64,000 nt of DNA from positions 4,366,934 through 4,430,933 of the forward strand of contig NZ_LT575476.1 in the NCBI RefSeq assembly GCF_900086655.1, written 5' to 3'. The notes beneath the pieces are model-generated. The model was not told the DNA's origin. It was given only the letters and a program-made list of their open reading frames with translations, and did no database searches. Shown one piece after another: positions 1-64,000 of this stretch. The first letter of the stretch is position 1, and every line of letters starts with the position of its first letter. The position numbers and the translations under genes are program-made. The DNA comes from Paenibacillus tuaregi (GTDB lineage Bacteria > Bacillota > Bacilli > Paenibacillales > Paenibacillaceae).

Positions 1-306
1 ATGTCCATTATCCTCATGAGGAACCACAAGGTCCCCATTCTTGTAAGGTTTCAGGCTCTCCCACTTGTTAGCGGCGGTGCCTGCTCGTGTGTTGACCCAG
101 CCGATATATCCTCCTATCGACGGATTAGTGTTCCAAAGGCGCTGTTTCAACGGCCACTGCCCTGTTACAGGGACCGAATCCGCATACTCTTCAGCATGGT
201 CATCTATGGTCTGAAAATTTGATGCCAGATCCATGACGAATTGATAAAATTCATCATGATATAAATCAGGTATTTTTAACTGCAACCGCTTGGTTTCGTT
301 AGACAT
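1..306 (-). CDS. Phage tail/fibre-like protein, partial (N-terminal 102 residues)
   Basis: The frame is open from an ATG at 306 to the window edge, so the C-terminus is missing. The protein starts MSNETKRLQLKIPDLYHDEF and contains a Trp/Gly-rich stretch (GYIGWVNTRAGTAANKW) followed by a Gly-Asp-Leu-Val-Val strand, a pattern common in phage receptor-binding or baseplate-peripheral proteins. It follows the Dit-like gene by 16 bases behind an AAAGGAGTG ribosome site, so it belongs to the same late operon. Position after the tail-tip genes fits a fibre or baseplate component, but no family was recognised with certainty; a plain hypothetical phage protein is the alternative. Confidence 0.6.
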   Translation of the reverse strand, partial: MSNETKRLQLKIPDLYHDEFYQFVMDLASNFQTIDDHAEEYADSVPVTGQWPLKQRLWNTNPSIGGYIGWVNTRAGTAANKWESLKPYKNGDLVVPHEDNGH

Positions 307-322
307 CCAATCACTCCTTTCT

Positions 323-928
323 TTAGAGTTCAGCTAATTTGGTATTCGGCGGAATATCTGCAAGTTTGGGACGGACAGGATTTAGAATCAAGTATCCGTT
401 GCCATCTGTAGTCATAGCCGCCGAATTACCCGTTGTAAAGTCACTAATAGGTACATCTAGAGGCTTCTGATCCCACTTATATTCCCGCGATGTAAGCTGC
501 GGGGAATACGTATAGGGAGAATCACAGCGGAAAGTTAAGGTAATGTATCCCTGCCTAAGCCCGTTATGAACCAGATTGGGCTCATCTACAACCAACGCAT
601 AATAAATGCGCTCGGGATCACGTCCAATTTCGTTCGAGAAGAACAAGGGCTGATAATAAGTGTGCTCGGTTAACCAACGGGCAACCTCGTTCATCTTGGC
701 CGTATTCCATGAATCCTCAAAGGCAAAGGACACATTGAACTTTAACGGTGATTTCCGGATTCCCTGGAAATAAGGCCGGTCCCTGCCCCGTACGGACTCC
801 TCCAGAATCTCTCTGGACGCTGCAAGCGGCTCCTCCAGCATGCCCGAGCTCATATTCACGTTGAGAATGCCATAGTCGATAGAGCTTCTTCCCGCATAGG
901 AGAAAAAAAGCGATTCACGAATGGTCAT
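323..928 (-). CDS. Phage distal tail (Dit-like) protein
   Basis: A 201-residue protein starting MTIRESLFFSYAGRSS. It shows the usual layout of the Sipho_tail/Dit family: a short N-terminal strand with a Ser-Ser-x-x-Tyr-Gly turn (about residues 14-21), a segment with EESVRGRDRPYF (about 43-54) that corresponds to the GRxG region of Dit proteins, and a C-terminal half with aromatic strands ending near a Tyr-Thr-Tyr-Ser-Pro motif. Dit forms the hexameric hub joining tail tube to tip. I chose the ATG at 928 because a CACCTCC-complement ribosome site precedes it; the frame extends upstream to 976 without one. It lies after, not before, the Tal-like gene, which is the reverse of the common siphophage order. 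Confidence 0.7.
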   Translation of the reverse strand: MTIRESLFFSYAGRSSIDYGILNVNMSSGMLEEPLAASREILEESVRGRDRPYFQGIRKSPLKFNVSFAFEDSWNTAKMNEVARWLTEHTYYQPLFFSNEIGRDPERIYYALVVDEPNLVHNGLRQGYITLTFRCDSPYTYSPQLTSREYKWDQKPLDVPISDFTTGNSAAMTTDGNGYLILNPVRPKLADIPPNTKLAEL

Positions 929-977
929 GGTTAGTTTCACCTCCTTTATAGCTGTGTTAGCTGCTGGAAAATACAAA

Positions 978-999
978 AGAACCCCATATTCGGGGTTCT
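978..999 (-). terminator. Terminator-like hairpin after the PAAR-like gene
   Basis: On the minus strand an 8 bp perfect stem AGAACCCC/GGGGTTCT with a 6-base loop is followed by TTTTG. The first arm overlaps the TAG stop of the PAAR-like gene. It lies inside a run of same-strand tail genes, so it is either a partial terminator or an RNA-stability element. Confidence 0.55.
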
Positions 1000-1465
1000 A
1001 CATATTCACTAAAGCTTGACCATCAGCAAGTGTGGTCATATTACCCAAGCACGTTTTCACCGATGAGCCTTGGACAGCAATCAATTTTCCATTTAAGTAC
1101 ACCTTGCTGCTGTTTCCCGTTGTTATCTCGCCATTCCCACTTCCTGAAGTACCGGGGGATATATCGCGATACTGTACATCATAGCTGTTCGAGGGTACTG
1201 GTGGTGAAGCGACCCACTGCTCTGGTATGAGGTCCCCAACCACAGCAGCAGATACCCCGTTAACATATAGTTTTGAACTTGCCTGGACTCCCTGGCCTTT
1301 AATCAAGGCGTTGGTTCTTTCCGTACCATCCCAAACCCAAGCTGGTGGTATCGGGTTGCCCTCTGAATCAGTGTCTCCTCCAAAATATCTCCATCTTTCA
1401 TAAGTCACATATCCACTTTTGATAGAGTCAACAGTCTTGGCACCATTTAGCGCGATTTTTGCCAT
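998..1465 (-). CDS. PAAR-like tail-tip protein
   Basis: A 155-residue protein. Two segments resemble the PAAR repeat: SSKLYVNGVSAAVVGDL at about residues 62-78 and a second, GNGEITTGNSSKVYLNGK, at about 110-127 followed by a hydrophobic strand, Gly and a single Cys near the end. In known systems PAAR proteins cap the spike of contractile tails and type VI secretion tubes; related tip proteins occur in some long-tailed phages. The ATG at 1465 has an AAGGAAGG ribosome site. It sits 29 bases after the Tal-like gene and just before the Dit-like gene, which places it in the tail-tip block. The assignment rests on motif shape only, so a different tip protein is possible. Confidence 0.5.
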   Translation of the reverse strand: MAKIALNGAKTVDSIKSGYVTYERWRYFGGDTDSEGNPIPPAWVWDGTERTNALIKGQGVQASSKLYVNGVSAAVVGDLIPEQWVASPPVPSNSYDVQYRDISPGTSGSGNGEITTGNSSKVYLNGKLIAVQGSSVKTCLGNMTTLADGQALVNM

Positions 1466-1494
1466 TTCGATCCTTCCTTTGTTTCTGCTTCATA

Positions 1495-4400
1495 CTAACT
1501 GTTTACAAAATCGAATTGTACGGCATGGAAGATCATTTTCCCATCGGCAGTCATCTCAATATAGGCTCTGTCATTGCCGAATTTAGCGGGTCCGCCTTCA
1601 GCGAGAGCACTAATGTCTTTTCCAGTTAGCATTATTTTACCCGCCTCCGATTTCAGAGTAATCCCTGTATCTGCAAGATCAACACTGCGTTCTTTTCCGC
1701 TGTTATTCGTTGCATACGAGGTTTTGAACCCGCCGTCATACTTCCGCTCCTGGGCCCTGCCCCCACCGTTCGGTGAGCCGTCTCCAAGTCCAATCGTTCT
1801 GACCGGGTTGGCCGCATCCCCACTGCCGGAGAAGGTAATTTCTTGTTTCACTTTCTCATCCATCTCATACACAAGAACAGGCCATGCGGTTACATCGGTG
1901 GTCATCTGGCCCATTTGCTCCGCGGACATCCAGTATAGAGGCCTGCCGTCAGCCAATTTCTTCTGGGTGCCTGAGCCTTTCACTTTTCCGGTAATGAACT
2001 TAATGCTGTTCTTGTCAATACGTATGTAATTCGACCAGTCCGTAAGTGCCGTATTGGTTAATGTGGTCAACCTGCCAGAAGTCAGATTTGAGATGAACCC
2101 GTCTGCGCTGGTGAGCATGTTCGCCGTGATCAGTTCCGCATCAACAGCTCCCGCCCCAACCAGATCCCAGCGGTTCATATACAGCTTCTTCTTCTCAGAG
2201 TCCATTAACAACGTACTGTTCCCATCCGTGACCATAAGCTTCTTGAATTTGGCGGTTCCATCCATGGATATCGAAGCGGGCGCTTTCGAAAAGTCCTCAT
2301 GCCCTGCCCAGAACCCCTGGTTGGGGAACAGCTTAATTACATTTGGGTGCTTTCCTAAGGTGATATCTGAACCCGTAATATGACCGTCTTGGAACATGGA
2401 ATTCTTAATCTCAGCCGTGTCAGCAAATAATTTGCTCATCCATACGTTTCCGAGATAATCGGCATGGAACGGGGCCGCCGACCAGACTGACGATCCCAAG
2501 GCCAGACCATGTTTATCGATGGTGAAGACCTGGTCGTCCACTCCGGCCTTAACAAACAGATCGCCATCCAGTGAGGTACCGAAGGTTTTCTCTGCAATAC
2601 CATTTCGGATACGTTCAATAATGAACCCCTCATCCGCTGTCATTTTCACCTTATTCACAACGGTCTTGTCTGCACAATCCCCTGAAGCATACCGGTTCAG
2701 AAACATACCGAACGTATCCGGCCGCTCAGACAGCAAACCAAGCTTAACTACTTCCCGGCCGCATCTGTCGTCGATCATCAGCCTGGACCCTTCAATGGTG
2801 AAGACACCGGTCGTATCCCCGATAACGACACGCTGCCCAAGGATAATTTTACCTAGCACCATCTCCGCAATCGTCCCGTCGGGAGTCATAAGGGATTCAT
2901 AATTTAGCCCTCCTGAGCGAGTGACACCCAACGCCCCATGAGTAGCCCTCAGAAACCTGAGCGGATCATTCGGATCAATGATCGTCAGCCCTTTTCTGTC
3001 CAGGGTTACATATTCATTCGAGGCCATATTGATGTCATTGGTCACTTTATTCCAGAAGTTCTCGAACAGTCTGCTCATTTCAGACGAGTCCACGACGGCT
3101 TTTCCCCATTTAGTCTTGCTGGTGTCTACGGTTACGGAAGTGTTCTTGGCATCATTTAAGAACTTCTCGATCCGCTTCGTCTCATCATTTACACTTTTGG
3201 CATTGGATAAGGTCAGCTTGACACTAGAATTCGCATAATTGAAGTTAATTTCGGTAATGCGCGCGGTAACGTTGGTCTTGGTCGGCTCGTACTTGATGTT
3301 GATGTAATCACCAAGAACAAGTTTGTTCCAATTCAGCTGCTCCTCTACGATCTCCAGAAAATTTACAATGTCCATATCAATGGACAACTGCGGCTGCTGC
3401 AATTCCTTGAACTTCTCCAAGGCCGCTTTATAAAGATCGTGATCATCTATATACTTATCATCATTAAACTCCCGTTCAATGACAAAATAATTCAGTTCCT
3501 GCAGCTGCTCCTTTGTAAAGTTATTCCCTGCAAGCAGAAGGGTCTGAAGGGTTGTAATCTGCTCCTTAACCTGTTTAATAGACAGGTTCATATTATCGAT
3601 CTCAATTTGCTTAAGCCTGATCTGATTCTGCTTATTGTCCAAGCTGTACCGCTCAATAATCTCCGCGTCATTACGGTCATTCTCCAGCTCTTCCAGGCTA
3701 AGATTAGCTACCTGAATAAATACGCCCGTGCTGCCGCCGTTGATGGAAACCTGAATCGAGTCCAAGTTTTTCACCTTGCCAAGCAGAACCCATTGCCCGG
3801 ATACCGTAGGTTTATCCTCACCATTCAAGCTGACATGGACACCCAAATTCTGGTCTACCTTGATCATTACAGCGTAGGCATACGTCGGGTGTAACGTAAA
3901 TTCCCTTGAGCTTGAACCGCTGTGCGGATATTTCTCAAAGAACATCTTCCTGTCAAATTGCTGCGTAATCATCGTGTCCGTGACCACCGCTTCGTTGTTC
4001 TTCAGCTTGTTCATGTCCACTTCCAGAGCATTTAGCTTGGCCTCAAGCTTCTCAAGCTGGGCAAGGGCAGCTTGGAACACCCCTGACTTGGACTCAACAA
4101 GTTCCTCATAGTCCAGAAGGGCATGGCAAAGCGAGTCACTCATATGGTAGCTCGAAGTGAGAACCTGCCTGTTCGAGTCCCGCTGAAACGGGTACATGAA
4201 ATAACCAAAATTCTCAATGTAATTCTGGCCAGTAGGATTTACCCGCTGAATCCCCAGCCCATCCTTCCCGGACGGGGACAGCCGTGTAACCATCTGATCC
4301 GTCTGATAGGCCTGGTTCATGCTCTTCATATACTTTTTATGTGAAAAAGTAAGACCTCGATTCACGCCAGTTAGCTCTGGCTTCTGAAAACTTACGGTTT

Positions 4401-4959
4401 GCTTGTCCGTATCAAAAATTACGATCGCGTTATAGGTCTCTGCAACCGAATAGATAGCTTCCAGCACATTAGAAGATGGAAAGTCAAAAGCCCTGTAAGT
4501 AAGATCAAAGTCAGCGTCAATGTAATCGATCTCCCATACTGTGTTCGCAAGCAGATCGTTCAGCACTTGTCTGCAAAATTTGGACTCTACGCTGTAGCTG
4601 CGGACGGCTTTATCTGAGAGCAGGTGATAGGCTGCATTGCAGGTTACCATTCTCGTTTTTCCGGAATCCTTAACATCATCAGTAATGGAATTAATCACAT
4701 ACCAGTTGATTTTGCCGCCCTTTACTTCCTTAATCAGGTACCGCTCTTTAATCAAGTCAATATTCTTATTGCGTACTAACCGGTGGTGCTCATCCAAATC
4801 GTACGGTACAGAAAAAGTAAGCTCATTCACACCATTCAGTTTCACAGACAAGCTGTCATTATAAGCTTCGTTCAGCTTGGCGATAATCTCCCGGTTGGGC
4901 CTTGCCAAGAAATATTGAGGTTTTATTGGCCTGCGATTATAATCAAGTTCACCTAGAAT
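1495..4959 (-). CDS. Phage tail-associated (Tal/endopeptidase-like) protein, probable ATT start
   Basis: A protein of about 1,154 residues. The N-terminal ~370 residues have the character of the prophage endopeptidase-tail (Tal) family, which closes the tube below Dit; residues ~275-320 and ~420-480 are coiled coils, and the rest is rich in Gly/Asp strands like phage fibres and spikes. The reading frame is open to a TGA at 4963-4965. The first conventional start is a TTG at 4908 with no ribosome site. Upstream of it the frame encodes LGELDYNRRPIKPQYF, a segment that reads like genuine Tal N-terminus, and an ATT at 4957-4959 lies seven bases after a perfect GGAGGT. I therefore place the start at that ATT. 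Sequencing error or use of the TTG are the alternatives. Confidence 0.7.
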   Translation of the reverse strand: MLGELDYNRRPIKPQYFLARPNREIIAKLNEAYNDSLSVKLNGVNELTFSVPYDLDEHHRLVRNKNIDLIKERYLIKEVKGGKINWYVINSITDDVKDSGKTRMVTCNAAYHLLSDKAVRSYSVESKFCRQVLNDLLANTVWEIDYIDADFDLTYRAFDFPSSNVLEAIYSVAETYNAIVIFDTDKQTVSFQKPELTGVNRGLTFSHKKYMKSMNQAYQTDQMVTRLSPSGKDGLGIQRVNPTGQNYIENFGYFMYPFQRDSNRQVLTSSYHMSDSLCHALLDYEELVESKSGVFQAALAQLEKLEAKLNALEVDMNKLKNNEAVVTDTMITQQFDRKMFFEKYPHSGSSSREFTLHPTYAYAVMIKVDQNLGVHVSLNGEDKPTVSGQWVLLGKVKNLDSIQVSINGGSTGVFIQVANLSLEELENDRNDAEIIERYSLDNKQNQIRLKQIEIDNMNLSIKQVKEQITTLQTLLLAGNNFTKEQLQELNYFVIEREFNDDKYIDDHDLYKAALEKFKELQQPQLSIDMDIVNFLEIVEEQLNWNKLVLGDYINIKYEPTKTNVTARITEINFNYANSSVKLTLSNAKSVNDETKRIEKFLNDAKNTSVTVDTSKTKWGKAVVDSSEMSRLFENFWNKVTNDINMASNEYVTLDRKGLTIIDPNDPLRFLRATHGALGVTRSGGLNYESLMTPDGTIAEMVLGKIILGQRVVIGDTTGVFTIEGSRLMIDDRCGREVVKLGLLSERPDTFGMFLNRYASGDCADKTVVNKVKMTADEGFIIERIRNGIAEKTFGTSLDGDLFVKAGVDDQVFTIDKHGLALGSSVWSAAPFHADYLGNVWMSKLFADTAEIKNSMFQDGHITGSDITLGKHPNVIKLFPNQGFWAGHEDFSKAPASISMDGTAKFKKLMVTDGNSTLLMDSEKKKLYMNRWDLVGAGAVDAELITANMLTSADGFISNLTSGRLTTLTNTALTDWSNYIRIDKNSIKFITGKVKGSGTQKKLADGRPLYWMSAEQMGQMTTDVTAWPVLVYEMDEKVKQEITFSGSGDAANPVRTIGLGDGSPNGGGRAQERKYDGGFKTSYATNNSGKERSVDLADTGITLKSEAGKIMLTGKDISALAEGGPAKFGNDRAYIEMTADGKMIFHAVQFDFVNS

Positions 4960-4966
4960 AGGTCAC

Positions 4967-4972
4967 ACCTCC
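4967..4972 (-). promoter_or_regulatory. Ribosome binding site deciding an ATT start
   Basis: GGAGGT on the minus strand, seven bases before ATT at 4959-4957. A GTG that directly follows it is out of frame and soon meets TGA, and no ATG, GTG or TTG in the long frame lies at a usable distance. Confidence 0.6.
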
Positions 4973-4977
4973 AATAC

Positions 4978-5010
4978 AAAAAGAGAGAGGCCGTATTCTG
5001 ACCTCACTCT
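4978..5010 (-). terminator. Terminator-like hairpin after the tape measure gene
   Basis: Arms 5010-5002 and 4990-4982 pair over nine positions with one mismatch, closed by an 11-base loop and followed by five T on the minus strand. It begins at the stop codon of the tape measure gene and lies between two genes of one operon. Confidence 0.6.
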
Positions 5011-8000
5011 AAATGGTTCCTAATTTAATTTTGCTAGTAAAAGCTTCGCCAATCTTGTTCAAAATAGTCTTACCCGAGTCCATATCATTGGCCTGGATGA
5101 TGACCTGTTCAATCGTTACGCTGTTATCCGTAGAATAACTGCTCGGCTTCATCTCCAGCAGCTGGCCCCAATTCATGTTGCCCATAAACAAGCTTCTGGC
5201 AATACTAACGATCTCCAGCATTCTAGAGGTATCTGTCTGATTCAGGACTAACTCCTTATCGTGAGCAAGAAGGAATTTACCTCCCTTGCCAGCCTTATCC
5301 CCTGTATAACCGCCCGTCTCGGCGGAGAAGACATCTTTACCGTTCAGTTCCGCGAAACTGCCGTTAGGAAAGGATGGATGAGCCTCCCTAATCTTGTTAT
5401 TTGCTTTCCGCAATCGCTCGATTTCCGCTTTTATATTTGCTATCTCAGGATCCTTAGGATTTTTACGCCCTCTTTTGACAGCTTCTTGTGTTAGATCTTC
5501 AGCTTCTTTTTTATTCTTTAAATACTGCTCCCAAGCCGACTTAACATCATCGTTTTTCGTTGGCGAAGACGGTGAAGATGGAGAAGTTGGAGTACCTGTA
5601 GAAGGTGGTGTGTACCCGGACGGAAAAGCGTCTTCTTGCGAGAAGTCACCACTCGCAAACTTTTTTAACATGTTCAGACTTTTCTCTAGGGCATTGTTCA
5701 AATTATTTAATCCTTTTTCTGATTCGATAACATTTTGATTAAGCCAAGCATGGTAAGTATCAAACCCTACTTTCAGTTCAGCTAAAGTATCCTGGACCAC
5801 TTTGCTATCCTGACTAAGGAGCCCCTGTTTCAAACGATAGAAATTTTGTTCATTCTCGAGTATATCCTTGTAGTACTGTTCAACCTCCCTTCTCTTGAGA
5901 TCGATCGCATCCATTTCATCCTTGTTGCGTTTGTCCTCGTCCCTGCTAATTTTGTCAGTATACTTCTTCCGGTCATCCAGCTGATCCTGCAGCCCTTGCT
6001 TACGCATTTCTCTTTCGCGGTCCAGCTTATATTTATCGATTTCCTCGTTCTTGGCATTTAATTGATCCCCAAGATCTTTCCGCTTGGCCTTCGCCTCCAT
6101 GGAATTATCCAAAGCCAGCACATTGAGCTTATCAATAATCGTCTGCCGTTCTTTAAGCTTCTTGTTGAGCTCGGTCTCATAATCAGCAGAGGCATTATTC
6201 CGGTCCATCACCTTCATCTGTTTATTGATGGAATCCTCAAACGCTCTATTTTCATCTTCTAGATTTTTCTTGAATTCCTCGTGCCGCTTATCTTCTTTCT
6301 CTTTCCTCTCATCCAGAGCCTTATTCTCTAGTTCCTGCTGCTTCTGGTACATGTTCTTGTAGGCTTCAATGATTTTGTCCGCTGCGTCCTCGCGAAGCTT
6401 TTGCTGCTGTTCCAAGTTGGACTTGATCGCAGCTTCGTTATCGTAATAGGCTCTGGTTTCTGCCTGGAGCTGCTTGGCTAACTCCTCTTTTTGTTCAGCG
6501 GTAAGCTTATCACTGGCCAGAAGTTCATTGAGCACCGCAATCTTGTCTTTATGCAGCTGCTGTTCTTCCCTAAGAATCGGAGTTTGAGATTGAAGAACTT
6601 CCATATACTCTTTAGAGCCTTCTTTAAGCAAACCAAGCTTTGCATTCGTATTATCGAATTGGTTCTTAACCTTTTCAATTTTTTGGTCATACTCGGCAAG
6701 ATTACTCTTAACGACGTTGAATCTCTTCTCTTGAACTTGCTGCTCCAGTTCCCACCATTTCGCACTGTTTTCGGACTTTTGCTTATCATACTCGCCTGAA
6801 GTGATCTTGTTTTCTTTGAGTAATTGGTCGATTCTTTTGTTTTGATTCTCAACCTCTTTTTGCTGAGCCTGAAGATAGGAGGATTGAAGCATCTCCTCTT
6901 TGCGCCATTCCGCACTTGACCCGGACATCCGGGATTGCCTGCCTTGGGATTTTTGAATAAGAGGGTTGTAACTGTCTATCTTATTCTGGGACATGAGAAT
7001 CACGTCATCAATAATTTCAAGACTCTTCTTGTAAATATCCGTATCAAGCTGAACCGCTTTGTGTTCCGCATTTTCCTTGGCATCGGCTAATTCTTTTGTC
7101 TTATCACCAGTAGATACCGCTTTTTTTGTTTTTGCATCCACTTCTTTTTCTATCAGTTCAGAAGGATTCTTGGCCCCTGCTTCATACAAGCTCTTTTGCT
7201 CTTTCAATAGCTTTAATTCGTCTGCTAATGATTGCTGATACTCCACTGAGCCTTTTTTCATTTTGGTTCTTTTGTTCAGCAGTTTCTCTTGCTCGGAATC
7301 TATTTGTTTTAAACGCTCTAATGTGGCTGTCAGAATTTTTACAGTTTCTTTATAAGTATCATTTGCCGCTTTTTGCGATGATTTTGCAGTAGCATTTGCT
7401 TTAGGAATTCCTTGACTGATATTATTTACGGTCTGTCTAAGAAATTTAAAATAGTTTTCAATTTCCTCGATATTGACTATTTGACCGCCTAGATCAACTT
7501 GGAGCTCATTAAGTACTTTCTGCTTAGTAGTATCATCTTCATCGCTCAGCAGTTTATTTTTCCACTTGCTTGGAGTCCCCTTCGCGGCTTCTTCCTCAAC
7601 TCTACGAAGTGCTTCCTTGGCCCCAGCTAAATTAGTAACGACTCCAAATTCCAGACCATAAGCAGACAGCCGTTTCAGGGATGAATTAAGTACAATGAAT
7701 GCGTTCTCCTGCTCTTTAGCCATATCCTGCTCAAAGAAATCCTGTTTCTCTTTCCTAAGATCAACAAGCGCTTTCTTCGAAATAATCCAGCCATCTTTGA
7801 CTTGAGTGATACTATTGGATAGATGCGGATACTTAGCAACCAAGTGGTTGACGGTCTCTTCATTCAGAGCGTGTCCTTGGTTCATGTCATTCAATGCAGA
7901 GTTGATATCTTTAATTTCAGCTGAGGTATTCTTGAAGCTTTCCTGCAACCGCTCCTGGGATTTTGTAAAATCAAAGGTTTCCTTGAACGAGTCTCTAACC

Positions 8001-10750
8001 GTTTCTAACTGGGCAGGAGTCATACCCAAAACTTTAATGTATTGCTCCAGATTTTCTTTTTCTTCTTTAGTTATGCTTTCCTTGGCAATTAATTGAATCG
8101 CGGCTGATATGTTCTTATACGTGTTAAAGAACTTTTCACCACTGTCAATCTTGGACATATCAAGGCTTTTAACCATATTCGAAAGCGCGTTTGTCATTTT
8201 TGAGTCTACTTTGACATTGTTTAGATTCAAGAAGGCTTCAACTAAAGACTGTAGATCGCCCCTAACCTCTCCGGTTTTATTCGCGATTTCATTTTCTGCT
8301 TGAAGTACCGCCATTTGTGCGGCTGTTACGTCCGTTTTGTAGTCAGCAATTACGCTTTCATCCGTTCTATCAGAAAAGAAAGCTGCTCGTGAAAACTCAT
8401 TATTTAATGTGTTTGTTTTATTCTTTAAATCTTCCTTAGCCTCATTAATCCCATCTAACTTTTCTTCAAAAGTTTCCTTCGCTCTGTTGATCTTATCTTC
8501 CTGCTGCAGCTTAGCCAGCTGCTTAGTGTATTCAAGCTCACGCTGGATGGCTTCGCTATTTTTAAGGTGTTTATTTCCCTTATCATCAATAGAAGCTACC
8601 AGATTAGGCATTAATCCAGAAAGTTGCTCAATGGTGTCGCGATATAGGCTCTCCTGTTCCGCATCAGCGAAGACAGTCCCGTTCTTCGTTACGGAGTTTA
8701 AATTCTCATACTGGCTGACTAATTCAAGGACTTTATCCTTGTGATTGATCCAGGAGTTCGCTACCAGTTCGTTTTGCTTCCTAGCCTCTTCCATGGCCTT
8801 CACATTTTCTTGATGCTTTTCATATAGAGTTGTCAGGCCCCCGACTAAAAGGGTAATACCTAAGGAAAGCCCAAACGTCATCGCAGCCTGCAGACCAACT
8901 ACGGCTGCTCTTGCTGCCAAGGTTGAACCCGTGAAAATTTGAGTACTGAGCGATACGGTCCTAATAATACCGTTAAATATAGAAAGCACCGGATCCCTTA
9001 ACTTGTTATTGAAGGTGAGCATGGCCAATGAGGTGATCCCAATGATCGTTCCAAACCCTCCAAAGGTATCCGTTAATTTAGCTAGAACTTTAATTAGGCC
9101 CGTACCTAGATCAATTACACCTTTTACGGCAGCTGAATCACTAACGTTTTGCCACATCTCCCCCACAGCATCTTTAAAGAGGGTGATACGCCCTTGAATC
9201 GAATCCAGATACTGCTCATTCTCTCTGGCAGCCGATCCGAACGAATTCACTCCAACCTGAAGGGCTCCTTGCGCATCCTTCCAGTTGGTAATCAGACTCT
9301 TTGCAGCATCTTCCTGACCTTTGCCGGCCACCAAGCCCAGAATATCTTTCTGCTGGGCATCCCCAAGCTTTCCCCATACAGATGATAAATCATTAAAAAT
9401 CTCATATGTACTTTTAAAGGTGTTATCATCCTTTTTCAGGGTCAGACCTATGGATTTAAACTGACTCTCCATTTTAGGAATCAATCCGGTTAGATCCTCA
9501 CCCTCTTTGGAGATTCCGCGAATTCGCATAGCAATCGTCATGAGGGAATCTCCGACTTGTCCCGGGTCTTTTACACCTTTATTAGCTGCCGCAACCATTG
9601 CAACCGTCTGCTCCAGCGTATTGCCTGACTCTGACATGGTCGAAGCGGAGCGTGTAACAGCTTCACTAATCCCTTCGGAAGTAATCGCGAATTTTCCGCC
9701 AACTGCATTATAAACATCGACGATGTGGGAAACATTCTTCCCCTGATCATCTACGGTAATCCCAAAGCCTCGAATGGTTGCTTGAAGGGACTGCATTGCG
9801 CTTTCCGCGTCTTTCGCTCCCCCTACATTTTGAAAGATATGTGCTTGCTTTGACAGCTGCTGGGACTGACGAAGAGTATACCCAAGTTTGGCCCATTCTG
9901 TAGTTGATTTAATTACATCCACGGTTAACGCGCCAACCTCACTAGCAGTGCGGGAAGAGGATTTTATGAACTGCTCATAACTCGAACCTGTTAAATCGGT
10001 GACTTTCCTAAGCTCGGTCATCGCCTGGTCTAATTCTTTAATATAGGCAACTCCGTTTTTAATGGCTTCATAACCCATATTAAAGAATGCGCTACCTTTA
10101 ATATTCTCATAACTCTCACGCAGCCCGGCCAATCCCGATTTAGCCTTTTCCAAAGAATTAGGCTGTGTACTTTCCTCCGACTGCTGTTGGAGGTAGCCTC
10201 TTAACCTGCCCGAATTTTGAACTCTGCCAACCTGGTCGGTTTTGACCGTAACCTTCTGATTGTTGTCATTGGTATATATATTTGTATATCCGATGATTTG
10301 TCCGGACTTATCTCTGTTAGCCTTCTGATAGGCCAGGTTATATCCCTCAAGTTCCTTTTCAAGCTGCTTTAACGTGTTAATCTGGGCATGATAAGCCTGA
10401 GTCTGGTCCAGAACCGATCTTTTGGCTTGGTCCTGACTTTTGATAAATTTCATAACCTCTTGTGCGTGGTTATAAACTTGTTTAGCGGCTCTTCCCAAGG
10501 AACCATCAAGTTTAACCGTTTCAGCCACAAGCTCTTGAACCAGTCTGGACTGGTTTTTAAACCCATCTCCAGCTCTGCTGATCTGATTAAACTTATCCAC
10601 CACCCGTGCGATGCTGTCATCCATATTAATTTTTAACTCAAGCTTCTGAAGAGATGGATGGGAAGACAGCTTTTTAAGTTCCTTGTTGATATCCTGCAGA
10701 GCCGAGCCATTAAGGCCAAGTGACACTAACACTTTCAAATCATCCGCCAT
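5009..10750 (-). CDS. Phage tail tape measure protein (TP901 type)
   Basis: A 1,913-residue protein. The TP901-type core is at about residues 215-600, with the typical AMTELRKVTDLTG and a long Ala/Ser-rich helical region, followed by hydrophobic stretches near 560-640 that would act as membrane-interacting segments. Residues ~1100-1720 are almost continuous Lys/Glu/Gln-rich coiled coil. Near the C-terminus a GGYTGDKAG segment followed by AHDKELVLN is characteristic of tape measure tails. The family sets tail length and passes through the host membrane. If the usual rule of about 0.15 nm per residue holds, the tail would be unusually long, near 280 nm. Start ATG 10750 has GGGAG at a good distance; an upstream GTG at 10759 does not. 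Confidence 0.9.
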   Translation of the reverse strand: MADDLKVLVSLGLNGSALQDINKELKKLSSHPSLQKLELKINMDDSIARVVDKFNQISRAGDGFKNQSRLVQELVAETVKLDGSLGRAAKQVYNHAQEVMKFIKSQDQAKRSVLDQTQAYHAQINTLKQLEKELEGYNLAYQKANRDKSGQIIGYTNIYTNDNNQKVTVKTDQVGRVQNSGRLRGYLQQQSEESTQPNSLEKAKSGLAGLRESYENIKGSAFFNMGYEAIKNGVAYIKELDQAMTELRKVTDLTGSSYEQFIKSSSRTASEVGALTVDVIKSTTEWAKLGYTLRQSQQLSKQAHIFQNVGGAKDAESAMQSLQATIRGFGITVDDQGKNVSHIVDVYNAVGGKFAITSEGISEAVTRSASTMSESGNTLEQTVAMVAAANKGVKDPGQVGDSLMTIAMRIRGISKEGEDLTGLIPKMESQFKSIGLTLKKDDNTFKSTYEIFNDLSSVWGKLGDAQQKDILGLVAGKGQEDAAKSLITNWKDAQGALQVGVNSFGSAARENEQYLDSIQGRITLFKDAVGEMWQNVSDSAAVKGVIDLGTGLIKVLAKLTDTFGGFGTIIGITSLAMLTFNNKLRDPVLSIFNGIIRTVSLSTQIFTGSTLAARAAVVGLQAAMTFGLSLGITLLVGGLTTLYEKHQENVKAMEEARKQNELVANSWINHKDKVLELVSQYENLNSVTKNGTVFADAEQESLYRDTIEQLSGLMPNLVASIDDKGNKHLKNSEAIQRELEYTKQLAKLQQEDKINRAKETFEEKLDGINEAKEDLKNKTNTLNNEFSRAAFFSDRTDESVIADYKTDVTAAQMAVLQAENEIANKTGEVRGDLQSLVEAFLNLNNVKVDSKMTNALSNMVKSLDMSKIDSGEKFFNTYKNISAAIQLIAKESITKEEKENLEQYIKVLGMTPAQLETVRDSFKETFDFTKSQERLQESFKNTSAEIKDINSALNDMNQGHALNEETVNHLVAKYPHLSNSITQVKDGWIISKKALVDLRKEKQDFFEQDMAKEQENAFIVLNSSLKRLSAYGLEFGVVTNLAGAKEALRRVEEEAAKGTPSKWKNKLLSDEDDTTKQKVLNELQVDLGGQIVNIEEIENYFKFLRQTVNNISQGIPKANATAKSSQKAANDTYKETVKILTATLERLKQIDSEQEKLLNKRTKMKKGSVEYQQSLADELKLLKEQKSLYEAGAKNPSELIEKEVDAKTKKAVSTGDKTKELADAKENAEHKAVQLDTDIYKKSLEIIDDVILMSQNKIDSYNPLIQKSQGRQSRMSGSSAEWRKEEMLQSSYLQAQQKEVENQNKRIDQLLKENKITSGEYDKQKSENSAKWWELEQQVQEKRFNVVKSNLAEYDQKIEKVKNQFDNTNAKLGLLKEGSKEYMEVLQSQTPILREEQQLHKDKIAVLNELLASDKLTAEQKEELAKQLQAETRAYYDNEAAIKSNLEQQQKLREDAADKIIEAYKNMYQKQQELENKALDERKEKEDKRHEEFKKNLEDENRAFEDSINKQMKVMDRNNASADYETELNKKLKERQTIIDKLNVLALDNSMEAKAKRKDLGDQLNAKNEEIDKYKLDREREMRKQGLQDQLDDRKKYTDKISRDEDKRNKDEMDAIDLKRREVEQYYKDILENEQNFYRLKQGLLSQDSKVVQDTLAELKVGFDTYHAWLNQNVIESEKGLNNLNNALEKSLNMLKKFASGDFSQEDAFPSGYTPPSTGTPTSPSSPSSPTKNDDVKSAWEQYLKNKKEAEDLTQEAVKRGRKNPKDPEIANIKAEIERLRKANNKIREAHPSFPNGSFAELNGKDVFSAETGGYTGDKAGKGGKFLLAHDKELVLNQTDTSRMLEIVSIARSLFMGNMNWGQLLEMKPSSYSTDNSVTIEQVIIQANDMDSGKTILNKIGEAFTSKIKLGTI

Positions 10751-10810
10751 TTGGATCACTCCCTTTCCATGATCACAAAAGAAGCGATCCGATGACCGCC
10801 CCTATCGTTT

Positions 10811-10975
10811 TTATTCTGTTAACCTCTGGTTATTTGCTTCTTTATCGTCATTCAATTCCAGCATCTTGGCCAGCTCATTTTTAATGCCAACCATAGCCTC
10901 ACATTCCTGGAACCCCGTCGTTGGGACCCGGTTAAGAAAAATCAAAATATTTTTGATCATAGAATTACTGAGCAT
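10811..10975 (-). CDS. Small tail protein, possible second half of a frameshifted tail chaperone
   Basis: A 54-residue ORF whose ATG overlaps the last 11 bases of the preceding chaperone gene and has a strong GGAGGGG ribosome site. In siphophages and myophages this slot, between tail tube and tape measure, usually holds two overlapping ORFs (lambda G and T) joined by programmed frameshifting. Here the second ORF is in the frame reached by +1 or -2 slippage, and the frames share only a short window between a TAG and the TAA stop, which contains the run GGGGAAAAC. Independent coupled translation from its own ATG is equally possible. The protein is otherwise unrecognised. Confidence 0.55.
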   Translation of the reverse strand: MLSNSMIKNILIFLNRVPTTGFQECEAMVGIKNELAKMLELNDDKEANNQRLTE

Positions 10976-11471
10976 CGTTTTCCCCTCCTACATGATCTTC
11001 AGACGTATTGCTGACGGATTGGGCCAATGCGAGCTCACCCATCACAGAACTGATGTTTTTAGAGGTTAGTTTCATTTTCTCTTCGATCTTACGCATTTGC
11101 TCTGGTTGGAAATAGGGGAACACCTCGCCCATAATACCCAGATCAAGAAGATTGTTGGCCAGTTTAATTAAATCTGTTGGACGTGCTTTTCTTGGAATTG
11201 GGAGATTGGTGAACTCCCTGAGGATTAGCACATTTAACAAAACAACCGTGTCCTTAACCAGTTCAGTCTCAGGCTCTACGGTTGCCTTTAAATCTTGAAG
11301 CAGTTGAATATAGTCAATAACCACATTATCAATTAACGATTCTCTAAAATGGGTATGCACCTCAACCTCATACTTATCATTAAGAACAGAAATCTTTGTT
11401 CGTGAATTCAATTTACTGCTTAGCTTATTTAGGCCTGCTGCTGTTAATTTTTTGGCAGTTGGTGTACTCAT
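10965..11471 (-). CDS. Probable phage tail assembly chaperone
   Basis: A 168-residue mainly helical protein starting MSTPTAKKLTAAGLNKLSSK. The N-terminal ~45 residues are basic, followed by a strand and helical bundle with YIQLLQDLKATVEPETEL. I assign it from position: it is immediately downstream of the tail tube gene and upstream of the tape measure gene, the conserved place for the gpG-like chaperone that coats the tape measure protein. The start ATG at 11471 has GGGAG nine bases upstream; the frame is open further to 11582 but overlaps a hairpin there. No sequence motif proves the family. Confidence 0.6.
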   Translation of the reverse strand: MSTPTAKKLTAAGLNKLSSKLNSRTKISVLNDKYEVEVHTHFRESLIDNVVIDYIQLLQDLKATVEPETELVKDTVVLLNVLILREFTNLPIPRKARPTDLIKLANNLLDLGIMGEVFPYFQPEQMRKIEEKMKLTSKNISSVMGELALAQSVSNTSEDHVGGENDAQ

Positions 11472-11565
11472 GTTTATTTCTCCCTTTTCTCTAAAAGTTG
11501 GTGTCCTTAAGACACTTGTTACAGTGCTCTTGCTTAAGAAAACTCTAAGAAATGTCCGAATGAAG

Positions 11566-11591
11566 AAGAGACAGGCTCTCACCTGTCTCTT
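11566..11591 (-). terminator. Hairpin between tail tube and chaperone genes
   Basis: A perfect 10 bp stem AAGAGACAGG/CCTGTCTCTT with a six-base loop, 10 bases after the tail tube stop codon. The following sequence is CTTCATTC, a poor T-tract, so it could be an mRNA-stability or processing hairpin that keeps tail tube transcript abundant rather than a full terminator. Confidence 0.5.
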
Positions 11592-11601
11592 AAGCAGCTA
11601 T

Positions 11602-12402
11602 TTAGGCAATGCTATCCTTGTCATATACCGTCATGGTGTACAACTCGGTACCATCGGCTGGTTTGAGGATATCCATCGGAATATCAAACGCCGAAGGATC
11701 ACCCGTTGCCGCCATTTGCAGCTTCCAGCCGTCTTCCATCTTCGCTTTGTTGATGACGATTTGGGCAGCGTAGTCCTTCTCATCAAGCGTATTGCGGACC
11801 AGGCAGTCTAGGACCACTTTGAAGGTTCCAGCGAACTTGTCCGAGGAGACCGTAATCGTCTTGGCATCCGCACCAGATTTCGCTTGATAGTACGCAACCA
11901 CTTTAGCACCGTCGGCAAGATCGCCTGCGTTGAAGGCGAGCTGTTTAGCGGTAAGCGTGTATTTGCCCGCAGTTGCAGGTCCTGTTGCGAGGAAAGTGAT
12001 TTCTTCCCCATGTGTGCCATCCTCATTCAGCTTGTACACACTGATAAGACCGTTTGCAGCATTCAGTGGAGTAAAGGCCACAGAAGCCTTATTTCCAACC
12101 ACGGTTAGAACTTCTCTTTGATACACGTTTGCCGCGCCCTTCTTGATCTCGTTTCCGGTCATCATCGCGATAACCTCGTTGGTGAATACCGCATCCTGCA
12201 AGGTCACTTTACCGCCGCGGTTGCCGGAGAAGCCAACGATATTTGCGTTCCCGCGTCCGCCTTTGACATATACCGTTTCCGCTGTATTCTCAAGACCCGA
12301 GGTCTTCAGGTTTGTGAGTTGAACCTTGGCCTTTCCAGTTGCCAGATCATAGAATGTTGCTAGTGCTACTTCACGTACTGCCCAAATGTTTGGTGTTGTC
12401 AT
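11602..12402 (-). CDS. Phage major tail tube protein
   Basis: A 266-residue, beta-rich, Gly/Thr/Ala-rich protein without membrane segments, beginning MTTPNIWAVREVALATFYDL. Features that fit tail tube proteins are the repeated strand pattern, a long central region resembling an Ig-like insertion (about residues 95-160) and a C-terminal segment ending DGTELYTMTVYDKDS. Tube proteins are the most abundant tail subunit and polymerise around the tape measure. Position directly before the chaperone supports the call. The ATG at 12402 has AGGAG ten bases upstream. No tail sheath gene accompanies it, which points to a non-contractile tail. Confidence 0.75.
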   Translation of the reverse strand: MTTPNIWAVREVALATFYDLATGKAKVQLTNLKTSGLENTAETVYVKGGRGNANIVGFSGNRGGKVTLQDAVFTNEVIAMMTGNEIKKGAANVYQREVLTVVGNKASVAFTPLNAANGLISVYKLNEDGTHGEEITFLATGPATAGKYTLTAKQLAFNAGDLADGAKVVAYYQAKSGADAKTITVSSDKFAGTFKVVLDCLVRNTLDEKDYAAQIVINKAKMEDGWKLQMAATGDPSAFDIPMDILKPADGTELYTMTVYDKDSIA

Positions 12403-12422
12403 AATAAAACCACTCCTATAAA

Positions 12423-13136
12423 TTAGTTAATTTTGTTGGCCCAATGGATATCGGACATGTTTATGTTCTTGCTATCAATCACTCCAGCGTAAAGGCCGGA
12501 CAAAGTATAATGGTAGTTGTCGATATTATTCGTGGTATGAAAGCCCGCATAGATTTGATAGATATTCAGCTCAAAGATTTCGATCAGGCTCAGACCATTC
12601 GGCTTCCAAGCCAGCCCGTTCACCATACTGGCCAGGTCCATCTTTTCCTTTCGCTTGGGCTCCTTGGTCCGGTTCCTGAGAATTTTGTCTATGAGCTCCT
12701 GGGCTTTCGAATTGCCTGGCTTGAATTCAGGCTCGGACTCTAATTTCAAATGGTTGGCGATCTTCAGCATCTTCTGAAAATCATCAAAATTTGAATGATC
12801 AAGTTCCCCAGACGGGAACTGTAGATGAACCTTGTGTTCATCCCCGGATAGAGAGGGTTCCTCCCTAAACAAGAGGCGCAGCGCCGAGAAGGCATCCGTT
12901 CTGAAGGATTCGTCATGATAACAGTTGGCATAGAAAATATCGAAGTTGGTCACCCGTTCATCGATCTCTTTTCCTAATAAAGATTTATCAATCAGCAGAA
13001 GAGATAACCCATGATAGTAGACCGACATCCCGATCTCCGCAATTTTCTTAAAAGAAGGCATATGTACTGCTAGATTACCGCTAAGTGGAATAGGAAGATT
13101 GGCTAACAGCTTTAATTTAACGTCTTCAATATTCAT
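12423..13136 (-). CDS. Unknown phage protein upstream of the tail tube gene
   Basis: A 237-residue soluble protein beginning MNIEDVKLKLLANLPIPLSG. I do not recognise its family. It has a mixed alpha/beta N-terminal half, a Lys/Glu-rich linker near residues 145-170 and a Tyr/Asn-rich C-terminal part. Its ATG overlaps the stop codon of a 24-residue ORF (ATGA), and it ends 20 bases before the tail tube gene, so it is co-expressed with the tail. The slot before the tail tube often holds a tail terminator or connector; here that is only positional inference. Confidence 0.55.
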   Translation of the reverse strand: MNIEDVKLKLLANLPIPLSGNLAVHMPSFKKIAEIGMSVYYHGLSLLLIDKSLLGKEIDERVTNFDIFYANCYHDESFRTDAFSALRLLFREEPSLSGDEHKVHLQFPSGELDHSNFDDFQKMLKIANHLKLESEPEFKPGNSKAQELIDKILRNRTKEPKRKEKMDLASMVNGLAWKPNGLSLIEIFELNIYQIYAGFHTTNNIDNYHYTLSGLYAGVIDSKNINMSDIHWANKIN

Positions 13137-13207
13137 CGTTTCTTCTCTGCCTCATTAGTGAACTCCGATCTGTAACATTTAAAATCATTTCTAATTTCTA
13201 GTTTCAT
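13133..13207 (-). CDS. Very small ORF (24 residues) coupled to the next phage gene
   Basis: Starts MKLEIRNDFKCYRSEF and ends with TGA inside the ATGA overlap of the following gene. Its ATG lies inside the stop region of the 33-residue ORF upstream, behind AAGGTGAT. The unbroken chain of overlaps and ribosome sites is the only support; it may act merely as a coupling leader. Confidence 0.35.
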   Translation of the reverse strand: MKLEIRNDFKCYRSEFTNEAEKKR

Positions 13208-13305
13208 TTCATGCTAATCACCTTACCCCTCTGTGTGAAATGGATCGGTATTTTCCAACGCTTCAACCAACTGTATTTCCTTCTCTGATCTCGGATAGCG
13301 TGCAT
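13204..13305 (-). CDS. Very small basic ORF (33 residues), first of the tail operon
   Basis: Starts MHAIRDQRRKYSWLKRWK, strongly basic, with an excellent GGGAGGAG ribosome site five bases before the ATG. It is the first ORF after the candidate promoter motif at 13364-13378 and its end overlaps the following 24-residue ORF. No function can be given. Confidence 0.45.
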   Translation of the reverse strand: MHAIRDQRRKYSWLKRWKIPIHFTQRGKVISMK

Positions 13306-13363
13306 GTTCTCCTCCCTTAAACAACTTTATCCCTTTTCCAACAAACCCTCTATTATCAATACA

Positions 13364-13378
13364 TATATTTACTTTATA
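13364..13378 (-). promoter_or_regulatory. 15-base motif, candidate phage promoter element (copy 1)
   Basis: On the minus strand TATAAAGTAAATATA lies about 60 bases before the first ORF of the tail operon. The identical 15 bases occur upstream of the polymerase gene at 16116-16130. The surrounding 13306-13447 holds no gene. Confidence 0.4.
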
Positions 13379-13447
13379 AAATTTTTGTCCTCTCTACTCT
13401 GCCTGAGAACCCTTGTGCCACAAGGGATACAGCAATTCGGCCAATCG

Positions 13448-16027
13448 TTACACGGTTTTCTTCCTGTACTTCTGAACTCGTTCTCTTGTTTTCTCTCTTT
13501 GCACCTCTACCCGGCAGGAATCACAATATTTCAATCGCTGTCCGCTCTCCTCAATCCTTGCCCCACATCTCTGACACTGTGCATCCGTACGAAGGTTTCT
13601 TTTGATATTATCTACAATAATATCCCCGAAGCATGACCATAACGTCGTTTTGTAGCTGCTTTGTTTGTGTACATACAAATATTCAACCAGGATATCCACC
13701 ACGTGGCGCGGGTCTCCTCCATGTTGGATCAATTTCTCCCGGATAAGCCGGTACATGTATTGATTATCTCCGGTCCAATCCCCATTCATCTGAACGACTT
13801 CCATGAACCTCTTTTTCTGATCTTGATTCGTATATTCATTTATAACAATCGTCTTCAGGTCTTCATTATCCATGCTGCCGCCGCTCATCAGTATTCTGTA
13901 GTCAAAATATCCGAGATTAGCCGCATTAAAGTTAAGCCTCACTTTAGGAATGAGCTGCCCAAGGCGGTTCACCACACTTTCGTTCCTTTCCTCAACGTGA
14001 CCGTCTGTCTTGTCTTTAACATAAGTGAAGAAATACGGAACCTTATTCTTGGTATAGGATTGAATCTGCTTCGCCACCTGCTTGGGGCGTTCAGGCTTGT
14101 ACAATGTTTTGGCATAATCTATCGTAAAATTATTTTCCATACACAGGATCTTAACAATTTCCAAGTCAGCCTGCCCACTATTCCAAATCTTTGAGATATT
14201 GTTGCTGATCGTTCCTATATTCCCGCCGCTATACGCGGCCTCCAAGCCTTTATAAATCGATTCGCTGCTAATCAGCTCAGGCTCCGCCTTTCTCATCTCA
14301 TAATACAGCGGATAAATACCCTCCATATTGCGTTTTGCCACCTCAACCAGCTTCTTCTCCCGGCAGACCAGCGCCTTATCCCCATCGTTATCGAACTGCA
14401 GGATTTTACTGATTGGATCGTGACAGCTGGTATAGATTCCTTTGCTCACGAACCACCGGCCGATGTCCTTATTCACTTTATTTGCCCTCACGGCGTGTTC
14501 TCTGTACAGATGCGGGCTTCTTAAGCAATCCAACGGCTCCCCGTCCGGATATAAGGAACAACTGACCTCCTGATCAGCAAGCAAGCCCCGAGGTTCACCT
14601 TCCCCTAGAACCAGCTGCTCACAGAATGCATACAGATCTGGAACGATGAAGGTATATTTCCCGTCAATATAGATTTTGCCGCCCTTCGCATTATTCGTTA
14701 TCTTCTTCTTGACCTGCTTTAAAATCTCCTTGCTGTATGTATCCCTCAAGAGCTCGGGATAATGCTCCAATGCCTGCTGATAATAGTTTTTGTTAGAGTT
14801 CCACTCACCTACGCCGAGCACGCCCAACATCGTTTCTTTCCGGGACCCTATATTTTGGATCGTATCTATCGTTTTGGCAGCCAGATCCTTAAGTTCATCG
14901 TCGGTGATATCCGTAAGCGTCTGCAGCATCTGGTAATTCAGCTTGGCATTCTTAATCTTGTCCTCTTCTTCATTACACTTAGCAGCTTCACAGCCGTAGC
15001 GCGTAAATTTCTCCTTATAATCCTCCCAGCTGTTGTAATACGCCCACATCTTAAACTGGCTTTTTGTGAAAATCACTTCGATTTTCTCCTTGAGAATATC
15101 ATGCTCCACCCCATAAATATCTGTGACCCTTCCGTACTTCGCATGCTTCGCTTCCCGGTTATGTTCCCGAATGAACTTATCGAATGGAAAAGGAACCAGC
15201 AGCCCCTTAACCCACGGCAGCCGGACCATCATGGATTTAACGCTTTTTCTGGGCAGGATCATGCCACAACCATCTGTATGGACAATAGGAAACTCCATAT
15301 CTTGTCTGGTAATTTCATAGGTTCTATCATCGATAAAATCCACGGTGGTTTGGACCGGGGATACGAAATCATCCACTACAATAGACTTCTGAATATCAAA
15401 CTCAGGCCATGGTTCTGTCGCTGTATTACACAAAGCCAGATAAGCCAGATACTTATTAATATTCACCCCACCCCGCTGGTTAATTTGCTCTGGATCAAGA
15501 CCACACATCAGCGTAGAGTGATGCCTTTCCCATACACTTTCCTTAATGAACATCGTCTTTTTAGTTCTAATCTGCCCGGCGCTCGCAGTAAAACAAACAT
15601 ATTTATGCTTCTCATAAATGAAACCATACTTGATTAAATCCTCAAGCACCTTAAAGTAATACGTTTCTACAATAAAAAGATCCTTTGTAATTTCATCCTG
15701 ATTAATATTCAGCGTTCGGGTCAAAAAAGAGTCAAACACCGCGATCAGATTGGAATCTTTAACGGATTCCTTCCTGAGCTCCCGGGTTGACGTATTGGAC
15801 TGCAGAAGTATTTTGAACTCTTCCTTGAGTGTGTCATATTGCTGGGTCAAAAGCTTCAACTTCCCGGAGGTCATCTGCTCAGCAGCCTCCTGCTCCATCT
15901 TGTTCTGTTTCTGTTTCAAAGCGGATATTTCAAGCTTCAGCCCTCTAAGCTTCGTTTGAATTTGCACCTCTTCATCTGTGTAGAAGCACGAGGTATCCAG
16001 CGAATACATCATGATTTGTTTTTCCAA
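13448..16027 (-). CDS. YonO-like single-chain DNA-dependent RNA polymerase
   Basis: An 859-residue protein. At residues 546-550 it has DNDGD, preceded by a hydrophobic ILQF and followed by KALV; this matches the Asp-x-Asp-Gly-Asp metal-binding motif of the second double-psi beta-barrel in YonO of SPbeta and in the QDE-1/RDR polymerases. The N-terminal ~70 residues form a coiled coil, and a C-terminal zinc ribbon (CxxC at about 817-820 and again at about 833-836) is followed by a basic tail. YonO is known as a single-subunit polymerase related to the cellular multisubunit enzyme that serves SPbeta late genes, so transcription of the adjacent tail operon is the likely job. The gene starts with TTG at 16027 after a GGGGGG run; MMYSL six codons in is an alternative start. 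The family call rests on the catalytic motif, size and context. Confidence 0.72.
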   Translation of the reverse strand: MEKQIMMYSLDTSCFYTDEEVQIQTKLRGLKLEISALKQKQNKMEQEAAEQMTSGKLKLLTQQYDTLKEEFKILLQSNTSTRELRKESVKDSNLIAVFDSFLTRTLNINQDEITKDLFIVETYYFKVLEDLIKYGFIYEKHKYVCFTASAGQIRTKKTMFIKESVWERHHSTLMCGLDPEQINQRGGVNINKYLAYLALCNTATEPWPEFDIQKSIVVDDFVSPVQTTVDFIDDRTYEITRQDMEFPIVHTDGCGMILPRKSVKSMMVRLPWVKGLLVPFPFDKFIREHNREAKHAKYGRVTDIYGVEHDILKEKIEVIFTKSQFKMWAYYNSWEDYKEKFTRYGCEAAKCNEEEDKIKNAKLNYQMLQTLTDITDDELKDLAAKTIDTIQNIGSRKETMLGVLGVGEWNSNKNYYQQALEHYPELLRDTYSKEILKQVKKKITNNAKGGKIYIDGKYTFIVPDLYAFCEQLVLGEGEPRGLLADQEVSCSLYPDGEPLDCLRSPHLYREHAVRANKVNKDIGRWFVSKGIYTSCHDPISKILQFDNDGDKALVCREKKLVEVAKRNMEGIYPLYYEMRKAEPELISSESIYKGLEAAYSGGNIGTISNNISKIWNSGQADLEIVKILCMENNFTIDYAKTLYKPERPKQVAKQIQSYTKNKVPYFFTYVKDKTDGHVEERNESVVNRLGQLIPKVRLNFNAANLGYFDYRILMSGGSMDNEDLKTIVINEYTNQDQKKRFMEVVQMNGDWTGDNQYMYRLIREKLIQHGGDPRHVVDILVEYLYVHKQSSYKTTLWSCFGDIIVDNIKRNLRTDAQCQRCGARIEESGQRLKYCDSCRVEVQREKTRERVQKYRKKTV

Positions 16028-16092
16028 ATTAATAATAATCCCCCCATAAATATATAAAGAAAATATAATAATGAACCTTATACTATAATATC

Positions 16093-16110
16093 ATAATTCA
16101 AATGAATTAT
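16093..16110. promoter_or_regulatory. Perfect palindrome upstream of the polymerase gene, candidate operator
   Basis: ATAATTCA-AA-TGAATTAT, an 8 bp perfect inverted repeat with a two-base centre, in very AT-rich DNA about 65 bases upstream of the polymerase start. No regulator gene is adjacent in the window. Confidence 0.4.
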
Positions 16111-16115
16111 ATAAT

Positions 16116-16130
16116 TATATTTACTTTATA
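16116..16130 (-). promoter_or_regulatory. 15-base motif, candidate phage promoter element (copy 2)
   Basis: TATAAAGTAAATATA on the minus strand, about 90 bases upstream of the polymerase gene and identical to the copy in front of the tail operon. If it is a promoter for the phage polymerase it would give positive autoregulation. Confidence 0.4.
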
Positions 16131-16281
16131 TTCAGGTTTATTTCCCTTGTTTTGCTAACTGCTGCATGAAATGTTTCAGCATAGAGGATGCTAATAACGC
16201 CCCTATTTAACATTCTTTGGAACGGCACCTTTAACCTGGTTTAGTCATATGTTAATCTGCGTCCCCTATAAGACATTTTTC

Positions 16282-16311
16282 TTGAAAATTTTCATGCCCC
16301 GGCGTTATACT
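16282..16311 (+). promoter_or_regulatory. Sigma-A type promoter for corA
   Basis: -35 TTGAAA at 16282-16287, an 18-base spacer, and -10 TATACT at 16306-16311. A start near 16318 would give a leader of about 250 bases before corA. Confidence 0.6.
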
Positions 16312-16317
16312 AGACGA

Positions 16318-16570
16318 GTGTTACAAGCTGAAATGCAAAGAGGTGAAATTCAGAAATGGAAGGCGACCCGAGTAGTCCGCAGACCTATGCCCCTGCAATA
16401 CAACTGCATAGAAAACAGATCAGCAGGACAACTGCGGGAGGAAGGGGCTCTTTCGTTTCCCGGTGCCGTTACTGCCTCATGCGGTAATTAGCCGGCTGCT
16501 GATTTTTTTCTATGCTCTTTAATAAGAGCATACCCCTTGTGAACCATGGGGTGAAGGAGTGAGAAATCAG
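16318..16570 (+). ncRNA. Structured corA leader with intrinsic terminator (candidate riboswitch or attenuator)
   Basis: Between the promoter and the corA start the RNA can form several hairpins: CTATGC/GCATAG near 16386-16411, GCAG-GACAA-CTGC at about 16423-16435, and a multibranch structure closed by ATCAGCAG (16419-16426) with CTGCTGAT (16496-16503) and seven T. The small GCAG/CTGC hairpin and the closing stem share bases and cannot coexist, the classic arrangement of a switch. A further 8 bp hairpin (16512-16531) and a CCCC/GGGG hairpin precede the ribosome site. It does not match the M-box sequence as I know it. Ligand and class are unknown. Confidence 0.45.
16419..16509 (+). terminator. 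Intrinsic terminator inside the corA leader
   Basis: Eight base pairs ATCAGCAG/CTGCTGAT enclosing two smaller hairpins (TTACTGC/GCGGTAA is one) and followed by seven T at 16503-16509, about 60 bases before the corA start. Confidence 0.6.
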
Positions 16571-17506
16571 ATGAAAATTCGCCATGTTAACGCGGGTATC
16601 TTTACTGTGGTGGAGGACCTGGAAACAACCCTGACGCCGCCGGCGGAAGGATTTTACTGGATCGATGCGGACGCCGAGGATCTGGCGCTGCTGCAGCCGG
16701 CTTTTGGGCTGCATGATCTGGCCGTGGAGGACTCCCTGACCGAAGAAGAGCAGCGTCCGAAGATTGAAATTTATGACAACCATTATTTTATTGTTGTGAA
16801 CAGCATCCGTTTTGATGACGAGGAAATTTTCCTGCGTGCGCTGAGCATGTTCCTGGGACGGCATTATATTATTACAGTAACAAAGCAGAAGATCAACGAG
16901 CTCCGGGCCATCAAGCCCATTCTGTGGGAACAGGAGGTTAACGAACCTGACCGTTTCCTGTACCTGCTCATTGACCTTGTTGTTGATAATTATTTCCTGG
17001 TCGGTGACCGGATCGAAGACAAGATTGAGAGGCTTGAGGAGGACATCCTGGTTCATACCAAGCGGTCGCACTTAAGTGAGATTATCGGTCTGAGAAGTGA
17101 GATCCTGTGGCTGAAGAAGATGCTCGGTCCGCAGAAGGAAGTTATTAATATCCTGAACAAGAAGGACCTTCGCCTAATCGATGACCAGCTGCAGAAATAC
17201 TTCAGCGACATTTATGAAAATGCCGTGAAGATTTCCGAGAACTTTGATACCTTCCGGGAACTGATGGGCAACTTACGAGAAGCCTATCAGTCCAGTATCG
17301 CCAACCGCGCGAATGAGATCATGCGGGTGTTCACCGCGATCACCACGATCTTCATCCCGCTAACCCTAATTACCGGAATTTACGGAATGAACTTTACTAA
17401 TATGCCGGAGCTGCACAGCCGTTATGGTTATTTCATTGTGCTCGGCATTATGGCCGCGCTGGGCCTGGGCATGTTCTATATTTTCCGCAAAAAAGACTGG
17501 ATTTGA
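16571..17506 (+). CDS. corA: Magnesium/cobalt transporter CorA
   Basis: A 311-residue CorA family protein. The signature YGMNF sits at the end of the first of two C-terminal membrane helices (PLTLITGIYGMNF, then FIVLGIMAALGLGMFYIF) and the protein ends with the basic KKDWI tail. The N-terminal ~240 residues form the cytoplasmic funnel domain with a long acidic helix (RIEDKIERLEEDILVH). CorA is a pentameric channel for Mg2+ and also passes Co2+ or Ni2+. The ATG at 16571 has AAGGAG 11 bases upstream; a GTG at 16559 in frame is too close to it. The gene stands alone between its long leader and a strong terminator, so leader-mediated control by a metal is plausible. Confidence 0.95.
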   Translation: MKIRHVNAGIFTVVEDLETTLTPPAEGFYWIDADAEDLALLQPAFGLHDLAVEDSLTEEEQRPKIEIYDNHYFIVVNSIRFDDEEIFLRALSMFLGRHYIITVTKQKINELRAIKPILWEQEVNEPDRFLYLLIDLVVDNYFLVGDRIEDKIERLEEDILVHTKRSHLSEIIGLRSEILWLKKMLGPQKEVINILNKKDLRLIDDQLQKYFSDIYENAVKISENFDTFRELMGNLREAYQSSIANRANEIMRVFTAITTIFIPLTLITGIYGMNFTNMPELHSRYGYFIVLGIMAALGLGMFYIFRKKDWI

Positions 17507-17541
17507 GCTGACCGCTCCATCCCACTAACAAACCTAATGCA

Positions 17542-17591
17542 GGACGAAGCACCCGCTGCCAACAGGCCGGCGGAAAGCTTCGTCCTTTTTT
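17542..17591 (+). terminator. Terminator after corA
   Basis: GGACGAAGC at 17542-17550 pairs with GCTTCGTCC at 17577-17585, followed by six T. Confidence 0.9.
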
Positions 17592-17622
17592 GATCACTAT
17601 CCGGCTATCCGGCACTAACAGT

Positions 17623-18627
17623 CTATCCAGCGCTCTGAACGCTTGAGCAGTGCCTTCTGAACCGGATCCGGATCAGCCGGAGCTGCTCATACTTCTTCTC
17701 CACATTGCTCTCCGGCGGCAGATCCGTTCCGTATACCCGCTGCAGCACCGGCTTCAGGAAAGTGTCGCCAAGCTCCTCATACGCCTGCCAGATCGCGGCT
17801 TGCTCCATCTCCGGCAGCTCATGAAGCTCATTCATCAGGAGAGCATCGAGATCATAGCCATCCTTCTCCAGCTCCTCCAGCAGCTCCACCGTCTCCCTCC
17901 GGTCAAGCCCGCTTCTGCGGCTCATCTCCTCAATGCCGTGACCTTCCGCCATCGACTCCAGCAGCACCCGGCGCAGACCGTACCTTTCCATCTCCACCCG
18001 GTACTTCACTTCCTTCTGCTTGTACAACCAGGAACGGAACTCTTCTTCATCCAAAGTTCCTTCGACCCAGCCAAGCGGGAAGCTATAGGGCCGCTCTCCC
18101 TGCTGGGTCAGCTCCAGCAATTCCGGGCCATATTCCGCGGATTTGGCTTCGCCCATTCCAGGCAGCTGCATCAGCTCCTCACGCGTTCTTGGCTGGAATA
18201 CACTGATCAATCGGAGCAGCCGATTGCTGGCGATCAAATACGGTGCTTTGCGCTCGGCCGCAGCCCGTCTGCGCCGCCATGCGCTGAGCTCCAGGAACAA
18301 GGCCTCGTTCGGATGAAGCTCGCTGTAGAAGACGAGCTTCTGGGCGAGTGCCGACTTGCCTTTGCCGTCCTCTTTCTCATGAAAAATCCCGTCAATCACC
18401 GGCCTGAAGCCTTCTCCAAGCTTCACGGACAGACGGTGACGGTAGACATGCAGCATCTCCGACCAGGATTCTCCTTCATACCAGAGTATCTCTCCAGCCT
18501 CATCGGAAGACAGCTCATTCCAGCCCATCCTCCATACCCCCTGCTCTTCTCCGATCCACACCTGAGCGCCCTGGATCAGTTCCCCGCCCTCTCGTTTCTC
18601 CATACTGTTCAGAAATACGATTTGCAT
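17623..18627 (-). CDS. HRDC-domain protein of unknown function
   Basis: A 334-residue protein starting MQIVFLNSMEKR. The segment at roughly residues 105-180 (LSAWRRRRAAAERKAPYLIA, then a run ending ELMQLPGMG) matches the HRDC fold found at the C-terminus of RecQ helicases and RNase D, which binds nucleic acid. The N-terminal ~95 residues are a beta-rich domain and the C-terminal part is helical with a helix-turn-helix-like stretch (IEEMSRRSGLDRRETVELLEEL). No helicase or nuclease motif is present. The ATG at 18627 follows a GGGAGGTG site; the open frame upstream to 18681 runs through a terminator hairpin and is unlikely to be translated. Role in nucleic acid metabolism is inference. Confidence 0.75.
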   Translation of the reverse strand: MQIVFLNSMEKREGGELIQGAQVWIGEEQGVWRMGWNELSSDEAGEILWYEGESWSEMLHVYRHRLSVKLGEGFRPVIDGIFHEKEDGKGKSALAQKLVFYSELHPNEALFLELSAWRRRRAAAERKAPYLIASNRLLRLISVFQPRTREELMQLPGMGEAKSAEYGPELLELTQQGERPYSFPLGWVEGTLDEEEFRSWLYKQKEVKYRVEMERYGLRRVLLESMAEGHGIEEMSRRSGLDRRETVELLEELEKDGYDLDALLMNELHELPEMEQAAIWQAYEELGDTFLKPVLQRVYGTDLPPESNVEKKYEQLRLIRIRFRRHCSSVQSAG

Positions 18628-18658
18628 CCGTTCCTGCACCTCCCTTAAATCAGCACAC

Positions 18659-18698
18659 AAAAAAAGCACCCCTTCGGCCATCGGCCAAAGAGGTGCTT
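18659..18698 (-). terminator. Terminator hairpin in the leader of the HRDC gene
   Basis: On the minus strand AAGCACCTCTTTGGCC pairs with GGCCGAAGGGGTGCTT around a GAT loop and is followed by seven T. It lies between the promoter at 18725-18752 and the start codon at 18627, so it would attenuate the downstream gene or end a short RNA. Confidence 0.7.
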
Positions 18699-18724
18699 CC
18701 TCATTTCGTATACTGTTAATCCTT

Positions 18725-18752
18725 ACTATACCTTATTCTGGGAAAAAGTCAA
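18725..18752 (-). promoter_or_regulatory. Sigma-A type promoter for the HRDC gene
   Basis: Minus-strand -35 TTGACT (18752-18747), 16-base spacer, -10 TATAGT (18730-18725). Confidence 0.6.
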
Positions 18753-18786
18753 ATGAAAGCGTTGGCGCGCTTGCGATCTTTTTTCC

Positions 18787-18795
18787 TGTTATAAT
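18787..18795 (+). promoter_or_regulatory. Extended -10 promoter for the DUF3055-like gene
   Basis: TGTTATAAT, a consensus extended -10, 38 bases before the start codon. No good -35 is seen at 17 bases, which is common for extended -10 promoters. Confidence 0.55.
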
Positions 18796-18832
18796 GGGGA
18801 ACAGACACACCATTCTAGGAGGCATTACCGAT

Positions 18833-19135
18833 ATGACGTTTTCTGAAAAAGACCTGGATTTTCTGTCCGATTCCACGGAGCAGACCTCAACCCGCTTCAT
18901 TACGTTTATCGGCCATTCCATGAAGAGATTCGATCTGGCCATTACCACAACGAACCGGTTCTACGGGAAGAAGCTGGTGACCGATCTTCAGGCTGGCCGT
19001 ACCGCTATTCTCGGCTCGGATGACCTGGATGAGGAAGGATATCTGGAGCGCGTGTACAGCCTGGACGAGGAAGAAGGCGAAGAGCTTCGCGGCTTCCTGT
19101 ATCAAGTGCTTGGTGAGCCGCATTTCACGGATTAA
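18833..19135 (+). CDS. DUF3055-like small protein
   Basis: A 100-residue acidic protein starting MTFSEKDLDFLSDSTEQTST. It resembles the DUF3055 family of Bacilli in length and in the central pattern FDLAITTTNRFYGKKLV followed by a Ser-Asp-Asp-Leu-Asp segment and an acidic C-terminal helix. Function is unknown for the family. The ATG at 18833 has AGGAGG ten bases upstream and lies 38 bases after an extended -10, while the frame's earlier ATG at 18794 overlaps the promoter and cannot be used. It is transcribed divergently from the HRDC gene. Confidence 0.75.
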   Translation: MTFSEKDLDFLSDSTEQTSTRFITFIGHSMKRFDLAITTTNRFYGKKLVTDLQAGRTAILGSDDLDEEGYLERVYSLDEEEGEELRGFLYQVLGEPHFTD

Positions 19136-19144
19136 CAGCTTAAA

Positions 19145-19194
19145 AAAGAGACTGCCCCTCCGTCATTTCTAATGACAGAAGGGGCAGTCTCTTT
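19145..19194. terminator. Bidirectional terminator between DUF3055-like gene and modA
   Basis: A long stem AAAGAGACTGCCCC/GGGGCAGTCTCTTT, with T-rich sequence on both sides, serves converging genes. The remaining bases to 19279 hold nothing recognisable. Confidence 0.85.
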
Positions 19195-19279
19195 GCTTGA
19201 GGTGGTCCATGTTATCCCCATCTAGCCGGACAGTTTTCAGATAAAGACACCGGAAGACTGGAAGCCTGCAGTATCCATA

Positions 19280-20131
19280 TTAAGCGTCCGGAAGGCTAAA
19301 ACCATACTTGGTAAATACATGCTGAGCCGTCTTGCTGGTCATGAAATTATAGAACGCCTTGGCTTCCTGAGGGTGCTGTGTCGCTTTTACTATACCCTCC
19401 GGGTACACAATTGCCCTGTGGCTGAGCGGATCAATTGTGAACATGACGCCCGCTTTCGTGGATGTCTGGGCATCACTCCGGTACACAAACCCCGCCTCCA
19501 CATTACCGGTCTCCACATAAGTCAGAACCTGTCTGACATCCTTGGCGAAGACCAGCTTCGGCTTCAGCTTGTCCCATAGCTTGTAATGCTCAAGAGCTTC
19601 CTTTGTATATTGCCCTGCGGGAACCGATTCCGGCTCTCCCACTGCTATGCGGGATACACCATCGTCACCCAGACTCTCCAGCGTAGCGGGCGACTTCGCG
19701 CCGGCAGCCGCAATCAAGACCAGATCATTCTTCAGCATCGGCGTGCTCTCCCCCGGATCGACCAGCTTCTTGTCAATCAGAGCGTCCATTTGTTTCTGGC
19801 CTGCGGACAAGAACACATCGGCTGGCACTCCCTGCTCAATCTGCTTCTGCAGCGCGCCCGAAGCCCCGAAGTTAAACAACAGCCTAACATTCGGATGCTC
19901 CTTTTCGAAGACTGGCTTCAGCTCATTCAGGCTGTCCTTCAGACTTGCCGCAGCGGAAATTACCAATTCAATCTGAGCCTGCTTCTCCTTAGAACCACTG
20001 CTGCCAACCTGCTCATTCGTTCCTGATGCACCAGGGCTGCCGCAGCCCGCCAGCATCACCAGCAGGAGAATTAAGCCAGCCGCAAGCCATCTTTTCACAG
20101 ACAGCTTTCTATTCACTTTCGCTTCTCTCAT
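19280..20131 (-). CDS. modA: Molybdate ABC transporter substrate-binding lipoprotein ModA
   Basis: A 283-residue protein with a basic N-terminus, a hydrophobic signal and the lipobox LAGC (Cys about residue 30), so it is a membrane-anchored lipoprotein. The mature part has the ModA hallmarks: VISAAASLKDSLNEL, LLFNFGASGALQKQIEQG, ADVFLSA and a C-terminal AGFVYRSDA followed by YPEGIVKATQHP. It binds molybdate or tungstate for an ABC importer. No modB or modC follows; the gene is ended by a terminator, so the permease and ATPase must be elsewhere. AGGAGG lies ten bases before the ATG. It faces a HTH/binding-protein regulator across a 122 bp promoter region. Confidence 0.92.
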   Translation of the reverse strand: MREAKVNRKLSVKRWLAAGLILLLVMLAGCGSPGASGTNEQVGSSGSKEKQAQIELVISAAASLKDSLNELKPVFEKEHPNVRLLFNFGASGALQKQIEQGVPADVFLSAGQKQMDALIDKKLVDPGESTPMLKNDLVLIAAAGAKSPATLESLGDDGVSRIAVGEPESVPAGQYTKEALEHYKLWDKLKPKLVFAKDVRQVLTYVETGNVEAGFVYRSDAQTSTKAGVMFTIDPLSHRAIVYPEGIVKATQHPQEAKAFYNFMTSKTAQHVFTKYGFSLPDA

Positions 20132-20181
20132 CCCTTTACTTCCTCCTACTTATCACATACCATTAAAATAAAAACAACAAG

Positions 20182-20230
20182 TTAATTATAATATTACTAG
20201 TTATGCCTATATATATCTAGTTATAATTAA
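20182..20230. promoter_or_regulatory. Candidate operator between modA and its divergent regulator
   Basis: TTAATTATAA (20182-20191) and TTATAATTAA (20221-20230) form a perfect 10 bp inverted repeat, and CTAGTTAT occurs twice exactly 20 bases apart (20197 and 20217), two helical turns. This is a likely binding site for the adjacent regulator. Confidence 0.5.
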
Positions 20231-20253
20231 ACCTGACTGAACTGGAGGATTTC

Positions 20254-21219
20254 ATGAGTGACATTTCTTACACAACCGAAGAAATAGCGAAGCTTCTGAA
20301 AGTATCCAAGCTGACTGTATACGACCTGATTAAAAAAGGGGAACTTCCGGCTTACAGAGTCGGCAAGCAAATGCGTGTGGATGCGGGCGATCTGGAAGCA
20401 TATAAGCGGTCCGCCAGAAGTGGACCGGCCTTGCGCAGTCCGTCCGCCCCACAAGATGCCTCTGGTGATGCTCCCGAAGCGCGGGCCGGGAACCAACAGG
20501 AGTCCGGCGATGCCCGTTCCCTGGTCATCACCGGCCAAGACATCAGTCTGGACCTGCTCGCCAAGCATCTGGAGAGATCCGCCCCCTCCTACCGTCCTCT
20601 TCGTTCCCACGCCGGAAGTCTGGACAGCCTGATTTCCATGTATCAAGGGAAAAGCGACATTGTCAGCACCCATCTGCTTGATGCCGACAGCGGACAGTAT
20701 AACCTTCCGTATATCAACCGGATTCTAACCGGTCATTCTTATATGGTCATCCATCTGCTTCAGCGGACCGCAGGGCTGTATGTAGCCAAGGGGAACCCGA
20801 AGAAGCTTACCCGGTGGAAAGATCTTCAGAAGCCTGGAGTCCGGCTGATTAACCGGGAGAAAGGTGCCGGAGCCCGGGTGCTTCTGGACGAGCAGCTGCG
20901 GATTCACGGACTGGACCGGAAATCGATTCAGGGCTACGACCATGAAGAGACCAGCCATATGGGTGTGGCTGGCAAGGTATCTGCAGGCGAGGCCGATGTG
21001 GGCGTGGGCACCGAGAAGACCGCTCAAATGATGGGCAGCATTGACTTTGTGCCGATGATTAAGGAACACTACGATCTGGTTGTCCTGAAGAATTCCCACA
21101 CCGAGCCCTGGATTCCACGTCTTCTGGAAGTGATGAATTCAGACGCGCTCAAGATAGAGCTTGGCTCTATCCAAGGTTATGATCTCTCCTTGACTGGACA
21201 AGTGAAATGCGAGATTTAA
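20254..21219 (+). CDS. Excisionase-type HTH regulator fused to a periplasmic-binding-like domain
   Basis: A 321-residue protein. Residues 1-55 are a MerR/excisionase-type helix-turn-helix (YTTEEIAKLLKVSKLTVYDL, then the strand AYRVGKQMRVD). A Pro/Ala-rich linker follows, then a ligand-binding domain from about residue 90 to the end, with HAGSLDSLISMYQGKSDIV and INREKGAGARVLLDEQL, as in the PBP-like domains often linked to molybdate genes. It has no signal peptide, so it senses ligand in the cytoplasm. Divergence from modA suggests it is a one-component molybdate or tungstate regulator; that role is inference. GGAGG precedes the ATG. Confidence 0.82.
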   Translation: MSDISYTTEEIAKLLKVSKLTVYDLIKKGELPAYRVGKQMRVDAGDLEAYKRSARSGPALRSPSAPQDASGDAPEARAGNQQESGDARSLVITGQDISLDLLAKHLERSAPSYRPLRSHAGSLDSLISMYQGKSDIVSTHLLDADSGQYNLPYINRILTGHSYMVIHLLQRTAGLYVAKGNPKKLTRWKDLQKPGVRLINREKGAGARVLLDEQLRIHGLDRKSIQGYDHEETSHMGVAGKVSAGEADVGVGTEKTAQMMGSIDFVPMIKEHYDLVVLKNSHTEPWIPRLLEVMNSDALKIELGSIQGYDLSLTGQVKCEI

Positions 21220-21240
21220 AGCCGTCCTATATTTAACAAG

Positions 21241-21290
21241 TAGCGCCCCTGTTATCCGGCCACACAAGGCCTGAACAACAGGGGCGCTAT
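21241..21290 (+). terminator. Terminator after the HTH/binding-protein regulator
   Basis: TAGCGCCCCTGTT pairs with AACAGGGGCGCTA, with an inner GGCC/GGCC pair, followed by TTTATAATTT. Confidence 0.8.
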
Positions 21291-21557
21291 TTATAATTTC
21301 TATTGATTCCACACACTCGTTCCGTCCGGGCTCAGAACCCCCGCACCACGCAAAGCTCCCAGCGCTCGGTGCGCATTGCATGACGGCTGTCAACCAAACC
21401 TCAGGCTGTCAACACTGTCAACAGCTACACGGCAAGAATCAAGTCCCGCCAGGGGCCCTGAAGCAGCAGTTCTTCTGAATATACCCAGACCATACCCTCA
21501 CTGCCAACCTTTAAGAAGGTAAGGTTTCGGTTTACCCACGCTTAAGGAATGTGCGTT
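21291..21557. other. Intergenic, no feature recognised
   Basis: No convincing gene, repeat or promoter. An 84-codon frame on the minus strand has unlike composition and no ribosome site. Confidence 0.5.
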
Positions 21558-22547
21558 TTATTCATTTCTGCCTAGCACAGGATAATAAATAACCCGCTCC
21601 AATGAAGCCTCCTCAAATGCCCGGCCCTGCCGGATCAGCTCAATCAAGTGAGCCAGCGTCTCCGACATGGCAAACCGCATCTGGTGAATACCCAGCTGAT
21701 CTCCGAACAGATAAGCGCAGACCTCGAACGCTGATCTTGGGTTTTCCCTAAGGAACTCCTCAATCTGGTTCAGACGCTGTTCATGGTGAATCAGCAGATC
21801 CTCCAGCCGCTTCCTGAAATAATCGAAGGGATGCCTGTGTCCCGGATATGCCAGGTCCACTTCATACGCGGCCAGCTTCAGCATGGCATCGGTATACGAC
21901 TGCAGCGGCTGCGGATCACTTCCTGGCAGGAAGCTGATGTTGGGCGATATCTGGGGTAGAACAGCATCCCCGCACAGCATCGTCCGGCTCTCCCGGTGAT
22001 AGAAAGACATATGACCGGGGGCGTGGCCCCCTGTCTCAATTGGCAGCCAGAGCCGGTCCCCCATCTCCAGCATGACTCCTTCATCCAGATAGGAGACAAT
22101 CGGCTCGGGCAGTACCTGCGGCAGGAAGCCCTCCAAATGGGCGGCCAGCTGGCTGGTCCACTCCGGCGGCATTCCATGACGGCGGTACAGAGCCGGCAGC
22201 TCTTCATTGATATGACTGCCCGGCCCCCACATGAATTTAGTCTCCGCATGGGCCCGGCGGGACATCCATACACTTGCCCCCGTGTAAGCTTGGATATGAC
22301 CAGCCAATCCATAATGGTCCGGGTGGTGGTGAGTCAGCACGACAGAAGTAATCTCGTCTTTGTTAAGCCCGAGTTCTCCCCATACCTTCGTCCACTCCGC
22401 AATACTGGTCTCTGATTTCGGACCGGGATCAATAATAGTGACTCCCCGGCTGCCACGGAGAATATAGCTGTTCACCCACCTAAGTGGGGGAGACATGGAT
22501 ATCTTCACCTGGATCATACCGTCTTCCCACAATTTCACTTCAGACAT
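21558..22547 (-). CDS. Metallo-beta-lactamase-fold hydrolase
   Basis: A 329-residue cytoplasmic protein with the metal-binding motif HHHPDHYGLAGH at about residues 73-84, further ligands in the GHAPGHMSFYH segment (about 173-183), CGDAVLPQ and the late His in AYPGHRHPF. This is the fold of glyoxalase II-like and other hydrolases. A C-terminal helical extension of about 80 residues (from LEDLLIHHEQRLNQIEEFL) is typical of the YflN/LACTB2-like group. The substrate cannot be told. It appears to be a single-gene unit. Confidence 0.85.
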   Translation of the reverse strand: MSEVKLWEDGMIQVKISMSPPLRWVNSYILRGSRGVTIIDPGPKSETSIAEWTKVWGELGLNKDEITSVVLTHHHPDHYGLAGHIQAYTGASVWMSRRAHAETKFMWGPGSHINEELPALYRRHGMPPEWTSQLAAHLEGFLPQVLPEPIVSYLDEGVMLEMGDRLWLPIETGGHAPGHMSFYHRESRTMLCGDAVLPQISPNISFLPGSDPQPLQSYTDAMLKLAAYEVDLAYPGHRHPFDYFRKRLEDLLIHHEQRLNQIEEFLRENPRSAFEVCAYLFGDQLGIHQMRFAMSETLAHLIELIRQGRAFEEASLERVIYYPVLGRNE

Positions 22548-22768
22548 GCCTCTTCAACCTCAGCTTCCTGCATATAATCATACGAGGCATCTCATTCGTC
22601 TCGTACCGACCCGGTTTCTTATAGATTCGTCTTGCTTTTCCGCCCCCTATTGTACCTTCTTTCCCGAACAAACTCAAAGTCTATAGAAATTGCCCTCATC
22701 CTACAATCATTTGTTCAACTTTTATGAATAACCAAGCTGAAATCTCGCCCCCCGCATATCAAAATGGA

Positions 22769-22800
22769 AAAAAGGCCGGGTTACAAGAACCCGGCCTTTC
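22769..22800 (-). terminator. Terminator after the PrsA-like gene
   Basis: GGCCGGGTT/AACCCGGCC stem with a five-base loop, followed on the minus strand by TTTTTTCC. Confidence 0.85.
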
Positions 22801-22814
22801 ATCATCCAACCTTA

Positions 22815-23930
22815 TTATTTAGCTGCCGCCGATGTGTCTGTACCTGTCTTTGTGTTCAGGTTGTTGACAATCTTGGCTTTTGCTTTAGTCTCATCAAGCC
22901 AGCTCTGCTGCAGCTGGGCAACCTGCTGGGACTCCAGACCGTCGCGAATTTGGTCCTTGCGCTCCTCGAACGTTGCAGTATGCGCTTCTTTACGGTCCGT
23001 CACCTTCAGAATTTTAAAGCCTTCCTGGGTCTTGATCACTCCGCTGAGCTCGTCCTTCTTCAGCTTGAACGCAGCCTCTTCCACTGCGGCTTCCTGCTGT
23101 CCCTTGCTGATGAATCCAAGATCCCCACCGCTTGCTTTCGTTGCGGCATCTGTGGATTTCGCTTTGGCCAATGCTGCGAAATCCCCACCTTCCTTAAGCT
23201 CTTTAAGCACCTGATCCGCATCAGCCTGCGACGCAACAGTAATGGCTGATACGCGAACCTGCTCCGGCGTATTGAAGGACTCTTTATTCTGATCGAAGTA
23301 CTGCTTCACTTGTTCATCGGTTACTTTAATTTTGGAACCGAGCAGCTTCTTAAGCTCAAGCTGCTTAACCACCATTTTATTCAGATCATTACGGGCCATC
23401 CCGTTCTGCTGAAGAGCTTGATCCAGCGCTTCCTTAGATCCATACTGCTCTTCCAGATATCCGATTTCCTTATTAATATCAGCGTCTGTAATCTTGATCT
23501 TGGCCTTGTCGACTTCCTGCTTCATCAGCTCATCGTTGATCATGCTGTCAAGAGTCTGCTCACCGCCTGCTTTAACCAGCTCGTTATACAGCTTCTCCTT
23601 GCTGATCTCCACACCATTAACCGAAGCGACCGGCCCATTGTCCAAAGCGCCTTTTCCTGTCAGCGGCTTCACCAGTACGATGACAAGCACCACGGCCAGA
23701 ATCAGTGATACGATCATCCATATCATACTTTGGCGTTTGGCTGCGGTTACAGCTGGGTTGCCTCCCGCAGTCTGCTCGGACAAGAGTGATTTTGTCTCCG
23801 GAGAAGAATATACAGCTGGTCCTTCAGACGTTGGCTTGACCGCGGAGGTTTCTGTCTGCTCACCTGCCTGTCCCTCTTTCGGTTCTTGATTCATTTCTTG
23901 CTCCAAATCTTTCTGATCTTTACCATCCAT
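22815..23930 (-). CDS. Membrane-anchored parvulin-type peptidyl-prolyl isomerase (SurA/PrsA-like)
   Basis: A 371-residue protein. Residues 1-70 are a charged, Gln/Glu/Thr-rich cytoplasmic segment, then one membrane helix (about 71-92, MIVSLILAVVLVIVLV), a SurA-like N-domain rich in Lys/Glu helices and a parvulin domain (about 225-320) with VSAITVASQADADQVLKEL and the family pattern GGDLGFISKGQ. The last residues are Lys/Thr-rich. It would assist folding of exported proteins on the outer face of the membrane. Unlike PrsA it has no lipobox and is held by the helix. A tidy terminator follows. Confidence 0.85.
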   Translation of the reverse strand: MDGKDQKDLEQEMNQEPKEGQAGEQTETSAVKPTSEGPAVYSSPETKSLLSEQTAGGNPAVTAAKRQSMIWMIVSLILAVVLVIVLVKPLTGKGALDNGPVASVNGVEISKEKLYNELVKAGGEQTLDSMINDELMKQEVDKAKIKITDADINKEIGYLEEQYGSKEALDQALQQNGMARNDLNKMVVKQLELKKLLGSKIKVTDEQVKQYFDQNKESFNTPEQVRVSAITVASQADADQVLKELKEGGDFAALAKAKSTDAATKASGGDLGFISKGQQEAAVEEAAFKLKKDELSGVIKTQEGFKILKVTDRKEAHTATFEERKDQIRDGLESQQVAQLQQSWLDETKAKAKIVNNLNTKTGTDTSAAAK

Positions 23931-24044
23931 TCTATTGTTTGACTCCCCTCTAATGCTTGTTTAATTTCACTTTACCAGAAACGTCTCCACTTAACCTTAA
24001 CATTTCATAAAAAAATGCCGGATATTTTTAAGGAAGCGCTAATC

Positions 24045-24242
24045 TATATAAAATGAACTTATGAAGGTAACCTTTAGGGGCGCCGCGATGCCGAGTGTTC
24101 TTACGACCACTGTTGTCCCCGAAATGCTTGAACTAAATATCCAAGTAGGGGCATTTCGGAGACAAAGGCGGACGCTCCGCTTCTTCAGGATCACTCGCCC
24201 TCTCCGCTGAGATTGGTTAATTTTTAAAGTTCATTTTATCTA
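24045..24242. repeat. ~197 bp repeat with terminal inverted repeats, copy 1
   Basis: The ends read TATATAAAATGAACTT and AAGTTCATTTTATCTA, inverted repeats with one mismatch. The interior contains a GAAATGC/GCATTTC hairpin. The same element, with about 85-90% identity by eye, is at 47681-47876. It has no ORF and fits a MITE-like or structured repeat. It fills most of the gap between the PrsA-like and M20 genes; the flanks hold nothing else apparent. Confidence 0.75.
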
Positions 24243-24326
24243 GCCACAACTGCTTTAACCTAAAGCATTTTTGTTTTGGCCCAAAAAGAGTAAAATAGGG
24301 CTATACCATGTTTTAGGAGGATACGC

Positions 24327-25688
24327 ATGACAATCGATTACAAAGCCTACTTCGAGAATTTAAGGGAGCAGCACCTCACTGAATTGAAGGACCTGCTCAC
24401 TATTCCCAGTATCTCCGCTCTATCCGAACATAAGCCTGATGTGGCCAGAGCCGCCAATTGGATTGCGGACGCCTTGACCCGCGCGGGGCTTGAACATGTT
24501 GAGGTTCATGAAACCCAGGGCCATCCCATTATTTATGCCGATCATCTGCATGCTCCCGGTAAACCTACCGTTCTGATTTACGGCCACTATGACGTTCAGC
24601 CGGTTGATCCGCTCCACCTGTGGGAGACACCTCCATTCGAGCCTTCCATCCGGGACGGCAAGCTGTACGCCAGAGGCGCTACCGATGACAAAGGCCAGCT
24701 CTTCCTTCATATTAAAGCGGTGGAAGCCCTGCTCAGTCAGGAATCCGCTCTTCCGGTCAATGTGAAATTCTGTATTGAAGGCGAAGAGGAAGTATCCAGT
24801 CCGAATCTTCCTTTGTTCCTGGAAGAGAACAAGGACAAGCTTGCCGCCGATGTGGTGCTGATCTCCGATACCTCGCTGATCGAGAAGGGCAAACCTGCCA
24901 TCAGCACAGGGCTCCGCGGGTTATGCTCGCTTGAAGTATCCGTACATACCGCGAATACCGATCTGCATTCAGGCTCATTCGGAGGCGGCGTACCTAACGC
25001 CCTGCATGCTATCGTCTCCCTGCTGGCCTCCCTGCACGATGATCAGGGCAGGGTGGCTGTAGAAGGCTTCTACCAAGGCGTTCCGGTTCTATCCGAGGAG
25101 ATGAAAACCGAATTCAAAAAGATGAACTTCAATGAAGAAGGCCTACGGCAAGACCTGGGTCTGGACACTCTGTACGGAGAGGAAGGCTTCTCCTTCGTCG
25201 AAAGAACCGGCGCCCGTCCTACTCTGGAGCTTAACGGAGTGTACGGTGGCTTCCAGGGCGAAGGCTCCAAGACTGTTATTCCTAAGGAAGCTCATGCGAA
25301 AATCACCTGCCGGCTGGTTGGCGATCAGGACCCGCAGGATATTCTGGATAAGATCGAGCGCCACCTCAAGGCCCATACTCAGCCGGGCGCCAAGCTCACG
25401 GTGAAGCAGATGGAGAAGGCCTTCGCGTTCAACATCGATCCTTCCCACCCCATGCTGCAAAAAGCGGCCGATGCCTACGAGCGGGTCTATGGCACTCGCG
25501 CCCTGTTCACCAAGGACGGCGGCTCCATTCCGATCGTTGCCACCCTGTCCCGCGTCCTGTCCGCCCCGGCCGTCATGATGGGATTCGGCCTGCCAGATGA
25601 GAATCTGCATGCGCCGAATGAACACTTCAATCTGGAGAACTTTGATAAAGGACTCCTTACCATTGTGGAATACTTGAAGCTGATTTAA
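24327..25688 (+). CDS. M20 family dipeptidase
   Basis: A 453-residue cytoplasmic metallopeptidase. Zinc-binding and catalytic motifs of the M20 (ArgE/DapE/CPG2) family are present: VLIYGHYDVQPVDP (about residues 84-97), ARGATDDKGQ (about 119-128), the Glu pair in CIEGEEEVSS (about 155-164), VVLISDTS and HAPNEHF near the end. The insert between 190 and 300 is the dimerisation lid. The family removes N-terminal residues from dipeptides. AGGAGG lies seven bases before the ATG, and a bidirectional terminator follows. It is a single gene. Confidence 0.9.
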   Translation: MTIDYKAYFENLREQHLTELKDLLTIPSISALSEHKPDVARAANWIADALTRAGLEHVEVHETQGHPIIYADHLHAPGKPTVLIYGHYDVQPVDPLHLWETPPFEPSIRDGKLYARGATDDKGQLFLHIKAVEALLSQESALPVNVKFCIEGEEEVSSPNLPLFLEENKDKLAADVVLISDTSLIEKGKPAISTGLRGLCSLEVSVHTANTDLHSGSFGGGVPNALHAIVSLLASLHDDQGRVAVEGFYQGVPVLSEEMKTEFKKMNFNEEGLRQDLGLDTLYGEEGFSFVERTGARPTLELNGVYGGFQGEGSKTVIPKEAHAKITCRLVGDQDPQDILDKIERHLKAHTQPGAKLTVKQMEKAFAFNIDPSHPMLQKAADAYERVYGTRALFTKDGGSIPIVATLSRVLSAPAVMMGFGLPDENLHAPNEHFNLENFDKGLLTIVEYLKLI

Positions 25689-25721
25689 CCGGATACTTAC
25701 GGATATTCAGCCATGGCACAC

Positions 25722-25775
25722 AAAAAAGCCTTACCCGAAGCGCTCATAGGAGCATGCCGGGTAAGGCTTTTTTTT
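25722..25775. terminator. Bidirectional terminator after the M20 gene
   Basis: AAAAAAGCCTTACCCG pairs with CGGGTAAGGCTTTTTTTTT across a 20-base loop; both converging genes can use it. Confidence 0.85.
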
Positions 25776-25793
25776 TAACAACATGGAATTCGG

Positions 25794-26102
25794 TCATTCA
25801 ATCACTTCGGTCTTGAACACGTTATCCACTTTCGTACCAAGTCTTTTCTTCAAAGGAACCTTGATGTCTCTTCCCAATTCATTAAAAAATGCGGGTATTT
25901 CACATTTCACCTGATCCGCAATCAGCGTGATATACCCATTCGCGGCAATATCGCTGTTCGCCTCTGCCGGAACCGTAACCTGGATGTCGTATTTCTTCAT
26001 CAAGGTGCGGGAATACCTCGCAAATATCTCAAGCAGCTCCTCGTTGTTGAAATTCTCAATTGCAGCTTTACCTTTATTGGTAAAGTTCAAATTCACTTTC
26101 AT
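25794..26102 (-). CDS. Hypothetical small protein
   Basis: A 102-residue protein starting MKVNLNFTNKGKAAIENFNN, with mixed alpha/beta pattern, basic C-terminus (KVPLKKRLGTKVDNVF) and no signal or membrane helix. I do not recognise it. The ATG at 26102 has GGGGGAA at a good distance; the frame extends eight codons upstream to a TTG without one. It stands alone between the M20 dipeptidase and gerE. Confidence 0.6.
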   Translation of the reverse strand: MKVNLNFTNKGKAAIENFNNEELLEIFARYSRTLMKKYDIQVTVPAEANSDIAANGYITLIADQVKCEIPAFFNELGRDIKVPLKKRLGTKVDNVFKTEVIE

Positions 26103-26313
26103 CTGTGCTTCCCCCTTTTCTTTCAAACCATTCTGGTACTAGCCCGAGCCTGATGAACTTATGGTCGCAGTAGAAAAGGCAAGTGTGCATCTGTTGGAAG
26201 AACCTAATCTCTTTTAAGGCCTCTTATGTATCATACCTCTTTTTCTTCAAGAATTCATGCTTTCCCGGATATTCCCTCTCGGAAGTGCAGCCAACCTCCA
26301 CGCACTTCACAAC

Positions 26314-26353
26314 AAAAAACCTTCCCGAGCCTTGCGGCTGAATCGGGAAGGTT
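26314..26353 (-). terminator. Terminator after gerE
   Basis: AACCTTCCCGA/TCGGGAAGGTT stem followed by six T on the minus strand. Confidence 0.85.
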
Positions 26354-26378
26354 CATGCTCGGGCCCGGGTAAGTGCCC

Positions 26379-26603
26379 TCAAATTTTTAATTCCCCAAGC
26401 TTAATTAGCTCGACAACTGCCTGTGCACGACCTTTGACGTTGAGTTTCTGCATGACATTAGAGATATGGTTTCGAACCGTTTTCTCACTGATAAACAGCT
26501 GTCCGGCAATATCACGCGTCGTTTTATCCTGCACGAGCAGTTCAAAAACCTCCCGCTCACGATGAGTTAGTAAAAATTTGCTGTTGCGATCGCTGCCCTT
26601 CAA
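26379..26603 (-). CDS. gerE: Spore germination/coat transcription regulator GerE
   Basis: A 74-residue protein, the exact usual length of Bacillus GerE. It is a bare LuxR-type HTH domain: LTHREREVFELLVQDKTT, DIAGQLFISEKTVRNHISN and VVELIKLGELKI match GerE nearly residue for residue from memory. GerE acts late in the mother cell with sigma-K, activating and repressing coat and crust genes, so it is relevant to the spore surface cluster further along. TTG start at 26603 follows AAGGAGGGG. A sigma-K-like promoter is seen upstream. Confidence 0.92.
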   Translation of the reverse strand: MKGSDRNSKFLLTHREREVFELLVQDKTTRDIAGQLFISEKTVRNHISNVMQKLNVKGRAQAVVELIKLGELKI

Positions 26604-26663
26604 AATGTGTCACCCCTCCTTGCTCGGGTTTGATGGTTTAACAAGTAAGGGATACAGTCAACA

Positions 26664-26691
26664 CATCTTATGAACGGGATAGGGCAAAGGT
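26664..26691 (-). promoter_or_regulatory. Sigma-K-like promoter for gerE
   Basis: -35 AC (26691-26690), 17-base spacer and -10 CATAAGATG (26672-26664), one base from the CATAnnnTA consensus. Confidence 0.35.
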
Positions 26692-26780
26692 GCGATACAT
26701 AAGGAAAAATGGGCATTCTCTATTCAGATACAGCAAACGGCCCATTTCCACAGGGGGAAACGGACCGTCCAGGACAGATC

Positions 26781-28409
26781 CTATTGCTCTAAAGCGGCTT
26801 CGGCACCGGCCTCGCCGCCGGGTTTCTTTTTGCCTGCATCCGTCAATTTGATCTTTTTCATAAACACAGCAACAACTACGCCCGCCAGTACGAAGAACAA
26901 ACCATAAAGGAATACGCTGTGCAGCGATTCAACGAGCGCATTCTTCAATATAGGGTTTACCGTTTCCATCAGCTGGGCAGGGATGGCCTTCTGCATTTCC
27001 GGCGACTGCACCGCGGAATAGATCTGTTGCGGATTGTGCTGGATCATCTCATTGAATTTATCCGCCAGCGGCTTCGCCTGTTCCGGCAGCTGATTGAGCA
27101 GCGGCGTCAAATCCTTGGACAGAATGCTGCCTGATCTGTTATTCATAATGGCTCCAAGCAGCGTCATACCGAACGTCCCCCCGATGGAACGGAAGAACTG
27201 GGACGAGGACGTTACAACGCCGAGCTGGGATTTCGGGAAGCTCTCCTGAAGCGCCAAAGTCAGGATCGGCATCACAAGCCCCATGCCAAGACCAATGACC
27301 ACCATATAGGAGGTCGCTAACAGCTGGCTGGTATCGATGGACAGCGTGGTCAGCAGATAGAAGCCGGCGGACATGATCAGCATGCCCAGGATAATCTGCA
27401 GCTTCACGCCAAGCGTGTATACAAGCCGGCCGCCAAATACACTGGTCAGAATCATGGCGATCATCATCGGAGTCATAATCGTTCCTGACTGGGTTGCACT
27501 GACCCCTACCACCCACTGCATGAAGAGTGGTACGAACATAATCGCACCGAACATCCCGATGGACATGAAGAAGCCGATTCCATTCAGCATGGTAAAGGTG
27601 CCATTCTTGAAGAGGGACACCGGCAGAATCGGGTCCTCTGTTCTGGATTCGATGATAACAAAAGCGGTAAGTGAGACCAAGGCCACCACAAACATCGTAA
27701 TAATCTGCCAGGAGCCCCATTCATACTTCTCTCCACCGAAACTTAATGCAAGCAGAAGGGCAACCACACCGATGACCATGGTAAGTGTACCCGGGATATC
27801 GATTTTGACAGGTCCTTTATTGATATGCTTCGGCAGACCCTTGGCGATAAAGATGACTGCCAGTATGCCGACGGGCAGATTGATATAGAACACCCAAGTC
27901 CAGTTCCAGGCATCGACAATCCAACCGCCAATCTGCGGCCCCAGCACAGATGACAGACCATACAAGGCTCCGAAGATCCCCTGCCACTTGGCACGCTCTT
28001 TACCTGTAAATAAATCCCCGATAATGATCATGGCCATCGGCATCATAATACCGCCGCCAAGACCCTGTATCGCACGGAAAATAATCAATTGTGTCATATT
28101 CCCAGACATTCCGCAAAGCGCGGACCCAGCCATGAAGATAATAAGTCCGGTCATGTATACCACACGACGGCCAAACAAATCCGCAAGCTTACCTGCCAGC
28201 GGAACGACCGTGGTCGAGGTAAGCAGATATGCGGTGGTTAACCAGGTAATCAGGGACAAGCCGCCCAGATCCTTCACAATGGTCGGCATCGCCGTTCCCA
28301 CTATAGTTCCATCCAATGCTGCGAACAGCATGGCAATAATTAACCCGGTAATCAGAAGCTTTCTCTTTCCCGCATCTTGATCCGGTGCATGAGCTAAATG
28401 TTCACTCAC
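26781..28409 (-). CDS. MFS multidrug exporter, DHA2/EmrB-QacA type (14 helices)
   Basis: A 542-residue membrane protein with the length and spacing of 14-helix drug:H+ antiporters. Motifs seen are the early acidic ALDGTIVGTAMPTIV (helix 1), GKLADLFGRRVVY (motif A loop) and RAIQGLGGGIMMPMAM (motif B/C area). A long extracellular loop near residues 430-490 is rich in Gln/Pro, as in EmrB/QacA proteins. It is downstream of and co-transcribed with the MarR regulator (31 bases apart), so it is probably de-repressed by toxic compounds. Confidence 0.9.
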   Translation of the reverse strand: MSEHLAHAPDQDAGKRKLLITGLIIAMLFAALDGTIVGTAMPTIVKDLGGLSLITWLTTAYLLTSTTVVPLAGKLADLFGRRVVYMTGLIIFMAGSALCGMSGNMTQLIIFRAIQGLGGGIMMPMAMIIIGDLFTGKERAKWQGIFGALYGLSSVLGPQIGGWIVDAWNWTWVFYINLPVGILAVIFIAKGLPKHINKGPVKIDIPGTLTMVIGVVALLLALSFGGEKYEWGSWQIITMFVVALVSLTAFVIIESRTEDPILPVSLFKNGTFTMLNGIGFFMSIGMFGAIMFVPLFMQWVVGVSATQSGTIMTPMMIAMILTSVFGGRLVYTLGVKLQIILGMLIMSAGFYLLTTLSIDTSQLLATSYMVVIGLGMGLVMPILTLALQESFPKSQLGVVTSSSQFFRSIGGTFGMTLLGAIMNNRSGSILSKDLTPLLNQLPEQAKPLADKFNEMIQHNPQQIYSAVQSPEMQKAIPAQLMETVNPILKNALVESLHSVFLYGLFFVLAGVVVAVFMKKIKLTDAGKKKPGGEAGAEAALEQ

Positions 28410-28440
28410 AGTAGTTTCCTCCTCAATAAATCAGACTTCC

Positions 28441-28890
28441 CTAAGTTGTTGTTTCCGGCTTGGCCGGCTTTTCGATAACCGCAAATTTCTCAAAGATTCC
28501 GGCAAGGGTATCGAGTTCATGAGCGTCCAAATGCGAGAAATAATATTTGATAATTTCACGCGACTTCTTCTTCGCTTCCTTAAGCACCTCTCCGCCCTCC
28601 GGTGTCACCGAGACAAGCACCGCTCTCCGGTCATGCTCGTCATGCCGGCGCTCTACATATCCGCTCTGCACCAGGCGGTCGATCATGACCGTAATGGCAC
28701 TAGGTTTCACCTCCAGCTTCTCAGCCAGGTAAGAGATATTGCAGGATTTCTCCTTGGAAATCAAGCCGAGCATATGAAACTGGGGCCCTGTCAATCCTAG
28801 CTCCCGGTGCACCATAATCTCAGACTCCATTTTACGAATGGTGTTCTTCCAGGCCGCCTCAATTCTATCGATATACCGATCGTAATCCAG
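28441..28890 (-). CDS. MarR family regulator of the exporter, probable CTG start
   Basis: A 149-residue winged-helix protein: the recognition region SYLAEKLEVKPSAITVMIDRL and the wing ERRHDEHDRRAVLVSVT are diagnostic of MarR. The frame continues upstream of the first ATG (28830) with LDYDRYIDRIEAAWKNTIRK, which supplies the N-terminal dimerisation helix that MarR proteins need. No ATG, GTG or TTG lies between the TGA upstream and that helix; a CTG at 28890-28888 sits seven bases after GAGGTG. I therefore choose CTG. It presumably represses itself and the exporter. Confidence 0.8.
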   Translation of the reverse strand: MDYDRYIDRIEAAWKNTIRKMESEIMVHRELGLTGPQFHMLGLISKEKSCNISYLAEKLEVKPSAITVMIDRLVQSGYVERRHDEHDRRAVLVSVTPEGGEVLKEAKKKSREIIKYYFSHLDAHELDTLAGIFEKFAVIEKPAKPETTT

Positions 28891-28956
28891 GGGATTTCAC
28901 CTCACTTAATCAGATTCTCGCTAAGTATTTAAACAGTTTATTATTTAACTCATGAA

Positions 28957-28985
28957 AATATACTACCATCCCTGGATTATGTCAA
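28957..28985 (-). promoter_or_regulatory. Sigma-A promoter of the marR-exporter operon
   Basis: Minus-strand -35 TTGACA (28985-28980), exactly 17 bases, -10 TATATT (28962-28957). Confidence 0.7.
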
Positions 28986-29037
28986 TACTTATGCTGGATT
29001 TCCTTGAATTTAAGGTGAAAATGGTATATCATCATAT

Positions 29038-29084
29038 CGAAATAATTTTCATCATTTTCTTTGTAATAATCAAAATAATTTTCG
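29038..29084. promoter_or_regulatory. Paired candidate RpiR-type operators
   Basis: Near-palindromes GAAATAATTTTC and AAAATAATTTTC lie 33 bases apart directly upstream of the rpiR-nagBA operon, consistent with autoregulation by an RpiR/MurR-type protein. Confidence 0.4.
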
Positions 29085-29088
29085 GTAG

Positions 29089-29949
29089 GTGAGGCTTATC
29101 CAATCTCCCATCCTTCATGCTTTGAAACAGAATTTAAATACACTGCCCCCTCAGGAAAGACGTCTTGGTGAGAAGATTCTGGAATCTCCCTCTTCTGTAA
29201 TTCACCTGGGTATCACGGAGCTGGCCCGGATGTGCAGCATCAGCCCTTCAACCATCACACGATTCTGTAAATCGTTTCATTTCAAGGGTTTCCCTGATTT
29301 TAAAATGAAGCTGGCGGGTGAGCTGGCACTAAAGCATGCCGATAACGCCTATCAGGATGTCATTGCAGGCAATGCGCTTCACAAAGTGGTCCAGGCAATT
29401 GAGGCTAATCATATTGCTTCCATTACAGACACAACCCGGCTGCTCGATATGGAGCTGATCGAACGTGCGGTCGCAGCCCTCTGCAGCGCGGGCCGAATCG
29501 ATCTGTACGGGGCGGCTACTTCATCTATTGTGGCCCAAGACTTCTATCAGAAGCTGGTCCGTATCGGAAAGAACAGCACAGCATTTGCAGATTCTCATAT
29601 GCAGATCACATCCGCTTCAAGCTTAGGCCCCGGGGATGTGGCTCTGGCCCTGTCCTACTCGGGAGAAACCTCCGAGACCATCAGCGCGCTGCGCTGCGCC
29701 AAAGACAGCGGGGCATTTACCATATCGCTCACCCAGTATGGCAGCAGCACGCTGGCTTCCCTGGCAGATATATCGCTGTTCTCATCCTCACTTGAGAAAG
29801 GGATGCGGCGGGGCGACATGGCTTCACGGATTGCCCAGCTTCATATTGTCGATATTCTCTTCATGGGTATGGTGAGCAGAGAATTCGAGGATTACATTCC
29901 GAGGCTGGAAAGCTCCTATCAGAATGTACGGAAATACCGCACCAATTAA
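29089..29949 (+). CDS. RpiR/MurR family regulator with SIS domain
   Basis: A 286-residue regulator. Residues ~5-80 form the RpiR helix-turn-helix (ITELARMCSISPSTITRFC, FKGFPDFKMKLAGEL). Residues ~105-270 form a SIS sugar-phosphate domain with IDLYGAATSSIVAQDFYQK and LSYSGETSETISALR, where the Ser/Gly/Glu-Thr loop binds phosphosugar. It is 14 bases upstream of nagB, so its effector is probably glucosamine-6-P or N-acetylglucosamine-6-P. The GTG at 29089 has only a weak GGTAG before it, so the start is uncertain by a few codons. Confidence 0.88.
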   Translation: MRLIQSPILHALKQNLNTLPPQERRLGEKILESPSSVIHLGITELARMCSISPSTITRFCKSFHFKGFPDFKMKLAGELALKHADNAYQDVIAGNALHKVVQAIEANHIASITDTTRLLDMELIERAVAALCSAGRIDLYGAATSSIVAQDFYQKLVRIGKNSTAFADSHMQITSASSLGPGDVALALSYSGETSETISALRCAKDSGAFTISLTQYGSSTLASLADISLFSSSLEKGMRRGDMASRIAQLHIVDILFMGMVSREFEDYIPRLESSYQNVRKYRTN

Positions 29950-29963
29950 TTTAAGGGGGATTT

Positions 29964-30701
29964 ATGTCTATGCTGAACATTATCAAAGTATCCAATGAGG
30001 AACAATTCAATGAGGTTGGAGCAGGTATTATCGCCGGACTCCTTCAAACCAATCCGCGCGCAATCCTTGGCCTAGCAACCGGGAGCACACCAGTAGGCGT
30101 ATATGCCCACCTGATTGAACTCTACAAAAAAGGCTTGGTCAGCTTCGCTCAGGCGACAAGCTATAACCTGGACGAGTACATCGGCCTGGCTTCAGACCAT
30201 CCGGAGAGCTATCGCCGCTTTATGAATGAGAAGCTGTTTAACCATGTGGATATTGATCTTCGCAATACTTATGTTCCAGACGGTACTGCCTCCAATCCGG
30301 AACAGGCTGCACAGGAATACACCCGTATGCTGGACGCAGCCGGGCGCATTGATCTGCAAATTCTTGGGATCGGCCATAACGGTCATATCGGTTTCAACGA
30401 ACCGGCTGACGAGCTGCACGCCACCACACATGTGGTTGCACTGAAAGAAGATACACGCCAGGCTAATGCCCGCTTCTTCAACTCTATTGACGAAGTCCCT
30501 ACCCATGCGATGACTATGGGGATTGCCTCCATTTTGAAATCCAAACAAATCCTTCTCATGGCCAAGGGAGAGAGCAAAGCCGAGATTCTTGCCCGGGCAC
30601 TAACTGGCCCGCTGACAACCCAGTGTCCTGCTTCTCTGCTGCAGACCCATCCGAATGTTGTTATTGTTGTTGACCAAGCAGCGGGAGGCATGCTGAAATG
30701 A
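29964..30701 (+). CDS. nagB: Glucosamine-6-phosphate deaminase
   Basis: A 245-residue NagB. Hallmarks are LGLATGSTPVGVYAHLIELY near residue 36, YNLDEYIGL (about 70), LGIGHNGHIGFNEP (about 133) with the catalytic Asp/His set, and AMTMGIASIL. It converts glucosamine-6-P to fructose-6-P and ammonia. The stop overlaps the nagA start by four bases (ATGA). A second ATG two codons in is also well placed for the GGGGG ribosome site. Length matches the short Gram-positive form without an allosteric C-terminal tail. Confidence 0.95.
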   Translation: MSMLNIIKVSNEEQFNEVGAGIIAGLLQTNPRAILGLATGSTPVGVYAHLIELYKKGLVSFAQATSYNLDEYIGLASDHPESYRRFMNEKLFNHVDIDLRNTYVPDGTASNPEQAAQEYTRMLDAAGRIDLQILGIGHNGHIGFNEPADELHATTHVVALKEDTRQANARFFNSIDEVPTHAMTMGIASILKSKQILLMAKGESKAEILARALTGPLTTQCPASLLQTHPNVVIVVDQAAGGMLK

Positions 30702-31873
30702 GCAGAACCTTTCAACTTATTCATGGTCAAGTCGTAACGCCAAGAGGAATCATCCAAGACGGTGCGGTAACCGTTATTGACGGAGTTATTACCTATGTCG
30801 GTTCAACCACGGGGATGCCCTCAGGGACATCTGCTGCTGGTGAAATGATCGACGCCAAAGGCGCTTACGTTCTCCCTGGCTTTATTGACGTCCATGTGCA
30901 TGGCGGGATGAAAGAAGACTTCACCGATGCGACCCAGGAGTCATTGGATACCATCACGAAGTTCCACTCCACCCAGGGAACCACCGCGATGCTGGCTACA
31001 ACCATGACCACACCAAAGGCTGTTCTTGACCGAGTCCTCGCAGAGGTGAACACTTACATCTCCAAGGACATGCCTTACGCTCAGCTTGAAGGTGTTCATC
31101 TGGAAGGACCGTTCATCAGTCCAAAATGGCCTGGCGCGCAGAATCCCGAGCATATTGTGCCTCCGAACAAGGACTGGATCGAAGCTTGGGAGAATCAGTA
31201 TCCAGGACTGATCAAGCAGGTTACCTTCGCACCGGAGCGCGAGGGCTCCCATGATCTGATCCGCTACCTGCGCAGCAAAGGCATTGTAGCGGCGGCAGGC
31301 CATACGGATGCGACCTATGACGAGATCATGTCAGCCGTAGAAGTGGGCCTGCACCACTCTGTGCATATGTTCAATGCCATGACTCCGCTTCATCATCGTA
31401 AACCGGGGACAGCCGGAGCAATTCTTAGCTCGCCAAAAATGAGCGCAGAAATTATTGCCGACGGCATTCACGTGCACCCTGCGGCAATCTCAATTATTGC
31501 CCAGCTCAAGCAGGATGAGAATTTCATCCTTATTACCGACGCCATGTCGGCAGCCGGTCTCGGTAATGGGGAGTATATGCTGGGAGATCTTCCTGTGGTG
31601 GTTAAAGATAATGTATGTACACTTAAGGAAAGTGAAGGAACCCTGGCGGGCAGTACACTTACCATGATTCGCGGCTTCCGCTATCTGGTACAGCAGGTCG
31701 GGCTAAGCATCGAGTATGTTTCGGCAATGGCCAGCGGCAATCCTGCCAAGCTGCTTCGGATTGAGCACCGCACAGGTACAATTGAGACCGGCAAGCAAGC
31801 GGATCTGCTGCTCGTTGAGCAGGATAACCTGGAGCTGCAGAAGGTTTGGATTAAAGGCCGTCTAAACATCTAA
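30698..31873 (+). CDS. nagA: N-acetylglucosamine-6-phosphate deacetylase
   Basis: A 391-residue amidohydrolase. The metal site is visible as GFIDVHVHGGMKEDF (about residues 60-74), HLEGPFISP (about 131-139, catalytic Glu), AAGHTDATYDE, HSVHMFNAMTPLHHR and ITDAMSAAGLG (the general acid/base Asp). It removes acetate from GlcNAc-6-P to feed nagB. Translationally coupled to nagB and followed by a clear terminator, so rpiR-nagB-nagA is a complete operon for using amino sugars from peptidoglycan or chitin. Confidence 0.95.
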   Translation: MSRTFQLIHGQVVTPRGIIQDGAVTVIDGVITYVGSTTGMPSGTSAAGEMIDAKGAYVLPGFIDVHVHGGMKEDFTDATQESLDTITKFHSTQGTTAMLATTMTTPKAVLDRVLAEVNTYISKDMPYAQLEGVHLEGPFISPKWPGAQNPEHIVPPNKDWIEAWENQYPGLIKQVTFAPEREGSHDLIRYLRSKGIVAAAGHTDATYDEIMSAVEVGLHHSVHMFNAMTPLHHRKPGTAGAILSSPKMSAEIIADGIHVHPAAISIIAQLKQDENFILITDAMSAAGLGNGEYMLGDLPVVVKDNVCTLKESEGTLAGSTLTMIRGFRYLVQQVGLSIEYVSAMASGNPAKLLRIEHRTGTIETGKQADLLLVEQDNLELQKVWIKGRLNI

Positions 31874-31887
31874 GCTTATTAATATAG

Positions 31888-31937
31888 AGGGACTGAAGCC
31901 AGAAGGATCATTTGATCCCGGTGCTTCAGTCCCTTTT
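31888..31937 (+). terminator. Terminator after nagA
   Basis: AGGGACTGAAGC/GCTTCAGTCCCT stem followed by TTTTGTAATATTT. Confidence 0.85.
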
Positions 31938-31973
31938 GTAATATTTATGGGAGTTTTGAGAAATGCTATGAGC

Positions 31974-33263
31974 CTAGCGGGTAACCCCACCGGAATAACC
32001 ATTACTTGTGTTAGTCCGGTTCATCGTTCCGGTTCCAGTTCCGTTGGTATTTCGCGGTGTTGGAGTATATCCGCTCGGCCCGGTCATGGTTCCGGTACGT
32101 GCCGGGAAGATACGCTGAATCAGCGAGCTGAACTCACTCTCCACTCCGGTAAGAAGCTTTCCTCCCTTGGATTGAGTGGCATAACTGCTTACACGGGACA
32201 CGAATTCCGGATGACCGGAAATGTGCACATTTTGGATGTGCGGAGCGGAAGCCTTCACCTTAGCGGTAATCTGATCCTTCAGAGATTGAGGGATATTGTC
32301 CAAGGCTCCGGTACCATTCGTTCCATAGCTCCCGGCAGTTCCATAAGTTCCGTAGCCATTTGTGGCATTTGTGCTGTTAGTTCCATACGTCCCGTAACCA
32401 TTCATGCCTGTTCCATATGGAGTATAGGGACCATAAGTACCGTAGCTTCCATATCCGCCGGACAATCCAAAGCTTCCATCTGTGCCCCGCAGGCTGTTGG
32501 TGCTGTAGTTATGAGCACCGGTATATCCTGGATGGGTTGTGCTCATTCCCGTTCCGTTGCCTGTGCCGTTTGCAGCGCCTGTTCCAGTGCTGCTCATAAT
32601 ATTCCCGTTCATCCCTGTTCCAGCTGTACCGTAATTTCCAATACCTGTCCCGTGACCGTAGCCAGTACCTGCTGAAGATCTTGTTCCCGTACCGCCTCCA
32701 TAAGAGTAATACGAGTTCCCTGAGATCCCGCCGTTCATACCGCCATAGTAGCCGGTGCCAAGGTTAGTTCCCGCTCCTCTGCCGTCAGCACCGTAGGTGC
32801 CGTACGTGCGTGTCCCACCGGTTCCATTCGTTCCGTAAGTGCCACCACGCGCCGCATCCATTAGGCTTCCGGCCACACCGGATCTACCAATCCCATGTCC
32901 AAGACCGTCACCACCCGTACGGGTTCCTGCCGCTCCTGGAGCAACACTCTTCGCACGGTAGCCAGTACCTGAAGTGCCATGAGGTCCATGCAGGGTAACG
33001 GCCACGTAGGCATCACGGTCAGTCACTAGAACCTGTGCGGTTCTAATCTGGCTGAGATGGCTAACTTTATTACTCAGCTGCGGGCTGTATTTCAGCCCCA
33101 TGACCCGGGTGTTCTGTCTTGCGTTTAGATCATATCTGTTCCCGTTATTGGCATTTTGGGTACGGAAATTGTTGGTGTTATTCTTGCCGCACCCCGTTAT
33201 TCCAACCATACTTGCAAGCAGGGCAGCAGATAACGTTAAGCTGACGACCTTTGCTCCACGCAT
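31974..33263 (-). CDS. YhcN/YlaJ-type sporulation lipoprotein with a Gly/Thr/Tyr-rich insert
   Basis: A 429-residue lipoprotein: signal peptide and lipobox ITGC near residue 25. The YhcN/YlaJ domain is split. Its first half (about 55-105) has VSHLSQIRTAQVLVTDRDAY and VAVTLHG; the second half (about 325-385) has IPQSLKDQITAKVKASAPHI, VHISGHPEFV and LIQRIFPAR. Between them about 220 residues are made of irregular GTYGT, GTGYG and GTGMNG repeats. YhcN proteins are found in spore inner membrane or cortex regions. ATG 33263 is preferred because GGGGGAT precedes it; the frame is open six codons further. Confidence 0.75.
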   Translation of the reverse strand: MRGAKVVSLTLSAALLASMVGITGCGKNNTNNFRTQNANNGNRYDLNARQNTRVMGLKYSPQLSNKVSHLSQIRTAQVLVTDRDAYVAVTLHGPHGTSGTGYRAKSVAPGAAGTRTGGDGLGHGIGRSGVAGSLMDAARGGTYGTNGTGGTRTYGTYGADGRGAGTNLGTGYYGGMNGGISGNSYYSYGGGTGTRSSAGTGYGHGTGIGNYGTAGTGMNGNIMSSTGTGAANGTGNGTGMSTTHPGYTGAHNYSTNSLRGTDGSFGLSGGYGSYGTYGPYTPYGTGMNGYGTYGTNSTNATNGYGTYGTAGSYGTNGTGALDNIPQSLKDQITAKVKASAPHIQNVHISGHPEFVSRVSSYATQSKGGKLLTGVESEFSSLIQRIFPARTGTMTGPSGYTPTPRNTNGTGTGTMNRTNTSNGYSGGVTR

Positions 33264-33391
33264 GAATTCATCCCCCATCATCGTAATAATAAATAAATGA
33301 CTAACACGAATTAGAATGCGCCCTGCTGATTCCCTGTATTCAGTTAAGATTTAGCAGGCAGACGGCCCGCTTAAGCGTTATGTACACCCAC

Positions 33392-33424
33392 ACCATCAAT
33401 CATAGGCTTTCATACCATATTCTA
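33392..33424 (+). promoter_or_regulatory. Sigma-K-like promoter before the first glycosyltransferase
   Basis: AC at 33392-33393, 17 bases, then CATACCATA overlapping CATATTCTA; both -10 candidates match CATAnnnTA. The arrangement resembles that at 35134-35147. Confidence 0.4.
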
Positions 33425-33516
33425 AGATGGTGAATGGCATGTTCTAGTGCAAGTTCGTTGCCAAGTTCAGTCAGCCACACCAAACCCAACTACCTCTCGT
33501 GGAAGGTGAGACCACC

Positions 33517-34587
33517 TTGAAAATTTTGTTCACATTTTATGTCCCGAGCGGCGGAGTAGAAACCTTAAATAGGCTGCGCTGCGAGACCCTGCGTAAACAT
33601 GGTGTTGAAGGGCACATACTCTATACAAGCCCGGGCTCGGGGCTGCAAAATATTACGGATACCCCGACTTACGTCACCAATTATGATGAGGATATTTCCC
33701 AAATCCTCGCAGCCAACCAGTTTGACGCTGCCATTGTCACATCCGATTACTTAATGACGGAAAGGCTTCGGCGCCTGCAGTTTCAGGGCCCTGTCATTTT
33801 TGAAGCTCAAGGTTTTGGAACTATGGAACAAGCGCATACTTTGGTTCAGGATTCCGTCACTTATCTCAGATCTTACTGTCAGGCCGTCCTCCTTCCTCCC
33901 ACATCCCACCTGATCGAATTATTCAACCACTTTTGCCCCTGGCTCCGTCAGTTCATCTTTATGAATATGGTTGATACTCAAATTTTCCGGCATCGGGAAG
34001 CTGAACTATCGTTGAATCCAATCCTGGGTTGGGTAGGCAGGCTGGAGAAGAATAAAAATTGGGTGGAGTTTCTTAATATTGCAAGCAAGCTAACTCAACT
34101 GATTCCCAGTCTGCAAATCCGCATGCTGACGGACGAGACACTCGCAGCCCCTCAGGAGAGACAGGATTTCAAAGATCGGGTTAATACCTTGAATCTGGTC
34201 AGCCGGCTTCAAACGATCTCCAATGTGCCTCATTCTCAAATGCCATACCAATATTCCATGATTGCCGATTCAGGCGGCTTCCTTCTCTCCACCTCGCTTG
34301 TTGAAGGTTTTGGTTATGCGGTAGGGGAAGCCATCGCCTGCGGCTGCCCTGTTGTAAGCACAGATTCAGATGGCGTCAGAGCGTTCATTAAACATAATCA
34401 GACCGGCAAATTCTACAGCCAGGGGAATATTGAACAAGCTGTTCAAGAAAGTATGGACATTATGCTTAATTTTCCACTGCGTCAGCAAATCTGTGAGCAG
34501 GGAGTGCGTCTGATCCAGGAAGCTTTTTCACCATCGGCTTATGCTAGCTCCTTCATTCAGATGATGAACGCCCTGGATGTGAGTTAA
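33517..34587 (+). CDS. Glycosyltransferase family 4
   Basis: A 356-residue GT-B type transferase. It starts with the usual MKILFTFYVPSGGVETLNRL and has the GT4 donor-site features ILGWVGRLEKNKNW (about 165-180) and SLVEGFGYAVGEAIACGCPVV (about 265-285), where the EGFG...E element binds the sugar nucleotide. TTG at 33517 is preferred because AAGGTGAG lies six bases upstream; a GTG at 33499 lies within it. It marks the left end of the glycosylation cluster and has a sigma-K-like promoter. Sugar specificity is unknown. Confidence 0.85.
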   Translation: MKILFTFYVPSGGVETLNRLRCETLRKHGVEGHILYTSPGSGLQNITDTPTYVTNYDEDISQILAANQFDAAIVTSDYLMTERLRRLQFQGPVIFEAQGFGTMEQAHTLVQDSVTYLRSYCQAVLLPPTSHLIELFNHFCPWLRQFIFMNMVDTQIFRHREAELSLNPILGWVGRLEKNKNWVEFLNIASKLTQLIPSLQIRMLTDETLAAPQERQDFKDRVNTLNLVSRLQTISNVPHSQMPYQYSMIADSGGFLLSTSLVEGFGYAVGEAIACGCPVVSTDSDGVRAFIKHNQTGKFYSQGNIEQAVQESMDIMLNFPLRQQICEQGVRLIQEAFSPSAYASSFIQMMNALDVS

Positions 34588-34630
34588 CATAGTCTTGAAT
34601 TAGAGCCAAGGTTCAATTTGGAACAAAGAA

Positions 34631-34659
34631 AAACAGGGTACCTCTCAGGTATCCTGTTT
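34631..34659. terminator. Bidirectional terminator
   Basis: AAACAGGGTACC/GGTATCCTGTTT imperfect stem with T-rich flanks between two converging genes. Confidence 0.65.
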
Positions 34660-34662
34660 GAT

Positions 34663-35010
34663 TTAATCGGCTACTTTTTGTAGTTGAAATTCACTTAGCA
34701 CTCCGATGACCAAGCCCTGCTCATTCTTCAAATAGAGACGGACAACACAATGACCTGGTATGAAACGGTTTGTAATAATTCTAAGAATTAGAGGATCGTG
34801 ATAAATTCCGATATTCTGAATACATATGCTTCCGTCAGGCAAGTTTGCAGGACCGATGCGGTACAAAAACTTGAATTGTTCACTGTCCGTGCCCCTCCCG
34901 TCCACATAAACTTCGTATGGCTGGCCTCCCGAGTTGGCTATCACAATATCCATCATGTGAATTTCTGCCTGCAGAAAATACCGGTTGATCGTTAACGTGT
35001 AGTAAGCCAC
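34663..35010 (-). CDS. Hypothetical small protein in the glycosylation cluster
   Basis: A 115-residue protein with strongly alternating hydrophobic/polar pattern, suggesting an all-beta fold: YYTLTINRYFLQAEIHMM, EVYVDGRG and VVRLYLKNEQGLVIGVL. No signal peptide or membrane helix. GTG at 35010 follows GGGGGAGG. The family was not recognised; the fold pattern would suit a coat or carbohydrate-binding role, which is inference from context only. Confidence 0.6.
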   Translation of the reverse strand: MAYYTLTINRYFLQAEIHMMDIVIANSGGQPYEVYVDGRGTDSEQFKFLYRIGPANLPDGSICIQNIGIYHDPLILRIITNRFIPGHCVVRLYLKNEQGLVIGVLSEFQLQKVAD

Positions 35011-35115
35011 AAATCCTCCCCCTTTATGACAGTATATGAGGGGAGCGACTCTCAGTTTGTACCCTAGCGGATTAAGGGCTTAAAGGCATTGTGCCCTTTT
35101 TACACATATTTCCGT

Positions 35116-35142
35116 ACCTCGGTAGAGTCCGTACATAACATA
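35116..35142 (+). promoter_or_regulatory. Sigma-K-like promoter
   Basis: -35 AC (35116-35117), 16-base spacer, -10 CATAACATA (35134-35142), a full match to CATAnnnTA, 38 bases before the glycosyltransferase start. A second CATATACTA overlaps it. Confidence 0.45.
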
Positions 35143-35180
35143 TACTATGATACCCATCAAGTGCGAGAGGAGGATTCACT

Positions 35181-36398
35181 GTGAAAATACTGCTCGTGAC
35201 CTACTGGTGGCTGACAAGTGTGGGCGGCATCCGCACCTATATGAATCAACTCGCAGAGCGCCTTCGGACACACGGGCATGAAGTGGATTTGATGGGGACG
35301 GACCTTGCAACAAATACCGTCTATGTTGCGGGACAAGAGCGCAGGTTCGCCAAGGATACCGTCCTCCCCTTAATCCGGCGCAACCTGGCAGGGGCTCCAC
35401 TCCCTGCGCTTCAAGCATGCCCGCAGGCCATGGCGATCGAAAGCGACCGGTATGCCTTCGAAATGGGGGCCGCTGTTCTTGGCGTCAACCAGTATGATCT
35501 CATCCATGCCCAAGACCCGATTGCCGCTCTCTGCATCCGGAGAATTCTACGGCGTAACATCCCGCTTATTGTGAGCTTCCACGGGTCATTGGCCAGAGAA
35601 GGCTATTACGATTCGCGTTCGGTTCACCCGAATCTCACTTGGGCTGAGTTCCGTTCCGGAACCTACGGAAAGCACTACAGCTCACTGGAATATCTGGGTG
35701 CAGAAGCGGCGGATCTTGTTCTGGTAAGCTCAGGCTGGATCAAGGGGATTATTATGGAATCGGGAATCCCGGAACACAAGATCCGCCAGGTCCCTTACGG
35801 AGTTGATGTGCAAGCATTTCTGTCGCAATTCGCCGTGGAATTCCCGAAGCCGAAGCCGCCGGGTAAGCGGTTAATCATGTATACCGGAAGGCTCGAATAT
35901 GTCAAAGGGGTTCATATTCTAATTGAAGCACTCGGTCAGCTGCGTCAGGCGCGTTCGGACTGGATATGCTGGATTATTGGTGACGGAACCCTGCTGCCCC
36001 AGCTTCAGCATCGGAGCATGGAGCTCGGTCTGAACCAGAATGTCGAATTCCTGGGGAGAATCGACAACATCCCCTCCGCACTAAAGAAAGCCGACATCTA
36101 TGTCCAGCCGAGCCTGCAGGATACGCAGCCCTTCTCCCTTACGGAGGCCCAGCTTGCCGGTGTGGCCTGCATTGCTGCAAACGCGACTGGAATGCCGGAA
36201 ATGATTCAGGAAGGAGTCACAGGACGGCTCTTTGCACCAGAGAATCCAGAGTCCTTGGCAGACGGTTTGAACCGTCTCCTGAACAGCAGCCATGAACGCC
36301 GTCATCTCGGACTTAAGGCCAAACGATGGGTGGCGGCACACCGGACATTGGATCAGATGTATCAAGGAACATGGAAGGTCTATCAAGAGTTGATATAA
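35181..36398 (+). CDS. Glycosyltransferase family 4
   Basis: A 405-residue GT-B enzyme. N-terminal acceptor domain with TSVGGIRTYMNQLAERLRTH and the HGS loop (IVSFHGSLAREG); C-terminal donor domain with YTGRLEYVKGVHILIEAL (about 235-252), GDGTLLPQL and the SLTEAQLAGVACIAANATG element. GTG start follows GAGGAGG. It is followed after 13 bases by a 54-residue ORF. With a sigma-K-like promoter and its place opposite the main cluster it probably acts on the spore surface polysaccharide. Confidence 0.88.
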   Translation: MKILLVTYWWLTSVGGIRTYMNQLAERLRTHGHEVDLMGTDLATNTVYVAGQERRFAKDTVLPLIRRNLAGAPLPALQACPQAMAIESDRYAFEMGAAVLGVNQYDLIHAQDPIAALCIRRILRRNIPLIVSFHGSLAREGYYDSRSVHPNLTWAEFRSGTYGKHYSSLEYLGAEAADLVLVSSGWIKGIIMESGIPEHKIRQVPYGVDVQAFLSQFAVEFPKPKPPGKRLIMYTGRLEYVKGVHILIEALGQLRQARSDWICWIIGDGTLLPQLQHRSMELGLNQNVEFLGRIDNIPSALKKADIYVQPSLQDTQPFSLTEAQLAGVACIAANATGMPEMIQEGVTGRLFAPENPESLADGLNRLLNSSHERRHLGLKAKRWVAAHRTLDQMYQGTWKVYQELI

Positions 36399-36411
36399 GG
36401 GGGATGGGAAA

Positions 36412-36576
36412 ATGGAACTCAAGGTGCCGAGCGACCTGTACAATGCCTGGTTTATATACCCAGGAGGATCTTCTGGAACGATGGTCGATTATTTTATATT
36501 GAATACAGTTGCGGAGAACCTGCCTGAAGGCTACTTAATTCCAGATGCGAAAGTTATGAGCTGGATCGAGGGGTAA
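36412..36576 (+). CDS. Small ORF (54 residues) following the glycosyltransferase
   Basis: Starts MELKVPSDLYNAWFIYPGGS; a GGGGGATGGG ribosome site lies just upstream and a bidirectional terminator follows, so it is probably translated from the same transcript. Acidic, soluble, unrecognised. It might be a truncated remnant of a longer protein. Confidence 0.5.
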   Translation: MELKVPSDLYNAWFIYPGGSSGTMVDYFILNTVAENLPEGYLIPDAKVMSWIEG

Positions 36577-36615
36577 TCCTTATAAGGTGCAACATTAAAT
36601 CAGGCAATCCAATAG

Positions 36616-36652
36616 AGAAAAGGCTATCCGACATCCCGGGTAGCCTTTTTCC
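36616..36652. terminator. Bidirectional terminator at the end of the main glycosylation operon
   Basis: AAAAGGCTA/TAGCCTTTTT stem with inner pairs, between converging genes. Confidence 0.75.
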
Positions 36653-36680
36653 TGACTTCAACGATGGGCTGCTGCCGCTT

Positions 36681-37715
36681 TTAGCCCCATAACATTTCAA
36701 AGACTGCTTTCTCAAAAGCGGAGACGCTTCGTTCCCATGTATATTTATAAGACACCCGTTCTCCTTCTGCGGCCAAAGACTGACGGAGAACCGGATCTTC
36801 AATTAAGCGGATTATATCTGAAGCCAGCCGATTCTCATACCGGTAAGACATCAGGCAGTTCCGTTCATGAACTCCATACTTCACATTTCCGCCTGAGTAA
36901 ACAGTGACGAGCGCCGCCCCGCAGCGCATCGCTTCGAGCCCGGGCAGTGAACCGGCATCATAGGTGCCCGAGCTGACAAAAATATCAGTGTGATTATAAT
37001 GATAGCGCAGCTCCACATCATTTGCCGGAGTAAGAATCCGGTATCTTCCGGTATCCCGCAGCCCCTGCAGATTAGGAGATTCGTGAAATTCCTTGGGCGG
37101 ACAGATCAGATTCACAATAACTTCCGGATGTCTTTCCTGAACCAGATTAAGCTGGGAGATCAGATAATCCTGCTCCCGGTGCCAAGAGAATTCACTTTCA
37201 ATCCTTCTCAGGATAGCCGATATATTCAGCGGCTCGGCAATCTCTTCACGGATGTTCAAGTTCTGAAAATAAGGGCTGACACCGATCGGAACAACATGCC
37301 CTTTGATCCCATGCAGAAGCTGGATCAGGTCCTGCTGCCATTCCGAGAGCACCATCAGCTTGTCGGTCACATGATAGGTTGGAAACGATAAGTGGTTATC
37401 ATAGAGAAAAGCGGGCTCATAACAAAGAGACAGGCGCATATGAACCCCTTTCCCCTGTCTGCTGGCGGCTTCAGCAGGGGCTACTGTGGTGTAGAAATTG
37501 GACACAATAACGTCGCCATCCGGGAAATCATCCCCATACAGATCCATATTAGGGGTCTGTATAATTCGTGAGTCGACCTCGTATTCCACAATCCCCTGAC
37601 GGGGCATCAGAATGGTGACCTCGTGGCCTTTACCAACTAATCCGTTCGTAATCTCAGCCAGCATCCGCTGGGCCCCGCCATGGCACAGCGTTACAATCGG
37701 AAACGTGAATCTCAT
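36681..37715 (-). CDS. Glycosyltransferase family 4
   Basis: A 344-residue GT-B enzyme. The N-terminus FPIVTLCHGGAQRMLAEI is the acceptor-side loop with the GGAQR element; the donor side has SSGTYDAGSLPGLEAMRCGAALV and a C-terminal helix WERSVSAFEKAV. Its ATG overlaps the TGA of the upstream GT2 gene (TGATG), so it is the last gene of the minus-strand operon. Product unknown. Confidence 0.85.
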   Translation of the reverse strand: MRFTFPIVTLCHGGAQRMLAEITNGLVGKGHEVTILMPRQGIVEYEVDSRIIQTPNMDLYGDDFPDGDVIVSNFYTTVAPAEAASRQGKGVHMRLSLCYEPAFLYDNHLSFPTYHVTDKLMVLSEWQQDLIQLLHGIKGHVVPIGVSPYFQNLNIREEIAEPLNISAILRRIESEFSWHREQDYLISQLNLVQERHPEVIVNLICPPKEFHESPNLQGLRDTGRYRILTPANDVELRYHYNHTDIFVSSGTYDAGSLPGLEAMRCGAALVTVYSGGNVKYGVHERNCLMSYRYENRLASDIIRLIEDPVLRQSLAAEGERVSYKYTWERSVSAFEKAVFEMLWG

Positions 37716-38434
37716 CAGATTCCCCTCTCCTTTGCAATCAAGGTTCGCAGAATATCCCCGTACTTGGCCTGAATCACCAGCATATCCTGCTGAATTTCAT
37801 CCCAGTGGTTGAGCGTGCCCATCGTTCCATGCACACGGTACTCCAGAAGACACTCATTCAGATAATGAAACTCAAAAAACTGCAGCAGCCTCAGCCATAA
37901 ATCATAATCATGTGTATACCGCCGGTTCTCATCAAACAGGCCGATGCGCTCAAATACGTACATATGAACCATGACACTGCAGCCATTAATAGGACAGCCG
38001 CTCAGCAGGGTCTCATAGAAATGGCTTTTGCCCGCGAATTCGACATGGACCTCTCCTGTCCGTCCGCCTCCCGCATCAATATAATAATAGGCGGTATGGC
38101 TCGCAACGGAACCTGCACGGTTCATGAAAGCCAGCTGCCGTTCAATTTTCTCCGGCACGTAGCGGTCATCCGCACTCAACCAGGCGAAGTATTGCCCCGT
38201 GGCTTTCGTAATACCATAATTTAAAGCGCTGGCCGTACCCCCGTTAGGCTTATAGTAATAACGAATGGCATCTTTATAAGGCTCAAGCAGATGCTGGTAC
38301 TCGGTTGATCCATCATCCACAACGATAATCTCTATATTGTCATAAGTTTGGGCTAGTGCGCTGGCAATGGCCTGATCTATATACTCACAGTTGTAAAACG
38401 GGATGACGATCGACACTTTAGGCTTATCAGTCAT
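37715..38434 (-). CDS. Glycosyltransferase family 2
   Basis: A 239-residue GT-A enzyme with KVSIVIPFYNCEYIDQAI, IIVVDDGSTEYQ, the donor-binding AWLSADDRYVPEKIE (DD in place of DxD) and a HDYDLWLRLLQFFEF segment for the base. It is a close paralogue of the GT2 at 39112-39828, with matching N-terminus and C-terminal LEYRVHGTMGTL. A GTG four codons upstream is an alternative start. Confidence 0.85.
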   Translation of the reverse strand: MTDKPKVSIVIPFYNCEYIDQAIASALAQTYDNIEIIVVDDGSTEYQHLLEPYKDAIRYYYKPNGGTASALNYGITKATGQYFAWLSADDRYVPEKIERQLAFMNRAGSVASHTAYYYIDAGGGRTGEVHVEFAGKSHFYETLLSGCPINGCSVMVHMYVFERIGLFDENRRYTHDYDLWLRLLQFFEFHYLNECLLEYRVHGTMGTLNHWDEIQQDMLVIQAKYGDILRTLIAKERGI

Positions 38435-38470
38435 GTCATGCACCACTTCTTTCCGGCATTGATTTGCAGC

Positions 38471-39064
38471 TCACCCGGCACTGTGAATAAGCTTCCAGGC
38501 GAAGATTGCATCTACGGGCGGATGATCAGAGCCAAAGGCCTCGACAAATGAAGGATTCTCTGCATGGTGAAAGTTTTTGAACACCTTAACGTTATAACCA
38601 AGCTCCAGAAATTCCTCGCTCTCCCATCCGCTGTAATGGGTCTGATATTGCTCCCCGCTAAGTCCGTAATTATCCACACCCTGCTGGGGGAAGAACCCCC
38701 GCGGCGTGAACACGATAACCTGATCTCTCGCGATCGTCTCCGCGTCATTGAGCAGCTGAAGCCCTTCCTCCTTAGTGAAATGCTCCAGAGAGTCAATCAG
38801 CGTTACAGCAGAAAGCGAGCGCGGGATAAACAGCTCCCTGGCACGTCTGGCATCGGCATGGATGGGGATGGCCCGTCTCGGAAGATGCACGAGGTGCTCC
38901 AAATACGGGCGGTGCACATCCATACCTATAATAATCTTGCTGTCGTACTGCTCCCACAGGACCCCGATACCACAGCCGATATCCAGTACGCTGTCGGCAA
39001 ACTTCAGCCGTTCCCGGAGAGCGGGTATAAAACTCGGTTCTTCAGTCTCTTCATACATAATCAT
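38471..39064 (-). CDS. SAM-dependent methyltransferase (class I)
   Basis: A 197-residue protein with the class I methyltransferase core: motif I SVLDIGCGIGVLWEQY (about 29-44), motif II IIGMDVHRPYLE, HADARRARELF and VTLIDSLEHFTKEEGLQLL (motif IV region). It lies between two GT2 genes, so sugar O- or N-methylation or capping of the glycan is likely but unproven. The gene starts with ATG at 39064 after a GGGAGGGGAATG stretch. Confidence 0.8.
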   Translation of the reverse strand: MIMYEETEEPSFIPALRERLKFADSVLDIGCGIGVLWEQYDSKIIIGMDVHRPYLEHLVHLPRRAIPIHADARRARELFIPRSLSAVTLIDSLEHFTKEEGLQLLNDAETIARDQVIVFTPRGFFPQQGVDNYGLSGEQYQTHYSGWESEEFLELGYNVKVFKNFHHAENPSFVEAFGSDHPPVDAIFAWKLIHSAG

Positions 39065-39111
39065 TCCCCTCCCGCCTTGTTCGTCTCTAAGGAATGGTGA
39101 ATCCCTGAAGG

Positions 39112-39828
39112 CTAAGCAGGCATATGGGCGGCCAGGTTTCTGAGCGGTTCCGAATAACGCGACCGAACGGCCTCTATCTCACCTGCGATCACAGAGCTGT
39201 GCCGGACCGTACCCATTGCCGAGTGCCATCTGTAGGCAGTCAGGTTCTCATTCAGATAAGAAAGGGTGTATCCCCTTAATACCGCCCTCATCCAGTACTC
39301 GTAATCATGGGTATACGGCAGGCCCTCATCGAACAGCCCCAGCTGGTCGAATACATCCCGGCGGATCATAACTGTGCATCCGTTAACGGGGTTGCTGTCC
39401 AGAAAGCTGCGGCACAAGGCAGCCGGGCTCAGAGGGTCTCCACCCGCCGCATGCCTAGTCACCACGCCGCTTTTGTTAATATAGTTAAAATTCGTATAGG
39501 AGATCGGAGCCCCAATCTGCTGCATGAACTGAACTTGATGCTTCACTTTATTCTTGTAAAACAAATCGTCAGAGCTGAGCCAGGCCACATACTCCCCTGA
39601 AGCATGCCGGATGCCGTGATTTAGCGCTGTCGCTGTCCCGCCATTCGCCTTACCGAGATAATACACCTTCTTTTCATAAGGCTTAATCAAACTGGCATAT
39701 TTCGTCGATCCGTCATCCACTACGATAATTTCGGTGTTGTCATAGGTTTGCTGAACGGCACTCTTAATGGCCTGTGCAATATAAGGGCAGTTATAGAAAG
39801 GGATGATAATCGTTACTTTAGGATTCAT
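39112..39828 (-). CDS. Glycosyltransferase family 2
   Basis: A 238-residue GT-A enzyme starting MNPKVTIIIPFYNCPYIAQA, with VVDDGSTKY, VAWLSSDDLFYKNKVKHQ and THDYEYWMRAVLRGY. It is a tandem paralogue of 37715-38434. I chose the ATG at 39828 because the long frame upstream to 39978 overlaps the neighbouring dehydratase gene and has no ribosome site. Seven bases separate it from the upstream gene. Confidence 0.85.
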   Translation of the reverse strand: MNPKVTIIIPFYNCPYIAQAIKSAVQQTYDNTEIIVVDDGSTKYASLIKPYEKKVYYLGKANGGTATALNHGIRHASGEYVAWLSSDDLFYKNKVKHQVQFMQQIGAPISYTNFNYINKSGVVTRHAAGGDPLSPAALCRSFLDSNPVNGCTVMIRRDVFDQLGLFDEGLPYTHDYEYWMRAVLRGYTLSYLNENLTAYRWHSAMGTVRHSSVIAGEIEAVRSRYSEPLRNLAAHMPA

Positions 39829-39835
39829 GACCGGC

Positions 39836-40738
39836 TTAGCCCCTCTCTGCCCGAAAATATTCAAGTATATCTGCAAGCGACTGCTCCCAGGTATAAGCCG
39901 GCTGCCAACCCAGCTGACGGAGGTGTTCAGGCTGAATAACCCTGCCGCCCCCATTTGCCGGAGCATCTCCAACCTCAAGCTGAATATCCCCCTGGGTCAA
40001 AGCCATCAGACCCTTGGCTACATCCCCTAACCTGCGTTCCACTCCGGAACATACGGGGGTCACGCTCCCCGTCCTGCCTTTCAGAAGCAGCAGTTCATAT
40101 GCGGCAACCGCGTCACGGACATCCAGGAAATCTCTCTGCTCTTCGGCTGAGGATAAGCGGAAAACCTCCTGACTCTCCCCTCTCTCCCCCCGGGCAATAT
40201 ATCTGGCTAGCAGCGCACATATACCTGTTGACGGGCCGGGACCAATCAAGTTGCCCGGCTCAGCAGCAAGCACGTCCTGCCCAAACAGCTTCCCCCATGC
40301 CAAAGAGGCTATCTCCTGCACAGACTTGCTCAGGGCATAGGGATGTGTTGGCATCAATTCACCGTGCAGCTCAAACTTAAGCCGGGAGCTGGCGACAAGC
40401 ACACGGCTGCCATGGGCAAATTCGCGGAGTGCCTCCAGAAGATAAATGGTGCCTATAATGTTGCTCTCCATGTACAACAGCGGCTGGGCCCATGACTCCG
40501 GCACGGAATTCTTACCAGCCAGATGAAGCACATATTTCGGCACAGTCCGTTCGATCAGGGTGCGAATCTGACCTTTGTCGGTCAGATCACAGGTGGCATA
40601 TTCCACTCCGGGCTCCTGCCCCGTCTGAGGCCCCCGCGACACCGCAATGACCCGGTATCCCCGGTCTGCAAAATACCGGCAGGCATGACGGCCGGTGAAC
40701 CCGGCCGCGCCCGTAATTAACACACTATTTGGACTCAT
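39836..40738 (-). CDS. NAD(P)-dependent sugar epimerase/reductase (extended SDR)
   Basis: A 300-residue Rossmann enzyme: GAAGFTGRHACRYF at residues 10-23 (GxxGxxG) and the active-site YALSK at about 133-137. C-terminal features GNLIGPGPSTG and SAEEQRDFLDVRDAV resemble GDP-4-keto-6-deoxymannose reductases and related 4-ketosugar enzymes. It overlaps the RmlD-like gene upstream by 14 bases. It likely acts on a nucleotide-activated deoxysugar for the cluster; the exact substrate is not evident. Confidence 0.78.
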   Translation of the reverse strand: MSPNSVLITGAAGFTGRHACRYFADRGYRVIAVSRGPQTGQEPGVEYATCDLTDKGQIRTLIERTVPKYVLHLAGKNSVPESWAQPLLYMESNIIGTIYLLEALREFAHGSRVLVASSRLKFELHGELMPTHPYALSKSVQEIASLAWGKLFGQDVLAAEPGNLIGPGPSTGICALLARYIARGERGESQEVFRLSSAEEQRDFLDVRDAVAAYELLLLKGRTGSVTPVCSGVERRLGDVAKGLMALTQGDIQLEVGDAPANGGGRVIQPEHLRQLGWQPAYTWEQSLADILEYFRAERG

Positions 40739-41561
40739 AATGTTTCATCCATTCTGCTAGCTCCCGCAGCATGACCGGATAAGCGGGCAGCTTAAATTTA
40801 ACGTCAGGGCGTGTGGATACCAGTGTACGGTCAAGCACCGGCTCATCATAAGGGACAACCGTCACGTCCGATTTGCCCCAGGCCATCTTGAACATCTGAA
40901 GCAGTTCATATTTGCTGACGATATCCGGATGGGCGAGATGGATAAGACCGGAAAGCTCTGAATCTAAGGATTGGTCAATCACCTTGGCCAGTTCCAGGGT
41001 AGTGACCCCATTCCAGAAGACACGCTCATAACCCGATACCTCTCCTTCCTGGCTGAGAAACCACTCCAGAAGGCCAATCCCGCCGGAGCGGATTTCGGGC
41101 CCGATAATGGAAGTCCGGATCGTCAGGTGACCGGCCTCACGGATCTCGCCGAGCGCCTTGGTGATCGCATACATGGAGGTTCCATCGGGCACATCCTCCT
41201 CCCGGTATCTTCCCCGGGTGCCAAGGAACACGCAATCCGTGCTGATATGGATCAGTCTGGCACCTATGCCATCCGCAGCGCGGCGAAGTCTGTGCGGCAG
41301 AAAGCCGTTAACATGATAAGCCCCGATTTTATCCTCTTCTGCTGACTGGTTTAGCACACCCACTGCATTAATTATGACATCGGGATGCACAATTTCCACT
41401 GCCTTCTCGAGGGTGGCAGGGTCATTTACATCAACAACCAGACTCTCCGGGTTGCGTGGATCCCGGGTTGTATGGAATACCTGATGAACGCCCTGCTCTT
41501 TGAAGTAGCGGACCAGCAGGTGGCCGGCCATCCCGTTTCCGCCAAATATGAGCAGTTTCAT
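40725..41561 (-). CDS. RmlD-like nucleotide-sugar reductase
   Basis: A 278-residue SDR with IFGGNGMAGHLL at the N-terminus, HISTDCVFLGTRGRYREED and YAITKALGE (active-site YxxxK). It resembles dTDP-4-dehydrorhamnose reductase. Because it is coupled to a CapE/FnlA-type dehydratase (four-base overlap) and a UDP-GlcNAc 2-epimerase, it probably reduces the UDP-4-keto-L-sugar, as WbvR (an RmlD homologue) does in UDP-L-QuiNAc formation. CapF-type reductases have a C-terminal cupin that is absent here. Confidence 0.78.
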   Translation of the reverse strand: MKLLIFGGNGMAGHLLVRYFKEQGVHQVFHTTRDPRNPESLVVDVNDPATLEKAVEIVHPDVIINAVGVLNQSAEEDKIGAYHVNGFLPHRLRRAADGIGARLIHISTDCVFLGTRGRYREEDVPDGTSMYAITKALGEIREAGHLTIRTSIIGPEIRSGGIGLLEWFLSQEGEVSGYERVFWNGVTTLELAKVIDQSLDSELSGLIHLAHPDIVSKYELLQMFKMAWGKSDVTVVPYDEPVLDRTLVSTRPDVKFKLPAYPVMLRELAEWMKHYESK

Positions 41562-42544
41562 GACAGGAAGCCTCCCCGAATGAGGATATCTTTAATCTCC
41601 TCTTTGGTCATCAGATTCTTCTCGGAGCTGAAGCTGGAGAAGGAGACAAGCGGGGCGTGCTGATAGAATTCCTTGAGATTCGGGATATTCAGCGTAGGCA
41701 GAATGACCAGGTATTCTTCATCATAGACAACCGTAGTCTTGCTTTCGAAATCACTCATTAAAATTTCATGAATCTTCTCACCAGGACGGGTTCCGGTCTC
41801 TATAATTTCAACATCCTCCCTGCCTGAAGCCTCAATCAGCACCTCGGCGAGATCCACAATCCGGCATGTTGGCATCGTCATGACAAAGATCTCCCCGCCA
41901 ATGCTCTCAACCGAAGCTTTGAAGAGGAGCTTAATCGCATCCGGCAGAGTGAGGAAGAAGCGGGTCATGTTAAAATCTGTAATCCGTACCTGCCCTTTCT
42001 GTTCAATCTGGTTCATGAATAGATGAACAACACTTCCGTTCGTCCCCAGAACGTTGCCGCCCCGGACGCAGACGAACTTCGTGCGTGTTGGAAGAAGGTT
42101 CGCATATACAATGAGCTTCTCCCCGATCGCCTTTGTCATCCCGTAGAAGTTGGACGGGTTCGCCGCCTTATCTGTGGAAATATAGATGACTTTCTTGACC
42201 TCGTTATCAATCGCCGCGTCAATCACATTCTGTGTTCCGATTACATTTGTCTTGAGTGCTTCATAAGGCTGATCCTCACATACTGGAACATGCTTCAGCG
42301 CAGCCAAATGAAATACGTAATCCACATTTTTGCAGGCGGCCGTCAGCGCTTCCTTGTCTCTAATATCTCCGATCCGGAACGTCAGGCGGTCGTCTTCGAA
42401 TGCGCGGCTCATAGCAACCTGGGTGGACTCGCTGCGGGAGTAAATGATGATCTCTTTGGGCTGCTGCGGGAGCAGCTGTCTGATCAGCTCATACCCCCAG
42501 GATCCGGTACCCCCGGTTACCAATATCACTTGATTATTGAACAT
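41558..42544 (-). CDS. UDP-GlcNAc inverting 4,6-dehydratase (CapE/FnlA/WbjB type)
   Basis: A 328-residue extended SDR: GGTGSWGYELI at the N-terminus, HLAALKHVPVCEDQPYEAL, and YISTDKAANPSNFYGMTKA with a Met-Thr-Lys in place of the usual YxxxK neighbourhood, all typical for the FlaA1/CapE family. It converts UDP-GlcNAc to a 4-keto-6-deoxy-L-arabino sugar. ATG 42544 has GGAGG eight bases upstream, and the gene overlaps the 2-epimerase gene end by 11 bases. Confidence 0.85.
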   Translation of the reverse strand: MFNNQVILVTGGTGSWGYELIRQLLPQQPKEIIIYSRSESTQVAMSRAFEDDRLTFRIGDIRDKEALTAACKNVDYVFHLAALKHVPVCEDQPYEALKTNVIGTQNVIDAAIDNEVKKVIYISTDKAANPSNFYGMTKAIGEKLIVYANLLPTRTKFVCVRGGNVLGTNGSVVHLFMNQIEQKGQVRITDFNMTRFFLTLPDAIKLLFKASVESIGGEIFVMTMPTCRIVDLAEVLIEASGREDVEIIETGTRPGEKIHEILMSDFESKTTVVYDEEYLVILPTLNIPNLKEFYQHAPLVSFSSFSSEKNLMTKEEIKDILIRGGFLS

Positions 42545-43628
42545 TGCGTTTCCCTCCAAGCAAGAATTTAACTACCTTCTCCGAAACATGATCCGCCAGG
42601 TAGCCATCCGGGCATTCCCAACTGCGGTCCATCTCGGTCATCAGCCGGACAGATGCCTCAATACGCTCCGCGTCCAATCCCGAGATAATATTGCTTCCGC
42701 AGTCCACCGTCTCCGGCCGTTCAGTTGTCTTCCGCAGCGTGACCGTCGGAACATGCATGATGCAGCATTCCTCCTGTACGGTCCCGCTGTCCGTCAATGC
42801 GCATAGCGTATGGCGCTCCAGATGAACAAAGTCGAAGAAGCCGAACGGCTCATGGAATTCTACAAGCGGGTTCATCTGCAGCGGGAAATCTTGGGCAATA
42901 CGGGATTTCGTGCGGGGATGCAGGCTGCAGATCAGCCGCCGGCCGTAAGCTTCGGCCACCCGGTTAAGTCCCTTCATAATTTCCAGCAGATGCTCCGGCC
43001 GGTCCACATTTTCAGCCCGGTGTGTCGTCACCAGGAAGTAGCTCTCCGGCTCCAGATCCAGTTTCTTCAATATATCGCTGGAGAGGATCTGCTCCTCGTA
43101 ATGCTTCATGACTTCGTAAATCGGATTTCCGGTCAGCACAATCCGGTTGCTGGGTACACCCTCCTGAACAAGGTGCCGCTTGCTCTGCTCAGTATATGGC
43201 ATGTTGATAGAGGAGATCGCATCAATCACCTTACGGTTCTTCTCCTCGGGAACATCCAGATCAAAACACCGGTTGCCCGCCTCCATATGCACGACCGGAA
43301 TACCCATGCGTTCCGCCAGGATAGCGCAGAGCGCACTGTTGGTGTCTCCAAGCAGCAGCACCTTATCGGGCTTCTCCTTCTCCAGGATCGCCTCCGCCTG
43401 AAGAAACATGGCGGAGAGCTGGCCTCCAAGGGAAGCCTGCCGTTCCTGCAGCACATAATCAGGAGGACGCAGACCGAGCTGGGTGAAGAAGATATCGCTT
43501 AGACCGTAAGTGAAGTTCTGACCCGTATGGACCAGTACATGCTTATCCGCATACCGGTCGAGCAGCGGAATAATCAGACTCAGCCTTATGATTTCAGGAC
43601 GTGTTCCCAAAATCGTCATGATCCTCAT
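42534..43628 (-). CDS. UDP-N-acetylglucosamine 2-epimerase type enzyme (WecB/FnlC family)
   Basis: A 364-residue GT-B-fold epimerase: TILGTRPEIIRLSLIIPLLD at the N-terminus, HTGQNFTYGLSD, GDTNSALCAILAERM, HMEAGNRCFDLDVPEE, and ALTDSGTVQEECCIMHVP near 285. These are the conserved UDP-binding and catalytic segments. In context with CapE-like and RmlD-like enzymes it would invert C2 of the 2-acetamido-2,6-dideoxy-hexose. It leads the three-gene set. Confidence 0.88.
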   Translation of the reverse strand: MRIMTILGTRPEIIRLSLIIPLLDRYADKHVLVHTGQNFTYGLSDIFFTQLGLRPPDYVLQERQASLGGQLSAMFLQAEAILEKEKPDKVLLLGDTNSALCAILAERMGIPVVHMEAGNRCFDLDVPEEKNRKVIDAISSINMPYTEQSKRHLVQEGVPSNRIVLTGNPIYEVMKHYEEQILSSDILKKLDLEPESYFLVTTHRAENVDRPEHLLEIMKGLNRVAEAYGRRLICSLHPRTKSRIAQDFPLQMNPLVEFHEPFGFFDFVHLERHTLCALTDSGTVQEECCIMHVPTVTLRKTTERPETVDCGSNIISGLDAERIEASVRLMTEMDRSWECPDGYLADHVSEKVVKFLLGGKRNVQ

Positions 43629-43752
43629 GTGCTCAACTCCTTCTTTGTGTATTCTTTCGGGCCTGGCTTATTCAGCCAGGCCCATTGTCTTCCGATCCTC
43701 CCTCGGCTGAGGGCGAATTTACACCGCCCTCCTAAGCCTCCCTGCTGGAGCC

Positions 43753-45231
43753 TTAGCGTGCCTTAGCCCGGTGCCGACGCAGATTGGCCCGGCGGGCACG
43801 CCGAACACCAGCCGTCCGGCGGCGCTTTCCGCTTCTCCGCCCGGCCCCGACTCCCCCGCCTTTGCTGGCGCGTCTAAGGTGGCGCCCAAATTTGCGGCGC
43901 CGGCCTTTTCGTCTTTTGCTCCTAGCCACACTTTTCTTTAGGGGCTGGGCATCCGCGGACTGGGGATGAGCTAGCGGGGCTTGGGAAAGTGATGCAACAG
44001 GCAAGCAGATCAAGCCCTCTGCCCCTTCCTGAAGGTGGACCCGCTCCGGCTGCACATTTGACCAGCGGATCAGCCACTGTCTAATCCTCTCCTCATAGGC
44101 TGCAGAGCCAAACACCTCATGGACCCGCTGAAGATTAAGCGCAGCTGTCTGAGCAAGCTCGCCGGGGGCATCCAGGAGCATGCCAACCTTGGCCGCCAAG
44201 TCCGCGGAGTCCCCACATTCCGCCAGATAATGTCCGGAGCCTGCCATCTCCAGAATTTCGCGGAGTCCGCCCGAAGCGTAAGCCGCCACCGGCTTGCCGT
44301 ACACCATAGCCTCAAGGGCCGTCAGGCCGAAGCCCTCAGGAACAAGACTAGGTACTACCACAATATCCATGGCACAATAAGCAGCCTCCACAGATTCCTC
44401 AAATGCGACAAAGGTGAACCGGGTACGGTACTCGGAAGCATTTACCTTGGAAAGACAGAGTGCGTAGTAATCTTTGTTGATGATTCTGCCGATCACCAGA
44501 AATCTTGCGTTGCGGTGAGTGGAGCAGATCATGAGTGCCATATCAATAAAATGGTCAAGCCCTTTTTCTTGAGTTAAAAATGAAGAGATGTATCCCACTA
44601 GCCGGTCATCCGGGTGAAGCCCCAATTCCATGCGCTTCTCCTCCCGGATCTGAGGCCAGCTATCTTGATGGACGGATTCCGGATTCCAGGAGGGGAACAA
44701 CAGGCTGATCCTCTCCTCAGCCCCGGTGCCACGGAATACAGAGATGGAAGCCTCCGAAATCCCGATAATCCATTGGCTGTATCTGCTGATCAATTCGACC
44801 GACAGCGGTGTGAACTCGTTAACCACCATCGCTTCCGTAATGCTCCATATCACCGGGATTCCCAGCGTCGAGGCCGCTAAGGCGGGCAGGATATTGACGC
44901 AGGTGTTCGTAAGAACGTAATCCGGCGACTCGGTCCGGATCATCTCGGCTAGAGTCTGGCAGGCCAGACTGCTGCGCAGCCGGTCTGCCTCCTTGTGAAG
45001 ATTGGCTGCTGGCGTGTACATTTCATACAAAAGCGGATATGACCGTACAATCACCGCCAGCCCCTGGCTCCTTGCCTGCCTGGTCAATTGGCCCTCCTGC
45101 GGAGCGACCAGAGTACAATTGAAGTGCACTGACAGCTTGCGGCACAGGAACAGGAGCAGCTTCTCAGCTCCGGTAATACTCCGTGTATTGCTGACATGAG
45201 AGAACAGCAGCAGCTTTGCTTTACTCCCCAT
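43753..45231 (-). CDS. Glycosyltransferase family 4 with a C-terminal Arg-rich tail
   Basis: A 492-residue protein. Residues ~1-400 are a GT4 enzyme (MGSKAKLLLFSHVSNTRSITGAEK; LVGYISSFLTQEKGLDHF; PSLVPEGFGLTALEAMVYGKP). The last 61 residues, after a Pro/Ala linker, consist mainly of Arg/Lys with a little Gly/Ala (KRRKGRRRKFGRHLRR, then GGGVGAGRRSGKRRR) and would be strongly cationic. The same kind of segment occurs at the N-terminus of other proteins in the cluster. ATG 45231 has GGAGG eight bases upstream; an earlier ATG at 45267 is also possible. Confidence 0.85.
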   Translation of the reverse strand: MGSKAKLLLFSHVSNTRSITGAEKLLLFLCRKLSVHFNCTLVAPQEGQLTRQARSQGLAVIVRSYPLLYEMYTPAANLHKEADRLRSSLACQTLAEMIRTESPDYVLTNTCVNILPALAASTLGIPVIWSITEAMVVNEFTPLSVELISRYSQWIIGISEASISVFRGTGAEERISLLFPSWNPESVHQDSWPQIREEKRMELGLHPDDRLVGYISSFLTQEKGLDHFIDMALMICSTHRNARFLVIGRIINKDYYALCLSKVNASEYRTRFTFVAFEESVEAAYCAMDIVVVPSLVPEGFGLTALEAMVYGKPVAAYASGGLREILEMAGSGHYLAECGDSADLAAKVGMLLDAPGELAQTAALNLQRVHEVFGSAAYEERIRQWLIRWSNVQPERVHLQEGAEGLICLPVASLSQAPLAHPQSADAQPLKKSVARSKRRKGRRRKFGRHLRRASKGGGVGAGRRSGKRRRTAGVRRARRANLRRHRAKAR

Positions 45232-45290
45232 CTCTAGGTCCTCCTCCCAAGTTAACGAAGAGAACATTTCACCTCCGTAGTCCGGATTGT

Positions 45291-46427
45291 TTATCCGAAG
45301 ATTACGGTGAACATTTCATTAATCCGGTGGGCATACGTGTGCTCCGAATAAGTTCTCTCCAGCGCCCGGAGTGCAATGTCCCGCCGTTCCTTCTCATGAG
45401 TTAAATAAAAATCCACCTTCTCAAGCAATTCCTGAGGAGACTCATACGTCTCAATCTCAACTCCCGGTGTATAGAACCGGGCCAGATCAGCACGCTGGTC
45501 AATTAACTGAAGAGTACCGCTGGCCGCAATTTCGAATGTCCGGGGATTCGGTGAATCCGCATGAAGACGGATCGCATTGTTATTCACCGTATCGTCTTCA
45601 TGGGAGCGGTGAAGGTTGATCACAATCTTAGAACCGCTGTACACCTCGGCTGTTTCACGCGGCCCCATCCATTTGCCCAGCTCTATACGGTCCGCATACT
45701 GCGCATATTCAGGAAGACGGTCCCACCAGATTCCGTTAATTCCAAGTCCACGCTCCATCAGACTTCCGATGATCGGACTCAAGAAATTGACCCGGTTCCA
45801 GTATGCCGACCCGATAAAACTGATTTCACGGCGGATCGCAGACATGGTTCTTACCGGCTTGTAATGCTCGGTAAATGCGCCGAAAGGAAGATAATGTACG
45901 TTCGCGCAGCCAATTTGCTGATAGAACGAGATACAATTCAGCTCTAAGGTGAATACATAATCATAATGGGGTGCCAGATGAACGGTAATATCCGTGTAAT
46001 AAGGGTCATCCGTCAGCCATACCGCCGTTCTGATTCCCATGGCCCGCACTGCAGCCACTTCCTCTGCTCTGAGCTCCATTCCGTCCAGGGCAAGCACCAG
46101 ATCGGGACGGTGCTGGTCCGCCAGGGTGGCAACCGGCTGATGCGGATCTGTCAGAATCACCTCGGCGGTTAAAGTACGGAGAGTTGTGATGACCGCTTCA
46201 TCAATGGGGGAATAGGGATACCCCTTGCCAGAGGCCACATACAGCACCCGGATGTTTCTTAAAGGAAAAGAGGCACGGTGCCGGTTGACGATGACATCCG
46301 CCCGGCCGCGCAGATAACCTTCATCGTACCCGTCCTGCAGTCCGGCCGCTCTTCCACGGTTTCTTGCGTCCGCGCCAAGATCGGGCGGCACACGGAAAGC
46401 TGCGGTTTTTACCCGTTTTCTCAACAT
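45291..46427 (-). CDS. CgeB-like glycosyltransferase (spore outer layer)
   Basis: A 378-residue protein of the CgeB/DUF3880-like group: RVLYVASGKGYPYSPIDEAV, the ALDGMELRAEEVAAVRAMGI segment, AVWLTDDPYYTD, FTLELNCISFYQQIG, and a C-terminal glycosyltransferase domain with EISFIGSAYWNRVNF and SPNPRTFEIAASGTLQLID. Bacillus CgeB is needed for the glycosylated spore crust. The N-terminal ~55 residues are basic and include LQDGYDEGYLRGRADV, a short G-Y repeat shared with other cluster proteins. It is a paralogue of the adjacent gene. Confidence 0.8.
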   Translation of the reverse strand: MLRKRVKTAAFRVPPDLGADARNRGRAAGLQDGYDEGYLRGRADVIVNRHRASFPLRNIRVLYVASGKGYPYSPIDEAVITTLRTLTAEVILTDPHQPVATLADQHRPDLVLALDGMELRAEEVAAVRAMGIRTAVWLTDDPYYTDITVHLAPHYDYVFTLELNCISFYQQIGCANVHYLPFGAFTEHYKPVRTMSAIRREISFIGSAYWNRVNFLSPIIGSLMERGLGINGIWWDRLPEYAQYADRIELGKWMGPRETAEVYSGSKIVINLHRSHEDDTVNNNAIRLHADSPNPRTFEIAASGTLQLIDQRADLARFYTPGVEIETYESPQELLEKVDFYLTHEKERRDIALRALERTYSEHTYAHRINEMFTVIFG

Positions 46428-46480
46428 GTCTTCACTCCTAAGCTATTAATGTACGGCGGTCAGCCTCGGTTACATTGCCT

Positions 46481-47575
46481 TTAGGCCTTTGAAACCGCGG
46501 CAAGCAGCCTGCTGATCCGGTCTCTGTAGGTGTGGTATTTGCGGGTGGTTAAGAGAGAACGCCAGGCCACGGCCGCCCGCTCTTGTTCATTCCCCAGATA
46601 GTAGGCAATCTTCTCTTGAAGCTCCGCTGTACTCGAGAACGTTTCAATATCGTAGCCAGGCCGGTAATAGTCTGTAAGATCCTCCCGGACATCCGTAATC
46701 TGCAAGGTGCCGCAGGCACTGATCTCATAGGTTCGGGGGTTGATGGAGCTGCCGGCCAGCCCCCTGCTGTTGCGGTTGTCCTGTCCCGGCTCGGTGGGCC
46801 TGTGAAGATTGATTACAATTTTGGCGCCGTTGTAATAGCGCGCCGTCTCCTCAGGAGCTATCCACCCGCTGCGGATAAAAGACGAGAGCTTCTGGCCTTC
46901 GTGAAGCCGCTCCCAGAAGCCACCCGCAATAAACACCTTTTTGCCCTGTAAGAAGGAAGCCATCTCATCAAACAGAGCTGCGCGGTTCCAAAAGGCGTTG
47001 CCGATAAAGCAAATATCATACTGATACTGCTCTCCTACCTGTTGAGGAAGGTACAGTTCCGGCCCGGCGGCAAGCGGAAGATAGTGAACCCGCGTGCATC
47101 CAAGCTCCCTGTACAGTTGAACCCCGGTCAGCTCATGTGTAAATACCTCATCATAATGGGGAGCCAGGAGGGCGGTATCATCGGAGAAATACGGATCATC
47201 CACAAACCATACCGCCACCTTGATGCCCCTGGCCCGGATCTGGTCCACATGCTGCGTATGCTCCGGCGGAAAGACATGCAGCCCGTTCATGACCAATACC
47301 AGGTCCGGCTGCATAGACACGGCTTTCTCCAGCATCCCGCCGGGAAGGGACACCTCAAGCTCCGCTGCGGACTCTTTGAGTGCGGCAATAATGCTCTGAT
47401 CAATCGCATCGAATCCTTGGGGCACGTACAGTACCCGAAGGTTGAATAGGTCTGGTGGCTGAACCGGAATACGTCCAAGTACAGCCTGGCACCCCCCAAA
47501 GCGGTAACCTTCCCAGTAACCCGGGAGATAGCCGTCACGCTGCTCCGCTTGCAACAGAGTACTCACGGCATTCAT
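46481..47575 (-). CDS. CgeB-like glycosyltransferase (spore outer layer), second copy
   Basis: A 364-residue paralogue of the preceding gene: NLRVLYVPQGFDAIDQSIIA, KVAVWFVDDPYFSDD, VFTHELTGVQLYREL, DICFIGNAFWNRAAL and INPRTYEISACGTLQITD align one to one. The N-terminus has DGYLPGYWEGYRFGGCQAV, another version of the G-Y repeat, without a long Arg stretch. ATG 47575 has a weak ribosome site; a GTG three codons later is better placed. It is separated from the upstream small genes by a repeat element and a terminator, so it starts a new transcript. Confidence 0.8.
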   Translation of the reverse strand: MNAVSTLLQAEQRDGYLPGYWEGYRFGGCQAVLGRIPVQPPDLFNLRVLYVPQGFDAIDQSIIAALKESAAELEVSLPGGMLEKAVSMQPDLVLVMNGLHVFPPEHTQHVDQIRARGIKVAVWFVDDPYFSDDTALLAPHYDEVFTHELTGVQLYRELGCTRVHYLPLAAGPELYLPQQVGEQYQYDICFIGNAFWNRAALFDEMASFLQGKKVFIAGGFWERLHEGQKLSSFIRSGWIAPEETARYYNGAKIVINLHRPTEPGQDNRNSRGLAGSSINPRTYEISACGTLQITDVREDLTDYYRPGYDIETFSSTAELQEKIAYYLGNEQERAAVAWRSLLTTRKYHTYRDRISRLLAAVSKA

Positions 47576-47680
47576 CCTATCTGTCTTGGTTTAATGATCC
47601 CTATACATATATGCACCGGGGGTACGTGCATCATGGACGGTTATCCGTACAAGCGAAAATTTGGCGAATGACCAAAAAAC

Positions 47681-47876
47681 TATATAAAATGAACTTATGA
47701 AGCTTAACCTTTTGAGGTGCTGCGATGCCGAGTGTTCTTACGACCGCTGTTGTCTCCGAAATCCTTGAAATTTATATCCAGTGGTGCATTTCGGAGACAA
47801 AGGCGGGCGCTCCGCTTCTTCAGAATCACTCGGCCTCTCCGCTGAGAGAGGTTAATTCTAAAGTTCCTTTTATATA
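47681..47876. repeat. ~197 bp repeat with terminal inverted repeats, copy 2
   Basis: Same element as at 24045-24242. Ends TATATAAAATGAACTT and AAGTTCCTTTTATATA are inverted repeats with one mismatch. It lies in the gap 47576-47965, between the CgeB-like gene and the terminator of the small-protein operon, and contains no gene. Confidence 0.75.
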
Positions 47877-47881
47877 GAAAT

Positions 47882-47924
47882 AAAAAAAAGACCGAACCAG
47901 AGCCCGAGGCTCAAGTTCAGTCCT
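47882..47924 (-). terminator. Terminator after the small Arg-rich gene
   Basis: GACTGAAC..GAGCC pairs with GGCTC..GTTCGGTC around TCG, followed on the minus strand by eight T. Confidence 0.85.
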
Positions 47925-47965
47925 TATTTCACACCTTTAATAACCAACCAGCCTGTTACCACGCC

Positions 47966-48343
47966 TTACCGGCGGGGATCGCTGTAGGCCAGCTTATGCC
48001 CGTCTTCGAATCCTTGGGCAAAGCCCGCATTAAATCCCTCCTGATAAGTCTCGCTGTACCCCTGCTGGTATTCCGCCGCAGGATTTGCGGGGACCGCTTC
48101 CTGAACCGGCTCGACCTGAGGAAGCGCGGCAAGCTTGCGCCCGAGCTGCTTCTTGCGCGAAGAGAGCCGGCGTCCAAGGGATTTACGCCGAAGCGGTCCG
48201 CGGCCGGTTCTCCTCCCGGCAGATCTCGCCGGACGGGCTAGGGCCCTCCGTCTGCCCAGCTTTCGTGTACGAACCCTGATCTTCCTGGAGACAAGCAGCC
48301 TTCTCCTGCGGCGGGCTGCAGGCCGTCTAATTTTGATTGCCAT
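47966..48343 (-). CDS. Small Arg-rich protein with G-Y repeat
   Basis: A 125-residue protein that consists of only two parts: residues 1-70 are about one third Arg/Lys (IKIRRPAARRRRRLLVSRK, LGRRRALARPARSAGRRTGR), and residues ~88-120 form a periodic helix-like repeat QQGYSETYQEGFNAGFAQGF with Gly every four residues. Both parts recur as extensions on glycosyltransferases in this cluster, so this may be the free form of an anchoring or scaffold module. No known family. Its ATG shares one base with the preceding stop (TAATG), showing coupling to the helical small genes. Confidence 0.75.
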   Translation of the reverse strand: MAIKIRRPAARRRRRLLVSRKIRVRTRKLGRRRALARPARSAGRRTGRGPLRRKSLGRRLSSRKKQLGRKLAALPQVEPVQEAVPANPAAEYQQGYSETYQEGFNAGFAQGFEDGHKLAYSDPRR

Positions 48344-48648
48344 TAATTCTCCTCCTGTTCTCCCCGGGCTGCAAATGCTGGAAGGTCTAAACTAGGGTTA
48401 ATCCATGGCGTTGTAGGAGTTCCATAATATTGGCGATTCAGCCTGATACCGGTCAGCATCCCGGCCATCGCACTTTGATAATTCGTAAGCACTCTTATAT
48501 TCTCACACAGCTGTTTGGATGCAGTCTCGGATTGTTCGGTGACATCCGCGATGCTGTCCAGAATCCGGGCAATGGCTGCCTGGCTCTTGGCCAGAGATTG
48601 AACAAGCTGGAGCTTGATTTCATGCTCGGATGCGGCACCAATCATCAT
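48343..48648 (-). CDS. Small helical protein of unknown function
   Basis: A 101-residue protein, mainly one or two long helices (HEIKLQLVQSLAKSQAAIAR; SETASKQLCENIRVLTNYQ) and a Pro/Trp-containing tail. It overlaps the preceding gene (ATGA) and the Arg-rich gene (TAATG). The three small helical proteins here share the theme of amphipathic helices and similar size, so a hetero-oligomer is plausible. Genes of this kind in Paenibacillus are often given unrelated enzyme names by automatic annotation, for which nothing here speaks. Confidence 0.65.
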   Translation of the reverse strand: MMIGAASEHEIKLQLVQSLAKSQAAIARILDSIADVTEQSETASKQLCENIRVLTNYQSAMAGMLTGIRLNRQYYGTPTTPWINPSLDLPAFAARGEQEEN

Positions 48649-48995
48649 TTGCCCATCTCTCCGAGATCAAAACCTCCACCCCCGAACATGCTCCCCATGT
48701 CAGTCGAACCGCCCGAGTCCCCTTCATCTGTGGTAAGAACAGCTTTTAGATTGCTGCTGAGTCCAGTCTGCAGCTTGGTCAGCCCCTCAAGCACCTCAAC
48801 GATCTGCTCATGTACCGAAAGCGGATCAGATACCTGCTTCTCATGCTCGTCAAAGCTGTGGCCATGCAAGTGGTTCAGCGTCCAATTGCGGATCTTCTCC
48901 GCTTCCACCGCTTTGGCCTCCAGCATCATAGCGACGTTCCACTGTATTTTGGACGATGCATCAAGCATATTCAAATAGGCCTGATTTCTACTCAT
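48645..48995 (-). CDS. Small coiled-coil protein of unknown function
   Basis: A 116-residue protein: helix AYLNMLDASSKIQWNVAMML, then EAEKIRNWTLNHLHGHS, a second helix HEQIVEVLEGLTKLQTGLSS, and an acidic Gly/Ser tail ending in GSMFGGGGFDLGEMG. No enzymatic motif is seen. It lies between two similar small genes with 24 bases and a 4-base overlap. Confidence 0.65.
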   Translation of the reverse strand: MSRNQAYLNMLDASSKIQWNVAMMLEAKAVEAEKIRNWTLNHLHGHSFDEHEKQVSDPLSVHEQIVEVLEGLTKLQTGLSSNLKAVLTTDEGDSGGSTDMGSMFGGGGFDLGEMGK

Positions 48996-49019
48996 CTTCT
49001 CAACCCCGCTTCAGTCATC

Positions 49020-49307
49020 CTATTCCTCATCCTGGCCATTCATCTCTTTCATCAGTATGCCAAGGCTCTCTGCCATAGCCTCCTGAAGATCAGCTATCGC
49101 ATTTAAATAAGACACCACGTTCTTGTTTACCCGCCCCGCATTCTCCATCAGTCCATCTATTCCGTCAAAAGACGGCTCGGTATCCGGCAGATCATGGATG
49201 ATTTGAGCCATCCGGACAGCCACCTGCCTCTCAGCATCTATAACCCGTGCCATCTGTTGATGGGAGTGAGACATATGAAGGATGAGTTCCGTGATTTTCT
49301 GCTCCAC
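49020..49307 (-). CDS. Small coiled-coil protein of unknown function, first of the set
   Basis: A 95-residue acidic helical protein: ELILHMSHSHQQMARVIDAE, VRMAQIIHDLPD and VVSYLNAIADLQEAMAESLG. GTG start at 49307 follows GGGAGG. It heads the four-gene small-protein run that ends with the Arg-rich protein and a terminator. Similar in length and helical content to its two neighbours. Confidence 0.65.
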   Translation of the reverse strand: MEQKITELILHMSHSHQQMARVIDAERQVAVRMAQIIHDLPDTEPSFDGIDGLMENAGRVNKNVVSYLNAIADLQEAMAESLGILMKEMNGQDEE

Positions 49308-49414
49308 TCTGCTTCCTCCCTGTCCGGCTGCAGCCGAAGCCGCCCGGCGTCCTTTTCTTATTCCAGCATATGCGGGAGCGAAAAGGACGGTTCCTCCGGC
49401 CCCCGCCAGTTCAT

Positions 49415-50818
49415 TTACAAATGTCCGGCAATCAGGCTGACCCGGGGCAGGATAGGAAGCCCTTCCGGCAGTGCAAGCACATGCTCCGGTACAGGGTGCG
49501 GAGTGCTGGCCTCAACTCCCCAGCTCTGGGCAGCATACGCAGTGACGAATTCCCTGCGGCTGCCCTGCTGAACCTGCATCCACCGCCCGTCCGCAAGGCG
49601 GTACACCGCCCCTTCCACGGCTTCCTCTCCCGAACTTGAACGTGTGCTGATCTCTTCCATTCTACGGCGGACCTCCGCTCCGGCAAGCGGCTCTGCCGTT
49701 CCAAGAAGACGAAGGTCAACCATGGACAAGAGAACCGGCTCCGGGAGCGGCAGCAATCCAAGCTGAGCATCATCGTCCAGAATCAAGTGCTTCCTGCCTT
49801 GTTCCAGCCACCAGCAGCGTCCTCCCGAATCGCGTACCCGGATATGGGCCGGGAAATAATCAGCAGTTTTTAATGTGAAATTAAGCCGTCCCTCAGCCTT
49901 AAGCAGTTGGAGCCGTTCGAACGAATTCCCCCACTTTTCCGCAAAAAACTGCCTGTTGCCTTCGTTCACTTCCCGGTATCCTTCAGCGCCAAGCGTTCTC
50001 ATCGTCATACTTCCTGTATGATGGATAAAAGTATCTCCGGCAATCAGAAGCGACCTCCCCAGATACCTGAGCCTAACCATAAGGTCATCATCTTCAAAGT
50101 TTCCAACCCGGTAGCCTTCATCAAAATACCCTGATCTCTCCCAGACTTCCCTCTTCATTAACAGGCAAAAGCCCGCAAGCCGTTCTGTGGTCTGCCAGCG
50201 GCCGGGATTACTTTGGTTATACGCCGCAGCGAACGGCCACATCTCGGAAACCTCCCGATAAGGCACTTCAATCTGCTGCTCTCCGCTGATATAATTCGTA
50301 ACCGGGCCAACCGCACCAACCTCCGGACTGCTCTCCAGACAGAGCAGCAAATTGCTCAGCCACCGCTCGGTTACCAGGGTATCATTGTTAAGCAGAACAA
50401 TCGTCCGGCCCTTGGACATCATTAGCCCGGTATTAACCGCCCTGGCGAAGCCTAAATTGGACTCGTGAAGTCCAATCCGGATGCTCCCCGCGCGGCTGCG
50501 CAGCGCCTTCACCGTCCCATCCGTTGAGCCATTGTCCACAACAATGATCTCAAAGGGATGTGTTGTATGAGCCTCGATGCTGTCAATACATTTCATCAGC
50601 AGTTCCCTGCCGTTATATGTGGGGATGATGATACTGGTTCCTTCAAAAGCCTTGCCGAAATCCTCAATCCCAGCCTGCACTCCCTGTGTATACCCCGCCT
50701 TATACCCCTGGCTGTACCTTTCGCGTCCGTGCCGGCCTGAGGCAGGGCCCGGCAGCCTTGTGTCTGCTCTTCTTCTACGGCCCGTTTTAAACCGGGCCTT
50801 CTTCCTGACAACCGGCAT
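49415..50818 (-). CDS. Glycosyltransferase family 2 with Arg-rich/G-Y N-terminal module
   Basis: A 467-residue protein. Residues 1-30 are Arg/Lys-rich (VRKKARFKTGRRRRADTR), residues 34-58 carry the G-Y repeat (RYSQGYKAGYTQGVQAGIED). The GT2 domain begins at 61 with SIIIPTYNGRELLMKCID, IIVVDNGSTDGT, LLNNDTLVTERWL and EDDDLMVRLRYLGR. A C-terminal domain of about 150 residues (from YFPAHIRVRDSGG) is not recognised. The catalytic part is a paralogue of the bare GT2 at 53834-54574, which lacks both extensions. ATG 50818 has GGAGGTGG upstream; a long frame before it is not translated. Confidence 0.85.
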   Translation of the reverse strand: MPVVRKKARFKTGRRRRADTRLPGPASGRHGRERYSQGYKAGYTQGVQAGIEDFGKAFEGTSIIIPTYNGRELLMKCIDSIEAHTTHPFEIIVVDNGSTDGTVKALRSRAGSIRIGLHESNLGFARAVNTGLMMSKGRTIVLLNNDTLVTERWLSNLLLCLESSPEVGAVGPVTNYISGEQQIEVPYREVSEMWPFAAAYNQSNPGRWQTTERLAGFCLLMKREVWERSGYFDEGYRVGNFEDDDLMVRLRYLGRSLLIAGDTFIHHTGSMTMRTLGAEGYREVNEGNRQFFAEKWGNSFERLQLLKAEGRLNFTLKTADYFPAHIRVRDSGGRCWWLEQGRKHLILDDDAQLGLLPLPEPVLLSMVDLRLLGTAEPLAGAEVRRRMEEISTRSSSGEEAVEGAVYRLADGRWMQVQQGSRREFVTAYAAQSWGVEASTPHPVPEHVLALPEGLPILPRVSLIAGHL

Positions 50819-50831
50819 GATTGCCACCTCC

Positions 50832-52019
50832 TTACGGCAGGCCCAGCTGGACCTCCCCGTTCTCAAGCTTATTGGCCAAATGCCCGAAGTCCACAGCTGC
50901 CACACCGAGCTCTTGAGCGATGATCGGGCAGAGGATCACCGCGGCAATTCCAGCGGCTACCAGAGCGATATCAAATGAACCCCGCAGCTCCCGGATTCGG
51001 TTCATAACGCTGTCGGTGTCCGCAGCCCCATTCACCTCGCCCACACAGCCGCTCACCTGAACCCCGTTTATCGCAAGAACCTGAGCCAGCCCGGCAGCCT
51101 TGTTTCCGACAATAAGCACGCGGCGGCCTTGAAGAACTCTCATCAGATATCCCTGCTCGTTCAGGGCGTAGTTGATGGTTGAGGAGGTGAGCCTGAGCGA
51201 ACGGTAGTCAATCCCATAATGGCGCAGCACTGGAAACAGCAGGCCCTGGTAATTAGGATGACGGGATTCCGGAATCCCGATCAGGTCTGCCGCCAGAAGG
51301 GATGCGGCAATACGATCCCTCACCGGGTGATCAGGCAGCTGAACGCCCGCATAAGTGAGGAATGGGCCTCTGGCCCGTGCCTCCTCTACCGTCAGGACGG
51401 TATCATGGGCGAGTGTAAGCAGCTCGCCGTCTCCAAGCCGGACCAGAGAGAATGGACGCCCCAGGCTTAGGGCATCCATAAGCAGCCCGCTAACCGCTGA
51501 CGGGGACAGCAGCGGCATCAGGCTCAAGACATGCTGCCGGAAGCCCGCCTCGATTAAATGGTCGGCCGTTAGCTCAGGCAGAACATAATAAGGAGGGATA
51601 AGCCTGCTCACCCGGCCCTCCCCACCTTCATACAGCCCCTGCCAATAGCCTTCCGTGAAAGCTTCCTGCCGGATTAGCGTTTCCGCTTCCCCCGCCAGCG
51701 GATATACTCCGGCAGGAGCCGGATTGGCATTGCCGGAGGAGGGAATCCGGGGTCCTGGGCTCGCCGAGATGGGGGGCATGCCTCCCATCTCGGCCGTGTG
51801 ACCGGCCAATGGCGCCCCTCCTCTGCTTCCCGTTCCTGCCGGACCTTTATGCATCGGTGGCGAAGCTCCCCTGCGGATACGGGAGCCCCTCCGTTTCCGG
51901 AGTCGTGTCCTCCATCTCCGGGCCTTGCGGAGGCCCCATGCACGCCTAGCCAGCCTACGGGACCTTCCCGGAATTTTGAAGGAACGCGCACGCTTAAGAC
52001 TTCTTCTTCCTCGTCTCAA
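50832..52019 (-). CDS. GT-D fold glycosyltransferase with Arg-rich N-terminus
   Basis: A 395-residue protein. Residues 1-52 are extremely Arg-rich (LKRARSFKIPGRSRRLARRA, WRTRLRKRRGSRIRRG), 55-110 are a Pro/Gly/Ala linker, and 119-136 carry FTEGYWQGLYEGGEGR. The C-terminal ~200 residues have the GT-D (DUF1792-like) signature RLGDGE at 194-199 with LRHYGIDYRSLRLTSSTI and VLIVGNKAAGLAQVL, known from a streptococcal adhesin glycosylation enzyme that transfers glucose. TTG start with GGAGGT six bases upstream. Confidence 0.8.
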   Translation of the reverse strand: MRRGRRSLKRARSFKIPGRSRRLARRAWGLRKARRWRTRLRKRRGSRIRRGASPPMHKGPAGTGSRGGAPLAGHTAEMGGMPPISASPGPRIPSSGNANPAPAGVYPLAGEAETLIRQEAFTEGYWQGLYEGGEGRVSRLIPPYYVLPELTADHLIEAGFRQHVLSLMPLLSPSAVSGLLMDALSLGRPFSLVRLGDGELLTLAHDTVLTVEEARARGPFLTYAGVQLPDHPVRDRIAASLLAADLIGIPESRHPNYQGLLFPVLRHYGIDYRSLRLTSSTINYALNEQGYLMRVLQGRRVLIVGNKAAGLAQVLAINGVQVSGCVGEVNGAADTDSVMNRIRELRGSFDIALVAAGIAAVILCPIIAQELGVAAVDFGHLANKLENGEVQLGLP

Positions 52020-52057
52020 TTCAGCACCTCCGCTCCCGAAGGATACGTTCCTTCACA

Positions 52058-53047
52058 TTATAAAGAGCTCCTGTACTCTCCGCTCTGAATCCTTCTCAGC
52101 CATTCATCCGCCTGAACATACCAGGCGACCGTGCTTCCAAGCCCCTCGGTTAAATGGATTTCCGGCTTCCAGCCGAGAGCCGCCCCGATCTTGGACGGAT
52201 CGATAGCATACCGCTGGTCATGGCCCAGGCGGTCCGGGACGAATTCAAGCAGACTGTGAGGCTTGTCAAGCAGGTCGAGAATCCGGGCAGCCAGCTTCAG
52301 ATTGCTCAGCTCATTGTGGCCGCCAATATTATAGACTTCTCCCGCTTGCCCCTGACGCAGCGCCAAATCCACCGCCCGGCAGTGGTCTGTCACATGAAGC
52401 CAGTCCCGGACATTGCTTCCATCTCCATATATTGGAATCGGCTGGTTCTGAAGCGCCCTCGAGATGATGGTGGGAATCAGCTTCTCCGGGAACTGCCGGG
52501 GACCATAGTTGTTCGAGCAGCGAGTAATCACAGCCGGGAATCCGTACGTATGGTAATAGGAACGTACTAACAGATCGGAGCCGGCTTTGCTGGCCGCGTA
52601 GGGGCTGTTAGGAGCAAGGGGCGTCTCTTCCGTGAAATACCCCTCTTCCCCCAGCGAGCCGTATACCTCGTCCGTCGACACATGCACGAATTTCTTCACA
52701 CCCCTGCGGCGTGATTCCTCCAGCAGGTTCAAGGTTCCGAGCACATTGGTCTGGGCGAAGAGCCCCGGGCTTTGAATGCTCCGGTCCACATGGGACTCTG
52801 CCGCAAAGTGAACCACCCCGTCAATTTCATCCTCGAAAGCCTTCCGGATTTCTTCGGGCGATCGTATGTCCCCTCTGACCCAGCGGTAGTGAGGGTGATC
52901 CCGGAAAGACAGGGTGTTATCCGGGTTACCGGCATAAGTTGCCGCATCGAGATTCACGATATGAAGAGAGGGGTACCTCTCAAGCATGTACTCAATAAAA
53001 TGGCTTCCAATAAACCCGAGCCCTCCCGTAACCAGCAGGCGGATCAT
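52058..53047 (-). CDS. rmlB: dTDP-glucose 4,6-dehydratase
   Basis: A 329-residue extended SDR: VTGGLGFIGSHFIEYML (NAD site), HFAAESHVDRSIQ, VHVSTDEVYGSL, YAASKAGSDLLVRSYYHTYG (active-site Tyr-Lys) and TRCSNNYGPRQFPEKLIP. It makes dTDP-4-keto-6-deoxyglucose from dTDP-glucose. Coupled to rmlA by a four-base overlap. The B. subtilis counterparts in the spore polysaccharide operon are SpsJ and SpsI. No RmlC-type epimerase is present in the window, so the final dTDP sugar is open. Confidence 0.93.
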   Translation of the reverse strand: MIRLLVTGGLGFIGSHFIEYMLERYPSLHIVNLDAATYAGNPDNTLSFRDHPHYRWVRGDIRSPEEIRKAFEDEIDGVVHFAAESHVDRSIQSPGLFAQTNVLGTLNLLEESRRRGVKKFVHVSTDEVYGSLGEEGYFTEETPLAPNSPYAASKAGSDLLVRSYYHTYGFPAVITRCSNNYGPRQFPEKLIPTIISRALQNQPIPIYGDGSNVRDWLHVTDHCRAVDLALRQGQAGEVYNIGGHNELSNLKLAARILDLLDKPHSLLEFVPDRLGHDQRYAIDPSKIGAALGWKPEIHLTEGLGSTVAWYVQADEWLRRIQSGEYRSSL

Positions 53048-53775
53048 GGCAGTTCCCCCTTCATCTGCTGATGGGCCTCTTCCAGGGATTCAAACGTCCC
53101 GGCATCTCCCCACCACTTTTGCAGAACATTATATTCCAGCCTGCCTTGGGAGGCATATACATTGTTCACGTCCGTGATCTCCAGCTCTCCGCGGCTGGAA
53201 GGGGTTATTCCTCCAATGATGTCGAAGACCTCGTCATCATACATATAGATTCCTGTAACACAATATTCGGACTTCGGCTGTTCAGGCTTCTCTTCAATAT
53301 AGGCGATCAGTGCGTTATTCTTCTCATCAAAAACGGGCACTCCATATCTTCTTGGATCATCTACAGGTTTGAGCAGCACCCTGGCACTGCCGGAAGGCTG
53401 CTTCATGAACTCGCGCACATAAGGACCGAGATCATCAAGGAACAGATTATCGCCAAGCAGAACCACAAACCGTTCCCCGGGAGCAATATAATTCTTTGCC
53501 AATTCCAGCGCTTCGGCGATGCCGCCCGCATTTTCCTGTATTTTATAAGTCAGACTGACCCCCAGAGCTTCTCCGCCCCCAAGGTAGTCAGTATATAGGC
53601 CCGCCGACTGCTTCCCAATCACGATGAGAATATCGGTGATGCCTGCCTGGCGGAGGCGCTCAATAGCGTAGCTCACCATGGGTTGCTTCCCGACGGGGAG
53701 CAGATGCTTGTTGATGAGACGGGTTAATGGATGCAGTCTCGTCCCTGTCCCTCCCGCCAATATCACACCTTTCAT
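53044..53775 (-). CDS. rmlA: Glucose-1-phosphate thymidylyltransferase
   Basis: A 243-residue nucleotidyltransferase: GVILAGGTGTRLHPLTRLIN, KHLLPVGKQPMVSYAIERL, FVVLLGDNLFLDD, YIEEKPEQPKSEYCVTGIYM and GELEITDVNNVY match the short RmlA/SpsI form. It makes dTDP-glucose from glucose-1-P and dTTP. TAAGGAGGAG lies upstream of the ATG. A 58 bp gap with a TGAAGCTTCA palindrome separates it from the GT2 genes and may hold a promoter. Confidence 0.93.
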   Translation of the reverse strand: MKGVILAGGTGTRLHPLTRLINKHLLPVGKQPMVSYAIERLRQAGITDILIVIGKQSAGLYTDYLGGGEALGVSLTYKIQENAGGIAEALELAKNYIAPGERFVVLLGDNLFLDDLGPYVREFMKQPSGSARVLLKPVDDPRRYGVPVFDEKNNALIAYIEEKPEQPKSEYCVTGIYMYDDEVFDIIGGITPSSRGELEITDVNNVYASQGRLEYNVLQKWWGDAGTFESLEEAHQQMKGELP

Positions 53776-53833
53776 GGACTCTCCTCCTTAACCGCTTATC
53801 AATTTATTTATAATGAAGCTTCAAAAATAAAAT

Positions 53834-54574
53834 TTAAAGAAACGCGTGAGGATCTACTCCCCATTTCTCCATGAATAACTGTCTTCCTCTGCTAACCATA
53901 GCGTCCCACCCGTTAGGATGACCAGCCTTAAAGCTGGCGCTGCCTTCATGGTGAATAAATGTATCTTTGCATATCAGCAGGCGGTACCCATAAGCGCGCG
54001 CTCTGTAGCAGTAGTCATCGTCCTCGAAATGGCCTGGACTAAACCGCTCATCCAAGAACCCTACGTCCTGCAGGACTTTACGTTTAAAGAGGAGGCACAG
54101 ACCAACAATTCGCCGGGTCTCCTCCCACTTTGACGGGTCCGGTTGATTCCAGGCAGCAGCAAAGCATTCATATTCCTCACGGCTGCTGTAGCTGGTCTCC
54201 ACCTGCTGTCTTCCGCTGGCATAATTGGTGACCGGGCCGACCATCCCCACATCCCCGCTGCTGTGAAGCGCCGCAAGCAGATTCGTCAGCCATCCCCGGC
54301 TAGCGAGACAATCATTGTTAAGCAGCATCAGATGATCACCGCCGGCAATAGACAGCCCTTTGTTGCAGGCGGCGGGAAATCCGGCGTTTGACGGCATCGA
54401 GATCAAAATCAGCTTTTCCCGAACACAGTACTCGGCTGTGCCGTCAACCGACCCATTGTCAACCACTATGATCTCATAAGGAGCCGGGGTATGCTTCCGA
54501 ATCGATTCCACACATGGAGCAAGCAAATGCAGTCCGTTATACGTAGGTATGATAATACTGGTCATTCCCGTCAT
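53834..54574 (-). CDS. Glycosyltransferase family 2
   Basis: A 246-residue GT-A enzyme: TSIIIPTYNGLHLLAPCVES, IIVVDNGSVDGTAEY, LLNNDCLASRGW, VGPVTNYASGRQQVE and HFEDDDYCYRARAYGYRLL. It is a close paralogue of the catalytic domain of 49415-50818 (VGPVTNYISGEQQIE there) but has no Arg-rich or C-terminal extension. Overlaps the upstream GT2 gene by four bases. Confidence 0.87.
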   Translation of the reverse strand: MTGMTSIIIPTYNGLHLLAPCVESIRKHTPAPYEIIVVDNGSVDGTAEYCVREKLILISMPSNAGFPAACNKGLSIAGGDHLMLLNNDCLASRGWLTNLLAALHSSGDVGMVGPVTNYASGRQQVETSYSSREEYECFAAAWNQPDPSKWEETRRIVGLCLLFKRKVLQDVGFLDERFSPGHFEDDDYCYRARAYGYRLLICKDTFIHHEGSASFKAGHPNGWDAMVSRGRQLFMEKWGVDPHAFL

Positions 54575-55707
54575 CCTGAATTCCTCGCTTTAGCTAATTC
54601 GGCTCTCGGCTGGGAGGTTAGCCCAAGCCTGACCCCACTTCGTTTCATGGCCTCGCCCAGCGCTTCAATGTGATCGCCCAGAATAAGTTTGCCAACGGCG
54701 TTGCCTTCCCCGGTATTTCCTTTTCGGATGCGGTTGCTCTTGATGACATTGATCTTGGCGACAGTGGATATCTTAAGTCCGGACAGGACCGCCAGAGCCA
54801 ACGCCTTTGGGGGAACGGCCAGTGCAGCAGTTCCTAACATGGTGATCGCCCTCCTGGAGAGAGCATGGGGAATTGCGGTTAACGAATTGCTCTTCAGATC
54901 AGGTCTGCCAAGAACAAGATTGAGAAAGGCTTTGCTCCGGGTCACGCTATCCTGCCCTTGAAAAGCGGGCAGCCAAGAGGAAATATCGTTCAGTGCCACG
55001 TCTGTTCCCTTATCCACAGCGTAGAGGAAAGCCCCAAGCTGCTCTGCCGGTACAACCAAATCTCCATCCATGAATAGCAAAATGTCCCCTACGGCAGCTG
55101 CCGCGCCAATCGCCCGGCCCACATCATGCCCCAGCCGTTCGGGATAATGCAGGAGTGTGACGTTCTTGTGCTTGCGCGCCTCCGCAAAGCTTCGATCTGT
55201 ACAACCATTCAAGACAACAATAATCTCCCTGAAGGGGAGCTTCTCCAATTCTGCCAGAACGGCCGATACCGTCTTCTCCTCATCGCATACGGTCACTATC
55301 GCTGAAGCGCTTTTGTCCAGAAGAAGTGGAATGACAGAACCGGCTGTGCCGGGTACGGCGGAATAGCCTTTGTTATAGGCATTTGCGCTGGCCCATAATC
55401 CGGACAGGGACTGTCCTCCACGCCCAAATTGCCTGTGCCAGTCCCGAAAACTCGTGATCAGATGTTCCCTGGTCCGCTGATCCTCCTGAACCGCGGCAGC
55501 CTGTGCCATCCCCGCCTGATAAGCAGTACGCTCTAGAAGGGAAATGGAGCTTTTGGCTGCAAGCCTCCTCCGTTTGCGTCTAATAGCAGATCTAGACTTG
55601 AAACGCATTGCTCTGTGACGGACTCTTCTGCCTCTTGCCTGCCGCAGCCTCCTGCGGCTTGTTCTCCTGGGCGCCCCCTTCATTCTCGTTCTTGTTCCCG
55701 TTCTCAT
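54571..55707 (-). CDS. Glycosyltransferase family 2 with Arg-rich N-terminus
   Basis: A 378-residue protein. Residues 1-52 are Arg-rich (RTSRRRLRQARGRRVRHRA, KSRSAIRRKRRRLAAK), then AYQAGMAQAAAV, a weak version of the G-Y element. The GT2 domain starts near 132: SAIVTVCDEEKTVSAVLAEL, IIVVLNGCTDRS, YPERLGHDVGRAIGA and LLFMDGDLVVP (DxD as DGD). The C-terminal half shares TAIPHALSRRA with the neighbouring gene, so the two are tandem paralogues. Four-base overlaps with both neighbours show a coupled three-gene block. Confidence 0.85.
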   Translation of the reverse strand: MRTGTRTRMKGAPRRTSRRRLRQARGRRVRHRAMRFKSRSAIRRKRRRLAAKSSISLLERTAYQAGMAQAAAVQEDQRTREHLITSFRDWHRQFGRGGQSLSGLWASANAYNKGYSAVPGTAGSVIPLLLDKSASAIVTVCDEEKTVSAVLAELEKLPFREIIVVLNGCTDRSFAEARKHKNVTLLHYPERLGHDVGRAIGAAAAVGDILLFMDGDLVVPAEQLGAFLYAVDKGTDVALNDISSWLPAFQGQDSVTRSKAFLNLVLGRPDLKSNSLTAIPHALSRRAITMLGTAALAVPPKALALAVLSGLKISTVAKINVIKSNRIRKGNTGEGNAVGKLILGDHIEALGEAMKRSGVRLGLTSQPRAELAKARNSG

Positions 55708-56540
55708 GATCTTAACCTCCCGCGCTGCCGGGAAAGATCAGTATAACCGGCCCTCGGACCCAGCTTGTCAATCAGCCAGCGCACCGCCTCAAGATGATCT
55801 CCCGTGACCAGGGAGCTCAGAGGGTCCGAACCGCGGACCTTGCCTCTCCGGGCATTTAGCTGACCAACAGGGACCGAATATACAGGCTTAACGACAAGAC
55901 CCATACTTACCGCCATGGCATGGGCGAGCGGCGGAATCTCCAAAGCCGCGAAGCCGATGATCTCCAGCGCTCGCCTGCTCAGGGCATGGGGAACCGCAGT
56001 CATTGATGCCCCCCTCAGGTCCGGCCGTGCCAGAATTGCGTTCAATGTATATTTCGCCAGAACAACGGGATGTGGTTCCTTTCGTTCCACAGGCCCGCTG
56101 TAATCATTTAGAGCAATATCCGCCCCATCGGATGCGACCGCTTCGACAAAGGGCTTGAGATGGCGGCTTGCAATCACCATATCCGCATCTATGAATAGCA
56201 GTACCTTTCCCTTGGCGGCCTCCGCCCCAATCCGCCTTCCCACATCATGACCCAGAGGATATGGATAGGTGAGCACACGGGCACCCCGCTTCAGGGCGAT
56301 TTCGGAGGTTCTGTCCACCGAACCATTCACCACCACGATCACTTCGCTGCTCGGATGCACCCGGCCTGCCTCACGCAGTACCCCCTCCATAGTCCGCTGT
56401 TCATTCATCGCCGGGATGATGACGGATACCAGGGGATCCGGATCATTGAACAGCTTCCATCTACCGGGGGCTTTGGATGAGGATGAGGCACGCGGCCTGT
56501 GGGAACTCCGGTACCAGGCTCTCTTGCGCCTAATCTCCAT
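55704..56540 (-). CDS. Glycosyltransferase family 2
   Basis: A 278-residue GT2 with a short basic N-terminus (IRRKRAWYRSSHRPRASSS). Motifs: LVSVIIPAMNEQRTMEGVL, VIVVVNGSVDRTSE, YPYPLGHDVGRRIGA and LLFIDADMVIA (DxD). The region TAVPHALSRRALEIIGFAAL aligns with the downstream paralogue. ATG 56540 lies eight bases after GGAGGT; earlier in-frame ATGs are too close to it or lack a site. It is the first gene of the coupled GT2 block. Confidence 0.85.
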   Translation of the reverse strand: MEIRRKRAWYRSSHRPRASSSSKAPGRWKLFNDPDPLVSVIIPAMNEQRTMEGVLREAGRVHPSSEVIVVVNGSVDRTSEIALKRGARVLTYPYPLGHDVGRRIGAEAAKGKVLLFIDADMVIASRHLKPFVEAVASDGADIALNDYSGPVERKEPHPVVLAKYTLNAILARPDLRGASMTAVPHALSRRALEIIGFAALEIPPLAHAMAVSMGLVVKPVYSVPVGQLNARRGKVRGSDPLSSLVTGDHLEAVRWLIDKLGPRAGYTDLSRQRGRLRS

Positions 56541-56698
56541 GGTCATACACCTCCCTTTTGACCGAAATGTCCCATACAATAGCTTATGTCTGACCGGACA
56601 CCTTGTAACGGCAAACGTACAATTGCCAAAGATGACATTACGTTGCTTCCCCCGGCAGTAGTCTAACCGGGCTTGTCCGGCTTATATAAGGAATTGCT

Positions 56699-56742
56699 AA
56701 AAAGACTGATTCACCGCGCTTCCGTGAACGAATCAGCCTTTT
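56699..56742 (-). terminator. Terminator after the GT4 gene at the head of the cluster
   Basis: On the minus strand AAAAGGCTGATTC pairs with GAATCAGTCTTTTT across an 18-base loop. It separates the GT4 gene from the GT2 block. The rest of 56541-56698 shows no gene. Confidence 0.8.
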
Positions 56743-56789
56743 GCTTGCACCTTATCACATTTCAAACCCAGACTTCGGGAACTTATCTG

Positions 56790-57968
56790 TTAGACACTCC
56801 ATCTCTGAACAGCCAGCGGCTGCTCCATGCTCATCAGATTAGTCCAGCGCTCAGCGCAGTGCTGCCATCTGAACGTGCTGCGGGCCAGCTCTCTCCCCGC
56901 CAGACCAAGGCTTCTCTGAAGCTGACTGTCTTCCAAGATCCGGAGGACGGCTGACTCCAGCATTTCGTTCCCGCTGCCTTTGGGAAGCAGCAGTCCCGTC
57001 TGCTCATGTTGGATAATTTCAGGAATTCCTCCCACAGCGGAAGCCACTACAGGCACAGCCGATGCCATAGCCTCCAGATTTACCAGTCCAAAAGCTTCAT
57101 CCTCCAGAGACGGAACCAGCACCACATCCGCCAAATTATATAAATCCGCCACCTGCGGGTAGGGCACAAACGGGAGAAAAGCCGTATGGTGCTCCATCTG
57201 CCCGGCGAGTTTTCTTAAACTTCTGACATAGGCGGTATCCCGGTTTACCCCATAGAAGGCACTCCCCACAATAACCGCCAAGGCATCCTTCTCCTTAGAT
57301 ACAATCCCGGGAAGGGCCTCCAGCAGCCGGTGAACCCCTTTGCCATGTATGAGCCGTCCTACAAAAAGGATAATTTTCCGGTTCCGCCAACCATAATCGG
57401 CAAGTCTCGCCCGCCGGACCGCCTCCCCTGCCGGAGTCCAGCGCGGAGTAAAATCCTCCAGGCTCACACCAAGCGGATTCACGTAAATCGGTGTTCTCAG
57501 CTTGGGGAACCTGCGAAGCACATCGTCCCGCAAATAGGCGCTGTTCACGATCAGTCCATCCACACTGCTGAGCATAACCTCAGCTTTAGACTGAGGAAGA
57601 CAGCAGGGGCTGATAAACGTTGTCGAATGAAGGGTCAGAAAGACCCGGATCTGTGGCAGGTGTCTCTTCAGTCCATAAGCCAGTGCCGGACGGTTATGCA
57701 CATCCGCCGTGTCAGGCATCCAGTTCTTGAGATGACGGAGGATGCCGGACAAATACGCAGATCCCCCTGGTATGCGGTAGCATGGCACACTGCCAAGAAA
57801 ATCCTTGGCCGGCAGATGGCCTGCCGATCTGCCAAACACGCGCACATCAAGTCCCTCGGGGACCAGGGACATTGTTTTTTCGATGACGCGTTCCACGGAA
57901 CTGCTGCGTCCCGAGGGAATGACAAATACGCCCGGTGTAACCACAGCCACCTTTTGCTGAACTGACAA
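56790..57968 (-). CDS. Glycosyltransferase family 4 (CotSA-like)
   Basis: A 392-residue GT-B enzyme: VAVVTPGVFVIPSGRSSSVE at the N-terminus, FLTLHSTTFISPCCL, the donor-site RKIILFVGRLIHGKGVHRLL and LVPSLEDEAFGLVNLEAMAS. It resembles the spore coat glycosyltransferases of the CotSA kind. TTG start at 57968 with GGGAGGGAG upstream. A sigma-K-like promoter lies 37-63 bases upstream, and the YheC/D-like gene is divergent, so both are probably expressed late in the mother cell. Confidence 0.87.
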   Translation of the reverse strand: MSVQQKVAVVTPGVFVIPSGRSSSVERVIEKTMSLVPEGLDVRVFGRSAGHLPAKDFLGSVPCYRIPGGSAYLSGILRHLKNWMPDTADVHNRPALAYGLKRHLPQIRVFLTLHSTTFISPCCLPQSKAEVMLSSVDGLIVNSAYLRDDVLRRFPKLRTPIYVNPLGVSLEDFTPRWTPAGEAVRRARLADYGWRNRKIILFVGRLIHGKGVHRLLEALPGIVSKEKDALAVIVGSAFYGVNRDTAYVRSLRKLAGQMEHHTAFLPFVPYPQVADLYNLADVVLVPSLEDEAFGLVNLEAMASAVPVVASAVGGIPEIIQHEQTGLLLPKGSGNEMLESAVLRILEDSQLQRSLGLAGRELARSTFRWQHCAERWTNLMSMEQPLAVQRWSV

Positions 57969-58004
57969 TTTGAACTCCCTCCCTTAATCCGGTCTGCACA
58001 CTCT

Positions 58005-58031
58005 TAATATATGGGAACTGCCTCAGGTGGT
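58005..58031 (-). promoter_or_regulatory. Sigma-K-like promoter of the CotSA-like gene
   Basis: -35 AC (58031-58030), 16-base spacer, -10 CATATATTA (58013-58005), a full match to CATAnnnTA. Confidence 0.5.
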
Positions 58032-58073
58032 GACAACGTCCCAAAACAGGCCGCTGCCGGGGAACAGTCGTCC

Positions 58074-58102
58074 ACTCCTTTTCTTCCAGAGTTCATAGAC
58101 TA
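58074..58102 (+). promoter_or_regulatory. Sigma-K-like promoter of the YheC/D-like gene
   Basis: AC at 58074-58075, an 18-base spacer (longer than usual), -10 CATAGACTA at 58094-58102. Confidence 0.35.
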
Positions 58103-58150
58103 AACAATAGATGCGGAAGTCTAGGGGAGCCGAGAGGAGGAGAACCGGGT

Positions 58151-59239
58151 ATGAGCTATAACTATGTCGGTATTCTGTTGAATGCTGCGATGTACCGCGG
58201 TATACCCAGACTTAAGACCAGAGAGGAGTCGCTTTCAAATTATCAAGAAGCCGCTGCGGAACTAGACTTGATCCCCTGTTTTATAAAGATTGGGGATGTG
58301 GATATCCGGACTGGAAGAACGGCTGCATTCATATATCGGAATCATCAATATGAACAGGTGTCCATGCCTATACCGAGGGTTATTCATAACCGGGCTATCT
58401 ATAGTGAGGCGGGACCACGGCATAGGATTGGGGGACTTCTCTCCCGTCAGGTCGCCGTGTTTAACATGAACAACCGCTACGGCAAGGATGAAATCCACAA
58501 GCTGCTCTCCGCCGATCCTTATTTGAGAAGCTGTCTTCCTGATACAGCTCTGTTCAGCCCAGCAAATTTAAAACATTTCATGGAAAACCACAACGATCTT
58601 ATTCTAAAGCCGTGCCGGGGGAGTGTTGGAAAAGGGGTTATGCGTCTGCACCAAGACGGGGCCGGCTGGTCCCTCACCTTTCCATCCCACTCCCGAAAGA
58701 ATACATGGATCTCCCAGAAGTTAAGAGGCCGGGAGCTTCCTGGCCCCCTGAAGCAGCAGCTTAGAAGGTATCCCTACTTGATCCAGCAGCGTATCCCCCT
58801 GGCTGAGGTTCAGGGACGCCCTTTCGATCTGCGTGTCACCGTACAGCGGGGACTGACCGGAGAGTGGGGCATTACTGGCATGTTCGCCAAAAAATCCGCA
58901 GCCGGAGCCTTTATTTCCAATCTCGCCGGAGGAGGCAGTGCCTATCCCGTTCCTTCCGTGCTGGCTGAGATTATGTCCCCGCATGAATCGGCCGTGGTCA
59001 TTGCCCAAGTTGAGCATCTGGCTTTGACAACCGTCCGGTATTTGTCCCGCCACCTGCCGCTGCTCGCCGATCTGGGGCTCGACATTGGCGTTACAGCTGA
59101 CGGAAGAATTTACTTTATTGAATGCAACGGCAGGGATCAGCGTTACGGATTTAAGAAAGCCGGAATGATGGAAACCTGGAAAGCGTCTTACCGTGAGCCG
59201 ATGGCCTTCGCCCGGTATCTGTATAATCACACAAGATAA
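58151..59239 (+). CDS. YheC/YheD-type spore coat-associated ATP-grasp protein
   Basis: A 362-residue protein of the YheC/D family: N-terminal YNYVGILLNAAMYRGIPRLK, then RVIHNRAIYSEAGPRHRIGG, an ATP-grasp core with LKPCRGSVGKGVMRLHQDG (about 152-170), YLIQQRIPLAEVQGRPFDLR (about 210-230) and the metal-binding end DIGVTADGRIYFIECNGRDQ. Bacillus YheC and YheD are spore-associated; the substrate is not known, but the fold forms peptide-like or amide bonds. GGAGGAG precedes the ATG. It closes the spore-surface cluster on its right side. Confidence 0.85.
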   Translation: MSYNYVGILLNAAMYRGIPRLKTREESLSNYQEAAAELDLIPCFIKIGDVDIRTGRTAAFIYRNHQYEQVSMPIPRVIHNRAIYSEAGPRHRIGGLLSRQVAVFNMNNRYGKDEIHKLLSADPYLRSCLPDTALFSPANLKHFMENHNDLILKPCRGSVGKGVMRLHQDGAGWSLTFPSHSRKNTWISQKLRGRELPGPLKQQLRRYPYLIQQRIPLAEVQGRPFDLRVTVQRGLTGEWGITGMFAKKSAAGAFISNLAGGGSAYPVPSVLAEIMSPHESAVVIAQVEHLALTTVRYLSRHLPLLADLGLDIGVTADGRIYFIECNGRDQRYGFKKAGMMETWKASYREPMAFARYLYNHTR

Positions 59240-59351
59240 CGAGTAGAGTCGAAGCAGCCCTTGATCTTTCCAGTAGGAGAGTCTGTATAATTAGTAAACT
59301 GACCTGATTTGACGACACTTTGTATAAGATTGACGTTTGACAAATCACTTG

Positions 59352-59379
59352 CTAATATATTAGACATCTAACATATTAG
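59352..59379. promoter_or_regulatory. MarR-type operator upstream of the AT-rich module
   Basis: CTAATATATTAGA-CA-TCTAACATATTAG, a 13 bp inverted repeat with one mismatch, 11 bases before the regulator start. A related palindrome precedes the hydrolase gene. Confidence 0.6.
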
Positions 59380-59390
59380 TAGGTGATTTT

Positions 59391-59825
59391 TTGTCCTTAT
59401 ATGAACAGGTTAAGCGCATTAATGAAGCAGAATACACGATAAACCGGTTGATTTATAAACATTATAAGCAATATCTAAATAGCGGCATTACAACACAACA
59501 AGCCGTTGTATTAGATATTGTGTATTTAGCAAATCGTATAACAGTGGGTGAAATTGCAATTGAAATGAATATTAGCTCTAGCGCAGTTAGCCAATTAATA
59601 GCCAAGTTGGAAAAGAATAAGTATATCAAGCGGGAAATTAATCTACAAAATCGCCGTGAAGTATTTATAACGTTAGCTGAAAATGGATTAGAGTATTTTT
59701 CGAAGCAGGATTATGTTGAACAGCAGGTCGCAGATAAAATTTACAGCAAGCTTTCGTCTAACGAGTTAGACAAATTTGAACGCATTATTGAAAAATTAAA
59801 GGAGATCGCAATGAAGGAATTATAA
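59391..59825 (+). CDS. MarR family transcriptional regulator
   Basis: A 144-residue winged-helix protein: TTQQAVVLDIVYLANRITVG, IAIEMNISSSAVSQLIAKLE (recognition helix), REINLQNRREVFITLAENG (wing) and a C-terminal dimerisation helix. TTG start. Base and codon use is strikingly AT-rich compared with the flanking genes, a sign of transfer. Palindromes before this gene and before the following hydrolase share TTAGA-TA/CA-TCTAA, so it likely represses both. Confidence 0.85.
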   Translation: MSLYEQVKRINEAEYTINRLIYKHYKQYLNSGITTQQAVVLDIVYLANRITVGEIAIEMNISSSAVSQLIAKLEKNKYIKREINLQNRREVFITLAENGLEYFSKQDYVEQQVADKIYSKLSSNELDKFERIIEKLKEIAMKEL

Positions 59826-59840
59826 AATTCCTTCATGTCC

Positions 59841-59864
59841 AATATGTTAGATATCTAATTTATT
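59841..59864. promoter_or_regulatory. Second MarR-type operator, upstream of the serine hydrolase
   Basis: TTAGATATCTAA (59847-59858) is a perfect palindrome within AATATG..TTTATT; the core matches the site at 59360-59371. It lies just before the AGGAGG of the hydrolase gene. Confidence 0.55.
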
Positions 59865-59878
59865 TAGGAGGTTAACAA

Positions 59879-61075
59879 GTGAAGAATTTGCTTAAACATA
59901 TCTCGTTTAATGGTGCAGTTTATTATGAAAACCAAGGACAAATTAAGCAGTATTATCATGGTTATCAAGATATCTCAGAGCAGCATCTTATTACTGAAAG
60001 TTCACAATTTAACCTTGCGTCGTTAAGTAAAATGTATACAGCGGTAATGACATTTCAGCTAATTGAGAAAGGGCAGCTGCAATTAGAAGATAAAATTACA
60101 AAATGGTTTAACGCCCCTCATTTTGCAAATGTGACAGTTGCACACTTACTTACACACACATCCGGGATTCCAGAGTATATTGCAGAAGACTTTATCATAA
60201 GTATGGAAACATTTCTTGAGACGACACTTCCACAACATATACAGAATGAGCATTGGTCTTACAGCAATACGAATTATGTTCTACTTGCAGAAATTATTGA
60301 ACAAGTCAGCGGCTCATCGTATGAAGCATGTTTACAACAATATATTGCAAAACCATTAAATCTCACTAGTACAACAACACAGCCTGCAAAACAATACGAA
60401 GCGCAGGGTCATACGTATGCTTATGAGGAGCAACGATACAAAAAGGTACATAATGACCCATATTTAAACAAACAGGAGAAATATAACAATGTATTTGGTG
60501 ACGGTGGTATTTATGCAACAGTGGCAGAGGTAGCCATGTTTTTAAAAGCATTTTTGCAAGGTCGGTACATTAGCAAAGAGATTGTGAAATTCATGTTAAG
60601 ACCATCAGAAGTCGCTGAGCATTATAGTTATGGTTTTATCATTCAAGATGATTGGGTTGGTCATACAGGTGGATGGTTCGGTTGTTCAGCGCAAGCTTTT
60701 ATTAATACATCCACGGAGGATATTGTTGTTTTAGCTACAAATCAAGAAGTATTCCCCCAATATGAACAAGAAATTATGAATTGCTTCATGGGGATACAAG
60801 ATTCCGTAGAAGCACCAAAACATATAGAAATTTTATCGTCCTCTAGTGAGGATGACATTACAGGTCAATATGAATTAGCAGATGAACTTAGCACAAGCTT
60901 TACGATCACAAAGGATAGACAATTTATGATTTCATTTGAACATCAGTTGTCTGTGCCACTTTATAAAATAGATGAATCGTATTATTGGGTACGCAATACG
61001 ATGAGTTATGTAGATACTCGGAATCAATTTTTTATCGATGAAGGGGTTCAAGTACCTTATCAAAAAATCAATTGA
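59879..61075 (+). CDS. Class C beta-lactamase-like serine hydrolase
   Basis: A 398-residue protein: the catalytic SxxK as NLASLSKMYTAVMTFQLIEK (Ser about residue 47), YxN as the YSNTNYVLL segment (about 125), and HTGG in GHTGGWFGCSAQAF (about 265) in place of KTG. There is no signal peptide, so it is probably cytoplasmic, like many esterase or D-peptidase members of this family, and beta-lactam resistance should not be assumed. GTG start after AGGAGG. AT-rich like the MarR gene; both form one transferred cassette. A strong terminator follows. Confidence 0.85.
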   Translation: MKNLLKHISFNGAVYYENQGQIKQYYHGYQDISEQHLITESSQFNLASLSKMYTAVMTFQLIEKGQLQLEDKITKWFNAPHFANVTVAHLLTHTSGIPEYIAEDFIISMETFLETTLPQHIQNEHWSYSNTNYVLLAEIIEQVSGSSYEACLQQYIAKPLNLTSTTTQPAKQYEAQGHTYAYEEQRYKKVHNDPYLNKQEKYNNVFGDGGIYATVAEVAMFLKAFLQGRYISKEIVKFMLRPSEVAEHYSYGFIIQDDWVGHTGGWFGCSAQAFINTSTEDIVVLATNQEVFPQYEQEIMNCFMGIQDSVEAPKHIEILSSSSEDDITGQYELADELSTSFTITKDRQFMISFEHQLSVPLYKIDESYYWVRNTMSYVDTRNQFFIDEGVQVPYQKIN

Positions 61076-61135
61076 TATAGTTAAAGAAAATAAGCAAAAA
61101 ATTTATGAAATGATACCCAACCGAATCAAAACAAT

Positions 61136-61186
61136 AGAGCGGCAGGCCAAGGTGAACTCTCTTGGCCTGCCGCTCTGTTTGATTTT
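61136..61186 (+). terminator. Terminator after the serine hydrolase
   Basis: A perfect 16 bp stem AGAGCGGCAGGCCAAG/CTTGGCCTGCCGCTCT with a nine-base loop, followed by GTTTGATTTTG. Confidence 0.8.
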
Positions 61187-61203
61187 GATATGAGCTCGTT
61201 CAA

Positions 61204-61880
61204 GCCGAGCCATGGTCGCGCAGCGGACAAGTCAGGCCAGCTCGCACCTCTTACCTCACCCAACACAAGGGTGAGCTGCGAGTTAGACGTACTGTCCTCT
61301 CCCTGCACCTTCCCAGCGGAGGGCCGGATTCGGCTTTCAAAAGCGTCAGCGCTCGCCTTTGCCACCGGATTTCTACCGCTAACTAGCGGCTTCAATCCGG
61401 AAATCCGGGGGCAACAGCGATCAGAAAGCCGAGCCGAGCCCGCAGCGGACAGCAAGCACTTCCTACCTCACCCTCCCTAAGGGGTGAGCTAAGGGGCCAG
61501 ACGTGCTGCAATCTCCCTGCTCACTCCCAGCGGAGGGCCGGATTCGGCTTTCAGAAGCGTCAGCGGTCGCCTTTGCCACCGGATTTCTACCGCTAACTAG
61601 CCGCTTCAATCCGGGAAATCCGGGGGCAACAGCGATCAGAAAGCCGAGCCGAGCCCGCAGCGAACAGCAAACACTTCCTACCTCACCCCCTAAGGGGTGA
61701 GCTAAGGGACCAGACGTGCTGCAATCTCCCTGCTCACTCCCAGCGGAGGGCCGGATTCGGCTTTCGGAAGCGTCAGCGGTCGCCTTTGCCCCCGGATTTC
61801 TACCGCTACTAGCGGCTTCAATCCGGAAATCCGGGGGCAACAGCGATCAGAAAGCCGAGCCGAGCCCGCAGCGGACAGTG
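61204..61880. repeat. Tandem repeat, about three units of ~213 bp
   Basis: The anchor GCCGAGCC starts near 61204, 61428, 61642 and 61853 (steps of 224, 214 and 211). Units contain the recurring GGGCCGGATTCGGCTTTC and ATCCGGAAATCCGGGGGCAA. The second and third units are nearly identical, the first is more diverged. Open frames through it are by-products of the repeat and GC content. No gene is supported in 61187-61905. Confidence 0.8.
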
Positions 61881-61905
61881 CATGCTCCATGCAGCTCGCT
61901 CACCC

Positions 61906-64000
61906 TTACTTCAACCCCATTACCTCCAGCTCATAGATCCGCGCCGCCATATCGCCGCCTTGGGTAGGCTTCTCTACAACCAGACGCACATAACGCGCTT
62001 CAGTCAATGGGATTGCATGTTTGCTGATTCCCTTGGTGTTGTCCGTTACCTTGACTGCATCCGTCCAGTTCACATTATCGCTGCTCAGCTGGATTTTGAA
62101 GGCGCGGGTATTGAATGCTGCCGGTTCACCGCCAGCTTCGGCATGCTTGATTACGAATTCGCTGAGCTTGTGGGCTGCCCCAAGATCTACGGTCAGAGTA
62201 TGCGGCGCATCGCCTACAGCGCACCACTTCTTCTTGTCATCCCCGTCAATCGCAAACTTTGGCGCCTCGTTCTCATTGGTGAAGCCCGAAGCGGTCGCCG
62301 TTTTACCTAGAGCCAGATTGCTTACGCCCCCGGCGGCTTCCTTCGTTACCGTGATCAGCTGTTTCTTCACCACATTCTCGCCAACACTGTTCTTGGCGGT
62401 CAGGCTAACCTCGAACGTTCCCTCTTGATTATAAGTCACTTTCGGATTTCGCTCGGTGCTGCTTGACGGCTCCCCACCAGGGAAGCTCCATGCCCATCCC
62501 TCAGTTACCTCAGAGGAAAGGTCCGTGAATTGAACCGTGTCCCCCGGCGCAATCAGGGTCTTATCCGCCTCGAAAGCGGCCACCGGCTTCGGATAAGCCG
62601 GCCATTCGAAGGTGACTCCTGCCGGTTTGCCCTGCTCATAATGCCGGTTGACCGGAATCACAACCAGCTTGGTCGTTTTCTCCTTATCAATCCGTCTCAT
62701 CTCAGGCACATAGTAGACGGTGTTGCCTGTCATTCCGGCAAGCTCGTACTTCCCGTCGGGCTTCACCCGGTAGACCTGATAATACAGAACGTCGTCCGCT
62801 TTCTTCGGAGCAGTCCAGGAAAGGCGCGCATCGCCATAGATCCCGTCACGGAAGTCATTTTCGATGACCTTAAGTCCGGTAACCTCCTTGAGCTTATCCG
62901 CCTTTTCACTTAGACGGGTCACGGCGAGCTCACCCACATTCACCCGGAAGTCGGCAATCGGCTTCGCGGCTTCGAACTTCAGAGAGATTCCGGTTATCGT
63001 ACGTCCTTTGTACTGATTCATCCGGATGCTTCCCTGCGTCCAATCCTTGTTCGCGCCCATATTATCCAGCTTCTTCGGCTCCAGGAATACGTACTGATCC
63101 GGAGCGTCGGAGAACGCCACGCCAACCTTCACTCGGGCATCCTTGGAGTTCGCCTGATAGGTTACTGACAATTCTGTATCCGCTTCCACCTTCATGTTCG
63201 CTTTATACAGCTTGATGGTTGTACCAGCCTTCGGCGCAAGGGCACCGGACAGCTTCAGGGAACTTCCGCCATAGAACGCTTTGCCAAAGTCAAAGCCTGG
63301 ACTGAGCGGCTGCGCTCCGCCTTCCGCTTCCGTAATGAACCGCCATGTCGGCAAAATATCCTGCAGACTGCGGTTGCTCCAATCCTTCTCCCGCACCACC
63401 TGTCCGTTAACAGCAAACATATGGCCATTTCCGGTGTTGAAATGGGTAATCATTTCCGAACCGGTCAGAACCGTTTTGTCCACAATGTCATTAGCAATGC
63501 CTCTCCAGGCATAAGGGCTTGTGCCAGTCGGCTGCGAGGTGTTCTGTGGATTCTTGTTCGCTCCCACCCAGAAAATCTGGTCCTTCTCCATGAACTCCTC
63601 TTGCGTCTTGGAGCTGTTAAAGGCCCAGTCTGGACGGTAGATTCCAAGTGAGGTCGTCGCAGGCTTGCCATCCGGGAACAGGACAGGCCAGTTCAATTCA
63701 CTGTTATACCCGTTCGCTTCCACATCAATTCCAGCATACAGGTCATACGGGCTGCGTCCGAGCGACTTCATGACAGCCGGGGAGTTCAGATACGGAGTCA
63801 CGTAATCGTACTTGCCGTTCTTCTCGTCCTTGTACTGCCATCGGAAGTCCAGGAACATGCCATCCGACACACGCTGGGAGCCATCCTGAATGAACATCTT
63901 GTTGTTGTCTGTTACCGCGCCCTGCCATTTGACAGGTCCATCCTTGATCATGGAATCATACCAGATGATCTCCATCTTCGGTGACTTGATCTTCTGCAAA
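61906..64000 (-). CDS. GH85 endo-beta-N-acetylglucosaminidase, N-terminus outside the window
   Basis: A frame of 698 codons open to the window edge. The visible N-terminal part, KMEIIWYDSMIKDGPVKWQG (about 9-28), matches the GH85 segment after the catalytic Asn/Glu; further SDGMFLDFRW and DLYAGIDVEANGY are family-like. Then come a galactose-binding-like beta domain (~230-360), a fibronectin-like region (~370-465), a PKD domain (~470-555, with GDTVQFTDLSSEV and WSFPGGEPS) and a C-terminal F5/8-type (CBM32) domain (~560-697). GH85 enzymes cut the chitobiose core of N-glycans. The catalytic residues themselves lie to the right of the window edge or near it and were not all seen. Confidence 0.88.
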   Translation of the reverse strand, partial: LQKIKSPKMEIIWYDSMIKDGPVKWQGAVTDNNKMFIQDGSQRVSDGMFLDFRWQYKDEKNGKYDYVTPYLNSPAVMKSLGRSPYDLYAGIDVEANGYNSELNWPVLFPDGKPATTSLGIYRPDWAFNSSKTQEEFMEKDQIFWVGANKNPQNTSQPTGTSPYAWRGIANDIVDKTVLTGSEMITHFNTGNGHMFAVNGQVVREKDWSNRSLQDILPTWRFITEAEGGAQPLSPGFDFGKAFYGGSSLKLSGALAPKAGTTIKLYKANMKVEADTELSVTYQANSKDARVKVGVAFSDAPDQYVFLEPKKLDNMGANKDWTQGSIRMNQYKGRTITGISLKFEAAKPIADFRVNVGELAVTRLSEKADKLKEVTGLKVIENDFRDGIYGDARLSWTAPKKADDVLYYQVYRVKPDGKYELAGMTGNTVYYVPEMRRIDKEKTTKLVVIPVNRHYEQGKPAGVTFEWPAYPKPVAAFEADKTLIAPGDTVQFTDLSSEVTEGWAWSFPGGEPSSSTERNPKVTYNQEGTFEVSLTAKNSVGENVVKKQLITVTKEAAGGVSNLALGKTATASGFTNENEAPKFAIDGDDKKKWCAVGDAPHTLTVDLGAAHKLSEFVIKHAEAGGEPAAFNTRAFKIQLSSDNVNWTDAVKVTDNTKGISKHAIPLTEARYVRLVVEKPTQGGDMAARIYELEVMGLK

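Follow-up and report, generated by a model that had tools for sequence, protein, structure and literature searches.

A headless phage-tail element led by a YonO-like RNA polymerase in Paenibacillus tuaregi is probably an F-type tailocin

In this study, we followed up a first-pass annotation of a 64,000-nt stretch of the Paenibacillus tuaregi genome (the window; position on contig C4 minus 4366933 gives the window position). It had described a polymerase gene followed by tail genes on one strand, with chromosomal corA on the other side, and both the placement of the ORFs, all on the minus strand, and corA at 16559 were confirmed. These genes belong to a headless element at about C4:4350915-4383203, which is bisected by the window boundary: its in-window half covers 1..16270 (minus strand), and its left half reaches about C4:4350915. 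The metA-corA interval is its chromosomal site, with metA past the left end and corA past the right end. The features are as follows, in window positions unless marked C4:

16559..17506, plus strand, corA, flanking chromosomal gene (PF01544, E 9e-73)
16116..16130, minus strand, TATAAAGTAAATATA, 15-bp candidate operator some 90 nt upstream of the polymerase gene
13448..16027, minus strand, YonO-like single-chain RNA polymerase, 859 aa (phrog_8308, E 6e-284; RdRP Pfam, E 9.1e-12)
13364..13378, minus strand, TATAAAGTAAATATA again, about 70 nt beyond the polymerase stop codon
13313..13321, minus strand, TTTAAGGGA, conserved motif, candidate YonO promoter core before the first tail gene
12423..13136, minus strand, YomV-like protein, 237 aa (phrog_4051; AF2 pLDDT 76)
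11602..12402, minus strand, major tail tube protein by predicted fold, YomU-like (phrog_2729)
10965..11582, minus strand, YomO-cluster protein (phrog_7383, E 2e-16)
5009..10759, minus strand, tape measure protein, 1916 aa (TIGR01760, E 3.5e-23; phrog_4211, E 3e-199; PhageMin_Tail, E 1.3e-21)
1495..4908, minus strand, tail-tip protein, YomG-like (YOMG_N, E 8e-30; Prophage_tail, E 5e-23; phrog_6211 'minor tail protein')
998..1465, minus strand, PAAR-motif protein (PF05488, E 3.5e-6)
323..976, minus strand, distal tail protein (Dit), YomH-like (phrog_33, E 2.6e-20; YomH tblastn match)
1..306, minus strand, in-window part of a 212-aa protein that runs past the window edge (phrog_20658 'head decoration', E 5e-85)
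C4:4352815-4353270, holin (Phage_holin_4_1, E 1.4e-30)
C4:4351908-4352840, amidase (Amidase_2, E 1.1e-12)
C4:4351138-4351151, LexA box before an orphan 185-aa ORF at the far left end of the element

The 859-aa protein shares 49.6% identity with SPbeta YonO across 98% of the query and contains DNDGD in its translation, in agreement with the DxDGD polymerase first described; by sequence and motif, it is assigned to the YonO-like RNA polymerase family, and it is encoded by the leading gene of every headless locus that we read. The proposed run of tube, chaperone, tape measure and tip was matched by family in that order, except that the chaperone was placed by position only, thus the YomO-cluster protein is putatively the tail-assembly chaperone. 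While order and strand were as described, the polymerase gene does not lead directly into the tube gene: the 237-aa YomV-like gene, for which the AF2 model had no PDB match at E 0.001, and a 311-nt spacer at 13137-13447 intervene. PHROG labels the tube family phrog_2729 'head and packaging'; despite this label, the product of 11602..12402 appears to be a tail tube, as it is predicted to fold like the SPR tail tube. The PAAR profile scored 27.6 bits, with a cut-off of 27. Tube, tape measure, Dit and tip are present with no sheath family among the matches of the element, which indicates a non-contractile tail set.

Extension to the left, suggested at first as a check for lysis, fibre and head genes, revealed fibre-type proteins, then holin and amidase, then metA, so that the element has a lysis cassette of its own (Phage_holin_4_1 and Amidase_2), as expected of a tailocin. 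In profile searches, genes for terminase, portal, protease and major capsid were not found in this extension up to metA or in the rest of the element, and neither a recombinase or integrase nor replication genes were found in the element. The initial claim that capsid, portal, terminase, protease and integrase genes are missing is thus extended to the whole element, where one protein labelled 'head decoration' remains. This label of the 212-aa fibre-region protein counts against a tailocin, as do the 'head and packaging' labels carried by weaker matches of the tip protein and by one of a fibre. In an SPbeta-like prophage, yonO would be separated from the tail genes by head and packaging genes, and an integrase with att repeats would be present; none of these was found here, and the longest word shared by the junctions at the element ends is 8 nt and inverted.

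The genome-wide search was made for terminase, other head families being searched within the element. The phrog_2 terminase was absent genome-wide from this genome (11 of 14 controls positive), and no SPbeta-type terminase was found anywhere in it. Among relatives, the genome-wide search found SPbeta-type terminase in 8/8 headed genomes versus 0/10 headless genomes. A genome that has neither terminase and an element that has its own lysis genes are hard to reconcile with a satellite, or with one half of a split phage, the head of which another element in the cell would provide; while the 'head decoration' family protein and a probable repressor module elsewhere in the genome, by which splitting may have happened, speak for this explanation, we regard it as highly improbable.

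The metA-corA site was empty in 38/38 other genomes, and the element was present there in 1/39 genomes of the genus. In seven empty sites, the main similarity stops at C4:4350913-4350935 and restarts at C4:4383204-4383237; an extra 32-35-nt patch (C4:4351020-4351054) is similar to two of the seven, leaving the left edge of the element uncertain by about 140 nt. The headless layout, the recurrence of which had been proposed as a check, was found in at least 9 genomes at several sites, with one chromosomal site common to three of them. Complete related prophages were found in 8 genomes, which suggests that the element derives from SPbeta-like phages; complete relatives have close tail genes, those of G223 being 75% (tube) and 59% (YomV-like) identical. 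Four contractile-type prophages (G341, G356, G069 and G230) were also noted, heads being read by eye from the ORFs of G341.

Such complete relatives had been named in the first-pass annotation as a refuting case, should this copy derive from them by simple decay. They do exist, and together with occupancy in a single genome and the retained 'head decoration' family member, they would fit a recently decayed SPbeta-like prophage, in which one large deletion took the head and replication genes and the tail genes, still intact, serve nothing. However, the structural and lysis ORFs are all open, recombinase and att-like repeats are lacking, and a headless pair from one genus (G049 and G066, one of them Cohnella sp. 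GbtcB17) is under purifying selection, with dN/dS of 0.09 for the polymerase, 0.013 for the tube, 0.16 for the tape measure and 0.34 for the tip, and with dS of the element genes inside the spread seen for flanking genes. An orderly layout that includes lysis genes, its recurrence, the site shared by three genomes and this selection disfavour simple decay, which we consider quite unlikely.

A single origin of all headless loci was rejected when Metasolibacillus locus L054 was included (27 rows, AU p 0.0003). Without it, one origin of the ten Paenibacillaceae headless loci was not rejected (26 rows, AU p 0.082), and both trees gave 5 changes. Left out of these two trees were G363 with its second ORF, G379, L049, L051, L056, L057, L059 and all IMG/VR loci. 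G218 fell within a headed group with support of 98/93 and 98/89 in a first tree (32 rows) and 90/75 in a second.

Just past the polymerase gene lies a candidate promoter motif, TAATnGTCTTTAAGGGRRAC. With a leave-one-out profile, the copy at this locus ranks second in 54 kb over both strands, and the motif tops its own locus in 36/98 non-redundant loci and is in the top 3 in 49/98. SPbeta carries a similar word at the equivalent place, after yonO. Counting against the motif, the best SPbeta copy (first G at SPBc2 position 61230) lies before yonN, with a weaker copy in the gap between yonN and yonK, whereas the published start site (B. subtilis 168 position 2225998) is upstream of yonK; in SPbeta's own locus, the motif comes no higher than 30th by profile score. 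Terminators between polymerase and motif were unsupported as a general rule (2/12 headless loci, 3/5 others). YonO is reported to transcribe the late structural and lysis genes of SPbeta (PMC5467207, excerpt); from SPbeta and the conserved motif, tail expression here would depend on the private polymerase.

Alternatively, the tail operon of the tailocin might be transcribed by host RNA polymerase from a separate promoter downstream of the polymerase gene, with the YonO-like gene as a passenger. A weak sigma-70-like site (13380-13352 in the window), not above chance, overlaps the 15-bp word in the spacer, and in G049, G066, G367 and G278 LexA-type boxes lie at the polymerase stop or beyond it. 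Around the polymerase, sigma-70-like sites show no excess (10 versus 9.0 in shuffles), which counts against the main reading. The spacer site and the boxes would favour a passenger, while the strong purifying selection on the polymerase, its leading place in the headless loci, the phage-like GGGA motif conserved after it and the requirement of SPbeta late genes for YonO (PMC5467207, excerpt) point the other way, and we think this alternative unlikely.

The 13-bp core of TATAAAGTAAATATA occurs 3 times genome-wide (reversed control, 0). A probable MrpR-type repressor module is encoded between ppiB and ribD, some 2.17 Mb from the element, and no LexA boxes were found in its region. MrpR has been reported to bind before yonP in SPbeta (PMC10516654, excerpt). 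The exact 15-bp word also occurs near mrpR in G218 and, in headed G223, a long way upstream of the polymerase; it was not found at the polymerase of the MrpR-bearing headless loci G015, G218, G100 and L058. As a point against the proposed MrpR control, it differs from the word common to MrpR-bound SPbeta promoters. LexA-type boxes were found near the polymerase in 6/13 headless versus 0/64 headed loci (Fisher p 7e-6), which also speaks against decay. Whole-region counts are little above chance (14 boxes in ten headless regions versus 9 in one shuffle), thus the LexA case rests on box position, and in this genome, counting against it, the box is distant from the polymerase, beside an orphan gene that matched only itself.

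Taken together, we propose that the element is probably an F-type tailocin derived from SPbeta-like phages, which lost head, packaging, replication and integration functions and kept the late polymerase as a switch. This reading draws on the tail, fibre and lysis set without head genes, the terminase split, the clean empty site, the recurrent layout, the tube fold, the selection in the G049/G066 pair, the candidate promoter ranks with the SPbeta word, LexA-box position, the rare 13-bp word, and the reported YonO role and MrpR binding (excerpts of PMC5467207 and PMC10516654). The domesticated non-contractile tail first proposed is likewise favoured by the headless left extension, the genome without phrog_2 or SPbeta-type terminase, recurrence and selection in that pair. 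In an unstressed cell, the MrpR-type repressor would shut the polymerase gene and the tail promoter, putatively by binding the two copies of TATAAAGTAAATATA. DNA damage would lift repression, here perhaps via the orphan gene, putatively LexA-controlled, and in several relatives via the boxes at the polymerase gene itself. Host RNA polymerase would then produce the YonO-like polymerase, which may start at TAATnGTCTTTAAGGGRRAC and transcribe tube, tape measure, tip, fibre and lysis genes; headless tails would assemble, holin and amidase would lyse the cell, and fibre-type proteins would choose the sensitive relatives that are killed. The headless tails are thus probably used against rival bacteria, and the kit is probably switched on through its own phage-derived one-piece RNA polymerase.

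More tentatively, and with somewhat less confidence than an even chance would warrant, SPbeta-like phages may have become tailocins in Paenibacillaceae and at least one further time outside that family, the single-chain, multisubunit-RNAP-like polymerase being retained on each occasion to amplify expression of the weapon alone. Polymerase control would have moved from MrpR to host LexA in several lineages, here repressor and weapon would be joined over about 2.17 Mb by the 15-bp operator word, and TAATnGTCTTTAAGGGRRAC would be the promoter of this polymerase class. The likelihood of this reading is lowered because one origin within Paenibacillaceae was not rejected. The YonO class reportedly diverged from multisubunit RNA polymerases earlier than the last universal ancestor (PMC5467207, excerpt). 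Should our reading hold, a private polymerase of that class drives a bacterial weapon, and these loci together offer a testable answer to the question of YonO promoter choice left by that source. Comparison of headed with headless relatives also gives access to natural conversions of phage into weapon, along which the shift in control is traceable.

The first-pass annotation knew of no described tailocin so arranged. None with a YonO-like polymerase was among the matches listed, and the literature search found no publication joining YonO and tailocin; however, the bare idea has a precedent in clostridial R-type tailocin genomes, where 'RNA polymerase' and 'sigma factor' appear without detail among annotated regulatory-module functions (PMC10538166, excerpt). 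Those tailocins are contractile and, also unlike the element, encode replication functions and an integrase or resolvase; the excerpt leaves polymerase kind and role unspecified. F-pyocins and rhizoviticin are likewise F-type headless tails; they have other phage ancestors, F-pyocins being akin to lambda (PMC12090994, excerpt), and the excerpts mention no YonO-like polymerase. Listeria monocins (F-type, ftb cluster), reported under SOS-inducing conditions, share a non-contractile tail, their own holin-lysin and the lack of a head with the present element (PMC7076858, excerpt); our comparison with monocins covered the tube fold. SPbeta-like phages (Spbetavirus; SPBc2, phi3T, SPR) share the YonO polymerase, tail tube, tape measure, YomG/YomH/YomF-type proteins, the similar word after yonO and MrpR/YopQ regulators, and differ from the element, which is without terminase, portal, major capsid, replication and integrase genes and has different fibre and lysis genes. 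In both, a polymerase of the single-chain family heads the late module; SPbeta YonO serves the whole phage including head genes (PMC5467207, excerpt), while the polymerase described here would serve tail and lysis genes only.

The first-pass annotation, which took the polymerase-led run of tail genes in the window (C4:4366934-4430933 of the 5.67-Mb source genome) for a headless phage-tail locus, had asked for an extension to the left; inspection of 80 kb leftward showed that the element is bisected by the window edge, and fibre-type proteins, a holin and an amidase were found there, followed by metA.

Genes of the element in minus-strand order, with flanks
First, minus strand: YonO-like RNA polymerase, 859 aa
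Second, after the polymerase, minus strand: YomV-like protein, 237 aa
Third, window 11602-12402, minus strand: tail tube
Fourth, after the tail tube, minus strand: YomO-cluster protein
Fifth, minus strand: tape measure, 1916 aa
Sixth, minus strand: YomG-like tip protein
Seventh, minus strand: PAAR protein
Eighth, minus strand: Dit
Between Dit and holin, minus strand: several tail and fibre-type proteins in a row
Beyond the fibre-type proteins, last minus-strand genes: holin, then amidase
Between amidase and metA, plus strand: 185-aa ORF
Past the 185-aa ORF: metA (homoserine O-succinyltransferase), chromosomal flank
Polymerase side: corA, chromosomal flank

This anatomy is firm. Similarity to F5/8 type C is seen in four fibre-type proteins, passing the Pfam cut-off in one of them and falling short of it in the other three; a fifth hits PHROGs common to these four, and a sixth has CBM96. 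Five related fibre-type proteins form an array at L002:8174-15584 (L002 holds the left half of the element), which would be expected to serve target diversification. A 212-aa protein of a PHROG family labelled 'head decoration', a label or role that is tentative here, also lies within the headless element (window 1-306 plus L002:19601-20000). By predicted fold the tube corresponds to the tail tube of SPR; structures of the latter exist as complexes with DSR2, a defence protein that it triggers.

metA and corA are adjacent in 38/38 other genus genomes searched, 0.63 to 2.62 kb apart, and 32.8 kb apart in the own genome. Against seven empty sites, the bulk of the similarity stops at C4:4350913-4350935 and restarts at C4:4383204-4383237, thus the insert measures 32.1 to 32.3 kb; an extra 32-35-nt patch (C4:4351020-4351054) matches two of the seven. 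The longest word common to both ends is 8 nt, inverted, and the search of the insert yielded no recombinase.

The comparison across relatives is broad. YonO-like polymerases (E 1e-50 or better) occur in 23 of 394 family genomes, all 23 inspected with flanks: the loci of nine, G000 (the own genome), G015, G034, G218, G100, G049, G066, G367 and G278, clearly lack a head and have a siphophage-type tail, G379, where the tube was not found, is probably headless, eight carry headed siphophage-type prophages, four contractile-tail prophages (heads judged by eye in one) and one, G363, a mixed locus. The layout recurs in other genomes, as the first-pass annotation had proposed to look for. Three gene clusters that in SPbeta belong to the region for head and packaging (yonG, terminase yonF, yonD), and likewise a fourth adjoining yomM, are present in 9/9 headed loci including SPbeta and 0/10 headless ones, and a terminase profile run on whole genomes hit 8/8 headed and 0/10 headless. 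Twenty loci from named genomes, most of them the same genomes as in the family set, comprise 10 headless (the score of L059 being doubtful), 8 headed, 1 too short and 1 neither; the best 80 of 116 IMG/VR loci comprise 64 headed, 2 headless (both counted already), 7 neither and 7 short.

Examples of headless loci from named genomes
L042: Paenibacillus oralis
L048: P. turicensis
L044: P. massiliensis subsp. panacisoli
L047: P. sabuli
L058: P. oenotherae
L043: Cohnella sp. GbtcB17
L054: Metasolibacillus meyeri

Several variants were also seen. A YonO-like polymerase also leads prophages in G341, G356, G069 and G230 (L092-L097, L106-L111) whose tail is, by eye, of contractile type; at G363:C6 ~148854-151484 (L112-L114) two divergently oriented YonO-like ORFs, one very divergent, have tail genes beyond each; four genus genomes (G010, G008, G036, G004; L008-L011) encode distant polymerases of ~960 aa and 27% identity; and matches are fragmented or insert-lengthened in L181, L191-L203 and phages H3, H11 and H20, an annotated GIY-YIG nuclease underlying the match in one such phage.

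On the polymerase tree the headless loci need five changes. A single origin of all eleven was rejected (AU p 0.0003, 27 rows) because Metasolibacillus was included, and that of the ten Paenibacillaceae loci was not (AU p 0.082); exchange of the polymerase gene could mislead the tree. The tail genes are mosaic: the own tube shares 75% identity with its counterpart in headed G223 and 28% with the one in headless G015, whereas the own tip protein shares 63% with that of G015. In the headless pair G049/G066, polymerase, tape measure, Dit and tip protein have dS values of 0.34-0.72, on a par with their flanking genes (thrS 0.46, Tex 0.41, TetR-type 0.61, oxidoreductase 0.90); dN/dS comes to 0.09 for polymerase, 0.013 for tube, 0.16 for tape measure and 0.34 for tip; the natural reading of these rates would be an element inherited, then retained. 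The YomV-like and tube genes of this pair have dS of just 0.11-0.12 against 0.34-0.72 in adjacent tail genes, a recombination-like pattern.

In 9/10 headless loci the coding strand has T[TC]TAAGGG[AG] between polymerase stop and first tail gene, at a distance of 59 to 159 nt from the stop, G379 being the one of the ten without it. A leave-one-out profile of the wider form, TAATnGTCTTTAAGGGRRAC, built from 26 loci with the exact core, placed the locus-best site at the motif position in 36 of 98 non-redundant loci of all kinds (top three in 49/98), and the own candidate is the second-best site within 54 kb. At the equivalent position, TAATCGTCATAAGGGAGAC is present in SPbeta and close kin, offset from the profile by one base and of low rank in it (30th in SPbeta). 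GGGA is reminiscent of T7-type polymerase start regions. The polymerase may use this candidate motif as its promoter. Forrest and colleagues (PMC5467207) report that 37 SPbeta genes require YonO, place the start of the late operon upstream of yonK and leave its promoter open.

Control appears to differ between loci. A LexA box, CGAACATATGTTCT (C4:4351138-4351151), lies ~70 nt upstream of the 185-aa ORF, which matched only itself among 5.8 billion proteins; with at most one mismatch the box is expected 0.18 times in L002, and 4/200 shuffles attain the two strand matches found. In either of two intervals, the 400 nt upstream of the polymerase and the stretch that starts 50 nt ahead of its stop and ends 250 nt past it, GAAC[AG]NN[CT]GTT[CT] occurs in 6/13 headless loci (G015, G034, G049, G066, G367, G278; the 13 include doubtful G379, L054 and L059) and in 0/64 headed, 0/4 contractile, 0/7 unclassified and 0/1 mixed (Fisher p 7e-6, headless vs headed, kinship ignored and G049/G066 being near copies). 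Over whole regions, boxes number 14 in ten headless, 1 in eight headed and 9 in a single shuffled version of the headless set. Past the polymerase of G034 and G367, the candidate promoter shares its GGGA with overlapping GAAC-N4-GTTC words, thus LexA might occupy it directly. These motifs suggest a LexA link to the element.

MrpR and a YopQ-like (DndB family) gene adjoin the polymerase in G015, G218, L058, L054 and mixed G363, and MrpR without YopQ-like in G100; neither was found at E 1e-8 in headed loci, in stretches mostly reaching 10 kb upstream. Five headless loci therefore have box without MrpR, four MrpR without box and G015 both; the polymerase of G000, G379 and L059 has neither beside it. 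In G015, G034 and G367 the element is flanked on one side by ppiB, followed outward by lysA and sigF, and on the other by rib genes, named from Pfam for G015 and by gene cluster for the others; G015 runs ppiB, element, YopQ, MrpR, ~11 kb of other genes, ribD. The same ppiB-ribD interval, site of the whole tailocin in these three relatives, holds in the own genome MrpR, YopQ/DndB-like, 151-aa and HTH genes (L217:7383-11027, C4:2202383-2206027). ppiB and ribD flank this set exactly; it lies ~2.17 Mb away from the polymerase and includes no polymerase or tail. The 13-bp word ATAAAGTAAATAT has three copies genome-wide (reversed control 0), one on either side of the polymerase and one 57 nt past mrpR; all share the 15-mer TATAAAGTAAATATA, also found near mrpR in G218. 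Read naturally, this arrangement suggests a move of the weapon to metA-corA, or its loss and later gain there, with the repressor left behind, where it would act in trans. MrpR, the SPbeta master repressor, binds before yonP (PMC10516654), and yonP is immediately upstream of yonO; in the own genome MrpR putatively binds the TATAAAGTAAATATA word. We infer that the element makes a killing particle, and what is new relative to known F-type tailocins is the YonO-like polymerase together with the change of control.
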